Position numbers and translations under genes: made by a program. The notes under the pieces are model-generated. The model was not told the origin of the DNA. It saw only the letters and a list, made by a program, of their open reading frames with translations, and did no database searches. This document shows, in pieces, positions 1 through 64,000 of a stretch of 64,000 bases of DNA. The stretch spans positions 17,626,001-17,690,000 of the forward strand of contig OW204000.1 in the NCBI GenBank assembly GCA_934047225.1, in the 5' to 3' direction. Positions within the stretch are counted from its first letter, which is position 1. Every line of letters starts with the position of its first letter. The stretch is from Ypsolopha sequella (taxonomy: Eukaryota > Arthropoda > Insecta > Lepidoptera > Ypsolophidae).

Positions 1-110
1 CAACAAACGTGATTTTTTTTGCCGTTTTTATAGATAACGGTGCGGAACCCTTCGTGCGCGAGTCCGACTCACACCTGGCCGGCTTTTTCGCTTCTAGGCT
101 TTTAAAATTG
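1..110. repeat. Dispersed repeat, GTGCGCGAGTCCGACTC family
   Basis: The segment carries GGAACCCTTCGTGCGCGAG followed by TCCGACTC and a GGCCGG motif. Closely similar text recurs at 5632-5692 and, more diverged, at 14158-14205. Related 'GGTTCCGTAG' pieces occur near 13430, 15550, 19420 and 26405. This sequence is very common in moth and butterfly genomes (recollection). No coding capacity is visible. The element may start upstream of the window. Confidence 0.6.
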
Positions 111-240
111 GTTTCACCAGCCGGGCTGAGAAAGAATTCCAATATTCCAAGAACTCGCTGTGGGTGAATTATATTCTTGCAGTTTTTGCTTCAGTCAGTA
201 AACAAAGTTCGTAAGACACGAATCATAAAATGTTTTTGAT

Positions 241-440
241 CCAAACAATTATATTATACTAGCCTTTCGCTCGCGGTTCCGCCCGCGTTATTCAATATTT
301 TATTCAAGCCTCGTTTTCGGCTTGGCGGTTATTTTATCAACACATTTTATCAACTATGATGATAATAAAGAAAACCATCATCCAAATCTAGTGTTTCTCT
401 AGTTAAGACAAAAATTCTAAAATTTTAGTTTTGTCCTCAG
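241..440 (-). mobile_element. Helitron-like 3' end fragment
   Basis: Read on the minus strand the segment ends in a GC-rich hairpin (CGCGG...CCGCG), then AGCGAAAGGCTAG and a T. This is the CTRR-type 3' end of Helitrons with the usual T on the flank. Related copies lie at 3700-3830 and 33660-33877, sharing 'AATAAAGAAAACC' and 'CCAAATC' stretches. No Rep or helicase coding is present, so this is a non-autonomous or truncated copy. The 5' limit is not clear. Confidence 0.5.
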
Positions 441-460
441 TACAATACTAATAACTCAAT

Positions 461-692
461 ACTATATTATAAGTATATAAGGTTAAATAATATTAGTTGG
501 TGAAACTCAAAACATAGGTAGTACTAGTCTATATGAACAACTGTTTGTATGGGAGCTAAGCGAAATTCGCAACTTTTTTTCTCTTCCTCCCATACAAAAA
601 GTTGTTCATATAGACTAGTACTATCTATGTTTTGAGTTTCGCCAACTAATATTATTTAACCTTATACATATATAGGTAATATAATATAGTAT
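461..692. repeat. Long palindromic (foldback) element
   Basis: The left arm (about 461-541) and right arm (about 600-692) are near-perfect reverse complements. Both carry GTACTAGTCTATATGAACAA or its complement and the GGTTAAATAATATTAG block. The loop is about 58 bases and contains a GTATGGGAG/CTCCCATAC subsidiary pair. It is probably a foldback MITE; no transposase is present. Confidence 0.75.
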
Positions 693-904
693 ATTCAGTT
701 AATAGTAATTAACTATTACCCTCACTACAAAAATGTGTTAGTGTCATTGATCGCACTGTCTGGATGTAAACTATTTATTGTGTAATTAAGATCTTATATT
801 AATTCCTTTAAAAATGCCATAAAGGCGAAACCTGTCAGGAAGTATTAAATAAATTTGTGAGATAGTACAAGTGATTTTTGTTCATTATATAATATAGTAT
901 ATTT

Positions 905-1022
905 GTACATTACGAAAAAGTTTCTCGCACGAGTTTCGCATAATTTCTTATAGCACAAGTGCGGAAAATGCCGGCTTTACGCACGCGGTCATTTTACGCA
1001 CAGTGTGCTATAAAATATATAA
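905..1022 (+). repeat. Dispersed repeat, TTTCTCGCACGAGTTTCG family (copy 1)
   Basis: Shares AAAAAGTTTCTCGCACGAGT, TATAGCACAAGTGCGGAAAA and GCGGTCATTTTACGCACAGT with copies at 37403-37588 and 43164-43338. The core is rich in hairpin-forming GCACACTGTGC/GCACGC pairs. The short reading frame across it is an artefact of the repeat. Confidence 0.75.
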
Positions 1023-2200
1023 TAAATCTACTAAAATTCAAATGTTTCAAACAAGTCAATCAATTTGTCTGGGTACCAAGACCCAAGTGTATCAAGTTAA
1101 CGACCTGTCTGGCAAGTCCCTGCAGCTTTTGGGATGAACATAACTCAACATTTTATGGCAAATAATCTAGTCGGGAGCGCATTTGAATTTATCTGTTTTG
1201 ATATTGTCTGGCTTCGTGTACTATTCTGGAGTAAATGACCTCTGTGGTCGCAACCCTAGACAATTGCTACAACTCGCTGAATGAAGAAAACATAGGAGTC
1301 TTATTTCGAATAAAATGTCATCCGAAAATGGTACCAGAGGCTAGGAAAAGGGCAAAAGACTCATGATTGGCTCGTATGGTTGTAATGCGACACAAGGCCA
1401 ACCGTGATTGGCCGACTTAAAAACACAGTGAATGCTATTGTTGCCGTCGCCATACAAAATTGTGTTCAACACACTTTATCATGCGGTCATTTTTCAGCTC
1501 TAATCAGACTTCTATGTTTTTTCTATTCGCTGCTACAACAAGAATAATAATTATTGTGATATCTATAGCGACACAAATATTTGTAAGAACGTGCGTTCAT
1601 ATCTCTATCTCTACATACATAGCGATACCTATCGCTATGAAACTTTTACAGCTGGATAGCTTATGACCCGGGCTGAAACATAGAGGTTTTTTTTTTATAA
1701 ATGAAATTATTCAAATTTCTAAGGAGTACACGGGCAAAATACTAGTTCAATCTATAACATACGTCGCACTGCGACGTCACAGCGATTATGATAATTAAGA
1801 GTGATGAATCTCCATTTGCACGATAAAATTATATTATTAAACCATTCACACCGAACTGTGAACTCGTGATTCGATCTTGACCGATTTGGCTCATGTTCGA
1901 AAAGTCTTTTTGTCTCATAAATTCGCCTACCAAATTATTTCATGACGTTCCGATCAACGATACTCGAGTTATCGTCGGACAAACATTCATACATACATAC
2001 TACATACATACAAACGCCGGATTGTTCAAGTAGTCTCGGAAAACTCCGTTTGCTTCGCTTACTCGTTCAATAAAAGCAAAATACATTAATTTTCAATAGA
2101 GAAACAACACAATTTTTTTTTTAAAGTATTGACATTATTTGTTTTTAAATGGCCCACGTCCCTCTCTCTAGGTAGTTAACTAGATACCTGACTTAAATAT
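1023..2200. other. No gene recognised
   Basis: AT-rich sequence with simple runs, such as an ACATACAT tract near 1985-2015. Short open frames here show no family resemblance and no credible start context. Confidence 0.5.
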
Positions 2201-2202
2201 AT

Positions 2203-2594
2203 TTTTCAATGCAAGTGCTCGTAAAGACCCACTTTTTATGCATCAAAACCGAACAGAAAGTCGATTATGTTGCCCTAGGGCTTTATTATTATTATTATTT
2301 TTTATTTATTTACAATGGTTGGCTAGCCTGCAGCCTTTCCTGTGTACCATAGATGTTATACTTTTTTTCCACTGTCTAACGGCTCTGGATACAGTCCTTT
2401 TGAGCCAATTATAATTTAAAGTTCACAAGATTATATTTGTTTTCATTTCCTCACACTATGCATTGAAAAACGTAGTATGATACACGGGCGTAAAAGCAAT
2501 AAATTACTCGGTTACGTTTAAAACACTCGCTACGCTCGTGTTTTAAATCGTCCTCGTAATTTATTCCTTTGCGCCCTTGTAGCATAAACTACTA
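2203..2594 (-). repeat. Family A dispersed element, copy 1
   Basis: Reverse-complement copy of a roughly 390-bp element also found at 43450-43842 and 47935-48310. Shared blocks include the hairpin-rich 'ACACGAGCGTAGCGAGTG' head, 'GGACTGTATCC', 'AGGCTGCAGGTTAGCC' and 'GCCCTAGGGC'. The head has short inverted repeats (GGGCGYAAAGGAATAAATT / AATTTATTGCTTTTACGCCC). No coding capacity is seen; it is probably a non-autonomous transposon. Confidence 0.8.
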
Positions 2595-2678
2595 TATTTA
2601 CAATTTATAAGAATCAATGTGAGCATATTATTATAGAGTCATTCCGAATGCAACATGTTTTCGATCTTCTGAATTTAG

Positions 2679-3037
2679 TAAAGCCGATTCTGAAGGCTTA
2701 AATTTTAGTTTTAGCGCTGTCAAAACTTGAAATTTTCCAAAGTAACTTATACTTTTTTTTAATTTATTTATTTACAATCCCCTATCATATATCTTTACAG
2801 GATGCATGCTAATGCGATAGAGAAGGTAACATTAATAACAACATTATACAATAATATGAGATACACATACACAATTTTTAAACTTATAACTAATACTTAA
2901 GATTAATACTTAGTATGGCCTTTGTGAACTCGCTCAGCTTAGCTTCTTATCTTAACACTTAAGGACTATTTTGCAATGAAGAAAATTCAGTTTTGACAAT
3001 ACTAAAACTGAAATTAAAGCCTTCAGAATCGGCTTTA
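2679..3037. repeat. Foldback MITE disrupted by a LINE tail
   Basis: Ends are TAAAGCCGATTCTGAAGGC and its complement. An undisturbed copy lies at 37913-38079. Between about 2750 and 2930 the copy holds unrelated sequence starting with an A/T-rich (TTTATT) tail, which reads as the minus-strand 3' end of a non-LTR retrotransposon inserted into the palindrome. Flanking TA on both sides fits Tc1/mariner-type duplication. Confidence 0.7.
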
Positions 3038-3159
3038 TTCACTGGGTATTTTCACAAATAGCGACTCATTCACTGGTCTACTTTAACAAATACCGGCTTT
3101 TGCTACGGCGTAGCAAGCGCTACGAAAACCATTCTACACGTTAATTTTCTACTTCTTAT

Positions 3160-3497
3160 TTATTTATTTACGTGTATTTTATTTTTGTATGTGTATGTAT
3201 TTTTTTATGTTAAATATAAAATATACATTAGATTATTATGTTAATTAATATTACATTTTGGTTAAAATTAGCTCGTTACTTTTTTGTTAGCATTAACGCC
3301 TCTGTTCTGTGATTAACGCTACCCTTTTTATCGTTAACATCTTTTTCATTCCACCCAAAGGTTGCCTGGAAGATATTGCTATTAGCAATAAGTGCCGCCT
3401 TTGTACACAATGTTTGTCTTTTATGTGAAAATGTGTCGTAAATTATGTTTGTAAATGTACAAAAAGTGTAATAAATAAGTAAATGAATAAAGTAATA
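3160..3497 (+). mobile_element. Non-LTR retrotransposon 3' UTR
   Basis: Contains CCACCCAAAGGTTGCCTGGA, GATATTGCTATTAGCAATAAG and 'GTACACAATG' followed by an A/T-rich end with AATAAA-like signals. An inverted copy is at 5228-5590, and a related but distinct copy with the same 'AAAGGTTG(C/T)CTGGAAGA' core is at 39160-39315. No reverse transcriptase is left, so it is a heavily 5'-truncated copy. Confidence 0.65.
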
Positions 3498-3599
3498 ATA
3501 TATATTTTTATCTGTGAAAAAACAGTTGTAAACGTAGACAAACCGCAAGGTTGGATACCCACTTGCATTGGCCACATGAATAGCTTACAAAGTCATTGT

Positions 3600-4545
3600 T
3601 TACCCGAAAGCTAATGGTAATTACGTGGTAATTATGGTAGCAATTAAATTTTTAATTAATCTCCTGCTGAAATTTCCGATTGACCCCTGATAAAGAGGCT
3701 CAAAAGGTTATTCAATCTCTGGCTCGTTTCCGGTATGAGCGTTATTTTATTAACACCCCTAATATGTTGACCAGGGTCACTAATAAAGAAAACCGCATCC
3801 AAATCCGTTTATTAAATCAAATAATTTTGTTTTAAATTAAATTAAGCTTATTATCCTGGAAGTAATACATACATTTAAAAAAAAAATGCACATTTTTATA
3901 CTTTCTTAAATACAAAGTCACGTAATAGGAGGTATGTGCATGCAAAGTTGTAGGAAAAAGCTAGTTATTTAATAAACACGTGTCATCATATACAGAATCG
4001 AGGTCAAATCATTGTTGAACGCCACTGCACGAAACTCCTCGGTCCAGCGAGTTAGTAAATTGGAAAAGCTCTCCAGTGTACACATTACACTTTATGCCAT
4101 CTATTTCGGTCCACATCATAAAATAGTTTGGGAACCTATTGGGTGGCCTTTGGTAGTGCGTAAATAACCGCACGGCACTGCAGCGTTATTGACTATTAGT
4201 TGGGGAAAATTATTTGAGTAACAAGCTGTGAAACGTAATTTATTTCGACAAAAACTAATCGTATTGTACAGGCGTATTTATTTTCTCCTTGTTTATTACA
4301 TGTATGTATATACGTTACACAACAACAAACCCCCTCACATTTACGTATACAGTAAGGTATCGGTAATAAGTAATAATAATTCGGTTATAACTTTGACTAA
4401 ACATACGTAGACATGGTACCGGGCCTCGATAAGTGGCAGAGCAAAACTAACACAAATCGTAGCAGTTCGCTCTAGTCGCTCGCGGAACGTCTTGGAGGAT
4501 AGCTGTGTATTATACCCGAGTGATTATTGTTGTTTTACGCTGAAA
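3600..4545. other. No gene recognised; Helitron-like piece at 3700-3830
   Basis: The 3700-3830 part resembles 241-440 and 33660-33877. The rest is AT-rich. The stretch 4400-4545 is less AT-rich and leads into a THAP-like exon, so it may be that relic's 5' leader. Confidence 0.4.
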
Positions 4546-4622
4546 ATACCTGGATGCGCTTTTGATCAGTGCAAAACTTACTACTTGAAATGTAAAAAAC
4601 ATGATGGAGTCACATATCATGC
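4546..4622 (+). pseudogene. THAP zinc-finger first exon, start codon lost
   Basis: The frame reads IPGCAFDQCKTYY, then about ten residues, then GVTYHA, directly followed by a consensus donor GTAAGT at 4623. THAP domains begin M-P-x-C-x4-C-x-N and carry a downstream F/Y-H, so the first two cysteines and the histidine are here. The codon at the usual Met is ATA, so the start appears lost. Similar beginnings occur at 11188 and 53666. THAP domains head P-element-like transposases and some host proteins; the repeated occurrence suggests transposon origin. Later exons are not recognised. Confidence 0.55.
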
Positions 4623-4628
4623 GTAAGT

Positions 4629-5227
4629 ATGTCAAAAAGTCTTTGCTTTTAATTATTTTTGTTTAAAAGCAGAATATTTTACGGAGATCGACCCGAGAGC
4701 AGCCATTTCAAAACACAACCAGTTTAATGGTCTGAATTATTCTAGTACACTCCCCGCGGTGGCCAATTAGTTCAGCAGGAGAGGGGGGCGGGGTAGCGCT
4801 CTACGCGATACGTAGATTGGCCTACACCAACAAAGCTTATCGCAGGTATTCGCGCCGTTTTTGAGTAGAGATTTGTATGACGGTAGCCGGTCTTCCTTTA
4901 TGCTTTAGCCAAAGGGTTATAATAATTTTTGTAAATATCTTCTAACAAAATGTTCGCACATTTGACAACTACTTTTTTGTTTCACTACCCTCACTTACCT
5001 TAACTAATTTGAATGTACCTTTTACCTATATAACTGTTCTGTTTATATATAATTTTTATGCGTTTTATTGCATCTTTGCGTTTGCTACCGCAAGCCAGTC
5101 ACGCTGGCTGTAACAGAATACCAGCGTTGTGTCGGGGTGTGCATAAGTATAGTTTTTATAGACATGGATCATCTTGACACAGCGACATGCTGAGTTGCAG
5201 CCCATTTGGTGGTGGTGAAGACACTAG
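4629..5227. other. No gene recognised
   Basis: Includes a locally GC-richer block (4680-4870) with GAGAGGGGGGCGGGG. It has no coding signature and no copy elsewhere in the window that I can see. It could be single-copy sequence. Confidence 0.4.
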
Positions 5228-5590
5228 ATTAATTTATGTTACCTTTTATTTGTTTAATGTATTTTATTTTTATTTATTTATTACACTTTTTGTACATTTA
5301 CAAACATAATTTACAGCACATTTTCACATAAAAGACAAACATTGTGTACAAAGGCGGCACTTATTGCTAATATCAATATCTTCCAGGCAACCTTTGGGTG
5401 GAATGAAAAAGATGTTAACGATAAAAAGGGTAGCGTTAATGCTAACAAAAAAGCAACGTGCTAATTTTAACCAAAATGTAATATTAATTAACATTATAAT
5501 CTAATATATATTTTATATTAAACATAAAAAAAATACATACACATACAAAAATGAAAAAAAAAACGTAAATAAATAAATACGTATACATAC
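5228..5590 (-). mobile_element. Non-LTR retrotransposon 3' UTR, inverted copy
   Basis: Reverse complement of 3160-3497 over about 330 bp with few changes, including GGCAACCTTTGGGTGGAATG and GGCGGCACTTATTGCTAAT. Together with the first copy it makes a large inverted pair about 1.7 kb apart. Confidence 0.7.
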
Positions 5591-5631
5591 TTAAATACTT
5601 CATATTGGGGACGGGATATTTAGATGGAGTT

Positions 5632-5692
5632 CTATTTTGACGGGTACGGAACACTTCGTGCGCGAGTCCGACTCGCACTTGGCTTTTTTTTT
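5632..5692. repeat. Dispersed repeat, GTGCGCGAGTCCGACTC family
   Basis: GGGTACGGAACACTTCGTGC followed by GCGAGTCCGACTCGCACTTG matches the segment at the window start. Confidence 0.7.
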
Positions 5693-5860
5693 TTCTTAGC
5701 TCGACCACTATGTGATGTAGACACTGTGAATATGTTCAAAAAGAGTTTTGTTGACACATACTCGTATGTGTATTGCAATACAATAGGTATATGTACTGTA
5801 CGGATAACATAATTCTGGTTACCCATACGATTTTATTATTTTCAGTGCATGTGGTCTGTG

Positions 5861-6237
5861 TATACACCGTGTAATGATGACCTGCTCAGAAAATGAAACC
5901 ACGTATAGGGGATGTTATGAGGGTTCTTTGTACTAAATTTCATTTCGACATTCCTATTAATACATCTACAAATTAATAATTAATTTAGTTTCGCTCACAA
6001 CTAACCACGTTTTTTTAACAGGCTTAAAAAATGCGATGTTGCCGCTTCGTGCAGGTTACTGACATGTAGTAATACTGGAAGGGAAGGTGTACACTTGGAA
6101 CACGATTTATTTTGTTCGAGAAAACAAATTTCTGTAAACAGAAATATTTTCTCGAAATTGTTTTTTTTATGGCTTTGTAGAGGTATTCCGTACATGTGGT
6201 TTCATTTTCTGAGCAGGTCATCATTACACCCTGTATA
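5861..6237. mobile_element. MITE with about 45-bp terminal inverted repeats
   Basis: The left end TATACACCGTGTAATGATGA and onward is mirrored at the right by TCATCATTACACCCTGTATA; GACCTGCTCAGAAAATGAAA is shared inside both arms. The interior also folds (AAATTTCTGTTTACAGAAAT). No transposase. Confidence 0.75.
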
Positions 6238-6718
6238 TGAGATACAGATTATACCTATGCAGATTACTAGATTACCGCAACTATAATTTAAAACCAAGGT
6301 AAGTAAAGAGATTTTTTGAGAAAAAATCATTTTATTCCATTACAGAATATATGTGTTTAAAATTGAAATCAAGTTCAATGTCAGAATAGTTTTTTTTTTC
6401 AATTGGTTTTGTTATTTATCTGTATATTTTTATCAACTTCTATCAATTGTTTGATAGTATTTTCATTTTATCTTATGTAATAATAAGCTACGTTTATAAT
6501 GTTAATTTTAATTTAATTTAATTTAATGGACAAACCATGTATGTATAACGGACACTGTTATATGGAGAAAAAAATATTGTACTGTATTGAGAGTAATTTC
6601 TTCAATATCTACCCCCACATATAAATATATACCTACGTAGTACAGTATCCACCACAATCAACTTAGTACCAACTAACCTACTTTCTGAACAAACAAACTA
6701 TTCTTCATTTGCCTAGTG

Positions 6719-6946
6719 CAGTGTTTTTCAATATTTTTCATGGCGCGAACCCCTTAGTATGGAAAAACATTTCGCGACCCCTTACCCTCCGCTGTTTCTA
6801 ACTTCTGCTTTTTATATTACAAATATCCATAGATCAATCATTCCAATTGAATCCATACATCACATTAGGTGCGCCTTAATATAACATTTTGAACTAGAAT
6901 GCTAACTGCGACCTCCTTAAAGAGACACACAGTTTGAAAAACACTG
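6719..6946. mobile_element. hAT-type MITE
   Basis: Ends are CAGTGTTTTTCAA and TTGAAAAACACTG. The 8-bp flanks are GCCTAGTG (6711-6718) and GGCTAGTG (6947-6954), a one-mismatch target duplication. An 8-bp duplication with CA...TG-type ends is the hAT signature. At 228 bp it encodes nothing. Confidence 0.85.
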
Positions 6947-7115
6947 GGCTAGTGGATATCTGAGTAATTACTAATTTAAAGCATTCGTGTCTGGCTTTAA
7001 ACGAAGATATAATAGCTTGATTTTATCGCACGTGTTCACTAAAATAATTGTATGATTGAGTAGGTATATTAATACATAATACATCAATTTAATTATTTGG
7101 AAAATGTGGACGATA

Positions 7116-7281
7116 ATGGTATCGATTCGGTGAAACATATCTTAACTTATTTGACAGGACTAAACTTAATTTAAGCATTCTGTCCTTGTCTTTTCGATAA
7201 AGAAAGAAAAAGGCAGGACGCTTAAAATAAGGTTAGTTCTGTCAAATAAGTTAAGACGTGTTATGCCGAATCGAAACCATT
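7116..7281. mobile_element. Foldback MITE, CGATTCGG family (copy 1)
   Basis: A near-complete palindrome with arms containing TTAACTTATTTGACAG and its complement and outer ATGGTATCGATTCGG/CCGAATCGAAACCAT. A second copy with the arms swapped lies at 33456-33620. Confidence 0.8.
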
Positions 7282-7519
7282 ATAAGTGTAATTAAGACTT
7301 TTTTAAGAGCCAGTGGAACTTCAGTTTGGAATTATTGATTCGTCATTTGCACACTACAGTTACAAGTGAAGAAATTTCAAAGGTGATACACTATATGCAT
7401 ATTAAATGCGCTGGAACAACAGCGAACTGTCAAAATGTGACGATTCATAAGAAGACGGCGGGGCGCGCCTTTACTTCGCCACCAGCAAACTTACGCAATA
7501 GAAATGTGGGTGACATCTT

Positions 7520-8320
7520 TATAATGAAGTTTAGACGTCAGTAGGCTACATTACTTGCGATCCATTATTGTATTCAATAAGCTCCTTGGTTGTATCCATA
7601 GATTTAGAATATACAAGATAAACAATGTAGTAGAGAAAATGATACCAAAAAATTACTATGACATTACTATTACATTTACTATTTTACTTAATATTTTGGA
7701 CAATGCTGCATGTGACTACTAAATACAACAAAGAAAATCAATACGTTACTGTAAAAACTTTTTTTTGGGCCGATTAATACGAGAAAATGGGTAAAATGTA
7801 GTTCAAAATATTCTAATGACAAAATCATATTTACCTGTGAAATGTGTAATTATTTGGGTTATTTCTCCTTGTCACATCACAGTTACTCTCTACACAAGAT
7901 AAACCAATCACTATTTTCAATTTAGTTACGTATTATTTAAATATTAAATCCGCAATCACACCCAAGCAAGCGGGTTGCTATGGGCAGTTACTCGAAAAAA
8001 CATTGACACAGCGTTTCTTTGTTGTGCATCTTTTTCTCTCTTGCAAGGTGTTCATAAAGGTAGAACATCTCTTTTACACGCTATGGACGTCTTTTAAGCG
8101 CAGCGAATCCTATGTCTATGGTTGTATCCTTCACGTCCGAGTTTTTAGTCCAATCCACTCTTTGATTGACGTATGTCATCTAACCATTTGTGACGTTGAA
8201 ATCCTACTTGAAATCCCTCGAAGATCAACCTTGAACATTGTAAAAAATGGGGTAACTCTTGCAAATACCAAAAAAGGCGGTCTTTCTTTTCATGACTGTT
8301 GACATCATCTCTCGCTTGCG
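7520..8320 (+). repeat. Repeat shared with 38500-38620
   Basis: Two blocks recur in shortened form at 38500-38620: CAGTAGGCTACATTACTTGC with GATCCATTATTGTAT, and TTTTTAGTCCAATCCACTCT with CATCTAACCATTTG. In this copy they are about 560 bp apart; in the other only about 50 bp, so one is a deletion derivative. The frame at 8003-8302 crosses the second block and is probably not a gene. Confidence 0.5.
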
Positions 8321-8639
8321 ATTGCCCATTTTAAGGACTTTTACATTAGAAGTGTGCTGACTTCCTATCTTGTTATATCTTGATTTTTCGTTGGTTCATT
8401 TCCCGGGTGAGACAAGTTAATTTTAGAAGATCTTTGAATGCAGTTTTGTTTCTTTTAAAAAATAAAGGAATGTTTACTTTCAGTAAAATGAGCTAACTAA
8501 AGGATTTAAGGTAGTTCCCCTCCAGGGCCCTTGATTTTTTCCCAACCTGTATATTTTCCCAACTCCTTTTTTAAAAAAGGTCAGTTTTGCCAGCGTCAAG
8601 TGATATTAAAAGAAAAGTATAGTAAGAAGAACGAAGTGA

Positions 8640-9300
8640 CGAATTATTAACTCTTGAGAGAAATAGAATAATCATAAATATAAGGTATCGATCGCTGTAA
8701 ATGTGATATACGTATGAAGATGAATAAAATAAAACAACAGTATGGTGAAGTTAAATACATAGTGGAAGAATAAACTTACAAAAGGATATTACTAGTATAT
8801 AGTAAGGTAAACCTGTTTTAATTACACAGTTAGATAAATAAGAAGGGTTGGATGACATCTGTAATGGATTATAGTGGTCTACTTAGCTCTACAGTGTGAT
8901 TTTGTTAAGGACTAAGAATGAGGCTAATGCGCTAGTGGCGTCTTTATCAGAAAAGGAAAGGATTTATGAAGGACTAGTTGGGAGGCTTACTTTGTTAAGA
9001 ATTAAAAGATCTAATAAAGAAGAAGAGTTATTTATGGGACATATTATTGGGACACATATTAAATGTACTATTTTTAGTAATTCGACACTGTATTTTGTGG
9101 CATTAGATGTCAATCACAGAGAAAAGCATAAAGAATTATGTAAACTTTCTCATGGCAGCGCGCGCATTAAGCTTACGGCGTCGTTTAATTTTTTTTATTT
9201 TTGCGATCAAATAAACATTAACTTATCATGAATGATAACTAATGACAAATTATGGACGAATAAAGCGTACTAATCTGTAATAGGAAATTAATAAATCCTT
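8640..9300 (+). other. Possible decayed coding segment
   Basis: An open frame at 8896-9231 (111 codons) has a charged, coil-like start (SLSEKERIYEGLVGRLTLLR, then KRSNKEEEL). It has no ATG at its beginning, but CTCTACAG just upstream could be a splice acceptor. I do not recognise a family. It could be a host exon, a retropseudogene piece or chance. Nearby stretches have short lysine/glutamate-rich frames broken by stops. Confidence 0.2.
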
Positions 9301-9531
9301 CGTCAAAATAAAAGGTCATCCTAAACTTTTTTCACGGAAGAAGTCCCCTGTCAAAATACTGTTATTGTCAAGTACTAATTACGAAAATGCCTTGATCTGC
9401 GGAATTCTTTCCTGAAGTCGATCACGGAAGTGACGCAAAAGTTCTGAATTTAGCCCCCATACGAGTCGTGAACAAAGAAGCATTCGCTTCAAAAGTTTCA
9501 TAAGTAATAGAGACACATAAACATTCATTAA

Positions 9532-10650
9532 CCGACTTCAAAAAGGAGGCGGTTCTCAATTCGACTGTATGTTTTTTTTTTTTTTTTTTTTTTGGCGTTG
9601 TTACTCAATAACTCCGTCATTTCTGAACCGATTTGAAAAATTCTTTTTTTGTTTGAAAGAGTGTACTTCCAGGTAGGTCCCATTTTGAGTTTGGTCATGA
9701 TCTGATGAAGGTCTTCAGAGATAGGCAGTGGAACTCCTCAGAAAATGACAGCATACCTCTCGAAATTGAGGTAATCGCTTTGTACCTGGGTGCTGATTAC
9801 AAGCTATTACTTGAAAATCATCATTATTCCACCTGACCTTCGATCCTGGCTTCATCACCATATTCACCATAGAACTCCTCAACGGATCAGAGCACATAAC
9901 TCGAGATTGCGGCAATCACTGCGTTAGGGTGCTAATTCAAGGGTATTACCTGGAGATTACCAGACTACCCACCTGGCCTTCGATCCTGGCTTCATCACCA
10001 TAGAACTCCTCAACGGATGACAGCACATAACTTTGGATTGCGGCAATCAGTTTGTGTTATGGTGCTCATTGCAGGGCATTGCTTGAAAATTGCCAGTGTA
10101 CCCACCTGACTTTCGATCTTGGCTTCATCACCGTAGAACTCGAATGACAGCACATAACTCGAGATTGATAGCAGAAAGCTACTCAAACATAGCTACTTAT
10201 ACTCACTTAAACTTCGTTTCATATTAAAACCACGTTTGCAAGAACTACTCATATTTCACAATTTAACCCAGCAACACTAAAAAATGTGAAATAAAATAAA
10301 CTTTTAACAAAAAAATAGCAACCGACTTCAATAGTAACAGCAGTCATTCACTAAAAAGTTAATAATAATTCTATAAAGACCGATGGTACCGAAGCAACAC
10401 TTTTGCCGACTTCTTTCTTCCTGAAACATTATGTTATCTAGAAGTCGGCGTATTTCCTACGATATAGCAACATAAAAACAAATATAAGAACGCCGACTTC
10501 TAGATAACATAACGTTTCAGGAAGAAAGAAGTCGGCAAAAGTGTTGCTTCGGTACCATCGGTCTTTATAGAATTATTATTAACTTTTTAGTGAATGACTG
10601 CTGTTACTATTGAAGTCGGTTGCTATTTTTTTGTTAAAAGTTTATTTTAG
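9532..10650. mobile_element. Composite ACCGACTTC element with tandem array and palindrome
   Basis: Starts with ACCGACTTCAAAAAGGAGGC and a T-run near 9570, a sequence widespread in Lepidoptera (recollection). From 9715 to about 10180 a unit of about 135-140 bp is repeated about three times (GGCTTCATCACCAT at 9848, 9988 and 10121). From about 10293 to 10650 follows a near-perfect palindrome whose arms carry GGTACCGAAGCAACACTTTT and complement. Its right arm ends TTGAAGTCGGT, mirroring the far-left end. I read this as one non-autonomous element with foldback end and internal satellite; boundaries are approximate. Confidence 0.6.
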
Positions 10651-11039
10651 CGTGCCGTACTAGTCTGGTTACAAACTTCTTGAATACAAACTTCTTGAAA
10701 TAGTCCAAAGTCCATGTTATTTTGAGTATTTTGTTTGCACAGAGTTTACATTTCAAATGGCTGAAAATATACGATTATGTCTAAAAGCAAGGATTTCGGA
10801 TAAAAATAGCTAAAACTTCACCCAATATAATTAAATGAAATCTCCGTTTACACTACATATATTATTTCAACAAAGCTTTGTTCCCATAAAGATGGTTTTC
10901 TAAGAAAACATTTAAACCAAACTTTTTCATACGATGGTTTATCGAAAATTGTGTTCTCAATTTTCGAATCTGTACGTGAGTTGTAATGTTAAAATACCCG
11001 TCATGAAAAAATAAAGTTGTGACTACCAAAGATTTCAAA

Positions 11040-11335
11040 AGTAAAGATAAGCCCTTACCGTAGTATGAGAGCACCAAAATGTTTTCACCTTTAAATGGGT
11101 GACGCTCACACGTTTGGAATCAGTGCTCATCTGAACACAGTGATAGTAGGACGCCTTAATGAATTTTTACGAGAAAAGGGTCTCAATATGCCATCGTGTG
11201 CATTTTTAAAGTGCACTAACATTTTAAGAAATACGATTTAGCCAAAAGTGTGATATTTCACATTCAAAAACTATGCAATAGATTTTAGGTGCCAGGGCTC
11301 ATCTAAACTTTTGAAATCTTTGTTGACTACAGAAT
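11040..11335 (+). repeat. P-like repeat, inverted relative to 28855-29130
   Basis: Blocks such as AATGGGTGACGCTCACACGT, 'TTTGGAATCAGTG', 'CATCTGAACACAGT' and 'AGGTGCCAGGGCTCATCTAAA' reappear reversed at 28855-29130. This copy contains the start of a THAP-type protein; the other does not retain it. Confidence 0.6.
11188..11241 (+). pseudogene. THAP zinc-finger start, truncated
   Basis: ATG opens MPSCAFLKCTN, the classic start of a THAP domain (two cysteines four apart, then Asn). It is stopped after 17 residues by TAG. The sequence just beyond still encodes a weak FH-like match in another frame, so it is a decayed copy. It sits in a repeat shared with 28855-29130, supporting a P-element-like origin. 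Compare 4546-4622 and 53666-53782. Confidence 0.5.
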
Positions 11336-11642
11336 ACCCGCCACGAAAAAGTAATCAAAGTTCTTTCAAAGAATAAGCACGAAATTGCCTTTAATCCGTG
11401 GTTTACCACTGCAGCGGGAATTGTTCCATAATCTGAGCTAGACATCAAATCAAACTACGCTAATATTAGTTCTACACAGTATATAGGTACACTCTATCCC
11501 CGTTTTAACTTACAAAATACGCGTTACTCAATTTATCTTCTAATTTTAGACACTTTATGCAATCTGTTTACATTTTCATCATCGTACGCAGTAAACATGC
11601 CGCCTGTAGCTGAACTTTACGTCCTACCGCCATGCCCTAAAG

Positions 11643-12048
11643 CAGCGTTTCTTAACCTGTGGTCCGTGGACCCCTGGGGGTCCCCGAGCATATGTATGGG
11701 GGTCCGCAGCCTAATCTATGGACCATTTAACAATCATAAATATGTTATAAACAATCATAATTTAGTTGCAAAAAAGCAGCACCAACCTTCTCTTTAACGT
11801 ATTTTATATGAAAAAGTATATTTTTTTGTAATTTGTAGAACTAAAATAAATGGTCCAAAATTTATTCCATCCATCCATCAGCCTAGTCCGTCCACTGCTG
11901 GACATAAGCCTTTCCAGGACTTTGCCACTCTCGGCGGTCATCCTGGAAGATTATTGGAAATTTATTGTTGCTTTTTTAATAAGCTAATCCTTAAAATTGT
12001 GCTTGATTTCCTAAGGGGTCCGTGGACAAAAAAAGTTAAGAAACGCTG
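11643..12048. mobile_element. hAT-type MITE with perfect 8-bp target duplication
   Basis: Ends are CAGCGTTTCTTAACCTG and its near complement CAAAAAAAGTTAAGAAACGCTG with shared GGTCCGTGGAC subterminal blocks. The flanks CCCTAAAG (11635-11642 and 12049-12056) are identical. Inside, 11868-11955 is a piece of another dispersed repeat (GTCCACTGCTGGACATAAGC), often seen with RTE-type LINE 3' regions. No coding. Confidence 0.9.
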
Positions 12049-12056
12049 CCCTAAAG

Positions 12057-13423
12057 CATAAACATAAGTCGCCGTAGAACGTAAACTGTTTGCCTTGGTC
12101 GACCAGTGTTGGCTCACAGTGTAAATACACAGGTGTGTTTAATCTCCTGTTCTGTTTTGAGTAGTTCTGCATCGAAAATATAGTAAATAGTCGGCTGCAC
12201 TTCAAGCTACCCAATTGCAGTATTTATTTCACTATCATACACTTTCTTGAACTGCAGGTGAGAGTACATAATCTAGGCAAGTTCAAGCCCAAGGGGTAGT
12301 CAAGGGCTCATCATCGTGTTCTAGAATGACGTCATAAGAAGCCGTACCGACAAAGTGGTTTTCCTACTTTTTTGGATACTTTCTGGGCGAGCGCCCTTCA
12401 TCCTACGTCTCGTTGACGCTTTATACAGGTTGTTTGGGACTTCAATGTGCATATTTTCAGGGATGTTAAAGAAAGTGATTTTGAACATTTCTGACTGAAT
12501 GTACTAAAGTGCAAAGTTTATTAGTTTTCGAATTATAGACATTAATCAGTTTTATCTACTTAAAATTTTAATAAAACGCTATATAATGGCGAAAAATATG
12601 ATTTTGTATGATCACAAATACGCAGAATCGATTTTTAAGTTACATATATATTGCGGTGCAGCATGGTTTATGTACTAGTCAGTCAAAATACTGTTTTAGT
12701 GTAATTATTTTATTTTTTATGTATATGTGTTTTTATTAATTTATTTTGTTTATTTATTAGTATTAAAACAATAAAAAAATTATTACTCTATATATACACA
12801 TATGTATAAATATATATATAATTTATATATATGATCCAGTGGTTTGATATTTTTATATAATTATAAAAATATATAATTCACCAACAACAAATGAAAATCG
12901 AGGTGATTGAGTGCTTACTGCCTGAAGGCCACTAGTCTAGAGCTTCGAAAGCTTGGCCACGTGTAGAACTGCAGCCGATTCCTTGTGGGAAAACTGCAAG
13001 AAAATCGATTATCTGACAATTTTCTTCTGCTCAAAGAACAATTTGTAGTTCTCCGATTTATTTTGTTGCAAAATACAAATGAAGAACACGCGAGAGCTTG
13101 TTTACTTGATGAGAATATAATTTTTTCAGGGTTAGGTACGTGAAATGACAAAAACTCGTCTAACACAGCTTGGATCTCTCTTTGTCAGTTTGCCCTACTG
13201 CGGTATACCCGTCATACGAATGACCTCGGCTCAGCCAGTACCGTTTTCGACCAATGACTGGACTATTTTACTGGTGATTTTATCGAAACAGAAAACTTGT
13301 GAGCTTGCCAACTCTATAACTCAATATCACTTACACGGTACGCCATTGTTTTACACTGCAGTAACCTTGGACTCGGGTGGGTCGAACCCACTTAATATAG
13401 AAATTATCTACGGTACCTGCTAC
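12057..13423. other. No gene recognised; AT microsatellite
   Basis: AT-rich, with a dense TATATA tract around 12783-12890. Open frames at 12915-13166 (-) and 13145-13450 (+) overlap, lack family features, and the second runs into a dispersed repeat at 13424; I do not call them genes. Confidence 0.5.
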
Positions 13424-13690
13424 TCCTTTTTAGGGTTCCGTAGTACCTAAAACGTACAAAAGGAACCTCTATAGTGAGACTCCGTTGTCCGTCCGTTCGT
13501 ATGTCACAGCCTCATAACTTTAGCGCCGTTAAAGATAAAGAATTCAATATTTGGCACAAAAATAGCATTAATTTGCCCACGTAACAAGGTGTAAAAAAAT
13601 GTGAAAAATTTGAAATTGTTTAAAATATTTCCAAAAAAAGGAGAAAATATTATCCTAAAAATACAATATGGATATTAAATTGTAGATATT
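13424..13690 (+). repeat. Dispersed repeat, GGTTCCGTAGTACCTAA family (copy 1)
   Basis: Begins AGGGTTCCGTAGTACCTAA and includes CACAGCCTCATAACTTTAGC, 'AAAAATAGCATTAATTTGCCC' and 'AACAAGGTGTAAAAAAAT'. The same order is found reversed at 26945-27185. No coding. Confidence 0.75.
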
Positions 13691-13836
13691 TAAGAGCTAA
13701 TATTATTATTATGTAATTAAGCTATATCCCCCCTTATCTCCTTTAATAAATATATAATATTGCCTCTATTGGCTTTTTATTTGCAATTATACATATGTTA
13801 CTTTAAATATAATTAATAAATAAAATACATTTTTTA

Positions 13837-13881
13837 ACTTGAAATATATTTCGGCCCTTAGTGGGCCGTCATCAGTCAAGT
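13837..13881 (-). ncRNA. Hammerhead-ribozyme-like motif (copy a)
   Basis: Minus-strand RNA order: ACUUGA, CUGAUGA, C, GGCCC-ACUAA-GGGCC hairpin, GAAA, UAUAUU, UCAAGU. The outer ACUUGA/UCAAGU pair perfectly (helix I), GGCCC/GGGCC is helix II, and the A of GAAA with UAUAU would form a minimal helix III. The predicted cleavage position is after the U before UCAAGU. One C sits between the CUGAUGA core and helix II, an addition to the textbook core. This is the most complete copy in the window. Activity is inference. Confidence 0.6.
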
Positions 13882-14157
13882 ATTAAAAAAAAGAAAAATA
13901 TACCATTAATAAAAACAGGAAAAGAAATAAAAAAAGACAATATTTTTCTTAACTAACCTAACCTATTTGTATTGGTCCACAAATTTTTATATCAAATAAT
14001 AAAATTATAAAATTTAAAAATTTTGTGGACAAGTACTGGTGGATCGAAAAATACGAAAAAAATCATGGCGTTATGTAAATTGGTAACATTACAGAAAAAA
14101 TATAGCGGTTGAGAAATTCACGAAAGAAAAATGACAAAATTAAATTTATTATTCACG

Positions 14158-14372
14158 ATACGGAACTCTGGGTACGCGAGTCTGACCCGCACTTGACCGG
14201 TTTTATATTATCTGTGCTTGTGCTTGTACTGTCTGCACCCGCGCTAAATATTAGGTCCTTACATATGAAATTGGCGTTTTGTATGGAGAATTTGAAGGAA
14301 ACTAAATTTTCAGTTAACATTTTTGCTTTTTTTTTGGGAATGACAAATCCAAAGACAAATACAATCTCTTTA
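14158..14372 (+). repeat. Two adjoining dispersed repeats
   Basis: At 14158-14205 is a diverged copy of the GTGCGCGAGTCCGACTC family (ACGCGAGTCTGACCCGCAC). At 14252-14372 is a repeat also present at 46388-46500 (+) and 43012-43082 (-), recognised by TTAGGTCCTTACATATGAAAT, 'GAATTTGAAGGAAACT' and 'GAATGACAAATCCAAA'. The open frame spanning both is repeat-derived. Confidence 0.65.
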
Positions 14373-14399
14373 TGGCCACTTTTTCTGTGACTTGGTTAA

Positions 14400-16020
14400 C
14401 TGAAGAAAGTGCATGATACAAAACCTTGAACTTTAAATATAGGTTGCTGTTTTTTAATCGTTGCAATAGAATAGAAGTTGATGATATAGGTATCTGAAAA
14501 AATAAAATAATAAAATTATCAACATTACTTTTTTGTTATAGCACCGCAGTGTATACCATTTTAAAAATCTCCTTAGCCAAAAGTGAAAACCGGATTAAAA
14601 TTCGTTCAGTATAATAGAGAAGACGGCAAAAGTTTGTTTGGTATTTCATTACATTTATTTAATCCATTAAAAATATATATATTGCATTTGAATTTTTAAA
14701 TTCTACTTAATATTACGTACTTATAAGCTAAATTACAATTTGTTCATAATTCTTTTTACAGATATAAAAATATATTAAATAAAACAACAATCTTAGTTAT
14801 GTTAAGTTACATTTCACTCACTGTATAAAAACATGTGAATTCGTATGTCCCCATCCCACACATTCGTCGACTCGCGTTTGCCGAAACGGTTTTGCGAACT
14901 CACCTATTTAGTTATATACCTATATATATAATGTAGATTATGTTTACTCGTATAGGCACTGACTTGAAGGCTTGTTTCTATTGAATTCGTTAGGGCAACC
15001 GCCTGCGTGCCGGGCCTGTATTGATAGATAACTCTATGCGTGTATACCTATATGAGCGTATGTGAGCTAAGCGGGAGTTTTCAGGCGAAAGCTTTCTAGA
15101 GCGAACACCACAAAAGAAGTCCCCTGTCAAAGTTCTTATTACCTTGGAATAAAAACGGAAATTCCTTAATCCGCAGGTCCTGTTTTGTAGCGTTCACTCT
15201 ATTCGGCTTATGCAAAGATGAAGGATAAAGTTTTTAGGCATACAAAAAGTGAGGGATGACTTGTGAATTCGTATGAGTCAAAAGAATCTCGTTAGAAGCC
15301 AGGCCGGAGGCTTTTATGCGTAATTTTAAGGTTAATACGGCGGGACTAATGAAATAAAAGGCTGGAGAGGAAGCACTTTTTTGTAAGCTTCTTTAAGCTT
15401 TACTAACTTTCTCATTCTGTATAAAACTGATAAATTATTTTATGCTACAATAATATCAAATGTTTTTTTTATACTTCGTTTTTGTTTATGGATATTATTA
15501 TTTATAAATAAAAAACCAGCCAAGTGCGTGTCGGGCCACGCGCGGTGTAGGATTCCGTAGTTGCCCTGCACAATATGCGGATTTCTTTTCCAAGTACATC
15601 TTATAAGCTTGTCGACTAATACCGATCGCGCCAAACTTCTAGTACGCTCGGAAGTTGCTCTTTCCAAGAACATTTTGTTCCTGCTGATGCGAATTTGGCG
15701 TGATCTGGCCCGGCACTCCCAAAAAGATTCGGTCGATCGTTTGTCGTTCGAGCATATTTCCATCTCTGAAGTATGATAGTGATGGATATACGACCGAACG
15801 TATTTCGATCGAATTTGTCACTTCGGAGTAGGTACCTTGTAAAGTCTACTTAGCTGTGATAGTTTTCCTTTTAATTTCGTTATGTATACTACTGATTTTT
15901 ACATGGCTCCAAATACAACCGTTTCGTTGGCAGGAGGGACACTTGACTCTAACAAAAATTAACACTTTTAAGCTTAATATTTCGCAAACGGAAACCTGAA
16001 TCGAAAAATGGTCTTCTCAC
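14400..16020. other. No gene recognised
   Basis: Mostly single-copy-looking AT-rich sequence. 15110-15190 shares GAAGTCCCCTGTCAAA and a following block with 9335-9410. At 15505-15560 there is a piece of the AAGTGCG...GATTCCGTAG repeat. Frames at 15440-15821 on both strands overlap each other and show no family features. Confidence 0.45.
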
Positions 16021-16679
16021 CAATCAATGGGCGGAGGTAGGCATGTATTTATATATGTAACCTATTACTATGTAGTATATAGGATGGGATTTGGTCGGCC
16101 GCCTGGATTCGTGCGGGGGCTTGGTTGGTGATCATTGAACCTGTTCCTGGTCCCTGGCCGGGTCTCCGGTATGGGTTCGGGCGGTTGATTGGATTTCACC
16201 TTGTATAATAATATTTTACCTATAATTTTAATCGTATATATATTGCTACATAAATTAAATAAACATTTAATCTAAGTAGTTCATGTACATTTATTATTTT
16301 ACTAGCTGACCCGGCGAACTTCGTTCCGCCTAACAGTCTAATAATATCGTGTTAACTTTAGTTAAACTTAATTTAGGATTTCATTAAGGTAATAACATTA
16401 ATACAACTTTTTTTGCAAATACAGAAATGTTTTCTTGCTTGCCATTGCAAAAGAAGAATGGCAGGGACCCATGTAGTTTCAGTACCGTTGTTAGGCTTAG
16501 CGTAGGGTATTGAAAATATGCAGAAATAATAGTTCTTGGAATAACTAAGAAAAAAGGTAATCGCAGTATATTTTTAAAACTTGGGGCTTAGATGTTATTT
16601 AATGATATCAAAACACTGTACATTAATACGTAAGGATCGAATTAATAACCAAACTCTTTTGTACTTTGCCGTAAATGCA

Positions 16680-17270
16680 AATGTCATCTGTCATTTCACA
16701 GAGAGTGGCTGCCAGCAACTCAGGTGAATGAAACTCTTGGTTTAAGGCCCTTAATACCGCAAAATGGGTAAATTCTAAAGCCTACTCCTCTTTTATGGCC
16801 AAACCAAAAATATTGAAAAAATGTATTATGGATTATCAACTCTAGGACAACATATGCAACATTTTTCTTTTTCGTACCACCAAAACTTCTATATGAAAAA
16901 TTGTTTCAACTGAATGGTGTTTTTTGGCTTGAATTTCCTACTGCTCCTAAGCGGCTTAGGCGATTTAATTCATTTATGCTTTGATAAATAGATAAACTTG
17001 ATAGCTATAAATATAACATAGAATTATTCAATTGAACAATGACGCCCATGTGAAAAGTATTAATTTCTCCTATTTCGCCCTTTCAAGGACGCAGCGAGCG
17101 TCGTAACAGCCACCACGCATTGTGCACTGATTTGAACGTTATTTCAATGTCGTTTCCATCGATGTTCGTACAGACAAACGTCGAGCTGCTAATTTGGCGA
17201 CGGTAATCGCCTTAAACTCTTTCTACTTCTTTCGTCCAAGGCCAGCAATGACGTTTGACGTAAGACAATA
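16680..17270 (-). repeat. Repeat family F, copy inside the Helitron
   Basis: Reverse copy of 34500-34990. Shared blocks: 'GACGCAGCGAGCGTCGTAACAG', 'AACGTTATTTCAATGTCGTTTCC', 'AGCTGCTAATTTGGCGA' and, on the minus strand, a short peptide frame GHKRGVGFR-x-YPF conserved in both copies. The conservation of that frame hints at a coding origin that I cannot name. Confidence 0.65.
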
Positions 17271-17680
17271 ATAGTAAGTGGCTATTATAGATCTATTATA
17301 CGTTTCTTTATTGCTACTGAGATATTACGAATCGCGTTTTGTTACCTACATAGAATGATTTTACTTATTTTTGTTCCCGAAGTTCTAAAAATATATTCTA
17401 AACTGAAATATTACACTCCAAACTTGACCTTTATAACACAGAGAAACTTGAGTCTCCAACGATGTCTTATTAGCTGGGTACTGAGCCTGCCATTCTTCTT
17501 TAGATGTTAAATATTCACTTAGTACACATACCAGGTATTGGGTTAACTATTTATACATCTTGAGCCTAATACTTAGGTACCTAATACATTAACAATAAAA
17601 ATTAAGTAAATTGTGGATTTTTTTTTACATTTTACACATTAGGCCTCTTCTCTCTAGCGCCAATATTGCGATACTGCATG

Positions 17681-18535
17681 TTAAAGCACTTTCTGATATA
17701 CAACATTTTTTGTTTTGTTATCCGGCGCAAAAACAAATAGAGCTGATGTTTTGCCGACACGTGAACATGCCACATACAATTGACCATGAGAAAAACATGC
17801 ATTTTCTAGATTTAGACCACAAACACTCAAGGATTGTCCTTGTCACTTATTAATCGTCATGACGAATGCAAGACGGCTCGCAAATTTAATTCGCTTGAAC
17901 TCAAAGGGTAAATCGGTTGGGATCATCGGAATCCTCGGAATGAGAACTTCCTCACCTTTGAATTTTCCTTTGAGTATCATCGCGTGTATCACATTCACCA
18001 TCAGTTTTCCAATCACCAAACGCGTACCGTTGCATAATTTTGGTTGGTTGAGATTTCGTAGCATGATGACTACTGAGCCAACCTTAAGTCGTAAATTATG
18101 CGGTGGTAAGCCAGGCACATCCAAGGAGTTTAAAAATTTAGTCGGATAGTTGGTAGCTTCGTCTACGTTTGTTACACTGTCAATAGATTTAAATGAATGC
18201 AGCGTACCAACGATTTGATTCTGAATTTCAACATTTAAGTCATCCACATCTTTGTTCTTAGCCGCCAAAATGACTCGCTCACTCAACCATTTATTGTTTT
18301 TGTGGTTAGCAATGATGTTCGGGAACACTTGGTTGATGAGCTCGTCTTTTGATGACACGAAATTGCAAAAATTTGGAGGAAACGAAATCAATCCGTTCGA
18401 TTTGTCGACAGGAACACAACCATTACCAATAGCCAGCAATTGCTTGGAGAATTCTTCAGCAGATGGATCGTTCAGCAATGTAACTCTCATGTTTTCTGTG
18501 AGCTGAAGTTTCTTCACATAGCGCCACAGATTTGA
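17681..18535 (-). pseudogene. Helitron PIF1-type helicase, C-terminal remnant
   Basis: The frame runs from LKASNLWRYVKK through LTENMR, SERVILAAKN, LDVPGLPPHNLRLKVG, LCNGTRLVIG to MTINK. A TGA at about 17856-17858 stands where the family has Ala of NKAQGQS. The same frame then goes on with QGQSLSVCGLNLE, LYVACSRVG and ends at 17681. These are late SF1B/PIF1 helicase motifs as found in Helitron Rep-Hel proteins, which separate strands during rolling-circle transposition. Walker A and the Rep nuclease are missing (deleted). Not a host PIF1 gene: the borders are those of the Helitron. Confidence 0.85.
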
Positions 18536-18540
18536 GGCTT

Positions 18541-18645
18541 TGAGGCGATTTCTTGGTCTTCTTCAGTTGATTGATTCGCCCTGTTCCGCAGCCTAACTGC
18601 ATTACGGCTTTGTTGGGAAATATTAGATCTTCTTGGTCGCGGCAT
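18541..18645 (-). pseudogene. Helitron Rep-helicase N-terminal start
   Basis: ATG at 18645 opens MPRPRRSNISQQSRNAVRLR and about 15 more residues (ANQSTEEDQEIAS). This is the typical N-terminus of insect Helitron Rep-helicase proteins. It runs straight into the helicase C-terminus in a different frame. The join lies in a tandem octamer GCCTCAAAGCCTCAAA, which suggests a microhomology-mediated deletion of the whole Rep and early helicase region. Read through, the frame ends at a TGA about 12 codons later. Confidence 0.75.
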
Positions 18646-19440
18646 TGTCAATTAGGTACTTCTCCAAAACAACAAAACAATCCAACCGACCGACCGGTAC
18701 ATAACCTCAAGCAATCGATACGCAATACGATTTTTTTTTCAATTTGACGGCTGCTGGTTTGTTGTCTTTGCACTTTGAGCTGTCAAATTGCATTGCGACT
18801 GTGGTGCCACCGGTGTTTTTTTATATTTCAACAGATGGCACCACATGCTGTTTGCATTCGTAAAATTAATTAATTAATTTATTGTTATTAGATAACTTAT
18901 CCGATATTTTATTACTTATTCTGCTATTCGGAGCGGAGAAGAATCCACCAAAAAAGAGATAACTAACATCGGTCCAGCCGATCTTGAGTTATAAGTGGTG
19001 TAACTAACACGACTTTGTTTTATATATTTAGATTACATATATTTTTATAAGATTAAAATTTGACTTGTGAAACGTGTATTATATATACCTACTTTGCAAA
19101 ATAAACTTTTTGAATTTTGAATTTGAATTTGAATTTTGAATTTTTGAATCACACCCCGAATATATTTAAATTACCTATCCAACGACACTCCACACTAGGA
19201 GACAGACGAGAAAAAAAAATCATCCCCACTTTACGTGTAGGGGAGGTACCCAAAAAAAATCTATTTCAAAATTTTACTATACCACTTGATCGGCGTGATA
19301 AATATGTATACCCATGCCAAATTACAGCTTTCTAGTACTAATAGTCTTTAAGCTAAGTCGCGGACAGACGGACAGACGGTCATGACGAAACTATAAGGGT
19401 TCCTTGTTGTTGACTACGGAACCTTAAAAAGTATAAATTT

Positions 19441-19488
19441 ATTCTGACATATATTTCGACCAACTTGTGGTCGTCATAAGTCGTTTGT
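19441..19488 (-). ncRNA. Hammerhead-ribozyme-like motif (copy b), decayed
   Basis: Minus strand: CUUAUGA (one change from CUGAUGA), C, GACCA-CAAGU-UGGUC perfect hairpin, GAAA, UAUAU, GUC. Helix II is intact with a sequence unlike copy a, while helix I pairs poorly. Read as a degenerate member of the set. Confidence 0.45.
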
Positions 19489-19922
19489 ATTATATTTAGG
19501 TAATATTATTGTTTAAAATAGAAAATAAGTATATTGTAAGATATTTCTTCTAAAAAGAAATACTTATATAGGATTATAATGTATTTGTTATATTTTAAGC
19601 TAACTTAGTGTAGTACTTTTTGTGTTTTTTTCTGTAAGAGGCATTGAATAAAGTTTTTTTGAGATAATGTAGCTGATCTTTTTTGGTAAAGTCTCATTGC
19701 GTATCGTCGTAACAACACAATAACATAAATCAAAATGGTTAAAATTAATCTATTGTTTTTATTTTATAAAATATAAATTTATTTAAATATTGTTTTAGCG
19801 ACAATAAAAATTAAGATGGTTAAAAATACTAATTATGTTTTTGTCAAATGCAATTTACTTTTATTGCTATACCTCTCTCCTAGTTTTATGCAATTATTTT
19901 AATACTTACGTAACGTAATTCT

Positions 19923-20056
19923 AGATATATTGATATATGTTATATTGATATATATTGATATATGTTATATTGATATATATTGATATATGTTATATTGATA
20001 TATATTGATATATGTTATATTGATATATATTGATATATGTTATATTGATATATGTT
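19923..20056. repeat. Minisatellite, about 25-bp unit, 5 copies
   Basis: The unit TATATTGATATATATTGATA plus TATGT is repeated about five times with almost no variation, suggesting recent array expansion. Confidence 0.85.
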
Positions 20057-20266
20057 AAGTTAGAACCAATTCGTTGCAGATTTGCAATATTTGCACAACG
20101 CAAAAAACGTGCAAGCCAGTTTTAAACAATAAACTAGCCAAAGTTTGTAAAAAACCCAAGTAAAGAATATTATACTTAAATAATTAAATATTGAAGATAA
20201 CTTATTTGTTTTTTTTTAATCAGTTTATATTATATATTTATATAAAAACACTTATTAAAATAATAG

Positions 20267-20307
20267 TTTCCAGATATATTTCGACAAATAGTCGGCTTCA
20301 GTGGAAT
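20267..20307 (-). ncRNA. Hammerhead-ribozyme-like motif (copy c, left arm)
   Basis: Minus strand: UUCCA, CUGAAGC, CGAC-UAUUU-GUCG, AAA, UAUAUC, UGGAA. Helix I UUCCA/UGGAA pairs perfectly and abuts the core. The core box differs from CUGAUGA at the last three bases, so activity is doubtful. Confidence 0.45.
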
Positions 20308-20398
20308 TTGATAAAATTTATGTATTATTTTAAAATGATTTAAAATTATTATTGACTTCATTTTATGACATTTTAAAATAATACATAAATTTTATCAA

Positions 20399-20439
20399 AT
20401 TCCACTGAAGCCGACTATTTGTCGAAATATATCTGGAAA
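20399..20439 (+). ncRNA. Hammerhead-ribozyme-like motif (copy c, right arm)
   Basis: Exact reverse-complement partner of 20267-20307. UUCCA/UGGAA and GAC/GUC pairs are present, with C at the predicted cleavage position before UGGAA. Confidence 0.45.
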
Positions 20440-20673
20440 CTATTATTTTAATAAGTGTTTTTATATAAATATATAATACTTAAATAATATTATATTTATA
20501 CAAGTGGTTTTACAAATTCTAATAGAAATTTCTGTGATAGTTTATCAGCCCTTTTGCAAGCACACAGTCTATGTTGAGACCACCATGACCCACTTTGAGG
20601 GCGGGCGGGCCACATTGGTTGATAAATGTTACCCGCGCCAGCAGTAAGAGGCCATATTTCAGACAATTTAGTC

Positions 20674-21736
20674 CAGTGGTGCCCAACTGGTTTTGCTCCA
20701 AGGTTTTTTTTTAATCTTGACAAGTTTCGCGGGCACCGCGGAGTTTAAAAAAAAACTAAAAAGAAGACTATTATAATTACATACCTTTTTATTTAAAAAA
20801 CAAAAGTCTGGAACACACAAACTTAATGTAATGCTTGGCTGTTTACATTTAAATATAGGTAGTTGGTATCTTCTGTGCATCCCAAATAAATGAAATTTTT
20901 GATTTGCTTAATTGTTTAGCTGTTATTCTATATTTGGTCTTTATCACCCGAAAAACACTTTAACGATGAGTTACGAACGTTTTTGTTTTAAACAGGGTTC
21001 ATGAGCTGGTAAAACCTCATTGCTTTGATTGTCTGTGCTTTTGAGGTTATCACTGTGAAGTGTGATAATTTCTAAGTCAACTGCTTTATTGATGAAGCAA
21101 AGTGTTTCCATTAATGAAGCTAGTTGTGAAATATCGAGATTCATTACAAAAATAAACAAATGTTTTGAAAAGTTATTATTGTTATTATTATTATTAAAAT
21201 TTCTTTATTGCACAAACAAAAACATGTACATAGGCGAGCTTAATGCTAGTTAGCATTTTCTTTCAGCTAACCTTTGGTGATGTGGAACTTGTCAAGGGTA
21301 GTGCTTCGATGAGAAAACAGTTTTATGACTAGGTATATTTATTTATTTATTTATTTATTTAGTTTTATTAGGGACATCAACAGCAATACATAAAACTTAA
21401 TACAACATTAACAAAAAATACAAGAAATAAAGCCAATAACAGATATCCACAATAGTACATTAACGAAAGTACATAGAACTATTTAACTAGACACTAAATA
21501 TATAATTGAAAAAGACAGACAAATTAGCTAATAATTAGCACTGTTATTATTTTTACATAATATTTTTAAAATAAAATTAATTTTAACAAAAATATATTAT
21601 AAAATACATAAATAGGTACGTTAGTGGTTGTTTAATTTAGCGTGTGCTTGAAATTTTTCCCGATTTTGTTCTCGTGCGCCTAGAAAACAGGCCACGCGCT
21701 ACCAGGCGCCCGCAAGCTCCCGGTTGAGCACCACCG
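20674..21736. mobile_element. hAT-type element, decayed, about 1.06 kb
   Basis: Ends are CAGTGGTGCCCAACTGG and the complement of CGGTGGTGCTCAACCGG. Flanks ATTTAGTC (20666-20673) and ATCTAGTT (21737-21744) agree at 6 of 8 bases, an old target duplication. A minus-strand frame at 20971-21159 contains LEIITLHSDNLKS, weakly like the 'L-E-L-I-x-L-Q-S-D' stretch of hAT transposases. It holds an inserted LINE tail (about 21173-21285, -) and an (ATTT)n-tailed segment near 21335. Confidence 0.65.
21173..21285 (-). mobile_element. Non-LTR retrotransposon 3' end
   Basis: On the minus strand a unique 3' UTR-like stretch ends GTGCAATAAAGAAATTTT then (AAT)n. The AATAAA plus repeating tail is typical of a short, 5'-truncated insertion, here within the hAT relic. 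Confidence 0.55.
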
Positions 21737-21749
21737 ATCTAGTTGAAGG

Positions 21750-22241
21750 TTGTCCTTGACAACCTCTTTGCGGAAGTCTTGTTTATTCTCATCTTCATAG
21801 TTTCGCTTCAATTTGAATCCTGTTATAGCTAAAAAGGAAATTATTGTAATATTAACGTTCGATAACTGTTCGACTAAGGAATTATGGAGGTTGGCGGCAA
21901 AATTTTGCCAAAATTCTTACAAAAACAACAAGTTCTTGTATTAATTGACCCAATCGATAACAATCCAATGGTAAATGCATTTCCTGAAATCCTAACATTC
22001 AACATAACAATATATACTGGAAATTAAAAAATATTTGAAGCAAAATGTGGTTCTGGGCGCTCTTGTTGATCCTGTCAATAAATATAATAATAATAATTTA
22101 ATAATTTTTATTCGGAAACCCAACAGTCAATTACAATATGCTTATTTAAAAAAAAATTCGTCATTTTAAATAATAGTGGTAAAAGTGGTTTTTAAAATTA
22201 AAGTGGTTTTAAATAATAGTATCTAGATGGAAATGGTTGGA
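21750..22241. other. No gene recognised
   Basis: AT-rich, with an (AAT)n tract near 22085-22105. No family resemblance seen. Confidence 0.45.
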
Positions 22242-24552
22242 TCGAGATTTTTTATTTCAGGGCCGTATTTAGAGTGGTATGGAGGTAAACATACTCAAAG
22301 TCCAGGGACTTACGGTTTGTGCTAGGAGGGGGGGGGGAGGTCCCGATTTTTGGTTTGTAGCTTCTGTCTCAAAAGCGGTGCATTATGGCTAAAAGTGGCT
22401 GAAAATAGGTTAAAGTCTATAAAATTGCTCTAACACATAATGCAGTTTCAGAGAAAGTCACCTACAAAACTCAGATTTTTCAAAAAGTGTACTTTTTTCA
22501 AGTTTTTTTGCTAAACTTTGCTTTAATTGCTCTTTATTGTGCATTTTGTGCATTTGTGTTTATTGTATATTTAACAACATTAAATTGTCATTAAAATAAA
22601 TACAAGTATTTTATACAATAAGCCCTGGTAGAGTTCCTTTACCTACTTTACTTCCTGGGTAGCATCAAAATAAATAAATAAAATTAAATAAAGTTTATTA
22701 GCAAAACACAAGGTAACAAAATCTCTTAAAATAGTGTTAAATAAATAAATAAATAAACAAACGCTTGTTCTGAAAAAATAACTTTATTTTGATACGACAG
22801 TTAAAACAGCGACAATATGTGCAAAAGTTCAAGTGAAGTAAAACAAAAGCTTGTAAAAATTACCGAAAAATATCATAGAGGGAAAGGTCGAGGAGAAAAG
22901 AGGAAGAGGAAAACCTAGACGCACAAGTGAAGGATAACAAGAGGTCATAATCATTAGCAGCAGAAAGAGAAGAATGTCGGTTCCTCTTCAAACAAGAGCG
23001 TAGCTCTCAAAGTTCTAGATTGATTGATACACACAAAGTTTTTTAAAAGCACTATCAGGAGTGTATGGTTAATAGCATTGGTTAGTAGTAGTTTTGTAAC
23101 ATTTTACCAAAAACACTATGAGATTTGAATGCAGCATAAGTCTTTCCAAATCCTCGTCGTCACAAGCTGAGGTTGAGGAAGCAGGAAAAAATGATTTCTG
23201 AGGTGGTATGGTGCACCAGCAAAGGAGACATAGTTAAATTATTATCGATACCAAACATTTGTGAAGTCTGTGGCAAACATAAAACCAGACATCTCTTCGC
23301 TAAGGAACATTCCTTCAAGACTTACTACCAGGTCCAGCTCTGGCTTGGAAATGAGCTTTCTCCTGAACTCTGGGGGTAGGAGCGAAATCCAGATAATCTG
23401 CTTGCTCATGTTCAAACAAAAGACTTAGCCGCCCCAGATGAAGTGCTGAATATTATATTCTGTCGTTGCACCAAAAGATGCGCCAGTAGCAAATGTGGGT
23501 GCAGGAAAGCATCATTAAACTGCTCCCCTGTTTGTCGAAACTACCACGGGAATTATCTCAAAGGCATCCCCATCTCGAAAGATCATGATGATAATGCCAA
23601 GGAAGCCCCCTCACATCCTTAGAGGAAGCAATGGGAAAATTTAAATTGCCACCATCTGAACAGATCTCAGTACACTCTAGCCCAAAGAGGGTAAAAAAAT
23701 TAAAATCTCATTTTACAATCTTAATATTTTTCTATATTTTAACTTTTTTTAATTTTTAAAATATACAAAATATATGGCGCTTTTTTATGATATTGTACCT
23801 TCCCATAATGTACCACTATCCATTTAGCCAATTATTTACTCGATAATGAAAAGAAGACATAAACAAAGGTTCTGTTTTGCGCATTTCTTATGCAAAATAT
23901 AAAAAAAATTAAGTAATTTTGGTTAGCGGAATTAAAAAAAAGTTCTCTGTGTCGATTCTCGAAATTTTCGTTAATATAATTATAACACTTTCCTTAGAAA
24001 TGCACAATAAAGAATAGATGAGGCAAAAACATTCATTAAAATTAGAGTGAGTTGACAAAATACATTGTTTACTGTGCAAGGAGACACTGGCCGAGCTTAC
24101 AATGAAGTTATGACTCATTCATCATCAACGGGACTCAGAAGTTCAGAAGTGCGCGCGGCTTTCAGTCGTGTGCTGGAATCCCTTCCCTCCTTCGAGTCCT
24201 GATGATGATGTGTCATAACCTCATTGAAAGCTTGACCTGTACCTCCATGCACAGTTAAAAAAGCGAGTCAAATCCGTAATTAAAATATTTGAGATGAGGC
24301 AAGGCTATATCCGAAACTGTTAAGAGATACGGGTCATGTGTCAGAGCAATCTTGTAGGGAATTTCATATACTTGAACTTATTCTCAACCACTTTTTAGCT
24401 ACAGTGCGCCGCCTTTGAGATAGAAGCGAATAACCAGAAAACTAGAAACGCCCCCCTCTCCAGCCCAAATCTACTAAAAGCCCTATCCAAGGCCTTTGAG
24501 TATGTTTACCTCCTTACTACTCTAAATACGAGTTGAAATAAAAAATCATCAA
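22242..24552. mobile_element. DNA element with long degenerate inverted ends and a CXC-protein relic
   Basis: The left end (GATTTTTTATTTCA then CGTATTTAGAGTGGTATGG, AGGTAAACATACTCAAAG) reappears reversed at about 24494-24552. Weaker inverted similarity continues for about 250 bp inside (CTTCTGTCTCAAAAGCGGTG; GCTCTAACACAT). The interior holds a decayed gene ending in a CXC cysteine cluster (23173-23622). I do not recognise the transposon superfamily, and the target duplication is not clear. Outer borders are good to about 15 bp. Confidence 0.6.
23173..23622 (+). pseudogene. CXC (tesmin-like) cysteine-rich protein, C-terminal part
   Basis: One frame with a single internal stop (TAG at 23377-23379, in a WGW-like position). 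Upstream of the stop: NICEVCGKHKTRHLF and a YYQVQLWLGNELSPELWG segment. Downstream: IIFCRCTKRCASSKCGCRKA then SLNCSPVCRNYHGNYL. The C-x-C-x4-C-x5-C-x-C-x6-C-x3-C pattern is a zinc-binding CXC motif. A very similar combination (a QQWLGN-like stretch followed by a CXC motif) is familiar from uncharacterised, multi-copy insect proteins. Lying between inverted repeats, it is probably the element's own gene. No earlier domain is recognisable upstream. Confident on the motif, not on the role. Confidence 0.6.
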
Positions 24553-24697
24553 TGTTATGTATGTCGCGATCACTATAATGTGATTTTATTACACACAGAG
24601 ACTGCGAGGACACATTGTTTGGTCCACAGAACTCTATGTGGTCGGCGCCAAAGTCACGATACTTTTAAAGCTACTAGAATATCATTAAAAAAAACAT

Positions 24698-24964
24698 GTT
24701 TTGTCTACTTAAAATTGGAATAAAACACTATTTATGGCTAAAATATAACGTTTTATTCTAAATTATTTCTTAATACACTTCAATTATACAAAATAACAAG
24801 ACAGGTGTGTTGATAAAGAAGTGAAACTAAACATAAAGTTAAATACAGTACAAAGAAACGGATTTTTAAGTTAGTTTTAGTAAAAACTTAAATTATTATT
24901 TTTAGCCATAAATCGTGTTTTATTATTTTTTAATGGCAGTCGCCTAATTTTAAGTAGACAAAAC
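24698..24964. mobile_element. MITE with GTTTTGTCTACTTAAAATT ends
   Basis: Both ends carry GTTTTGTCTACTTAAAATT in inverted orientation, and the next block (TTTATGGCTAAAA) is also mirrored. No coding. Confidence 0.7.
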
Positions 24965-25006
24965 AAAAAAATATCTAACTCGACAACTAGAAAACTTTGC
25001 ATAATA

Positions 25007-25272
25007 GTAAATTCAGTCAGAAATTATCAGGATCGCTTCCTTTATCACCATCCCTCAAAATATTTACATCGATATCTAAAGCATCCTGTATACTATTATT
25101 ATTTGTAAACATGACCTTGGGACTATTCTTTGGACTATTCTTTGTAAATTCAGTCAGAAATTATCAAAATCACTTCCTTTATCATCCCTCAAAATATTTA
25201 CATCGATATCTAAAACATTCTGTATTATATTATTATTTGTAAACATGACCTTTAGCTTGGGACTATTCTTGG
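25007..25272. repeat. 137-bp tandem duplication
   Basis: GTAAATTCAGTCAGAAATTA begins at 25007 and again at 25144, and the two units are about 90% alike. On the minus strand both units keep the same peptide frame (MFTNNNxIQ, then LDIDVNILRD-DKGSDxDNF), so the duplicated DNA may come from the end of a coding region. It is not recognised. Confidence 0.7.
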
Positions 25273-25337
25273 GCGTTATATTCATTTATTGTAACTTCTA
25301 TTAGAGAATTAAATGAGACTTGAATATAATTCATGAG

Positions 25338-25622
25338 TTATATAAAAACGGCTCACCTCAATACGTGTTATGATCGGGAAAGCCGACCAGTTTCAGCAGA
25401 TTTAGACTGCCTTCATCTGGGCGAGTGAAGACGTTTACGCGACGACGTTACGCCTCACACTCACCTTCATATGGGCGAGCGAATACGTTTAGTTTGAGTG
25501 TGAGACGTAACGTCGTCGCGTAAACATCTTCACTCGCCCAGATGAAGGCAGTCTAAATCTGCTGAAACTGGTCGGCTTTCCCGATCATAACACGTATTGA
25601 GGTGAGCCGTTTTTATATAAAT
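25338..25622. repeat. Long palindrome (foldback element)
   Basis: Arms begin TATATAAAAACGGCTCACCT and are almost perfect complements for over 100 bp, including GGGCGAGTGAAGACGTTTAC. The centre contains a second related pair. No coding. A hairpin with CTGAAAC near its arms recalls the ribozyme-like motifs, but the GAAA box is absent. Confidence 0.85.
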
Positions 25623-25629
25623 CATTGTA

Positions 25630-26399
25630 ACTTCGTTCAAAATCCGAAGAATCGATCCTTACTGGCTTTTAGTAAACTGACTAAGTAGTTAGTAACGGTT
25701 AGACGGACATCGGACACAAACTTCCTAAAGTTACCCCTAACTACTTGATCGGTCCTCCCTCTCCATGCGATGCCCTCGATTGTTCCAATATTCAGTTATG
25801 TAAATGCGCTATGTAAACTTCAAGGTATGAATAGATCTAAGTAGTTTGATCCAAGGAGTTTGTTCAGAAGTTAGTAGCTGTTTCATATATGTTTGTGTCG
25901 ACAGAACAACATTAGTGACATGCAAGAGCCTTGGAAAATCAAACTTCTAGTATGAAGTTACCCAGTTTCTGAAAGTATAATATGTGATACAAGTAATACT
26001 TTGTCGTCTTAGTTCGTAAACCGAACTTTACCGAATTAAAAGCGACTACAACCATTTACATACCGACGCAATCACAAAAACATCTAAAGCGCTCCATATG
26101 CAGGTATAAAGTGGTTTTTGGTTTTTTGATTGAATCGTTTTGTTAACAATAATATTATTTAACTATCTAACCGAAATACATGCGAATTAAGAAGCGGTAT
26201 AGAGTAATATATTTTTTGATAGTTTTTTTTGTTTCTGATGAATAAAAATACCTGTAATAATAAATACTTATGTGCGATATAAATAAACATTGTTGGAGTA
26301 AAAAAACGAAAATCTTTCACCAAAAGTCAAAGATACCTATCGACGGACAACGAGCGAGCTAAAACGAGTCTAATTTATTAGGTAGAGGTAGTTTTGCAA
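25630..26399. other. No gene recognised
   Basis: AT-rich, no repeats shared with the rest of the window noticed. Confidence 0.4.
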
Positions 26400-27185
26400 G
26401 AGTAGGGTTCCGTAGTTCGACAGTTTTGGGAATTCTGTCAGTTTGTTTTCATGAATTTCTCAATCACTATATTTTTCCTGTAATCTTTATGTAAGCACAT
26501 ATTACCATGATTTTTTCTCATATTTTATGTTCCATCAGTTTTGAAAATAAGGGGGACAACATTTTTTGTTGTTTTTCTAGGATTTATCGAAATAGTTGCA
26601 AGTAAATATAGCCAAGTTAAATATTTTTACAATTAGCTCTTTAATACCTACAATTTGATATTCATATTGTATAAAAAAATATCACTTTTTATATTTCTCA
26701 TTTGTGTTCAACTTTTAGTTTCCTTGTAATTGACCAGTTATAACCTATAATAGATATTTTTTTCATACTTTTCGGTCCATTAGTTTCGGAGATTAGGGAG
26801 GGGGAGCACATATATTTTTTGTAGTTTTTCAAAGATTTCTCGAAATCAGTGCCAGTAAATATAGTTAAGGTATATATTTTTACAATCAACTCTTTAATAA
26901 TAATTATTAAAGTGCATTAAAACTCTTTTTATTTACAATTTGATACCCATATTTTCAGGATATTTTTTTTATTTTTCTCCCAAAAGGGATACAAAAGTAT
27001 TGTAAATATTTTGAACTATTTCTAATTCTTTAAATTTTTTTACACCTTGTTATGTGGGCAAATTAATGCTATTTTTGTGTCAAATTTGCTAAAGTTATGA
27101 GGCTGTGTGATACGGACGGATGGACGGAGAACGGAGCCTCACCATAAAGGTTTCATTTGTACCTCTTAGGTACTACGGAGCCCTA
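26400..27185 (-). repeat. Dispersed repeat, GGTTCCGTAG family (inverted copy)
   Basis: The part 26945-27185 is the reverse of 13424-13690. At 26403 a further GGGTTCCGTAG occurs in the opposite sense, so ends facing outwards may delimit one element of about 780 bp. Inside, two related stretches (26640-26720 and 26880-26950) share 'ACAATT(A/C)A(G/C)CTCTTTAATA'. Confidence 0.55.
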
Positions 27186-27644
27186 ATAATAAATAAGCTG
27201 AGTTATTTAGGATAAGCTATATTTTTACAGTAATTTTTTTTAATAATTCAAATAAACGTTGAAAATTTATAAAAATACGTTGATATTGCGAGTTTGCTTG
27301 CTTCCGCTGAGCAGATAAGTGTAAAATGTGGGCGTTGGAGCAGGACAAATTTCTTCGAGTACCCTCACTTTATAACTTCTTTTTGTGTTTGCGGGTTTTG
27401 TTTGATGCTGGCACCACAAGCGGTACTTTTCCATTATTTACTTTGAAAGTAAAGGTGACTTTGAAATAAATATTTGTAAGCTTTCTTTAATTTCTGCCAC
27501 GTGAGCACGTGTACTACGTAACTCGTTGACCTACAAACTTGCCACTTTTACTGTTGTGTACAAAGTTCATCTTAAAATGGTACTTTGTTAAATTCTTCTA
27601 CTTGTGTACTTTTCAAAGTGAAATGTTTGTTTTTATTACGTATT

Positions 27645-28174
27645 ACCATAGATAAATAAAGGAAGGATAGATTGCTATCTCCTTGTAGGTACTGTTCGCA
27701 ATATTAAAAATAACGTTGCTAGATGACGTTACTTGTCTCGCTGGAAATAAAATTTGTCTGAAATCGACGAAATATAGCATTTTACTGTTTTGGTTCATCA
27801 TATTTATTTATTTTATGAATAAAAACACAAAATGTTCATAACATCGCATCAGAAAATAGTGAATTCTTAATCAGGTGTTTTTAACATTTTTTTCATTAAT
27901 CTTTCGGTGGTAAGCTGGCAATCTAACTAAGCGTGCAGATGGTTATTCTGGATTCCGGTAGATGGCGCACAACGATCAATTAATCAAAATATGTGCATTA
28001 AAATACGCTTTATTTACCTAACACACAATACTCATACATACCGGTATATAACTTTACTCTTTGACTCAACTGTCATGCACGGTTGAGCGATTTATCCTCA
28101 GATTTATCGTATGCCATGTGTCGCGTATTGTCGTATTCTAGCAAATTTTTGTTTTTGTGGGCGCAGTATAGTTG

Positions 28175-28251
<77 letters not shown>

Positions 28252-28431
28252 ATTTCGTTTCATCAACTGTTCGATAGATGGCACTAGGTATGTCACAATT
28301 TATCTAGTATAGTAGCGACATCAAAAATAATAAGTCGAACTACTAGGTACCGGCGAAAATAATAAGTTTTACGCGGGCTTTGTTCTAATGTACGGAGTGA
28401 GCAATATATCCTTCCTTTATTTATCTATGGT
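27645..28431. mobile_element. Terminal-inverted-repeat element with internal (AC)n
   Basis: Ends ACCATAGATAAATAAAGG (then AAGGATA) and complement extend for about 32 bp with a few mismatches. It holds a long AC microsatellite. No transposase frame was recognised. A partial extra copy of the end, TTTATCTATGGTATTAC, follows at 28434-28450. Confidence 0.7.
28177..28247. repeat. (AC)n microsatellite, 71 bp
   Basis: Uninterrupted alternating AC. The reading frame through it (repeating Thr-His) is not a gene. Confidence 0.98.
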
Positions 28432-28529
28432 ATTTTTATCTATGGTATTACTTTGTGAGTAGCGTTCAATATAATCAGTTAATTGTTTCTAGGTTTGTTT
28501 GCCTTTGCTACGGGGCGCGCCGTAACAAA

Positions 28530-29170
28530 TGATAATTGTCTTGCTTTGAAGTCTTGCCTGTCTTGGCTTTTATTTGTGGCCAGTATCATTTTGCGAAAAA
28601 AGAGTGTCAGACGCGATATAATCGATTATGTCGTGAATCGGAACGCAGGGAATTTCGATTGTAAAGACAAACTAAGGACGTCAAAAAGAACCTAATTTAG
28701 CATGAAATGAAGAAAAATGTCAAAAAGAACCTAATTTTGCAATAAATGAAATTTCTATACGATATTTCAAACTGACTTGATAGTCATTCCGCAACGGGGC
28801 CCGGAAAGTTCGATTTTCAAAACTAATTTCGAGTAGTAAGTAAACTTTTTCATAAAAGTAGCAAAGATTTCAAAAGTTTAGATGAGCCCCGGCACCTAAA
28901 ATCTATTGCATTGTTAACATAATGCCGACGCGCGCACAATATGAGTGCGCAATCTGTCTACCCACGGTCAGCAAACTGATCAGACTACGAAAGTCGTAAA
29001 AGTTCAAAATTTTAAGTGCACTTAAGGCGTCCAACTATTACTGTGTTCAGATGAACACTGATTCCAAACGTGTGAGCGTCACCCATTTAAAAGTGGAAAC
29101 ATTTTGGTGTTGTCATACTATGGTAAGGGAATCATATCTTTACTTTTGAAATCTTTTTGTGAAGGTGTGT
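28530..29170 (+). repeat. P-like repeat, related to 51497-51812 and 11040-11335
   Basis: 28530-28850 is about 95% identical, in the same orientation, to 51497-51812, including 'GAATCGGAACGCAGGGAATT', 'CGCAACGGGGCCCGGAAAG' and a doubled 'CAAAAAGAACCTAATTT'. 28855-29130 matches 11040-11335 reversed, and that copy includes a THAP start. The two halves may be parts of one family joined here. Confidence 0.7.
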
Positions 29171-29823
29171 TAATTCGAAAACCATTTCGAGATTTTAATT
29201 TAACAAGTCGTATTTTAGAACTTGTGGTCTTAAAAACCTCATGATGATGAATATTTTTACGAAAAAGCTGCAACTTCTATTTGCCTTAGTGTGACGTCAC
29301 TTGAGAAATGTCTGTTTAGAAATGTGTTCTTTGCGATCAAGATAAATTTATAATAATTAGTTTCCGACTGATTTGACAGCTGAATGACATATGAGTAGAC
29401 AGACAGAGACTGACCACTTTTTTTACAAGCAATCACACATTACGATCAGAATAATGTTTAAAATTCTCAACTGACGTCATATCGGACAATTCTTTAAAAA
29501 AATCATGAAAAGTAATGGTTAATTGTTATATAATTATTGTTTTTATTTAACATTATAAAACCTAAATAACATTAAAAAACTAGACTACTTATAAATGAAT
29601 ATAAATATAAAAGATAAAATTATACCTAACTAAATAAAAAAAAAACTGTTGGTTAATGGTTAATTTATATACCAAAATAAAGAAAATTGTATCCTCAAAT
29701 GACGTTCTCTGAAAAAATAAATAAAAAAGAATCTTTTAAAAATTAAGCTATGGGAATAGGTCTTTGTATACTGTGCATAGTATTCTAGAGGAATTGAATT
29801 TTCACCTTAAAAAGCAAGTTATA
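29171..29823. other. No gene recognised
   Basis: AT-rich; no frames or repeats of note. Confidence 0.4.
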
Positions 29824-30267
29824 TACAGGATGTCCAGTATTTTTTTCTGTTTTTTTATTCGTACTAATTATAACACTTTTTAAGCCGATGAGCACATAGG
29901 TCTCGATACTTTTTTTTACACCACAGACCTTTAAATGTTGATGAAAACATTTCAATGGTCAAGTTTCATGTTTTCAATTTTTTTTCCTGGGAAAACCGTT
30001 ACCGTTTTTGAAAAACAGTGAATTCAGTTTCATAAGAAAAATCATTAAAAAAATAACCAAGAATAAAAAAAGTGAAAACTGCTTCAGTATTACAAATAAA
30101 ATTGAAGAAAAGAACTAAGGATAGAAAATACTAGATATTTCATAAAAGTTCAAAAATCTCGAAAACCATACGACATTTGTTAGAACTACGTTGAGTTATT
30201 CTGACAGGGCATGGTTGCAGCTATCTATGGTTTTCGTTTGAAGCACTACTTATTGGGCATCCTGTAT
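29824..30267. mobile_element. MITE with TACAGGATGYCCARTA ends
   Basis: Left TACAGGATGTCCAGTA and right complement of TACAGGATGCCCAATAAG. About 440 bp, no coding. Similar ends are frequent among short Tc1/mariner-like elements of insects (recollection). Confidence 0.6.
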
Positions 30268-31039
30268 GTGTGTGAAGTATGGCGGTAACGCCGAATCACG
30301 TTGGCTTTAAATAACTTTCAGTGAAATGTGGGTAGACACGTGGTAGACACCCACCTTTGGATGTCGCAGTTGTGTATATTTTACAAAGAAAACCTCGGGA
30401 CGAACCGATCCTATTCCCGGTAACACTTAGAATTGTCGAACTTGGTTCAGGTTTCCTGAGCCACAAAGGAGACGCCCACGTCCTTCTACGTAATCGCTCC
30501 GGATTGTTGTCACAAGGACTAGACTGGCGTCTCTCTGACGTTCTTATTACGCAGAACTGGGGTACTGGGGCGTATTTGTCTTAATATCTCTAGGATGGGG
30601 CGAATGTTCTCGGAATTCAATTGTGTTTATGAATATAAAAACAATAACTGTATCTCCGAGAGGGTAGCAGAGGAGTTTAGTAGCAACTCTTCAAACTCTC
30701 GGTCACTCACTATAATAAGATCGGAGTAGGTACCTTTCTAGAGATAGGCCCAAAATACCCAGAAATACATGGTTGTAAGATCACACGATGCATGGGTGTA
30801 TCTTAGTGTTTGAGTTCCTTTAGAGTTTAGCAAGTGGTGAGTAGTGCAAAAACATTATGCACATAATTCTTTAGCGGTTATAAACTCGGACCTTCTGTTA
30901 AAAAGTCCAGCAAGCCGGTAAGTTTAAGCCTTTGTACTCGCTAGCGAGTCTAGTGACTGCATGAAATATTTATAGTATGAGCGGTTTACGACAGACCAGA
31001 ATTTCTAACACAAAATGTTTTACGCAGTCGCTAACGTGT
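30268..31039. other. No gene recognised
   Basis: A 75-codon ATG frame at 30357-30584 lies in less AT-rich sequence but has no family features. A weak possibility of a degraded coding copy remains. Confidence 0.35.
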
Positions 31040-31047
31040 ATCAGGAC

Positions 31048-31611
31048 TAGAGATGTGTTTCCACCCGGGAAAATTCCCGGAAAGTTTCCGTGAAAACGCT
31101 CGTTTGGGAAAATATTCGGGTGTTTCAATTTTGACATTTTGTTTTAATATATTTTGAAATAAAAGCTATCCACCATGGCAAATGAGTAGATTTGCCGTAT
31201 TGTAGCTAAATGACAGAAAGTTCTTTAATTGACATTATCATTGTTTTCTCCATACAAAAAATAATCCTTTTTTTTTCTCAGAAAGTAATGCATATTTCAG
31301 AAAAACTTTATCAGTAAAAGGTGTTTGTAATAGCGTCAGCAGTCTATCAAAAAAAAATTGTTCGGTTACTTAACCTTTTAATTAAATATTTTCATGTGCC
31401 TGTAGTTTCCAAAGCGCATATTTTCGCAGTTAAGTTTAAGGAAATAAAATGTTGGCTGTGACTTCCTCTATCACCTGCAGTATGTTTCATTTTAAGTTTC
31501 ATTGTGTGAAGAAAAATGAAAAAACCAACCGATTGGGAATTTTCCCCGATAAACACCGGGAATTTTCCGAAAACGGGAATTAACCCGAGAATTTTCCCGC
31601 GCTCATCTCTA
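31048..31611. mobile_element. hAT-type MITE, 564 bp
   Basis: Ends TAGAGATG...CATCTCTA with mirrored subterminal GGGAAAATTCCCGG-type blocks. The 8-bp flanks ATCAGGAC (31040-31047) and ATCAAGAC (31612-31619) differ at one base. No transposase: the frame at 31392-31616 (-) reads through the end repeat and is not a gene. Confidence 0.85.
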
Positions 31612-31619
31612 ATCAAGAC

Positions 31620-32419
31620 AGACCCAAACTAATGGTAGGCGAAATGAGATGCCACTGTTACCCATCAATTAATCAAATTAAGAGCTCTTGTTGATAAAGC
31701 CATCTCCATTCTTATCTATTTATTTGTTCATATCCGTTTAGAGGACCAATAGAACTCGATATTTGCTGTTATCTTTATCCAATTTATACCTGGCTCTACC
31801 CATATACAGGTTGATGATTTAGTCAGCAACTTGTGTTACAAATAGGTTATATTCATGATACTGATTCTGATGTTGAAGAAAATTTATAAAAATGAATACT
31901 TTTTTTTTTTTTATTTATTAACGATATTTTGGGGCCACAAAAATTTCTAGTGTACGACCGACATGATGAAATTGACTCAGTCTTGGCGGAGCGGCGGCGA
32001 AGTGGGGAGGGGCAACCGAGTAGGTAAGTACTAGTGCTCCACACGATAGTAACCGTTCATCAAGATAATTTTAGGACATAAAAAAGAGCATAACACCTTT
32101 TTCAAGTGGTATTAATTTTTTTGCTGTTTTTTGGAATAAGCATCATGTATATACTAATTCATGTGACGTAAGTTGTGGACCAAATCGATAACCTCTATAC
32201 CTTGTTCATTATATAATTCAATTAATCAAATCATTGGTAATACCTGGGAATATTGCCTAGTTAATGAACACTTTATTGTACAAAAATAAGAAAATAAGGT
32301 ACATACAAAGAACATATAAAACGCAGGTGTGGACTTAATCATATAAGAAATTTCTTCCAGTTTAATAAATACATTTTTATCTTAGAAATTTGAATCAGTG
32401 CATACCATAAATAATAAAA
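31620..32419. other. No gene recognised
   Basis: AT-rich with a T-run near 31900. The short frame at 31853-32044 (-) has no features. Confidence 0.4.
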
Positions 32420-33035
32420 AGTTATTTTAACCCAATAATCTAAACCTAAATACAACATACAAATACATACATAAATACACAGATACTTTTAAGAACTAAA
32501 TAATATTTTGAGGACGACCTCTTGAAAAAAATGATATACATATACTTATACAACGTGTAACAGAAAGGTGTAACCATATTTGAAGAGCTTATTCAGTCAA
32601 TGATATAGAACAACTTTTACTATGGACCCAACCCTGAAATCTCAAAAAAAAAACTGACCTTCCATACATTTCGGCCGAGCGGCATTGCATTTTTCTATGA
32701 AACAGTTAATTTATTTTTTCGAGATACAGGGTTTGTTCCATAGTAAAAGTTGCTCTATATCATTGACGGAACAAGCTCTTCAAATATGGTTACACCTTTC
32801 TGTTCTGTTCTTGTTAAAGATTTTTTTTTCTACCACCATTTAGTCCTGACTGGAAAGGTATTTTAAACCTATAATCTAAACATACATAAATACATAAAAT
32901 ACTTTGAAGACGAAGACGAAAGGGGTTAGAAGAAAATGGAATATTTTGTTTTTTTTCTACGACTGGTAAATTATTTTAAACATATAATCTAAATATAAAT
33001 ATAATACATACATGAATACAAGTACTAATATTTGG
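32420..33035. repeat. Imperfect tandem repeat interrupted by a palindrome
   Basis: The phrase TATTTTAA-(A/C)CC-ATAATCTAAA plus an ATACATAAATAC stretch occurs three times (about 32422, 32860 and 32972). The second and third units are adjacent; the first is separated by the foldback element 32561-32806. Confidence 0.6.
32561..32806. repeat. Foldback MITE, GGTGTAACCATATTTGAAG arms
   Basis: CAGAAAGGTGTAACCATATT and complement at the ends, with TAGAACAACTTTTACTATGG also mirrored. No coding. Confidence 0.8.
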
Positions 33036-33039
33036 TGGT

Positions 33040-33095
33040 GCTCGCAGGCCGGTCTTGGCCCGCGGGCCGTGGTTTGGAGACCCCTGCCCTAGAGT
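33040..33095. mobile_element. One end of a hAT-like element
   Basis: GGCCCGCGGGCCGTGGTTTGG and AGACCCCTG resemble the common hAT end CAGGGGTCTCCAAAC in reverse. No matching left end was found nearby. Confidence 0.4.
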
Positions 33096-33107
33096 GATTT
33101 ACTCATC

Positions 33108-33152
33108 ATTCCACTGACGACGACTACAATTTAGTCGAAATATATCTCGAAA
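33108..33152 (+). ncRNA. Hammerhead-ribozyme-like motif (copy d)
   Basis: Plus strand: UUCCA, CUGACGA (fits CUGANGA), C, GACUA-CAAUU-UAGUC, GAAA, UAUAUC, UCGAA. Helix II is perfect. Helix I UUCCA/UCGAA has one mismatch. A canonical C lies at the predicted cleavage position. Confidence 0.55.
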
Positions 33153-33186
33153 ATAATCTAAAGCTAAAATAATATGTTGTTTATTA

Positions 33187-33453
33187 TACAAGGTGACTTT
33201 TTGATCGTCGTCCAAATTCATACTGGAGACTTGATAAGTGATCAGTATCTTGGATAAATAAAACATTTTGTGAAATCTGTAAAATGAAATTTCGGCTTCC
33301 CATAGAAATTAACTTCCAGTTCCGAGTGAATCACTATGGGGAGTCAAAATTTCATTTTACGTATTTTACAAAAATTGTTATTGATCCATGATACTGATCA
33401 CTTACCAAGCCACCATTATGAATTTGGACGATGGTCAAAAAGTCACCTTGTAT
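33187..33453. mobile_element. Foldback MITE, ACAAGGTGACTTTTTGATC family (copy 1)
   Basis: Ends TACAAGGTGACTTTTTGATC and complement, with arms that include CCAAATTCATA and AAGTGATCAGTATC. Copy 2 is at 42733-43000. The right end is only 2 bp from the next MITE. Confidence 0.85.
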
Positions 33454-33455
33454 AA

Positions 33456-33620
33456 TTGTGTCGATTCGGCGTAACACGACTTAACTTATTTGACAGAACT
33501 AACCTTATTTTAAGCGTCCTGTCTTTTTATTTCTGTATCGAAAAGACTAGGACAGAATGCTTAAATTAAGTTTAGTCCTGTCAAATAAGTTAAGATGTGC
33601 TACACCGAATCGACACCATT
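33456..33620. mobile_element. Foldback MITE, CGATTCGG family (copy 2)
   Basis: Same family as 7116-7281, inverted. It abuts the preceding MITE. The interior stems TTAACTTATTTGACAG and AAGCGTCCTGTC are shared. Confidence 0.85.
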
Positions 33621-33659
33621 GTATTATATACTATAATCATAAAGTAGTAAAAATGTCGT

Positions 33660-33877
33660 TTATGTACATTGAATATTTTAAATGAATTATGTTTGGTCAC
33701 AGGGACCAAAACTACAATTTGTGTCTTTCTGTATATTTGGATGCGGTTTTTTTATCATCGTAGTGACCCTGAGCAACAATTGTATAAGCTATAAGGGGTG
33801 TTGATAACACAACCGCCAAGCCGAAAACGGGGCAAAGATTGAATAAACGCGGGCGGAGCCGCGGCCGAAAGACTGGT
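33660..33877 (+). mobile_element. Helitron-like 3' end fragment
   Basis: Ends GCGGGCGGAGCCGCGGCCGA then AAGACTGG before TATAC, like 259-300 reversed (there CTAG). Shares 'TTGGATGCGGTTTTTTTATC' with 3700-3830. The CTGG end is one base off the usual CTAG. Confidence 0.45.
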
Positions 33878-34499
33878 ATACTTATACAGGTTGAAAATTA
33901 ACTCTCTAGCTATATTGAAATATATGAATCAGAATCACTAATAGAACACAGAACCGTAAAAAAAAAAGTTTCTTTTTCTCATATTTTTATTGGGATTATT
34001 TTTCAAATTTCGAATAAATGGCTTACCTACGTGACGTGACATGTAACTGACATGTGAAGGGCCTTCCCCGCAAAGAGCCTCCGACCATCAATGAAAAACA
34101 TTCCCGACGCCCTTAGTGCCCGCCTCCGCAATCCACCCTCCCGCCCGCGATCGGCTTTGATGGTCGATATCTTTATTTTTTATTACGAAACAAGACAAAA
34201 GCAACAAAACATATAATTTTTATTTTGAACATAGAGTAGTTTCCTTTGATATATATAATAACCTATATCGTTGTGATATTTTACAGATTTTTCATTTCCT
34301 CCTTTAAATGTATGAATGATCGAAACGAATTGGACAAAATAGTTAAATCCGTGACAGAGAATGTACGGAGTACCTACAAATAAACAATGAGAATAAACTT
34401 GCCTTCTTACAAAAAGAATCGAAGAGTTCGTAAATCTTTGTTTGCAACTCAAAGAAAGTTAGTGTTTTCTAGATACTATCGAAGGAATCCGCAACCACG

Positions 34500-34990
34500 T
34501 TTCGTTTGCAATTAAGGCGATTACCATCGCCAAATTAGCAGCTCGATATTTGTCACTACAAATATCAACGGAAACGACATTGAAATAACGTTCATATCAG
34601 CGCGCAATGCATAGTGGCTGTTACGACGCTCGCTGCGTCCTTGATAGGGCGAAATAGGAGAAAATTATACTTTTCACTTGGACGTGATTACTCGATTGAA
34701 TAATCTTATGTTATGTTTATAGCTATAAAGTTTATCTAGTTATCAAAGCATAGATGAATTCAATCGGCCAGGCCACTCAGGAGCAGTAGGGAATTTGAGG
34801 TCAAAAAACACCATTCAGTAAAAAAATAAATCATTTAGTAATTTTGGTGGTATGAAAAAGAAAAATGTTGCATATGTTGCCTAAGAGTTGATTATTCATA
34901 ATACATTTTTTCATTATTTTTGGTTAGGCCATAAACGAGGAGTAGGCTTTAGAAAGTACCCATTTGGCAATAGTAAGGCCCTTAATTGCA
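34500..34990 (+). repeat. Repeat family F, copy upstream of exon 1
   Basis: Inverted relative to 16680-17270. It ends about 325 bp before the predicted transporter start codon, so it may lie in that gene's promoter region. The open frame that begins near 34888 keeps GHKRGVGFR-K-YPFG in common with the other copy. Confidence 0.65.
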
Positions 34991-35314
34991 ATCGATTACC
35001 ATTACCAGAAACGAAAAGTAAACCAGCGGATCCTTTTTTCCATAGCTCCTTACTACTTTTACAATCAGTAGGTTTCTTTGATCAATTCGTTAACTTAACC
35101 CTAAAACCTCAACACTTATCAGCATCACTAATCAGGGAATTATGTACCGAAGAAATACCATCACAAAACTCATAGTCACAATCATCGCGCACTTTAGAAA
35201 ACATTCGACGAACAAAAATGTGGAGAAGTGTTTTAAGTAGAAGAGACCAGTGTGTTAAAAGACTGTAGTGATAGTGATTGTATAGTGAATCTAAAGGCCT
35301 TATGAGGTGAGGTG

Positions 35315-35422
35315 ATGACGTCACTCAAGCATGGTGTTAACCTCAGTCGGCGGGCGTGTAGAGGATGGCTTCTAGTGGCTGCTGCGGCCGTTCTTCAGGT
35401 CGCTGGCGCCAATCCTGTTGAA
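35315..35422 (+). CDS. Predicted first coding exon of the sugar-porter-like transporter
   Basis: ATG at 35315 opens 36 codons: MTSLKHGVNLSRRACRGW followed by a hydrophobic stretch LLVAAAAVLQVAGANPVE, then a strong donor GTGAGT at 35423. An in-frame TGA lies at 35303-35305. Codon use is much more GC-rich than the surroundings, which argues against chance. The exon ends in phase 0, and the big transporter exon at 48364 also begins in phase 0. That exon lacks exactly what this one supplies: a start and the first membrane helix. Joined length is about 486 residues. Two small upstream frames (35218, 35302) precede the ATG. Alternative: a signal-peptide exon of another gene whose remaining exons I cannot see. 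The link to the transporter is inference. Confidence 0.5.
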
Positions 35423-35585
35423 GTGAGTACTATCAATAATGCCACTTTAATATTACATAAAAACATACAAGCTCTTAAGAGGCTGGCGGTGGATGCATAG
35501 TTCACGAAAACGGAATACCTAATTCATTTGTAAGAGTAATAATATATAATATATAGTAATAATAATAATATAATAATAACAAAAG

Positions 35586-35903
35586 AACACAGTTTACTTG
35601 ATAGATATAGCGATACCCAATACTCACAATCTGCAATCGACACACACAGAAAAAATAAGCAAGTACAAAGATCTGGCTATGGAAATTAAGACACAATGGC
35701 GTGTAAACACTGTTAAAATAGTCCCTATCGTAATATCAACTACAGGTGTTATTCCTAAAAATCTTGTGACTAGTTTAAATACTTTGGATATCCCGACTCA
35801 TACAATTTATCTCCTGCAAAAAGCTGTAATTCTGAACACCTGTCGTATCACAAGAAAATTCCTACAGTCTAACTCATCCCAGAACACATACCTATTCATG
35901 TAA
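35586..35903 (+). pseudogene. Non-LTR retrotransposon endonuclease-like C-terminus
   Basis: The frame (KNTVYLIDIAIPNTHNLQ, then EKISKYKDLAMEIK, VPIVISTTGVIPKNL and LQKAVILNTCRITRKFL) matches the end of a large group of insect retrotransposon proteins. The hydrophobic-D-hydrophobic start and the E-K-x2-K-Y-x-D-L stretch resemble the restriction-like endonuclease of R2/R4-type elements. It is cut off upstream by a (TAA)n-rich tract (35535-35580), so the reverse transcriptase is absent. A stop at 35901 ends it naturally. The downstream 3' UTR fits the same element. Confidence 0.65.
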
Positions 35904-36732
35904 ACTACTCTGCACTTGGCCTCGGTCCGTGCCACTTTTACCTCTTAGAAAAAGAGAGAAATTAAGAATAAAAATAATAGGGATGTGACGACCCCATCGC
36001 CCTCTGGTATGTCCTGTACGTCCAGTGCAATCAGTCACCGCAGGGCGGCTTGTGGCGAGCCGATGGTGAGTGGCGACACCACGGACCCTACCTCCAGGGG
36101 ACACTATCACACATGCGCTTACACACACACATACACACAGAAACACACCCCCTACCTCTGCGCTTGCCTTAACCGGCCGGCCAGAGTGGAGATGCAAGAG
36201 CGGAACCTATGCTCCAGGTTGGAAGTGTAAAATGTCATAACGCCGGGGGCACTTGACTGTTAGAAGGATCTTGCGCCCCGCAGACTCACCTCTCGACAAC
36301 CTTAGCTGCTTACATAGTGTTGCCCCCTGGCCGCCCCATGGTGGCTAGATAGGGGGCCCACAACGACTATCCTGTTAGATAGTTATCAAGCAGCAAGTCA
36401 CCATCTGCCATATTTAAATTTGTGAGAGATTTTCGAGGCAGATGTCCGTTATCTCACTCCATAGCCCTGTTATCCGGCCCATTTAGCATCCCATCCTCAT
36501 AGCCCACTCCAAGTCGCTTCCTTCCTGGCAATAGTTTGGCAACTGTGGGGGACTGTCCGTTAGTGTATCACAATGATACATTGAGGGAGAGGCCTCCATG
36601 GATGCAGCCATCTCACATCTAGATTAAATGGTACCAAAGGCCTCTTCAATGTTGGCTTCGGCCCCATGAATGCCTTTCAAATGACCGGGTCCCTATGGGC
36701 CCGTGACTGAAAAGTGTACCTACATAATAATA
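35904..36732 (+). mobile_element. 3' UTR of the R2/R4-like element
   Basis: A GC-richer stretch with stops in all frames, including GCCCCCTGGCCGCCCCATGG and 'GCCTCTTCAATGTTGGCTTC'. It ends in (ATA/TAA)n at 36723-36735, directly before a hammerhead-like motif. R4/Dong-type elements are known to sit in TAA repeats (established), which fits the TAA tracts at both ends. Confidence 0.5.
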
Positions 36733-36775
36733 ATAACTGATGCCGGGCCCAGTGGGGCCCGAAATATATCTTGGA
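36733..36775 (+). ncRNA. Hammerhead-ribozyme-like motif (copy e)
   Basis: CUGAUGC (A to C at the last core base), C, GGGCCC-AGUG-GGGCCC, GAAA, UAUAUC, UUGGAC. Helix II is perfect. Helix I has about three pairs only. Probably inactive. Confidence 0.4.
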
Positions 36776-37249
36776 CTATATTATGTTATTCTACAATAAT
36801 TGTGTTTCTTTTATGTGTATTTACCTATATAATTATATATAAAAAACGAAAAAACAAGCTGATAAAGGCAATATATATATTTTTAATTCATTTGTAAATT
36901 ATACATATTCTTAAGATAGTGTGTGTTTATTCCGATCGGATAAGAGAATATATAGGTTACCAAATATCTATTTTATAAGTACACTGATTTAAAAATGAAA
37001 TATTATAAAAAAAGTTTTCTATGGAAATAAGAAATTCTTTATATTTCGACTAATTCTAATTATCAAATGATTTTGGTATTCCGTTTGTATGAACTATGCA
37101 TCCTCCGGCCTCTTAAGATGGGCCATCCCGCTTAGGCGTTTGTGACGTCCTGATGGCTTTGTTCTCAATGAAACTTTGCACACATTTTATATATGTTTCC
37201 CTTCTCCTCTACACCGCACTCCGACCCATCTCTCGTCAAGAGGTGCAAC

Positions 37250-37294
37250 ATGGCAAGATATACAAAAAAGGCCGAATTGGTGAAATGGTTTCAG
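37250..37294 (+). other. Possible short coding exon
   Basis: CAACATGG gives a good start context; 15 codons (MARYTKKAELVKWFQ) end in CAG followed by GTAAAA, a weak donor. No family recognised; could be the first exon of a transposon gene or chance. Confidence 0.15.
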
Positions 37295-37402
37295 GTAAAA
37301 ACTGTTTTCCATGAAACGGTAACTGTTTATTTATAGAAAATTGTATAAACTTATTTTATGACGTTTTCTTTCTTTTTTATTTCCAGTTTAGATAATAGTA
37401 TA

Positions 37403-37588
37403 TTACGATACGAGAGCGATGAAACGTTTTCTGACGAGTGTGAGTTTCACACGAGTCGAGAAAAAGTTTCTCGCACGAGTTTCGTATAATTTTTTATAGC
37501 ACAAGTGCGGAAAATGCTGACTTTACGCACGCGCAGCGTGCGTAAAGCGGTCATTTTACGCACAGTGTGCTATAAAAATTATACAACT
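37403..37588 (+). repeat. TTTCTCGCACGAGTTTCG family, copy 2
   Basis: The fullest copy, including GATACGAGAGCGATGAAACG and the hairpin GCACGCGCAGCGTGCG. See 905-1022 and 43164-43338. Confidence 0.8.
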
Positions 37589-37912
37589 TACTAAACTTTG
37601 CGCGTAAAAACGAGGTAATATTCACAATATTCTGACAGCTATTATGATGGGGTTTCATCAAATTTTGCTTTTTGGGCTGTATAAAGACGTAGTAAGATGT
37701 CGCTAGATAATACTTATGAAAAAAATATGAAGAAAATAAGGTGTTGACTTCACATTCAGTTTTTACCTTTCGTATGAATCTTGAGAAAAATCCAGGCATG
37801 AAGGGCCCTCTAAGTGTAAACGTCAGTCACTCGGTGCAAACAACACATTCAGTTTTGAACTTTAGTGTGAGTAAAAAAAATTGATGACCGGAGTTTTCCA
37901 CGATGGAAGTAA

Positions 37913-38079
37913 TAAAGCCAATTCTGAAGGCTTTAATTTTAGTTTTAGTGCTGTCAAACCTTGAAAATTTCCAAAGAAATTTAGCTTCTAATCCTAACAC
38001 TTAAGGACTATTTTGTATCGAAGAAAATTTAGTTTTGACAGCACTAAAACTAAAATTAAAGCCTTCAGAATCGGCTTTA
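37913..38079. mobile_element. Foldback MITE, TAAAGCC family (intact copy)
   Basis: TAAAGCCAATTCTGAAGGC / GCCTTCAGAATCGGCTTTA ends and arms with TTTTAGTGCTGTCAA. A disrupted copy is at 2679-3037. The minus-strand frame across it (38001-38186) is not a gene. Confidence 0.85.
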
Positions 38080-38737
38080 GTATCTACATACACACATTTG
38101 TAATTTATTTTGTAAGGCGTAGGAGGCAAGCGTAAGGATTTCCTCATAAATTTTGCAAGCGGAAAATCTTTCCTATTCAGTTCCACGTTTCGTCTTTGTG
38201 AGGTCTCCGTTAAATTACCAAGGTAAGGTCAAGGTCACGCTTATATGGAAAACTTGGGGACATAAATAAGTGATTAAGTCAGCTCCATCGTTGGCTGAAG
38301 TAAATAAGGGTGCAACAAACCCATAAATGTTGCTGGGTTTCTTCATCGTTCTTATCTGATTGAGATTACATGGAGTTGAATTTCTTAGCTTTGTTCAACC
38401 ACAGTTATTTATATCATGGTGCAAAATTGGATTTATTTAGTGGTAAATTCAGACCCAATATTTGGTCTAAAATCATTATGATCATTGATTGGATGCCAAC
38501 TTCAAAATGAAGTTTGGAGATCAGTAGGCTAAATTGTTTGCGATCCATTGTTGTATACTTCTAAGTTTAAAAGCTTTTTAGTCCAGTCCACTCTTTGAAG
38601 TCATCTATCCATTTGGTAAAATATTTCTGTGTAAAAATTATTTACTAGGTATTTATAGTATATGTCGGTGCAATTCATTAATGATACCTAAATCCCATGT
38701 AATACCAAAATTTACATTGAATATGTTTATTAAACTC
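38080..38737. other. No gene; short repeat at 38500-38620
   Basis: 38500-38620 is the shortened form of the repeat at 7520-8320. The rest appears single-copy. Confidence 0.45.
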
Positions 38738-38860
38738 AATACAATACAAATACAATACAATATTGTTTATTGCACACCAAAAAACAAAATAAAGCGACAA
38801 TTTGAAAAAGTAAAAACAGGGCACAATTGGCTGTCTTATTACTAAAAAGCGATCTCTTCC
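38738..38860 (-). mobile_element. Non-LTR retrotransposon 3' end, minus strand
   Basis: On the minus strand GGTGTGCAATAAACAATATT is followed by a (TTGTA)n-like tail (TTGTATTTGTATTGTATTG). The tail resembles that of the + strand copy at 39160-39315, and the two face each other 300 bp apart. Confidence 0.6.
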
Positions 38861-39159
38861 ATCTTCGAAAAGCGTGCCTTTGTTGCTTAAAACCAGTGAG
38901 CAAAAGTCAATTTTGCTCACTCAGTGAAGAAAAGTGTTTTGATTATTACTTGTCACTCTGATTCTTCTGTCACATATTTTGCATTTAGAGTTTTTATATT
39001 TTATTGTTTAAATGTATATATTGTATTTGCTATAATTATTTATGAATGTAGGTATATGTATAATATGTATGTATGTACTATTATTGATATAACTTTGCTA
39101 CTATTTTATATACCTTATTTTACATGTCATGTACTGCGCCTTTTCAGCAATCCTATCGT

Positions 39160-39315
39160 ACAATTTTTTCCACCTAAAGGTTGTCTGGAAGAGATTGCTT
39201 AAGCGATAAGACCGCCTATTTGTATTTACCCTTTGTACTCGTATTTTAAGTTCAATTGATTGTATTCTTCTCTTTTGTGACAATAAAGCTATATTGCATT
39301 GTATTGTATTGTATG
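39160..39315 (+). mobile_element. Non-LTR retrotransposon 3' end, plus strand
   Basis: CCACCTAAAGGTTGTCTGGA, GATTGCTTAAGCGATAAGAC, then GTGACAATAAAGCTATATTG with tail (CATTGTATTG)n. Shares its core with 3160-3497. Confidence 0.65.
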
Positions 39316-39630
39316 TAGATACCTAGACCATTCAGAAGCGAGAAGGTAAAGAGGGCGTGGCTTAAGAAATTCAGACAGACCGTTATCGCTTGTGATTTGT
39401 TCTCTAGCGGTGGCCAATCACAGCGCAGAATTGCGGTATTATAATGTAATCTTATAACATGGGTCAAATGATGTACGTACTTGAAAAACCGCTTTTGATG
39501 TTGTAATTACCTTATTGCAGTATGAGAGTGGATAAAATAATTTAATAAAATCGCTGTTACTATGAGCCCCATGTTTCTAAATTATTTTGTAACAACCGGC
39601 GTAACAGCAAATAGTTATAGTCAAAAACTA

Positions 39631-40171
39631 CACTGGTGGACATAAAAATCGACTCAAGCATTGTTGTCCTACATTCAAGGGAATAACCTAATCATAAAAA
39701 CATAAACATATGAAATATATATATCATTTTAAAGGTATAGGCCTCCACCTTTGAATACATGTATTTTGGTTTAAAAGTATTCGCTATACAGGACGTGAAA
39801 TTCATTTAATTAATTAAAAACTTAATAGGTCAATGAAGAACCGGCTGCAAGCAGCTATAAGGGCTAGAGGGGGGAACACGAAGTACTAATGTTAAACTTA
39901 ATTAATGAATAAATGAATGATTTTGTAAAAAAAGGTTTCTTTTTTTAATTTTTCGCTATTTGATTATTTCAATATTTATTAATACATCACTTGAAAAAAA
40001 ATTACAGCCTGTATAGCAAAAACTTAAAGACAAAAATGCATTTAATCAAAGGTGGAGGCCTATACCTTTAAAATGATATGTTATATATTTCATATGTTTG
40101 TGTTTGTATGATTGGGTTATTTCCTTAAATGTAGAACAACAATGCTTGAGTCGATTTTTATGTCCACCAGT
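39631..40171. mobile_element. Tc1/mariner-like non-autonomous element, 541 bp
   Basis: Ends CACTGGTGGACATAAAAATC and complement, with inverted arms of about 115 bp (shared GGTATAGGCCTCCACCTTTG). TA lies at both flanks. The centre is unique and has no transposase. Confidence 0.75.
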
Positions 40172-42732
40172 ATATTTACTAATTGAATATTCAAGCCGAT
40201 ACATTATAAGTACTTAACTACTTAGTACAGCAAAAATACAACACGTGTGAAAACCTTCGTTGTTAGTTAATTAAGTTTTAAATTCCCAAGCCTCAAGCTG
40301 TACAAGATTAAATTAAAAACGTCTACCACGTTAATCGTGAACTCGCAGGTGAAATGCAGAGCGCAAAGCGGGCGGAATGCACACAGAACTGGCAGCAGGG
40401 CTGCCAACTGTCACATGACCTTGAGCTGACCTCCTGGGGCCTGGCGTTCTATACATAATACATAAAAAAAACATCACATCTTCACAAATTTTATATTTTG
40501 CGTATGGCAAGCCAATTAATATGATTATTAAATGGAGAAAATATTCAGCTTCCGTACTTCCGTTTTTTTTTCTAGTATGTAGTATTATATTGATTTGTTC
40601 ATACGAACACTATGAATTTAATTATAAAATTAAAGAAAAATATCCTGGGCCTAAGGAGGCTAAAATGGCACCTTGCTTATCTGTACCCCTAGTTTGTTGT
40701 TATATTTGTTTGTTGGTTTGTTGGTTGTTGGGTGGTTGTCTGGTTGTCCTTCATGAACGACGCAACCGAGGTTCATGAACGAAAGTCTTCTCATTTTTCG
40801 TGAAATTTTTAGTTGAAAATATTATTAATAAAGACAATATTTTTGATAGATAAAGTATTGTGTGCATTTGAATATTATTATAGATGAGACACTCGTGCAA
40901 AATTATTGCACAATTTCCGAAAATTAGAATATAAAAAAAATTTAAAATTAAATAATTTTGGACTTCTAAGTTACAAAAACTTTGAATTTACAACATTTTG
41001 AAATTCTAACTTACAGAAACCAATGGAAACTTATGGCAACATAAGTAATAAGATTTTGTTGAATATCTATTGAGTGAATTTTGAATTTAAGTGTTCTGTT
41101 TCGATTGATTTGAAAAAGGCGGGTTTTTCAAAATCCGGCTGCGAAACCGCTCTTAATGATTTTTTCCAAGGGATATTCAAACTTTACGTGGGTATAAATA
41201 AAATACCTATATCACCACATTAAACTTATTATTTAATTACTTGAACTGAGCGCATCAACCATTACCGCTAGTTATGCGTTTGTTGAGTTGTAGCAACCCT
41301 TTTATTTACCAGTGTATAGTACATTTCAAATATAATGAAGTACATTTCAAATACCATGGCCCTATTGCACTAGAAACTTAACAATGGGGCTCATAATGTT
41401 TGCCTTTTGTTATCTAATTTGGAGCACTTCAAATGACTAAGAAATTTTGGTACTTGAAAATAGAAATACGTATGATTAGTTATTTACATTAATGTTTAAT
41501 TATAATACTATGGTATCTTTATATTTATTACATGTAACGTCTAATAATTAACAAGTACAGACATTCAGATAACTTAGGTTACGACTAGCTTAATTGATTT
41601 ACGTTTAACATATAGGTACATTAATTATAAAAAATATAAGAAGCATTTTTCCAAAGCGTGGGGTTCGTATTGTCTACCACAGTTCTTAAATTTTGAATTA
41701 CGGTATCACCCACTGTTGGTGTAATGTTCGTCTTACGAATTTGTTATTCATAAAGATTACTTGGTTAAACGATCAAGATCATTAGGTTGCGTGTAAAATA
41801 CCACACCGCAAAAGGGTCTGGCCAGGTATCTTTTGTTATCACTAATCCTATTGTTAACACCTAATGACCGTCTTAAGTGGAATCGGGCCATGGTATTTGA
41901 AATACAATTGATACGAAAGTGTTTTTGTTCCAAGTTGTTTGTGATGGAATTCTTATAAAATGGCATGTAAATATTTTCAAATAATTGCAACATTAGTTTT
42001 GATGTTCGTTAATTTATTTTGATACTATTTGACACAATTATTATTTTATTCTGATGTTTCGTCAATATTGAAAATGTTAATTTAAATTTAATATAATTTT
42101 AACTTAATTTTGATTTTTAAAAACATAATTTATATGTTAATAAAAAATAAGCATTTATTAGCTATATTATTTCAGCTTCACAGCAGTTGAACATGTTTGT
42201 ATATTACAAAAACATACAAAATAAATTTACTAGGGTTTGTAGTGTTCTGAGATTTCGACCATTTTCTAAATAAACTACTTAGGTACATGTTTTCGTTGTA
42301 TTTATGTACATAATGTTACATTTTATAGAATGTATTATTTGAATATAACCTCCGTTATATAATACAGTTGTTTTTATCAACTAAACCTTATGTTTCAAAA
42401 GTTATTCTTTATTCTTTACTGTACACACATATACAGAAACAGGGATACATATAATATTTACATTTAAACAATATGCACATTAGCGTGCTTATCTCTAAGA
42501 AGAGATGTCTTCCAGCAAAACCAACAGGAAATAACAAACAAAAAAATATATAATTTAAACGAGTAATCATACAAGTGCACAAGGAGATTGATGCAAATTA
42601 AAAATATAAATATATATTATATCTAACATAAAAATAGCAATAATATAGTATTCAGATACTTAGGTACTTTAAATACACACAATAAAATACAAATACAAAA
42701 AAAGAATAAAATATATATATATATATATATAT
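40172..42732. other. No gene recognised
   Basis: A GC-richer patch at 40330-40450 and two open frames, 40521-40778 (+, two hydrophobic stretches) and 41757-41993 (-, MARFHLRRSLGVNN inside), show no family resemblance. (AT)n at 42711-42734. I cannot support a gene here. Confidence 0.4.
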
Positions 42733-43000
42733 ATCCAAGGTGAATTTGTGAACATCGTCCAAATTCATACTTGAGCCTTGGTAAGTGATCAGCATCATGA
42801 ACCAATAAGGATTTTTGTAAAATTCATAAAATTTAATTCCGACTCCCCATAGTGATTCACTCAGGACTGGGAATGAATTACTATGGGAAGTCGAAATTTC
42901 ATTATACGAATTTCACAAAAATTTTCATCGATTCATGATGCTGATCGATTACCAAGCCTCCAGTATGAATTTGGACGATGATCAAAAAGTCACCTTGTAT
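42733..43000. mobile_element. Foldback MITE, copy 2 of the 33187-33453 family
   Basis: Same arms (CGTCCAAATTCATACT, AAGTGATCAGCATCATGAA) and right end CACCTTGTATA. The left end is worn (CCAAGGTGAATTTGTGAACA). Confidence 0.85.
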
Positions 43001-43011
43001 ATACATACACC

Positions 43012-43082
43012 AGTCCAGAAAATTGAGTTTCCTTCGAATTCTCTATAGAAAACGGCAATTTCATATGTAAAGACCTAACGAA
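43012..43082 (-). repeat. Short dispersed repeat (also 14252, 46388)
   Basis: AGTTTCCTTCGAATTC and CATATGTAAAGACCTAA are the reverse of the blocks at 14252-14372 and 46388-46500. Confidence 0.6.
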
Positions 43083-43163
43083 TAAAATATATAACATAAC
43101 CTAAAATTAATATAAGGTACAAATAAATGTTAATGTAAAAATTACTAATGTATGTTAACGAAA

Positions 43164-43338
43164 AACGACTAAATAGTACATTACGATACGAGAGCAATCA
43201 CACGAGTCGAGAAAAAGTTTCTCGCACGAGTTTCGTATAATTTTTTATAGTACAAGTGCGGAAAATGCCGACTTTACGCACGCCCAGCGTGCGTAAAGCG
43301 GTCATTTTACGCACAGTGTGCTATAAATAATATTATAA
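43164..43338 (+). repeat. TTTCTCGCACGAGTTTCG family, copy 3
   Basis: Begins TAGTACATTACGATACGAGA and ends with TTTTACGCACAGTGTGCTAT. Carries a small deletion relative to 37403-37588. Confidence 0.8.
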
Positions 43339-43449
43339 TACTAAAATTCCTTGTGATATTTTGATGATCCTTGTGTTTACGTGATTTTACCAGTAAATTA
43401 GTATTTGAGTATTTCAGACACTGAATTAATCATTCGACATTTAAAATAG

Positions 43450-43842
43450 TAGTTTATGCTACAAGGGCGCAAAGGAATAAATTACGAGGACGATTTAAAA
43501 CACGAGCGTAGCGAGTGTTTTAAACGTAACCGAGTAATTTATTGCTTTTACGCCCGTGTATCATACTACATTTTTCAATGCATAGTGTGAGGAAATGAAA
43601 ACAAATGTAATCTTGTGAACTTTAAATTATAATTGGCTCAAAAGGACTGTATCCAGAGCCGTTAAACAGTGGAAAAAAAAGTATAACGTCTATGGTACAC
43701 AGGAAAGGCTGCAGGTTAGCCAACCATTGTAAACAAATTAAAAAATATAATAATAATAAAGCCCTAGGGCAAAATAATCGACTTTTTGTTCGGTTTTGAT
43801 GCATAAAAAGTGGGCCTTAACGAGCACATGCATTGAAAATAA
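43450..43842 (+). repeat. Family A dispersed element, copy 2
   Basis: Nearly the same as 47935-48310 in the same orientation; see also 2203-2594. The minus-strand frame at 43622-43804 is repeat-derived. Confidence 0.8.
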
Positions 43843-44947
43843 ACATAAATATTTGTAGTTCGACTAATTAAACAACGTTATATTTACTCAATGTTCTGTG
43901 TGTTTACAACTCGCACACAGGTTTACGTGCGGTTTGCTGTGTGCGATTATCGCCTTTCCGTGGGTGCAGTAAGAACTGCCATGGTGCACGGAAACTGTAC
44001 TTGTTATTATTTCACCTTGCGGCTCGATTCATACTCACAGTGACTTACAGTTCATGATATCCTTTTCGCACTTACCGTACAAATAATTTTACCAATTAAT
44101 ATGAAAATTTTATGAATATACTTCAATATAATTACTTACTGTGATACTAAATCAGACTGCACCCTAAGTATCGTTCAGAGCCGCTAGATTGCGGCACTGA
44201 AGTTCACTGAACTGTGCTGAAATTGCTTGTGTAGTTTTTTTTAAATGTAAGTCGTTCGATTGGCCGATTTGAATCTTACAAAAGTTAAATGATGTCTTGC
44301 AAGGAAGTTATCAAAGGATCTCAAGTTTTGTATGTTTTATATTTTTGTTCAATTGAATATTATAGTAATCGTGATCTATTTGAAACTTGTACAAAGTTTT
44401 ATGGAGAGCATGATGTCATAATCCTTAAAACTGTATAGATATGCAAAATACGAGTTCCTCGTTATCAACCAGTGAAAATTAATTCAAATTCAATTAAATA
44501 AAACAAAATACATTCAAGTTTTTTTCGTTTATTTCGACAAGAGTTGGCGGCAAACGGTTTAAAAAATAAATATAGACTCGTATTAATGGAATCACCATTT
44601 TTAAATCAAGTAAGTAGTGAAATAAATACAAATACAAATTTCTTTATTAATCCACAAGTAGTTAATGCTTGACAGTTAATGCTTAATATCATTTTATCAG
44701 TAATTAATAGCATGCACACAGAAAATAAAAAAAAAATACAAATAAGAATTACATAGACAATAATAATAATGGATATTTTGATCGTACAGTAATATTTAAA
44801 CTGTTTTTATATACCCTCTCACCTGCACTGGCCTAAAGAAAGACCGTCCTGCAGAGTGAAAGTTCAACAATTTGGACACACAAATTGGAATAGGTGTTAC
44901 ACCTTATTTAATAGGATACATTATTATAGTAATTATTAGACAAATGT
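43843..44947. other. No gene recognised
   Basis: 44460-44720 contains AT-rich tails suggestive of LINE ends (for example AAATACAAATTTCTTTATTA near 44630). No coding. Confidence 0.4.
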
Positions 44948-44998
44948 AACTTCGACTGATGACGGCCTCATACCGAGGGTCGAAATATATCGAGTATT
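44948..44998 (+). ncRNA. Hammerhead-ribozyme-like motif (copy f)
   Basis: ACUUCGA, CUGAUGA, then CGGCCUC-AUACC-GAGGGUC, GAAA, UAUAU, CGAGU. The core is fully canonical and CCUC/GAGG closes helix II. Helix I can form as ACU(U)CGA with UCGAGU if one U is bulged, which would move the cleavage base to A. Confidence 0.5.
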
Positions 44999-45230
44999 CT
45001 TCTTTTTATTGTTTTAACAGTAATAAATAAACAAAAAAAAATGTGTAATAAACATAATCATCCATCCATCCACCCAATAAACAAATATAAAAATATAATT
45101 GTTACTTTTTGGAGCCTTTTGATTTTTTCTATCGTAATGGATCTCTTTGATGTCTAATACATAATGTATATGAGTATATAAATAAATATTAATATTATTA
45201 ATTAAATATTAATACTTTATTTTATAAAAA

Positions 45231-45276
45231 TCTCAATATATATTTCGGGTCCGATCTGGACCCGGCATCAGTTGAG
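45231..45276 (-). ncRNA. Hammerhead-ribozyme-like motif (copy g)
   Basis: Minus strand: CUCAA, CUGAUGC, C, GGGUCC-AGAUC-GGACCC, GAAA, UAUAUA, UUGAG. Both helices pair perfectly and differ in sequence from copies a, c and d. The last core base is C, not A. It faces copy f, about 235 bp away. Confidence 0.5.
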
Positions 45277-45789
45277 TTTATCTAAATTTTATAATATTTT
45301 GTGCAACTGTAACATAATGTGAGACATTGGGACACGAGTGCTTGTTTACGAAACAAACGAAGTAAGTTTCGTGAGTTTCGTAAGATTTTTGCACGAGTGA
45401 TTCATTACTAGGGCCCATCCTCTTTGGAATTTTTTCAACATACTTAGGGCGCTCTTATCCCAAAATCAGTAATTTCAAAGTCAAATAGAACTTTCAAATA
45501 TCGTCTAAAACTTCCAAAAAAAAAATGTAATATAGCTCAAACCTTTATCTAGGTCTTCCACGCATGTGTTACACGATCAAATAAACTTTGCTCGATAGAA
45601 ATAATTCACGAACACAGCATGTAATAAGACCTTTCAAATCATGCCATTTCCATAATTCCACTCTTTTATTAACGAAACATATCTGGTAATATTGCTCTTT
45701 AAATTTTCTAGGTCGACCACGTAAGTGGTTTTTAATAAACATATCCCTTATTTTTAAACAATTTAAAAACCGATAAAAACAACGGAAAA

Positions 45790-46260
45790 GTACAAAAGTG
45801 TGGTTATTTTCTTTACTCCTTACACGTAAAGAAAAAGACAGAGAGTCACTCTTCTGGGATAAGAGCGCCTTAAAAGGATTATCTTTATTTGCTGTGTACA
45901 CTAAAATAATAGGAAATCCACTAATCTCTCATAACGTTATTCAAGATCACCTTAATAGAATTATTCATTGGACTAAAGATTGGGTTTTAATAATGTTTGA
46001 ATTCTTAAAAATATTTTGTTTTACACGTTGGTAATATAAATCTTCAACTTACGCACATTATCAAATCAGTCTTTAAAATAGTAACAACACAGAAAGATCT
46101 GGAAGTAACACTAACAACCAACCTTAAATAGGATGCACACATTCTTTAAATCACCGAAAAAATCCAATCACTGATCAGGAAAATATTCAGTTACAAGGAA
46201 CTATTTCTGAAGATTCATAAAACTTTAATACTATCCGTAAGCTATGGACAATTTATTTTA
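45790..46260 (+). pseudogene. Non-LTR reverse transcriptase fragment, frameshifted
   Basis: One frame gives VIQDHLNRIIHWTKDWVL and, one base out of step, VTTQKDLEVTLTTNLK, then AHIL and LIRKIFSYKELFLKIHKTLIL. These correspond to the segment after the YADD box in Jockey/CR1-like reverse transcriptases (a 'DLGV.....L.W..HI' block followed by 'YK(T)...P'). There are at least two in-frame stops and one shift. Not functional. Confidence 0.55.
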
Positions 46261-46387
46261 TCCCGCCAATTTTGGTTTTGGCTATATCTCCTAAAGTAGT
46301 TGTCAGAATTATATGCGTTTTTTTTCTAAAACTAGATTAAATTCTTTATAAGTTAAAATTTTACTCAAAATTATATAAAGAATAATA

Positions 46388-46500
46388 TTAGGTCTTTACA
46401 TATAAAATTGCCGTTTTTTGTAGAGAATTTGAAGGAAACTCATTTTTCTGTACTAAAATTTTTGCATTTTTTATACGAATGACAAATCCAAAAAGGTAAA
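46388..46500 (+). repeat. Short dispersed repeat (also 14252, 43012)
   Basis: TTAGGTCTTTACATATAAAAT, 'GAGAATTTGAAGGAAACTCA' and 'CGAATGACAAATCCAAA'. Confidence 0.6.
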
Positions 46501-46817
46501 AGCAATTTATCATGGAATTGGATGGCATTTAGGACGAACTGTTTTTGTAGATTTCTTTTTATAATCAAACTAAAAATAAAAACAACATTTAATACGTAGA
46601 TGTAATACCTTGAAATCAACTTAGAAACAAAAAGAAAATTGAAATAGCTATTGAATTACAGGTATTATGAACTCATGAATATGTAAGAAAATTTTAACAA
46701 TTTCATAGGTAAAGACCCTTATAAATCATGCCCTTAATAAAATGTGATATATTGTACTTTTATTTGCAGATATGGATAGTTTTTGGGATATCTCTCAACA
46801 TGATTGGGCAAGGTATT

Positions 46818-47475
46818 CAAATCAAATCAAATCAAAATCATTTATTTGTTCAACATAGGTCATATTAGATATTGCATATTGGTATGTCCAAGCCATGCTG
46901 CGCCTTAGTGGCATACAAATATTAAAGTTTAATAAAAGTAATATATACACAAGAATGAAATACAAAAACTACAAATTAAAATTACATCAAACAATACACA
47001 ATGCAATGCCACAGAATATCACAACATTTTCTTCATATCATAAATCGGTCGTGCGTGCTATGGTATCTTCTAAAAACTCATTTATGGTATAATATGCTTT
47101 TTGTAATAGAATTTTCATTAGAGTGGATTTAAAAATGTCTATACTATCAATGTCACGGAGAGGACCCATACCTAGAACACTTTTTTTCAAGAGATCTGTT
47201 TTTGAGGGATTAGATGCTACCATATTTTGATGCCTTTTACTTTTGAACTTTAAAAGTAAGTGTTTATTAGATTTAATAAATACTGCCAACTCATAAATAT
47301 ATAAGGAAGGTAAAGTTAAAATTTTAAGCCGAATGAAATGAGCTTTGCAGTGATCAGTTTGCCGAAGCCGCTCTATCGCTCTTACACATCTCTTTTGTGC
47401 TCTAAAAGCTTTTTCGCTGTCAGTTGAGTTACCCCAGAATATTAAATTGTAGTTGCTTACCCATACAGTCTACTT
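46818..47475 (-). mobile_element. Jockey/CR1-like LINE, 5'-truncated, with 3' UTR and tail
   Basis: On the minus strand the open part runs from NYNLIFWGNSTDSEKAF through QKRCVRAIERLRQTDHCKAH, LKILTLPSLYIYE and ends ...LLQKAYYTINEFLED (stop at about 47038). This is the C-terminal, thumb-like end of a Jockey/CR1-group polymerase. About 200 bp of UTR follow, ending in AATAAATGATTTTGATTTG and a (ATTTG)n-type tail at 46818-46845. The open frame is intact as far as it goes, suggesting a fairly young insertion. Confidence 0.75.
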
Positions 47476-47605
47476 CCTGCACTGAGATCCCCAGATTCAG
47501 CCATTAAAATTGATCTGGAGACAGGATCCTGGCTGGGTAAACTAAATTTTCAGTGTATATAGTGTATATATGGATTAACATAGATTATATATATATATAT
47601 ACTGG

Positions 47606-47860
47606 CAGTGGCGTGCACAGAACTTTTTGCTGGAAAAGCAAGCAATTGGTCAAGTATAACAATAAAAAAAATATGAAAATTTTAAATATCACTTTGAAAA
47701 AAAAAAGTTTGTATTGGAAATTTTCACTCTAGGGTAGACATTGTCTACCCTGGCTTCATACAATTTTTTTTTTCAATGCGATATTAAAATTTTTTCATTT
47801 TTTTTTATTGTTGTTCTTGACCAATTGTTTGCTTTTCCAGCAAAAAGTTCTGTGCACGCC
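47606..47860. mobile_element. MITE with CAGTGGCGTGCACAGAAC end
   Basis: Arms CAGTGGCGTGCACAGAAC plus CAAGCAATTGGTCAAG are mirrored on the right; the last bases of the right end are lost. A single end of the same family is at 54466-54543. CAGTGGCG-type ends suggest hAT. Confidence 0.7.
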
Positions 47861-47934
47861 AATAACTGGTGCCAATCTCGTCATTAAGCTTTCCAAGTAT
47901 AATAGTGTAATGTACTGACTGATATTAATAGTAG

Positions 47935-48310
47935 TTTATGCTACAAGGGCGAAAAGGAATAAATTAAGATGATGATTTAAAACACGAGCATAGCGAGTGT
48001 TTTAAACGTAACCGAGTAATTTATTGCTCTTACGCCCGTGTATCATACTACGTTTTTCAAAGCATAGTGTGAGGAAATAAAACAAATATATTCTAGTGAA
48101 CTTTAAATTATGATTGGCTCAAAAGGACTGTATCCAAAGCCGTCAAACATTGGAAAAAAAAGTATAACATTTATGGTACAAAGGTTGCAGGTTAGCCAAC
48201 TTCTCGTAATAAATTAAAAAATAATAATAATAAAGCCCTAGGGCAAAATAATCGACTTTCTGTTCGGTTTTGATGCATAAAAAGTGGGCCTTTACGAGCA
48301 ATTAATTGAA
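47935..48310 (+). repeat. Family A dispersed element, copy 3
   Basis: Ends only about 53 bp before the transporter exon acceptor. About 93% like 43450-43842 by eye, with small deletions. Confidence 0.8.
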
Positions 48311-48363
48311 AATAACATTACTTATACCTGTATAATTAATCAACATTATCGTATATAAAGCAG

Positions 48364-49716
48364 GATTTTTCATATTCCTGCGTGTTCTGGTTACGAGAAA
48401 ATTACACTAGGTACCCCGACGTAACGATTTTCGTTTCATTTGCAGCAACCGCCGTGACACTGACATCAAACCTTGGCATGTTGTTATCGTCATATTTAAT
48501 GGACAAGTGGGGCCGAAAAGCGTCTCTAAAAATTATGATGATTCCTTGCATCGTAGGCTGGGTAATGATCTACTTCTCATACAACATCACCACACTCATG
48601 ATTGGCCGAGTTCTTGGGGGATGCGGATTGGGATCAGCACTAGTTTTGGGTTCAACTATTGTGGGAGAGTATACTGGTCCAGAGAACAGAGGGTGGTTTT
48701 TGGGATCCAAGACAGTATTTTACTATTTTGGCGTAGCTATACTGCACGTTATGAGCAACTATTTTGATTGGAGAACAGTTGCCTTGTTAAGTATTATACC
48801 TTTTGCTATACTATTTATATGTCTTTTGACATGGCCAGAAAGCCCACTATGGTTGGCTTTGAAGGGTAAATACGATGAGAGTGACAAGTCATTTCATTGG
48901 TTAAGGGGAAGGAGTGAGAAATCTGAAAAAGAGTTTGAATTGCTGATAAGGACACAGAAAAAAAGAATTTCTATTGAATCACAGATATCATTTCGAGATA
49001 AGATAGAAGTATTTTTAAAGCCAGCTATAATTCAGCCAATGTTCATAACTTTCTTCGGTTTTACACTATTTGAAGCATGTGGCAGACATACATTCCCGGC
49101 ATATGCAGCTGATATAATTGGAGAAATAAGTGGGAATATGAAATGGCATTCTTTTTTGTTTACAATATGCATTGACTTGTTAGTCATAATTGCTAATTTG
49201 TTATCATGCGTGTGTACTAAATTATGTAACAGACGGACAGTTTTATTTTACAGCGGAATATTTGGTTTAATCGTGTTAACTGTTTTAACTACTTATTTGT
49301 TTTTATCGTCGATAGGGGTCATATCTAAGGATCGTCCCTTAATACCACTTTCGATACTTGTTTTATACTGCGGCATAGTTAATGTTGGATGTACATCTAT
49401 ATCTTTAACCATTTTTGGTGAAATATTTCCTTTAGCTAACAAAGGTATAGTAATGGCTATGGGTGCACTGATACATTCTATTCCTCAGATACTTTATTTA
49501 AAAGTGACACCCAGCATGTTAGCAAATTTCAAGGTATACGGTACATTTACTTTTTATGGCACAAGTAAGGCTGTTGCATTATTATATTTGTATTTTTATT
49601 TACCTGAGACGAGAAATAAAACGTTACAAGAAATAGAAGAATACTTTATGAATGGAAAATTATTGGACGACAAAAAGAAAATAAACGATGAAGAAGAAAC
49701 TAGGCAGATGATTTGA
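48364..49716 (+). CDS. MFS sugar-porter-type transporter, main exon
   Basis: Encodes 450 residues of a membrane transporter of the sugar porter family, which moves hexoses or trehalose across the plasma membrane; insect relatives are often named facilitated trehalose transporter Tret1-like. Motifs in order (joined numbering with exon 1): MDKWGRK after TM2 (about 82), GRVLGGCGLGS in TM4, EYTGPENRG (about 138), PESPLWLALKG (194), WLRG, then the second half with CNRRTV, GEIFPLANKG and the terminal PETRNKTLQEIEEYF (450). There is no ATG at the 5' end: the frame is open from a CAG|GAT acceptor at 48363/48364, so the start lies in another exon (35315-35422 proposed). Odd points: the usual QQ-x-SG of TM7 reads FEACGRHTFP, and no intron interrupts the remaining 450 codons. 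Substrate cannot be told from the sequence. Confidence 0.9.
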   Translation, partial: DFSYSCVFWLRENYTRYPDVTIFVSFAATAVTLTSNLGMLLSSYLMDKWGRKASLKIMMIPCIVGWVMIYFSYNITTLMIGRVLGGCGLGSALVLGSTIVGEYTGPENRGWFLGSKTVFYYFGVAILHVMSNYFDWRTVALLSIIPFAILFICLLTWPESPLWLALKGKYDESDKSFHWLRGRSEKSEKEFELLIRTQKKRISIESQISFRDKIEVFLKPAIIQPMFITFFGFTLFEACGRHTFPAYAADIIGEISGNMKWHSFLFTICIDLLVIIANLLSCVCTKLCNRRTVLFYSGIFGLIVLTVLTTYLFLSSIGVISKDRPLIPLSILVLYCGIVNVGCTSISLTIFGEIFPLANKGIVMAMGALIHSIPQILYLKVTPSMLANFKVYGTFTFYGTSKAVALLYLYFYLPETRNKTLQEIEEYFMNGKLLDDKKKINDEEETRQMI

Positions 49717-50195
49717 ATCGTCTTCTTTTGTAAATACATATAAGTCAGTTTAAGTTTAAGTAAGTACATACATATCAATAGATAATACATATTCCAACAA
49801 AGTTTCCGTAGATAGATCGATACAATGATGCTGTTATTGTAGTTACATATTAATTAAAATGACCCAACTACTTATTAAATAAGTAAATTCTTGAGTAGGA
49901 AAATTATAAACTGAAGGGTTGGTTGATGTCTTTTGTGCTACTGTTTTATCACTAGAAATTGAAGGTTTCTGTTTTGAAAAATCTGATTTCGATAATTTCT
50001 ATAAAAATAGAATAACTAGTCAGCCTAACCGAATGCTCAAAAGATATAGGAGGATAACAAATCTTTAGAATTAGTCAGGCCACCTGAATTGAATTGAATT
50101 GATCAAATTGGGTCTTGAACCTCTTGTGTGAAAACAGGATTTGTTAAATTTATTGATTCATCAACATTTTTCAACATTGTATTGTGTTTTGTGTT

Positions 50196-50201
50196 AATAA
50201 A
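50196..50201 (+). promoter_or_regulatory. Likely polyadenylation signal of the transporter
   Basis: AATAAA about 480 bases after the stop, followed by a T-rich stretch. It is the first exact match in an otherwise repeat-poor 3' region. Confidence 0.4.
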
Positions 50202-50481
50202 TGAATGCTATTGATTAGTTTTCTCTATTTATCTATAATTGGGTCGCACAGTTACTCTAAATGTGCCTGAACTTGCATGTCATTGCTATTTTATGTTTCA
50301 TTGTGCCATAACCATCCTTAACACACCTTAAAAAAACATAACATACCTTAAAAAAAAAACTCTATATTACTAGCTGCCTTGATCCTAGCCACATAGATTC
50401 GCAACGAGACTGTATGACTCATGTACCAATCGATGTTTAAAATACTCCTGGAATAACTTTTAGAATGCCTTGGTATACCAA

Positions 50482-50810
50482 ATCAAATCAAAATGAAAAA
50501 ATATTTATTTCAGGCAGGGCCCATAATTACTCATTACAAAATTAAAAACATATAAATACATAACAGGATGAAAACATTAATACAATAATAAATAAATACA
50601 ATAAGTCCACTCCTCACTACCGGAGCCACTACCCACCCACATGTAGAACCACCCAGTGCATCAGCATTGGCGAATCCCATCTGTCCAACAATGTGCGCAG
50701 GATCACGTTGGCATCGCATAATGGCGACTCTTTCTATGCTATCTTGTACAACATGTTTAATACTTGTATTCCTAAAAAACGTTAGCCAAAGGGTAATCAA
50801 AAGACATATC
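50482..50810 (-). mobile_element. Non-LTR retrotransposon 3' end
   Basis: The minus strand ends AATATTTTTTCATTTTGATT and TGATTTGG, the same tail style as 46818-47475 but with different UTR. The 88-codon frame (50534-50800) includes GSTCGWVVAPVVRSG, which I do not recognise; it may be the last coding part. Confidence 0.5.
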
Positions 50811-51496
50811 TCATCAGGCTTACGATTGATTTAGTTCAAAGTCTAAACCAGAAAGCAGCTCTTCACCGGAAATGGAAAGCTACAAAAAATCAAAACGTTA
50901 TTTAGCAAACTCAGAACTGAAGTGAAGGCTAAAATTTCCTGTAGGTATGATGAGTGCATGGGTAACATTGCTTCTGACGTATGTACTTCGCGTACCAAAT
51001 AAGCGCCAAAAGAGAGAGAATCTTCACAGATATTGCATCCTACAACAAAGACTCTTATGCCTTAAGTCTTACAATTCCATCTAAAATTTAAACCGCTGTC
51101 GACCGTTTTCATTGAAAAATACGACACGCTTGGTTTTCATAGAGTTCGATGCAATTGCGTCTTCTATTTAGATCAATGTCTGTGATTTGAGCCAAAGGTA
51201 AGTGGCATACTGGCGAGGCTGCAGCAGAAGATTTTACTGATTTCGTTAAAACTTTTTTTTGGCTTTGAACCGTATATTGTAGCCAAACGTATATTTCGTG
51301 ACGAGTATAAAATGGCGGATTTTCTTACCCGAGGAGTAAAGCTTACATTCCGAGGGTAAGAAAATCCATTTTTACTCGTTGCGAACGATACTTTTTCTAC
51401 TACCTGATTTATGTATCTAAATATTAAATTTTTCCTTTCAAATTTAATGTATTTTATGACTTTGCAAAGCGCGGCGCGGTTTTTACCTTTTTTTTT
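50811..51496. other. No gene; palindrome at 51293-51395
   Basis: The palindrome has CGAGTAAAAATGGATTTTCTTACCC-type arms (GATTTTCTTACCCGAGG / CCGAGGGTAAGAAAATCC). The rest has no features. Confidence 0.5.
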
Positions 51497-51812
51497 TCAG
51501 GCTTCGGCTGGCGTCTTTTATTTGTAACCAGTATCATTTTGCGAAAAAAGAGTGCCAGACGCGATATAATCAATTATGTAGTGAATCGGAACGCAGGGAA
51601 TTTCGATTGTAATGACAAACTAAGGACGTCAAAAAGAACCTAATTTAGCATGAAATGAAGACAAACGTCAAAAAGAACCTAATTTTGCAATAAATGAAAT
51701 TTCAATACGATATTTCAAACTGACCTGATAGTCATTCCGCAACGGGGCCCGGAAAGTTCGATTTTCAAAACAATTTTCGAGTATTAAATGGAACTTTTTC
51801 ATAAAGGTAGTA
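51497..51812 (+). repeat. P-like repeat, direct copy of 28530-28850
   Basis: Very similar over about 300 bp in the same orientation, 23 kb away. Contains the doubled CAAAAAGAACCTAATTT. Divergence begins abruptly after TTTTTCATAAA. Confidence 0.85.
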
Positions 51813-52877
51813 AAAAATATTGATTTAATGCATTGATTTAATGTGTTTATCAAAACGACATTACAGCATGTAATCACATTAGTGACCGCTCTGTTCGGTG
51901 CTAGTGAAATGTGCTATAAACGTGACACGTGGAGATCTGGCCGTACGTAACCAGAAATTCTGAATCAGATATTGGCAGTTTCCGAACGGTAAATTGCAAA
52001 ACAGCGAGCGTTTTGAAACTGACGACGCCGTTTGTAATGCCGAAAGTTACTATTTGCCTGCCGCATATGTATTATAATGTTTTACGCCCTTAATGTAGGA
52101 AGAATTAGTTAAAGCATTAGCCGTAGACAAAAGTTGTTTTTATAGGAAAGTAATGTCATATCGTTTAGCAGGAAACGGTTTTAAACTAACATCTAGTTTC
52201 GTTATTTTAACTGGCAATTAGAAATTGAGTGCAGTTGCTGCAAGAAGTTTGTAATGAAAGAAGATGACCCAAAGTTCGTAACTGGCTCGAACCTAGCTTC
52301 GTAACTGGCTCGAACCTAGCTTATTTAAGTCTTTATGAAAGTTTAGTTCAAAATTTAAAAGGTTTCTGAATCTCTGCTTATTGTGAATTTTGTCAACCTT
52401 CGATGGATGCTCGACTATAGAATAAGGTCGCATCAAAGAAAATGTAAAATAATACCAAAATATTTGTATTCATTCCTGTTTTAATGAATGATGAATTGAT
52501 GATTCATTAAAATTATACGAAGAAATTTATCAAAACTCATAATCATAGGTAAGAAACAAATTTATTTCTTCTATTTAAACACAATTAATTAATTACACAA
52601 CATTAATTACATTAATTTATTAACACAAGTAATTAATTACATAACAAATAAAAATATAACCTAACCTAACCTAAACTTAAAACTAAATAATCCTGTAAAT
52701 ACTGAAAACTTTAACTAAAGACCTAAAAACAAATATGTTATTATAAATTAAACTAAATGAAAAATTTTGAATCCATATTAGGATTTACATTTACTAAGTT
52801 AAATAAGGGAATTTGATCCAGCTGCTCATAATTACTATGTTTTACATGGTAACAACCGTCTTAGTTACGTACTTCCA
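51813..52877. other. No gene; 23-bp tandem duplication at 52276-52321
   Basis: TTCGTAACTGGCTCGAACCT (then AGC) occurs twice head to tail. AT-rich region 52440-52800 with many AATTAATTA runs. A short CCTAACCTAACCTAA near 52660 resembles three insect telomere units. Confidence 0.5.
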
Positions 52878-53264
52878 AGGTTAAAAGTCGCGGTTGCTTA
52901 GCGCTAAGTGCATAACTTAACTTTGTACTTCTTGTTCAAGTTAAAAATTTAAAAACCTTTTGGTATGTGGCAATTGACGTAAATAGTTCAGTATAAGTGA
53001 GGTTTATAAAGCATGAGTATGAAATTTAATACACAATTAGTCATGGTCTTGTCCAAACAAAGTTAAAACAGCATTTTAAGTTGGTTTTGAGAAGATCATG
53101 ACTAATTGTGTATAAAATTTCAAAATCTTGCTTTATAAACCTCATAATACTGAACTGTTGTCGTCAAATGCCACAGACCAAAATGTTTTTCAATTTTAAA
53201 TTTCTAAACAAGAAAAACAAAGTTAAGTTATGCACTTTGCGCTAAGCTACTGACGTTTAACCTT
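52878..53264. repeat. Long palindrome (foldback element), 387 bp
   Basis: Arms AAGGTTAAAAGTCG...CGACTTTTAACCTT-like, with TAGCGCTAAGTGCATAACTT, GAGGTTTATAAAGCATGAG and CACAATTAGTCATG mirrored. No coding. Confidence 0.85.
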
Positions 53265-53665
53265 AATTTTATCTATTTGCATATTGATTGAGTTTATGTA
53301 CCAGCTAGATAGTAAAGATAGTTTCAGATTGCCCCTTTACTATATATCTAAAAATATATCAAAATATATCTAAAAGTATATCTAAAAATGTGAAAAAATA
53401 GCTTGAAGAAATTTAGAAATATGATGTGATGACGAATAGAGTTGATTCAAAACATCCATGTGAGGGCTGTGCTGAAAAATATGGGCTCGAAGTATTTAGA
53501 ACATTAAAAAGTCTTCGACCAAAATAAAATGAATGGACGGGCGTGAGGATTTTTGAATCCTGCAAAGTGAGCGCCGGCTCTCACTTCATCTCAGTCGGTC
53601 TCTGTCTGTTAGAAGTGCGACACGTACGCTTATTATTACATGCCATGAAAATAACTGACGAAAAA

Positions 53666-53782
53666 ATGCCTTCTTGTGCATTCCCAAAGTGCAAGAACAC
53701 TACCAAAAAGCAAAATAAAAGTTCAGGCATCACATTTCACGCGTTATTACATGTTTATCAATCTATTTTATCACAAAAGTAA
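53666..53782 (+). pseudogene. THAP zinc-finger first exon, truncated
   Basis: MPSCAFPKCKNTTKKQNKSS then GITFHALLHVYQ: a good THAP N-terminus (C-x4-C...FH). After FHA the other copy at 4546 has a GTAAGT donor, whereas this copy has GTTATT, so splicing is probably lost and the frame ends 13 codons later. It lies in sequence rich in TTGTACCA boxes (53940-54265), which may be the element's subterminal repeats. Confidence 0.55.
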
Positions 53783-53939
53783 CTAATTGCAATAAACATT
53801 GTTTCGTTGTCTCCATTTTGTTGTTTATCCCATCGTAACAGGATAGAAATATACGAATATCCATAGTGCGACAAGGAAAGCTTGCTTTGTTCGACAATGC
53901 CGATCTTAGTCCAGATGTACCGACAGCAAACTAGTTTTA

Positions 53940-54265
53940 TATTGTACCACTAATGTACCAAGTTGTACCAATCGATCGAATAAAACCTATGTTCATCAGT
54001 TTTTTTAAACTAACTGTTTAATAATATTATAGATTGATACATGAAATTTCTTTGTTTCTAATTAGTTGTACAAAATACACTAAAGAAAAAAAAAAGGACA
54101 TGGGCACAATCATAATATTATACGACCCTACACATTAACTTACCGAACACAAAATATATATTTTTTAATTGTACCAAAAAATGAACAGATTTTTTTATTT
54201 TGTACCAAATCGTTTTGCTAACGCTACTTTTAGTAATAAACCGATTTGGTACAAAATGGCTACTC
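53940..54265. repeat. Cluster of TTGTACCA boxes
   Basis: (T)TGTACCA occurs at about 53945, 53957, 53967, 54170 and 54203, and in reverse at 54245; the last two form a hairpin GTACCAAATCG/CGATTTGGTAC. Such clusters often mark transposase binding regions. Confidence 0.45.
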
Positions 54266-54465
54266 TTGTTTGGTCTTCAAATGTTAAACGGTTCAAAAGC
54301 AACAGATAAAAGCAGGTGTTCTCTTTTTCTCACGTAGTTCTTGTATTCGCTATCTTTTTTTTTTGTAGCAAATGCACGATATATACTTACAATTAGGTAT
54401 TGAAGTATATATCTAATTGCTTAGACTCGTTATGAGTGAGCAAATTGTGAAGACAAGGCCCGTCC

Positions 54466-54543
54466 AAATTTTTTCATATTTTTTTATTGCCAAACTTGAC
54501 CTTCTGGTTGCTTTTCCGGAAAAAAGTTCTATGCACGCCACTG
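54466..54543. mobile_element. Single end of the CAGTGGCGTGC MITE family
   Basis: TTGCTTTTCCGGAAAAAAGT, then TCTATGCACGCCACTG; the right half of 47606-47860, here with the outer CACTG intact. Confidence 0.6.
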
Positions 54544-54546
54544 CTT

Positions 54547-54732
54547 ACATGTATTTCTTTGGTTTATTTATTGATAGTAAAACAATAAAAATACGTTTTA
54601 CTCGATATATTTCGGCCCACGGTATGGGGCCGTCATCAGTCGAAATATATACTGTGGGCAGAAATATATCGAGTAAAAACGTATACATTTTTAATATTTA
54701 ACTATCAATAAATAAACCAAAGAAATACATGT
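54547..54732. repeat. Palindrome with a hammerhead-like motif
   Basis: CATGTATTTCTTTGGTTTAT and TTATTGATAG at the left are mirrored on the right. The centre holds a full motif on the minus strand and a partial one on the plus strand (54650-54675). Confidence 0.8.
54600..54642 (-). ncRNA. Hammerhead-ribozyme-like motif (copy i)
   Basis: Minus strand: UUUCGA, CUGAUGA, C, GGCCCC-AUACC-GUGGGCC (one bulge or mismatch), GAAA, UAUAUC, GAGUA. Core canonical. Downstream sequence (UUUUUAUUGUUUUAC...AAUAAAUAAAC) is shared with copy f. Confidence 0.5.
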
Positions 54733-54739
54733 GTTTCTA

Positions 54740-55375
54740 TTTTAGAAGGCCAACAGTTTTCACCAAACAACATGAATCCCTGTAGAGGTTTCAGAGGTGT
54801 TCCCAACTGTGAACTGTGAAATACAAATCACAGTCCAAACCTGATACACCCGCTTTTCACGGACAATTATAACGTTGCAAACGTGATGGGTGGTGAGCCC
54901 TATTGCCGAAATGAGGCTATGCGAATTTTATTTTTGTCACTGTCACTCTAAGCGAAAAATCGCGCAGTGCGAGATGGGCGGATTCAGGGTAAAAGGGAAA
55001 AAAGTTGGTTTTATATTTTCATTAAAAAAACCAAAATAGCTAGCAGAATTTCAAATATTAATTCACTAGATATTGTTAAAACACACCTAACAAAATATGT
55101 TTGAGTTCTGTATATGGTTCCTATTCGTCAAACGAGGAGAAAAAGTGTGTTTGAAGACCTCATTTCAACAATTATTTCTATCGAGGAAAATTTATCCAAA
55201 CATGTTTTCCAATTTCAAAACCCTAGATTATATAGTCAAAATGCATATACCAGAAACTGATTAAAATTGTCTGTGTATTTCATGAAATACACAGAAAAGA
55301 AACACCCGTATTTTTTTCGCATATCGCCTTAATGTGCCTACCGAACCGAACCTTCTCGAATCGAACACATAATAA
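54740..55375. other. No gene recognised
   Basis: Ordinary sequence without frames or repeats of note. A CATGAAATACACAG hairpin lies near 55275. Confidence 0.4.
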
Positions 55376-55450
55376 TGTGCACTGAGGGGATTGAACCAAT
55401 GACCTCTAGGTTAGCAGGCGAGCGCTCTACCACTTGGCCACAGAGACGGT
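55376..55450 (-). repeat. tRNA-like sequence (tRNA-derived SINE head or pseudo-tRNA)
   Basis: On the minus strand GTGGCCAAGTGGTAGAGCGC matches a polymerase III A box, and TTGGTTCAATCCCCTC matches a B box 34 bases later, like a tRNA D arm and T arm. The predicted anticodon stem does not pair well, so I do not call a working tRNA. Sequence after it is not a 3' acceptor. A tRNA-derived SINE is the likeliest reading. Confidence 0.55.
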
Positions 55451-55525
55451 CAGCAAGCGATCAAATAAATATAATTTAAAAGCGGAAGACGTAATTTCGA
55501 ATAATATTAAAATGAATGCTACATG

Positions 55526-55632
55526 GATGTGGAAGAGGCGAAAGAGGTGTGTCTGGATCGTAGCAGATGGAAATCTGTAGTCTCTGCCTACCCCTCTGGG
55601 AGATAGTTGTGAGTATATGTATGTATGTATGC
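55526..55632 (+). mobile_element. RTE-like LINE, last codons and (TATG)n tail
   Basis: EEAKEVCLDRSRWKSVVSAY then PSGR and stop, followed by GTGAGTATATGTATGTATGT. This ending and tetranucleotide tail are typical of a common insect RTE-clade LINE. Confidence 0.65.
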
Positions 55633-55693
55633 TACATCAAGCTCGTAGAAAGGAAGATATTTACTAAAACCACAGAGAAACTACCTCTAAAGA

Positions 55694-56068
55694 GATTCAA
55701 ATTCAAATTCAAATTCAAATAGTTTATTTTGCAAAGCAGGTATAGATATATACACTTTTTACACGTCAAATTTAATCTAATAAAGAAAATATATGTAATA
55801 AAATAATAAATGTACATGAACTAAATTAAAGGTTTATTTAATTTATGTAGCAATATATTTACGATTAAAATGATAGGTAAAATATATATTATACAAGGTA
55901 AAATCCAATCAGCCGCCCGAACCCATACCGGAGACCCAGCCAGGGACCAGGAACAAGGTTCAATGATCACCAACCGAGCCCCCAGCACGAATCCAGGCGG
56001 CCGACCAAATCCCATCCTATATACTACATACTAATAGGTTACATATATAAATACATGCCTACCTCCGC
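55694..56068 (-). mobile_element. Short dispersed retroelement (SINE-like), uninterrupted copy
   Basis: Same element as 16026-16301 plus 19033-19148 with no Helitron. Starts at about 56068 with ATGGGCGGAGGTAGGCATG and ends in (TTTGAA)4. It serves as the empty site: TTTATTATTTTA is followed directly by TTACATATATT. Confidence 0.75.
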
Positions 56069-56350
56069 CCATTCGATTAGTCTTGCTAAGAAGAAGGGCA
56101 AGAAACTTAGCAAGATCATGTCTTTTTTTTCAACATAAAACTTATACTATACAATATATGACTTATATCTACTTTAACCAAGGGATAAGAAAATACAAGA
56201 CAGCAGGAATTCAGGTTAATGAAAAAAAGAAAAACATATATATCTTTGTCTACCTGTCTCATATAGTCCTTTTCCTTTTACAGTCTGTAATCAATTAATG
56301 TTTACACCTTAGAGGAATCATAAGTTAAGAAATTATACTATTTAATTAAA

Positions 56351-56740
56351 TTATAACTTACTATCATTATCACTGTAACACCATGCTTCACCATCATCCA
56401 AATATTCATTTATTTTATAATATGCCTTTTTCAATAGGCCCTGCTTAATATACAGTTTAAACTTATTCTCTGACAAAGTAAGGACCTCCTTTGGAAGTTT
56501 ATTGTAAAATCTTATACCATGTCCTACAAAAGAGGTACTCACCTTAGCGAGTCTGATTTTTGGAAAAGCCAGTTTATGCTTATTTCTGGTCTCCTTACAA
56601 TGTTGCTTACCAAGCCTTGGGAAAGACTCAACATTTTTTCTGACATATCTAAGGACTTGGTAAATATGAAGAAGAGAAGCAATGACACTTGGTTTGTTCG
56701 AAATAAATACTGCCAACTTTCAAGATTTTTTTACGCGCTC
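56351..56740 (-). pseudogene. Non-LTR polymerase C-terminus (CR1/Jockey-like)
   Basis: EVLRYVRKNVESF-like start, then KHKLAFPKIRLAKVSTSFVG, HGIRFYNKLPKEVL, NKFKLYIKQGLLKKAYYKI, NEYLDDGEAW and a stop. This is the conserved C-terminal end of a CR1/Jockey-type retrotransposon polymerase. It is truncated upstream. It belongs to a different family from 46818-47475. Confidence 0.7.
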
Positions 56741-56938
56741 CGATTGGCTAAGGCATGCAGTGATAGAGAAAAAGATAGAAAATCCCCGGTAAGTGGCAGT
56801 GAGATGCATATACTCGAATGTGTGTGTAGCAGGCAAATTGTATAATTCGTCAGTTTACAAAATCTCGCTGATTTGCTTCGTCAATTATTTTCTAAATACA
56901 TATTGAGAGCCGAGCTTTAGTTTTAACGGAATTACGAT

Positions 56939-57139
56939 ATGCCTCGGCGAATAATAAAATGTCGAATTCTACGATATGACGACGACGACGACACAAAATG
57001 CGAGTGTTTAGAAACCAACGACCCTATTGTTGAACCCACGAATTTTACTATTTGTCTGCAACATGCAAGAACACTGATTAGTTGGCGAAATCGGACGGTA
57101 CGGTACGGACGGTACTTCTCGGAGCTAGTTGTTCGATGA
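56939..57139 (+). other. ATG-initiated 66-codon open frame, unknown
   Basis: MPRRIIKCRILRYDDDDDTK then CECLETNDPIVEP and CLQHARTLISWRNR: four cysteines and an acidic run, with more balanced base composition than the neighbours. No domain recognised. It could be the start of a transposase or a host exon; a donor is not obvious. Low confidence. Confidence 0.2.
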
Positions 57140-57668
57140 CTAACACCATTTGCTGCCTCATCCGCATTCAGAATAACAAACAACTTAGTATAATGGCAGT
57201 CCTTACCATAGTAGACCGTTCTTTTCCTCACAACAAATTACCCTCTATTATGTAAATTCATCGACCATCACGTTTACCAGGGACTATAGAATAGTATGTT
57301 TAAACTTACAGATTTTATTCGCAGAGACTAATCTTAGTCCCTAATTATACGGTACATTACTAAAGAACTCGACTAAAAGTACTACCTATAACTAGGGTCA
57401 TGATTTCATATATTTACATTATTTTGGGTAATCATTGAGACACATTTAAATTTACTTTAAAATTGATGGAAATAACAATAAAAAAGTGTTAGAGACTACA
57501 AAAAATAATACACCTAACTAAATAATTATTACCACTTTAACCCTTTCACGGGCAGATTTTTTTTTGTGAGGTATTCAAATTTTTGGCATCGGTTATTGTT
57601 AATAGGTCTATTAGTATCTCAAAACAAGTAAAATTGACTACTTATGTTTTGCGGTTTTGCCTGTAGGC

Positions 57669-57790
57669 CGTGGTTACATATGTAACCGTGACCGTTTAGG
57701 GAATAAGACAAGTGGCTACATATGTGACTATGACCGTTTAGGGGAAATGACAAGTGGCTACATATGTGACAATGACCGTTTAAAGAATAA
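57669..57790. repeat. 42-bp subterminal tandem repeat in the piggyBac-like element
   Basis: GTGGCTACATATGTGAC with TATGACCGTTTAGGG occurs three times at about 42-bp spacing (57670, 57712, 57754). The ACATATGT palindrome within each unit is a natural protein-binding candidate. Confidence 0.8.
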
Positions 57791-58291
57791 GCTGAATATT
57801 TTGAAGTAAGTATGGGTGTTTGCGGTCTTTCTTAGTAAAGAATTAAATTAGTAAAACAATTAGACACGTTTTAGTAATCAAAACTTAATGTTTATTCTTT
57901 TTACTATAATGTAACAGTATCGCTATGTAAAATCAACAGAAACAATAAATTACAGAGAGGCAACTTCAACTAAAAGGCAACTTCAACTGAGAGGCAATGT
58001 CAACTACTCGAAATAAACTTCTGTGATGATAACTTGGCAGTCGTAATTCTCTTGAACATTTAGGCAACTTAAATCTCTAATTTCCCTACAGCTAAGTCAC
58101 AAAAACCTATTCTATGTATCACATGCAAAATCACAAACAGTTATGCATTAGGCCGTCTTGAGTTATTCATTCCGGTGGAATTAAACGTTTATAAGTATAA
58201 TTTTTCTCAAACATTTACGTACTTAAATCTCTAATTTAGCTATAATGTAAGTCACAATAACAATTTTTTATCAAAAAAGTTATATAAAGAA

Positions 58292-58375
58292 TCAACAATC
58301 ATTATAAATCATCATCATGGTTTCGAACTCCTCTGCATCCATCTCTTCCAAGTCAAGGATTTTTTTTCGAGACAT
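58292..58375 (-). pseudogene. piggyBac transposase N-terminal stub
   Basis: After a T-rich tract and TTGTAG (acceptor-like) an ATG opens MSRKKILDLEEMDAEEFETM and a few more residues, ending in TGA after 27 codons. The MS-(S)RKK-L..EE start is common in piggyBac-like transposases. The rest of the gene has been deleted, as expected in a non-autonomous derivative. Confidence 0.55.
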
Positions 58376-59143
58376 CTACAACCAAAAAAATATCATTTAG
58401 GTACAAAAATTAGGTAAATATTAATTTTTAATACCAAACTTGCCTCTGAACGAATGATCGACTTTGAGGGACAATAACATCTTTACCTTAAATATCCTAG
58501 TTTTTGTGGAGTTATTATCGTAAAAACTATTAAAAATACTAAACAAAACTAATAATCATATGTTGAAAATTACATAATTGAGAAAAATATGAATTGAAAT
58601 ATTAAGAGACCCGAAAACTAACCTAAAAGTGGCCGACACGTGCTCGTCATATTTAACACGTTATAAAAGTTTAACTGAACAATAGCACATGTAAAAATTG
58701 TATCAATTTATTGGGAAAATAATAAATTAATGATAAACATACCTTTAATTGCGTTTCTGTCACTAAATTCTTTTATTTTTAATTTAAAATCCTGTGCCCG
58801 TGCATGTCGGAAGTTCTGAATGAACGAAAGGCACAAACGTAACCACAATTATTTGGTGCCACTACAAATGACTTTCGCACACTTCAGACTTGTGGCTCCG
58901 TTTGAGCGTTACGCCCGTTCACGGACTATGATAAAAACACATAAGAGCTATCCTATATGCAACAGTTTCAATAAAATCGACCTTATGTTCAAACACGTGA
59001 TGTGGTTACAGACGCCATACTAATTTTCTTATGCCCTATAAAGGGTTAAAAAAACTTTACACATACTTATTAAATAATACGTTTGCACTACAAAGTAATG
59101 TTAACGATAATATTATTAAAACTCGCTTGAGCTGACATACTAA

Positions 59144-59242
59144 ATTATTATTACACACGGCTTGAACACTCACGTGTGATTTTTGTTGGCATATAGTCAA
59201 CAACAATCACACGTGAGTGTTCAAGCCGTATGTAATAATAAT
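59144..59242. repeat. Perfect-arm hairpin, 38-bp stems
   Basis: CGGCTTGAACACTCACGTGT and flanking TAATAATAAT are mirrored across a 23-base loop with only two arm differences. Confidence 0.85.
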
Positions 59243-59485
59243 ATTTGAAACGCATCAAAAATAAAACTCTCCACTCTCCTCAACAACATTAATATTTCGC
59301 AATCTTCGCACTATAATCAACCAACAAAAATGTTTGTCCTCACTAAGTGGGAAGGCAAAGGAAACCTAGCCCATACAGCCAGTCTTAAGTTTTTAATTGA
59401 ACAAATTCGACATTATTTTATAACAAAATATATATGTTCTATTCTATACTGCAATGATATAATGTTAATTAAATATATATGTATT

Positions 59486-59745
59486 TGTAGGACGGCTAAT
59501 GCCGTCTCCACACAAATAACAAACTCCGCACACTTTACTTTAGTATTTATAATGAATAAAGGATGAAATAACAGGTCATTACTATATACAAGATATTCTT
59601 AGTTTTTAAAACTCCGTCTCTGGTTTACTAGACTGACGACAGCTGTCCAAGTTCTTTTTGGAAAACCAATACAATAATCCATAGATTACACAAATCTAAA
59701 TAGTTGAGAGCAAAGGTCGTATAGTCGAAATAGTGGGGCGCCACA
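59486..59745 (-). mobile_element. Putative 3' LTR of the Gypsy element
   Basis: Just after pol on the minus strand a purine tract (GCGGGGGGGTGG) is followed by TGTGGCGCC, and 260 bp later by CCTACA, giving TG...CA ends. Placement after a polypurine tract and the length fit an LTR. The 5' LTR is outside the window, so it cannot be confirmed here. Confidence 0.5.
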
Positions 59746-59770
59746 CCACCCCCCCGCGGAGAAAGGAACA

Positions 59771-61283
59771 TTAAAGGTTAAAAGGTATAGTGAAACGTAC
59801 ATGACGCCCTGAGCGGGTTGTGTATTTTGGTGTTGGTTCTGGCATTGTAGATGTTTGTTGGGGTACGTTGTTTTGTAATGTAGGTTTGGATTTTTCTTTT
59901 GTTGTGGGTTGCAAGTTTTCTGATGGGTAGTTGTTGTCATTTGAGATGTAAGCCGGTTTTACTCTGTCTAAACTAACTTTTACGTCTTTATTACCAATCT
60001 TAACGGTAATTGTTTTATCGTTTCTGGAAACTACCTGGTAGGGACCAGTGTATGGGGGTTTTAATGATGTCTTCACAGTGTCATCTCTCAGGAATATATG
60101 TGTTGCTGAATTGAGATCTTTGAACACAAAAGAATGGGGTCGACAATGACGTGATCCTGGAGTTGGTCTGATGTCAGCCATTTTCTTGCGTAGTTCGGAA
60201 AGGAAATTGCTTACATTTTTAATTTGGTCATAAGGGAGTGAGGGAGACATTATAAATTCACCAGGCAGACGAAGGGGTTCTCCATATACTAATTCCGCCG
60301 CTGATGCTTTTAAGTCTTCCTTTAATGCTGATCGCATACCGAGAAGTACTATTGGGAGCGCTTTAAGCCATGAGTCCCCATGGCACATTAAAGATGCTTT
60401 TAATTGTCTATGTAGGCGCTCTACCATACCGTTTGCGCAGGGGTGGTAACTTGTGGTGCGAATTCGCTTGGTTCCGCAATGCTGTAGAAGGCTTTGAAAC
60501 AGTTCTGATTCAAATTGTCTTCCTTGGTCTGTCGTAACGATTATTGGGACACCGAATCGTGCAATCCATCCATAGTAAAAAGTTTCCGCTACTTCTTCAG
60601 CAGTAATACTGGTCATTGGCCAAACTTCAGGCCAACGGGTAAACCTGTCGATAGCGGTCAAACAATAGTGGTAATTTTTGTTGCTTGGAAGCGGACCGAT
60701 GATGTCGATGTGAACATGTTGAAAACGACTGTGACTATTGCTGAAATGGCCGAGTGGTGTGCTGACATGTTTAGATACTTTGCTCCGTTGACAAGGAAGG
60801 CACGTGCGAGTCCACGCGTGGCAATCCTTGTTCATAGATGGCCAAACAAAACGGTCAGTGACTAAGCGAGTTGTTGCTCTTATGCCAGGATGGCTTAAAT
60901 TATGCAATTTGTTAAAATAGGGACGCCTGAACGGTGGAGTTAGGAATGGGCGCGGTTTTCCGGTCGTCGTATCACAAATTAGGCTAATATTAGTTCCAGG
61001 AACAGGGATGCTTTCAAGTTTTAGAGAGGAGTTGTTTGGGTTAGTCATAAGCTCCTTTAATTCTTCGTCCAATAATTGCGACTGGGCAAGTTCGGTGTAG
61101 TCATTGGTTAATTCAATAGCGTCAATTCTGGACATAGTATCGGCTACTACGTTGTCAGTCCCTTTGATATGCATGATGTCTGTTGTGAATTGGGAAATGA
61201 ACGATAATTGGTTTAATTGTGCCGGGGGAAGTTTTTCTCGTTGTTGGGTAAAAGCGAAGGTTAATGGTTTGTGGTCTGTATAT
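59771..61283 (-). pseudogene. Ty3/Gypsy pol, RNase H end and integrase
   Basis: Retrotransposon polyprotein part. From the 5' side: TDHKPLTF (third RNase H acid), NVVADTMSRI (last RNase H Asp), then the integrase zinc finger (H-x4-H near LSHPGIRATTR; C-x2-C in CLPCQRS), catalytic core with HIDIIGPLP, TTDQGRQFES and the Glu in GMVERLHRQ (D,D-35-E), and a C-terminal tail ending at 59771. It copies and inserts element cDNA. The integrase itself is uninterrupted and looks recent, but the gene is broken upstream by the element at 61284-63655. Confidence 0.9.
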
Positions 61284-61611
61284 CGCACCTCCGCTCAAAT
61301 AGTGTCATAACTCAAAAAAAAGTTAAATCACTTTTATTCTATTATTACGTTTGCCAAACATCAAAATGTTATCTCAAAAAGTGGCATATTTATAGCTTCA
61401 TAATTTTTCGCCAGATGGCATTAGTGTCGTTATAACGATAACCGAATGTTGTTGCTTCCGAAACAAGAACAGTGTCATGTGTCAGCTTGTGCATGGCGGT
61501 CGTATAGTCTTAGAGTATATAAAGTGTTGTTTCTCGAGTGGTGACAATTTATGCGATCAAAGTAAGTACAAAATTAATTTTTTGCTCTCAATATACCGTA
61601 TGAAGTTGATT

Positions 61612-61755
61612 TATGACAGTATACAGGATAAAGTTTAGCATGATATCTATTTGTTTTCTCAAAGAAACCGTTTTGAGGTTAGTTATGACACTATACATGA
61701 TAAAGATTAGCATGATGTATATTTGTTTTTTCAAATAAACCGTTTTGAGGTTCAC
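61612..61755. repeat. 72-bp tandem duplication inside the transposon
   Basis: Units 61612-61683 and 61684-61755, about 86% alike, each with TATGACA(G/C)TATAC and AAACCGTTTTGAGGTT. The minus-strand frame across them (61588-61800) owes its repeated peptide to this. Confidence 0.85.
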
Positions 61756-62943
61756 ATTAAAGGAATACCAAAAATTGAGAGCCATTACTTGAGAGCACAA
61801 ACTGTACGGGAATACATCGATGGAGGGAAAACTGTTACAGATTTACATAAAAATGACGTGTCTCAGTGCAAAAAAGCACTCTCGCATATTTAACGAGGAA
61901 TCGAACATTGGTTTTTTCGTGCCTGACAAGCACCAAGAAGAAAAGGTTTTATCTAGAGAAGAGAAAAAAAAAGACAAGGGAGCTCTTAATATAAATAAAA
62001 ACCTTATAGTGGCTGTATACGATCTCCAGGCTGTTTTGCAGGTACCTCGTGGTGATGTTTCTGTATTTTACTATAAGAGTGAATTAAATAACTTCAATTT
62101 TACAGTAAGTAGATTAAAATCAGAAGAAGAAGGACGCAAAGGAAAGAAGATAAGAGAGGGAAACAAAAATACTAAATCGACAACTGGTGACAATAACGAG
62201 CTTCTTGTAAATCACAGTGATACTGACTGCTACTTTTGGCACGAAGGTGAAGGCAATCGAGGTGCAGATGAAATCGGTAGCTGCTTGCTTCAATTCTTAG
62301 AAAAAGAACTGAAAAATCGTAAAGAAAACGAGTTGATTGATATAATTTTCTACTCCGATAACTGTTATGGCCAAAACAAAAACAAATATATTGTCGGAAT
62401 ATACATGTATGCGGTAATGAAATACCCTCAGTTAAATTCGATTACTCATAAATGCCTTATAACAGGACACACTCAAAACAAAGGGGACTCGGTTCATTCG
62501 GTAATAGTAAAACAGATCAAACGCTCTTTAAAAACAGGTCCAATTTATGTTCCCAGTCAGTATATTCAGATAATTAAAGATGCAAAAAAAACTTGAGGAC
62601 GGCTGAAAGTAAATGAGCTATCACACAAAGATTTCATGTCACTGAAAAATTTGATAAGTGATATGGGTATTACTACTTTCAATAAGATAAATATCTCGAA
62701 GGTAAAAACTATGAGTATTACCAAAGATAGACCAAATATTTTTAGATACAAAACATCTTACAAAGACACCGAATGGTCAGAAGCTAATTTGCTATCCCGA
62801 AACAAGAAACTGATAATTCCTGAGATAAACATGCGTATAGAACCAAGTTACCGATCAAGGAGAATAAAAAAACTGATTTAATGAGTTTGCTAAATCACAA
62901 CCATATCCCAAATTTGTATGCTGATTTCTTCAATAACTTGTAA
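61753..62943 (+). pseudogene. Transposase-like protein (GQNKN/GHTQNKGDS family), degraded
   Basis: The frame starts in IKGIPKIESHYLRAQT, REYIDGGKTVTDLH; it stops at 61891-61893, and the protein continues one step over from about 61870 with RIFNEESNIGFFVPDK. Then DTDCYFWHEGEGNRGADEI, IIFYSDNCYGQNKN, THKCLITGHTQNKGDSVHS, IYVPSQYIQIIKDAK, a TGA at 62594-62596, and LSHKDFMSLKNLI, IFRYKTSYK. A shift in an A-run near 62870 leads to IPNLYADFFNNL and the end at 62943. This order matches a large uncharacterised insect/cnidarian protein family (DUF7869, from memory) with an RNase H-like fold (D in SDNC, D in KGDS). The N-terminal half is missing. Three disablements: not functional. Confidence 0.75.
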
Positions 62944-63655
62944 ATAGATTTAATTAAGAACACAAATATTTTTGGAAGATTTACTTAATGATATTGCATT
63001 CTTTAAGTATTGTTGTTGATTATATAAAAGAGAGATAAGAAGAGATGGATGCTATAAAATAGTTTAAACTATTGTTGACTATAGTATAAATGATTAGTAT
63101 GAAACAGTTTAGAGTATACTTGTAAATAAATTTTGAATAAGTTTTGTGGTCTTTGTGTAAGATTTATATGTACAAGAATTGACAATTTTTTAACGTATTG
63201 TTGATTATATAGAAACATGACTGCTAAGAGAGATATTAAAAGAGATAAATGATTGCTATGAAACAGTTTTGAGAATTATTATTTTCAGAGAAGTTTTGGA
63301 TAAGTTTTATGATTATTATGAAAGATTTAATGAATACAAGAATTGTTACTTGCATGTTAGATGGCTAAAAATACACTTAAATAAACATGATTTTGCTACC
63401 TTTTTTGTTTTTTTTATCAATATAGTGTCATAACTCAAAATTTCAGTTTTTTTTTTGCATGATTTCAGATAATTTAATACTCCATTTTATAGAGCTTTAA
63501 AAACCAAAGGAACTTTCTATAGAACATATCAAAGTATTTTTTTTTGTTTTCGTGTTAAGAGCAGAAAAGTAAAAAAAAACGAAAGTGTCAATTTCAAATG
63601 CGTTTTTCTCAACAATTGGTTTTTTGAGTTGTGACACTATTTGAACGGAGGTGCG

Positions 63656-64000
63656 ATATATAGTTACGTGTTGGGCTTCCAATATATGTCGGAAGTGTTG
63701 TACACTTGAGTATATCGCGAGAAGTTCCCGATAATATGCAGGCCATTGGGATTGTTGATCTGTTAACTTCTTGCTGAAGAAGGCAATAGGTTGCCAATGG
63801 CCATCTATTTGTTGTTGAAGGCAGGCTCCTATTTGATTTGAAGAAGCGTCGGTAAAAATTCCTAATGGAGCGTTACCAATGGGGTGAGCTAAAAGTGTTG
63901 CAGTTGAAAGGTGGTGCTTGCAATTTTCAAAAGCGTTTTCGAGCTCATGTGTCCATGGCATAGGTTTTGCACCTTTCAATCCATTTTTTGCTAGTGCATC
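63656..64000 (-). pseudogene. Ty3/Gypsy pol, end of reverse transcriptase and start of RNase H
   Basis: From the window edge: PMPWTHELENAFENCKHHL (the connection after the polymerase), then RNase H with IFTDASSNQIGACLQQ (first acid), IAFFSKKLTDQQSQWPAYYR, ELLAIYSSVQHFRH (Glu) up to HVTIY, where the insertion breaks it. The rest of pol and gag lie beyond the window. The gene continues at 61283 and below. Confidence 0.9.

Follow-up and report, generated by a model that had tools for sequence, protein, structure and literature searches.

Nine hammerhead-like motifs lie scattered through a 64-kb stretch of a lepidopteran genome (hereafter the window), and they raise two questions: what carries them, and whether a core that departs from the standard one can still belong to a ribozyme. 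The first-pass annotation had ascribed them to one lepidopteran retroelement family that carries hammerheads. We conclude from sequence comparison that they are very probably hammerhead-ribozyme motifs of several related Penelope-like element (PLE) families. Thus the retroelement, the hammerhead-type architecture and the lepidopteran host all stand, but the single family gives way to several. The host is indicated by a transporter (48382-49716), for which every named relative ranked above a whitefly match (P0212) bears a name that we take to be lepidopteran.

Hammerhead motifs in the window

All nine motifs are present at the positions and on the strands first reported, and each has the same order of elements: a CUGANG-like box, a position-9 base, a C, a hairpin, GAAA and UAUAU. 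G12 is kept in every one. The family A motif (the 13837 copy; 13836..13883, minus strand; core CTGATGA+C, hairpin GGCCC/GGGCC, helix I ACTTGA/TCAAGT) sits within a PLE 3′ fragment (13776-14036) that is 91% identical to locus L151, where PLE coding sequence lies immediately 5′ of the locus's own motif. Family B is represented at 44948..44998 (plus strand; core CTGATGA+C, hairpin GGCCTCATACCGAGGGTC), where the match to the family master starts 5 nt before the core, and at 54597..54647 (the 54600 copy, minus strand; core CTGATGA+C, hairpin GGCCC/GGGCC). The 36733 copy (36729..36777, plus strand; core CTGATGC+C, hairpin GGGCCC/GGGCCC) starts 2 nt 5′ of its core, and positions 36735-36888 match the motif and tail of a tandem PLE at locus L171 with 95% identity. 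Further motifs stand at 33106..33153 (the 33108 copy, plus strand; core CTGACGA+C, hairpin GACTA/TAGTC), at 45230..45279 (the 45231 copy, minus strand; core CTGATGC+C, hairpin GGGTCC/GGACCC, helix I CTCAA/TTGAG) and, in decayed form, at 19441..19488 (minus strand; core CTTATGA+C, hairpin GACCA/TGGTC, G at the cleavage position).

The remaining two motifs are the arms of one head-to-head palindromic insertion (20228..20478; arms 20228-20346 and 20360-20478, 97% complementary, with a 13-nt spacer) and are thus not independent. The left arm holds the 20267 copy (20266..20309, minus strand; core CTGAAGC+C, helix I TTCCA/TGGAA) and the right arm the 20399 copy (20397..20440, plus strand; core CTGAAGC+C); helix II has only 3 bp in both, and their flank resembles a 96-bp array at another locus, L172. 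A second head-to-head insertion surrounds the 54600 copy (54547..54732; inverted arms 54547-54592/54687-54732 and 54596-54625/54649-54678), its right arm holding just the 3′ half of a second motif. The window copies are short, 5′-truncated 3′ ends of PLEs, some of them joined head to head.

Penelope-like elements carry the motif

Elsewhere in the genome, motifs of five hairpin families lie 164-349 nt 3′ of the end of a PLE reverse transcriptase/GIY-YIG ORF, or of a match to one (seven units measured). Same-strand PLE C-terminal sequence precedes them in family A (L151, L156, L005), family B (L159, L160), family C (L021, L025, L026, L168), family D (L161) and family F (L171). Two families retain uninterrupted genes of 913-915 aa in 3.8-kb tandem arrays. 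At L021, which consists of tandem 3.8-kb units, the 915-aa ORF starts 740 nt 3′ of the motif and matches the Pfam models RVT_1 (5e-8) and GIY-YIG (1e-4, at its own cut-off). At L171, whose tandem arrangement is read from motif spacing at C1:8441739-8453544, repeated flanks and the sequence of one unit, the 913-aa ORF matches RVT_1 (1.6e-8) and, under the curated cut-off, GIY-YIG (0.0046). Reverse transcriptase and GIY-YIG in one ORF, and tandem units with pseudo-LTRs, are the marks of a PLE, and both were found. Of 724 protein relatives, the best 120 carry, where named at all, no label other than hypothetical, unnamed, uncharacterized or reverse-transcriptase-domain, and a search of PDB with the L171 protein gave zero matches at E 0.01.

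The 3′ regions of six of the ten family pairs align (A-B, A-D, A-F, B-C, B-D and C-D), and in all six the best stretch contains the motif. Alignment of A with C is confined to short stretches that exclude the motif, and no alignment at E 0.1 was obtained for B-F, C-F or D-F. For the families of the 19441, 20267/20399, 33108 and 45231 copies, no adjoining PLE gene was found among the loci examined.

An altered core

A9 is a defining core base of hammerheads and G12 is their general base. In the standard hammerhead A9 directly abuts helix II; that junction is absent here, and a C is inserted between position 9 and helix II in all nine window copies, as the first-pass annotation had observed, and in every family seen. 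Its description of the box as CUGANGA-like fits the order of elements but not position 9, which is A in five copies (13837, 19441, 33108, 44948 and 54600) and C in four (20267, 20399, 36733 and 45231); moreover, the 19441 core is broken (CUUAUGA). C9 recurs in many genomic copies, including one intact tandem PLE. A table anchored on the stem and GAAATATAT, with the core left unconstrained, has 25 distinct rows. The motif is found in 24 of these, each with C at the inserted position. Variation is greatest at N7 and position 9, and C3 U4 G5 A6 N7 G8 and G12 A13 A14 are present; the exceptions are a few rows that are truncated or decayed. Across families C3, A6, G8 and GAAA/UAUAU are nearly fixed, while N7 is T, C or A. 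The association of hammerheads with PLEs is already known; what departs is the core, which has an extra C in all the families seen and, in many copies, a further change as well.

Such a core invites the suggestion that the motif is no longer a ribozyme but a hammerhead-derived conserved stem-loop (a CG...CG stem, with the inserted C paired to G12), which would now act as a protein-binding signal or a start or stop signal for reverse transcription. We regard this as possible, though somewhat unlikely. The inserted C and G12 hardly vary and are able to pair, as RNAfold predicts in all nine test copies, an arrangement in which the usual core would be blocked. C is frequent at position 9, and 23 of the 43 truncated copies measured, many of them palindromic, start at the 5′ edge of the hammerhead. 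However, the nearly fixed bases and the three-way variation at N7 form the pattern of a hammerhead. Nor does the C-G12 pair exchange at family scale: its U-A version has 46 matches, explicable by two CpG decays, although this argument is weak since both bases lie in CpG.

The helices also speak for hammerhead architecture, with qualifications. The first-pass annotation had claimed a hairpin that varies yet stays paired and an outer helix that covaries, and pairing is indeed conserved in other genome copies (34 distinct copies). Two-sided changes affect four of the six counted pairs of helix II and all six pairs of helix I. None of 500 shuffles matched the covariation score; the count of pairs changed on both sides was matched by 76/500 and that of pair types by 36/500. 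Both helices pair and covary, helix I more weakly and in two registers, of which the second is no better than shuffles on the two-sided-change and pair-type measures (392/500 and 403/500). On our reading, taking helix III as AUAU, which places an A at the cleavage position, improves the pairing of helix I in families B-D. The helix III segment AUAUAU hardly varies and offers at most 1-2 bp inside one motif; covariation is unreadable there.

Copy ends, palindromes and short arrays

Just over half of the per-locus entries (16/31) start no more than 13 nt from the core, and L172 is a tandem array of 7.1 copies of a 96-bp unit with the motif. Both features would suit a non-autonomous element in its own right, short and retrozyme- or SINE-like, that consists of motif and tail and is moved by PLEs. 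We think this improbable: the remaining 5′ ends are dispersed over PLE sequence as far as about 250 nt upstream, and intact PLE units end in this same motif and tail. Truncation of PLEs is the reading that we retain. A check for tail-only copies with the cleavage site as their start was uninformative, 18 matches beginning after the core.

The inverted pairs have near-perfect arms, which might suggest the terminal inverted repeats of a DNA transposon. Arm length varies from pair to pair, however, and this very remote reading is largely refuted by the intact units, which carry a reverse transcriptase gene and are arranged in direct tandem.

Detection and abundance

A covariance model trained on 27 genomic copies, window copies excluded, recovers all nine motifs, the family A copy at 13837 and the decayed 19441 copy among them, at E 9.7e-13 to 2.6e-4, the next match having E 0.67. 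The strict core (CTGANGA, 0-1 extra base, a stem of 4 bp or more, GAAA) has five matches in the window, all with exactly one extra base, whereas 100 dinucleotide shuffles average 0.11. Across the 867-Mb genome, counted with patterns of differing strictness that do not form one scale, core CUGAUGAC has 4,172 exact-pattern copies (1 for the reversed pattern) and its C9 form CUGANGCC 7,656 (0 reversed), more than 11,000 exact matches together; the insertion-free core CTGANGAG...CGAAATAT has 71 (4 reversed), and a non-C inserted base (A9, U7 form) 186. Some of the 71 coincide with decayed copies, and a rare canonical family may be among them (letters examined for 1/71); the best 100 of the 186, by eye, are mostly single-change or duplicated-TGA copies. 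Chance occurrence in an AT-rich window, to which the merely mild enrichment of CTGANGA by itself (26 against 16 expected) might lend some colour, is already refuted by the hold-out model, the shuffles and the genome counts, and its probability is negligible.

One strict core, at 24199 on the plus strand, is absent from the first-pass list and unmatched by the covariance model.

The first-pass annotation had named three results as refuting: a lack of covariance-model matches, of pairing conserved in other genome copies, and of self-cleavage by any core-canonical copy. Pairing conservation turned out in favour of the motif, as described above, but the Rfam hammerhead models gave zero matches in the window even at E <= 10; the genomic copies tested were likewise unmatched at gathering and lax thresholds. 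The best Rfam matches in the window resemble inverted repeats scored as miRNA precursors. Since these models miss the altered core, model-based surveys of ribozymes may undercount such forms.

Relation to known hammerheads

Minimal type I hammerheads in PLE pLTRs were reportedly described by Cervera and De la Pena in 2014 and by Lunse, Weinberg and Breaker in 2017. De la Pena and Flores, in 2001, are said to have found an extra A between A9 and helix II in chrysanthemum chlorotic mottle viroid. PMC6155905 describes PLE hammerheads as minimal and without helix III, and cites by title the 2001 work on a viroid hammerhead with an extra core nucleotide; PLE double hammerheads are cited in PMC6466107. 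The present motifs share with minimal type I PLE hammerheads their place in PLE units, a reduced helix III, a tandem arrangement and a self-complementary AU-rich helix III segment, but appear to differ from them by the constant C after position 9 and the frequent C9. The viroid precedent to which the first-pass annotation appealed, likewise said to add one base between A9 and helix II, exists in the literature (PMC6155905, PMC11014351); in PMC11014351, however, that base goes with weak cleavage, and the present one is a C able to pair with G12, often joined by C9, in a retroelement.

Poseidon of Anolis carolinensis (PMC11167929) is likewise a PLE with tandem units and a hammerhead near the pLTR-ORF border that has stems I and II only, but its ORF begins at stem II, whereas that of L021 begins well downstream of the motif. 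The Anolis hammerhead cleaved only upon addition of PLE protein, hammerhead mutants left in vitro insertion unaffected, and RNA-seq gave no reads ending at the cleavage site. Other PLE hammerheads had earlier been observed to cleave themselves in magnesium, which argues against a general requirement for protein. Metazoan retrozymes (PMC7229834) are short tandem repeats with type I hammerheads, to which the L172 array is similar; by contrast with retrozymes (~170-400 nt; PMC11722881), most present copies are dispersed PLE 3′ ends. Titles and abstract openings from a literature search report neither hammerheads in Lepidoptera PLEs nor the present core, a weak negative at this coverage.

Possible working of the element

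An autonomous unit is about 3.8 kb long, with one reverse transcriptase/GIY-YIG ORF, a motif within 164-349 nt downstream of it and a tail of about 100 nt. In tandem arrays the motif thereby also precedes the next ORF, lying in the pseudo-LTR. RNA of tandem units is predicted to fold as CUGANG(A/C)C - helix II - GAAA, the flanks forming helix I. The self-complementary AUAUAU (or AUAU) is not long enough to make a stable helix III within a single motif but could pair with that of a second one; cleavage after the H17 base would then take place in dimers and cut multi-unit RNA into units. With a constant C that could hold G12 and a frequent C9, the core may be slow, or may depend on dimerisation or on the element's protein.

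We speculate further, and with considerable doubt, that this lineage has rebuilt the hammerhead core, since the inserted C occurs in all families seen, including two whose PLE genes are intact, and C9 in one of these two and in many other copies. The inserted C would hold G12 in a Watson-Crick pair, and the ribozyme would stay inactive until released, either by the PLE protein or, through AUAUAU, by a second motif. New copies might also have their 5′ end set by the folded form; they would then start at helix I's outer edge and often be completed as palindromes. A core altered at supposedly essential places beside intact genes poses a direct question: are PLE hammerheads selected for weak or switchable cleavage? 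The 5′ ends that pile up at the motif tie the ribozyme to the making of copies.

Relatives in other assemblies

Among 90 stretches of viral contigs, the PLE gene search gave no relatives. The motif pattern itself occurs in at least 120 viral stretches; as it has only 17 fixed bases, we took these matches as chance and set them aside. Among 15 stretches of bacterial and archaeal genome contigs the gene search gave two relatives (L173 and L174), presumably animal DNA within those assemblies. A search of L173 found no motif; L174, a distant PLE, has one with an extra A at the inserted position.

Motifs and pairing

All nine hammerhead-like motifs reported by the first-pass annotation are present in the window, at 13837 (-), 19441 (-), 20267 (-), 20399 (+), 33108 (+), 36733 (+), 44948 (+), 45231 (-) and 54600 (-). 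The Rfam hammerhead models, proposed there as a check, gave no match over the window, whether at their gathering scores or with the E threshold relaxed to 10. In contrast, a covariance model built from 27 genomic copies outside the window recovered 9/9, with the next match at E 0.67. Strict core, stem and GAAA occur together five times in the window, compared with 0.11 in shuffles. Given this excess and the model's recovery of all nine, the motif is not a product of chance.

Among 35 copies (34 distinct), 88.7% of helix II cells are paired; for helix I the share is 51.0% or 61.8%, depending on the register. The proposal that the helices covary holds, for helix I more weakly: the covariation score lay above all 500 shuffles with both helix I register structures, although kinship among copies may beat shuffles even without structure, but the count of pairs that changed on both sides was reached by 76/500 and 392/500 shuffles and does not stand out. 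Helix II pairs 10.2 to 10.5 have two to four pair types each, and pair 10.1-11.1 is always G-C, across 29 motif strings hand-picked for difference, 26 of them from searches with parts of the core fixed.

Several minor sites were noted. At 24199 (+), outside the nine, a strict CTGATGA plus one base, a 4-bp stem and GAAA lacks a model match and probably represents chance. A coreless stretch at 12744-12795 (-), its start within the GAAAUAUAU string, is a possible fragment of hairpin family B. The stretch 33136-33454, which starts halfway through the 33108 motif, is 83% identical to L157:3104-3421, a locus outside the window, where the covariance model finds no motif; inverted repeats 33183-33314/33325-33456 fall in the similar stretch.

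Association with Penelope-like elements

The motif belongs with Penelope-like elements (PLEs). At L021, a tandem array of 3.8-kb units with a 915-aa ORF that has reverse transcriptase and GIY-YIG domains, the motif starts 290 nt past the ORF and ends 740 nt ahead of the next. L171, one unit of another array (recognised by motif spacing), has an unbroken 913-aa ORF 68% identical to that of L021 and the motif core CTGATGC+C. In hairpin families A, B, C, D and F, the motif lies a short way downstream of PLE C-terminal sequence on the same strand. Copy 13837 matches the L151 3′ end at 91% identity, and copy 36733 matches that of L171 at 95%. Most other loci examined have no PLE gene near the motif, as expected of truncated copies, and for several families no gene was seen. 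The suggested lepidopteran retroelement is borne out by the PLE gene in five families, but the single family gives way to several. The motif is a putative ribozyme of a known kind, in its known element, and its form departs at two core places.

The altered core

The first departure is the constant extra C between core and helix II, which the annotation had described correctly: in a table compiled without fixing the core, the motif occurs in 24/25 distinct rows and the inserted C in 24/24. A second set comprised 76 model matches at 40 loci; after removal of 8 truncated, decayed or doubtful rows that were left unparsed, 42 distinct rows remained. The inserted base is C in 40/42 of these, and G12 is likewise present in 40/42. 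Position 9 is A in 35, C in 5, T in 1 and G in 1, counts from which the A9/C9 ratio is not estimable because loci were chosen via the A9 pattern. Across the genome (866.8 Mb, 151 contigs), CTGATGAC...GAAATATAT has 4,172 exact matches against 1 reversed, and CTGANGCCG...CGAAATATAT has 7,656 against 0. The ratio 4,172 : 7,656 is inexact, since the first pattern fixes U7 and frees the stem CG ends, and the second fixes the CG ends and frees U7. Even so, the form with the second departure, C in place of A9, is clearly not rare in this genome.

In the usual hammerhead, A9 pairs with G12 beside helix II, and G12 is the general base. The inserted C could instead pair with G12, as RNAfold predicts in 9/9 test copies. 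If this pair itself mattered, U-A or G-C families might exist. The U-A version has 46 genome matches, which could stem from decay of two CpG sites; the exchange test is weak because the inserted base and G12 both lie within CpG.

The extra core base is, judging from a distant PLE record, not confined to this host. L174 has a motif (L174:2768-2806) reading CTGAAGA+A, with an extra A after A9 and helix I ATCTC/GAGAT, about 386 nt past the PLE ORF. This is 1 case among 2 records, in a search allowing 0 to 3 bases past CTGANG. Its PLE sequence is 30% identical, and the record, labelled Deltaproteobacteria, is presumably animal DNA.

Possible mode of action

PLE hammerheads are described as minimal, without helix III, in a passage of PMC6155905, and as forming double hammerheads in one of PMC6466107 (citing Lunse et al.). 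The invariant AUAUAU fits such a dimer model. Passages of PMC11167929 report that the Anolis PLE hammerhead cleaved only with PLE protein present, that hammerhead mutants left insertion in vitro unaffected, and that none of the RNA-seq reads had an end at the site of cleavage; they also mention that other PLE hammerheads self-cleaved in magnesium. We infer that tandem transcripts would be processed by a core that is weak by itself.

Truncated copies and palindromes

The 5′ ends of 52 copies were listed against one master per family. With 8 rows that extend to the end of the master excluded, together with a single L021 row, 23 of the remaining 43 begin 13 nt or less upstream of the core, where helix I has its outer end (L009-L028, L151-L170, and window 36735 and 44951). 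Per locus, with the two distant L019 copies separate and L012 represented by its longer arm, 16/31 entries begin within 13 nt, tested against a crude uniform null, and every copy had been selected for containing the core. Hidden subfamilies do not, judging by the flanking sequence, explain the pile-up: of the 23 edge-starting copies, 7 have nothing in common with the others over the 250 nt upstream, and the other 16 match there, by eye, only a reverse-complement motif plus tail or the same locus's other arm.

Head-to-head palindromic insertions with short spacers occur at window 20228-20478 and at L011, L012, L013, L016, L017, L018, L020, L023 and L157. The inverted arms approach within 5-29 nt in 9/12 pairs; in the remainder the gap is 64 (L024), 88 (L028) and 1,117 nt (L019). 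The pairs are consistent with fold-back of new cDNA or with reverse transcription from both target strands; Anolis PLE protein in vitro cleaved and extended both strands, according to a passage of PMC11167929. Separately, L172:221-891 is a 96-bp tandem array of 7.1 copies, its motif mostly CTGACGCC with a long helix I, and resembles a retrozyme.

Other features of the window

An ORF encoding a lepidopteran-type, Tret1-like sugar transporter lies at 48382-49716 (+). Among its best 120 relatives, all named ones above P0212 (whitefly) are from moths or butterflies; by this sequence similarity the host is lepidopteran, in agreement with the annotation. A Pif1 helicase domain fragment (17843-18517, -), an integrase ORF (59771-61288, -), an RT RNase H fragment (63497-63979, -) and a DUF7869 ORF (61820-62596, +) are probably remains of other mobile elements. 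Near-perfect long hairpins at 25429-25529, 59148-59238 and 526-616, which score below threshold with Rfam miRNA precursor models, are probably remains of palindromic repeats.
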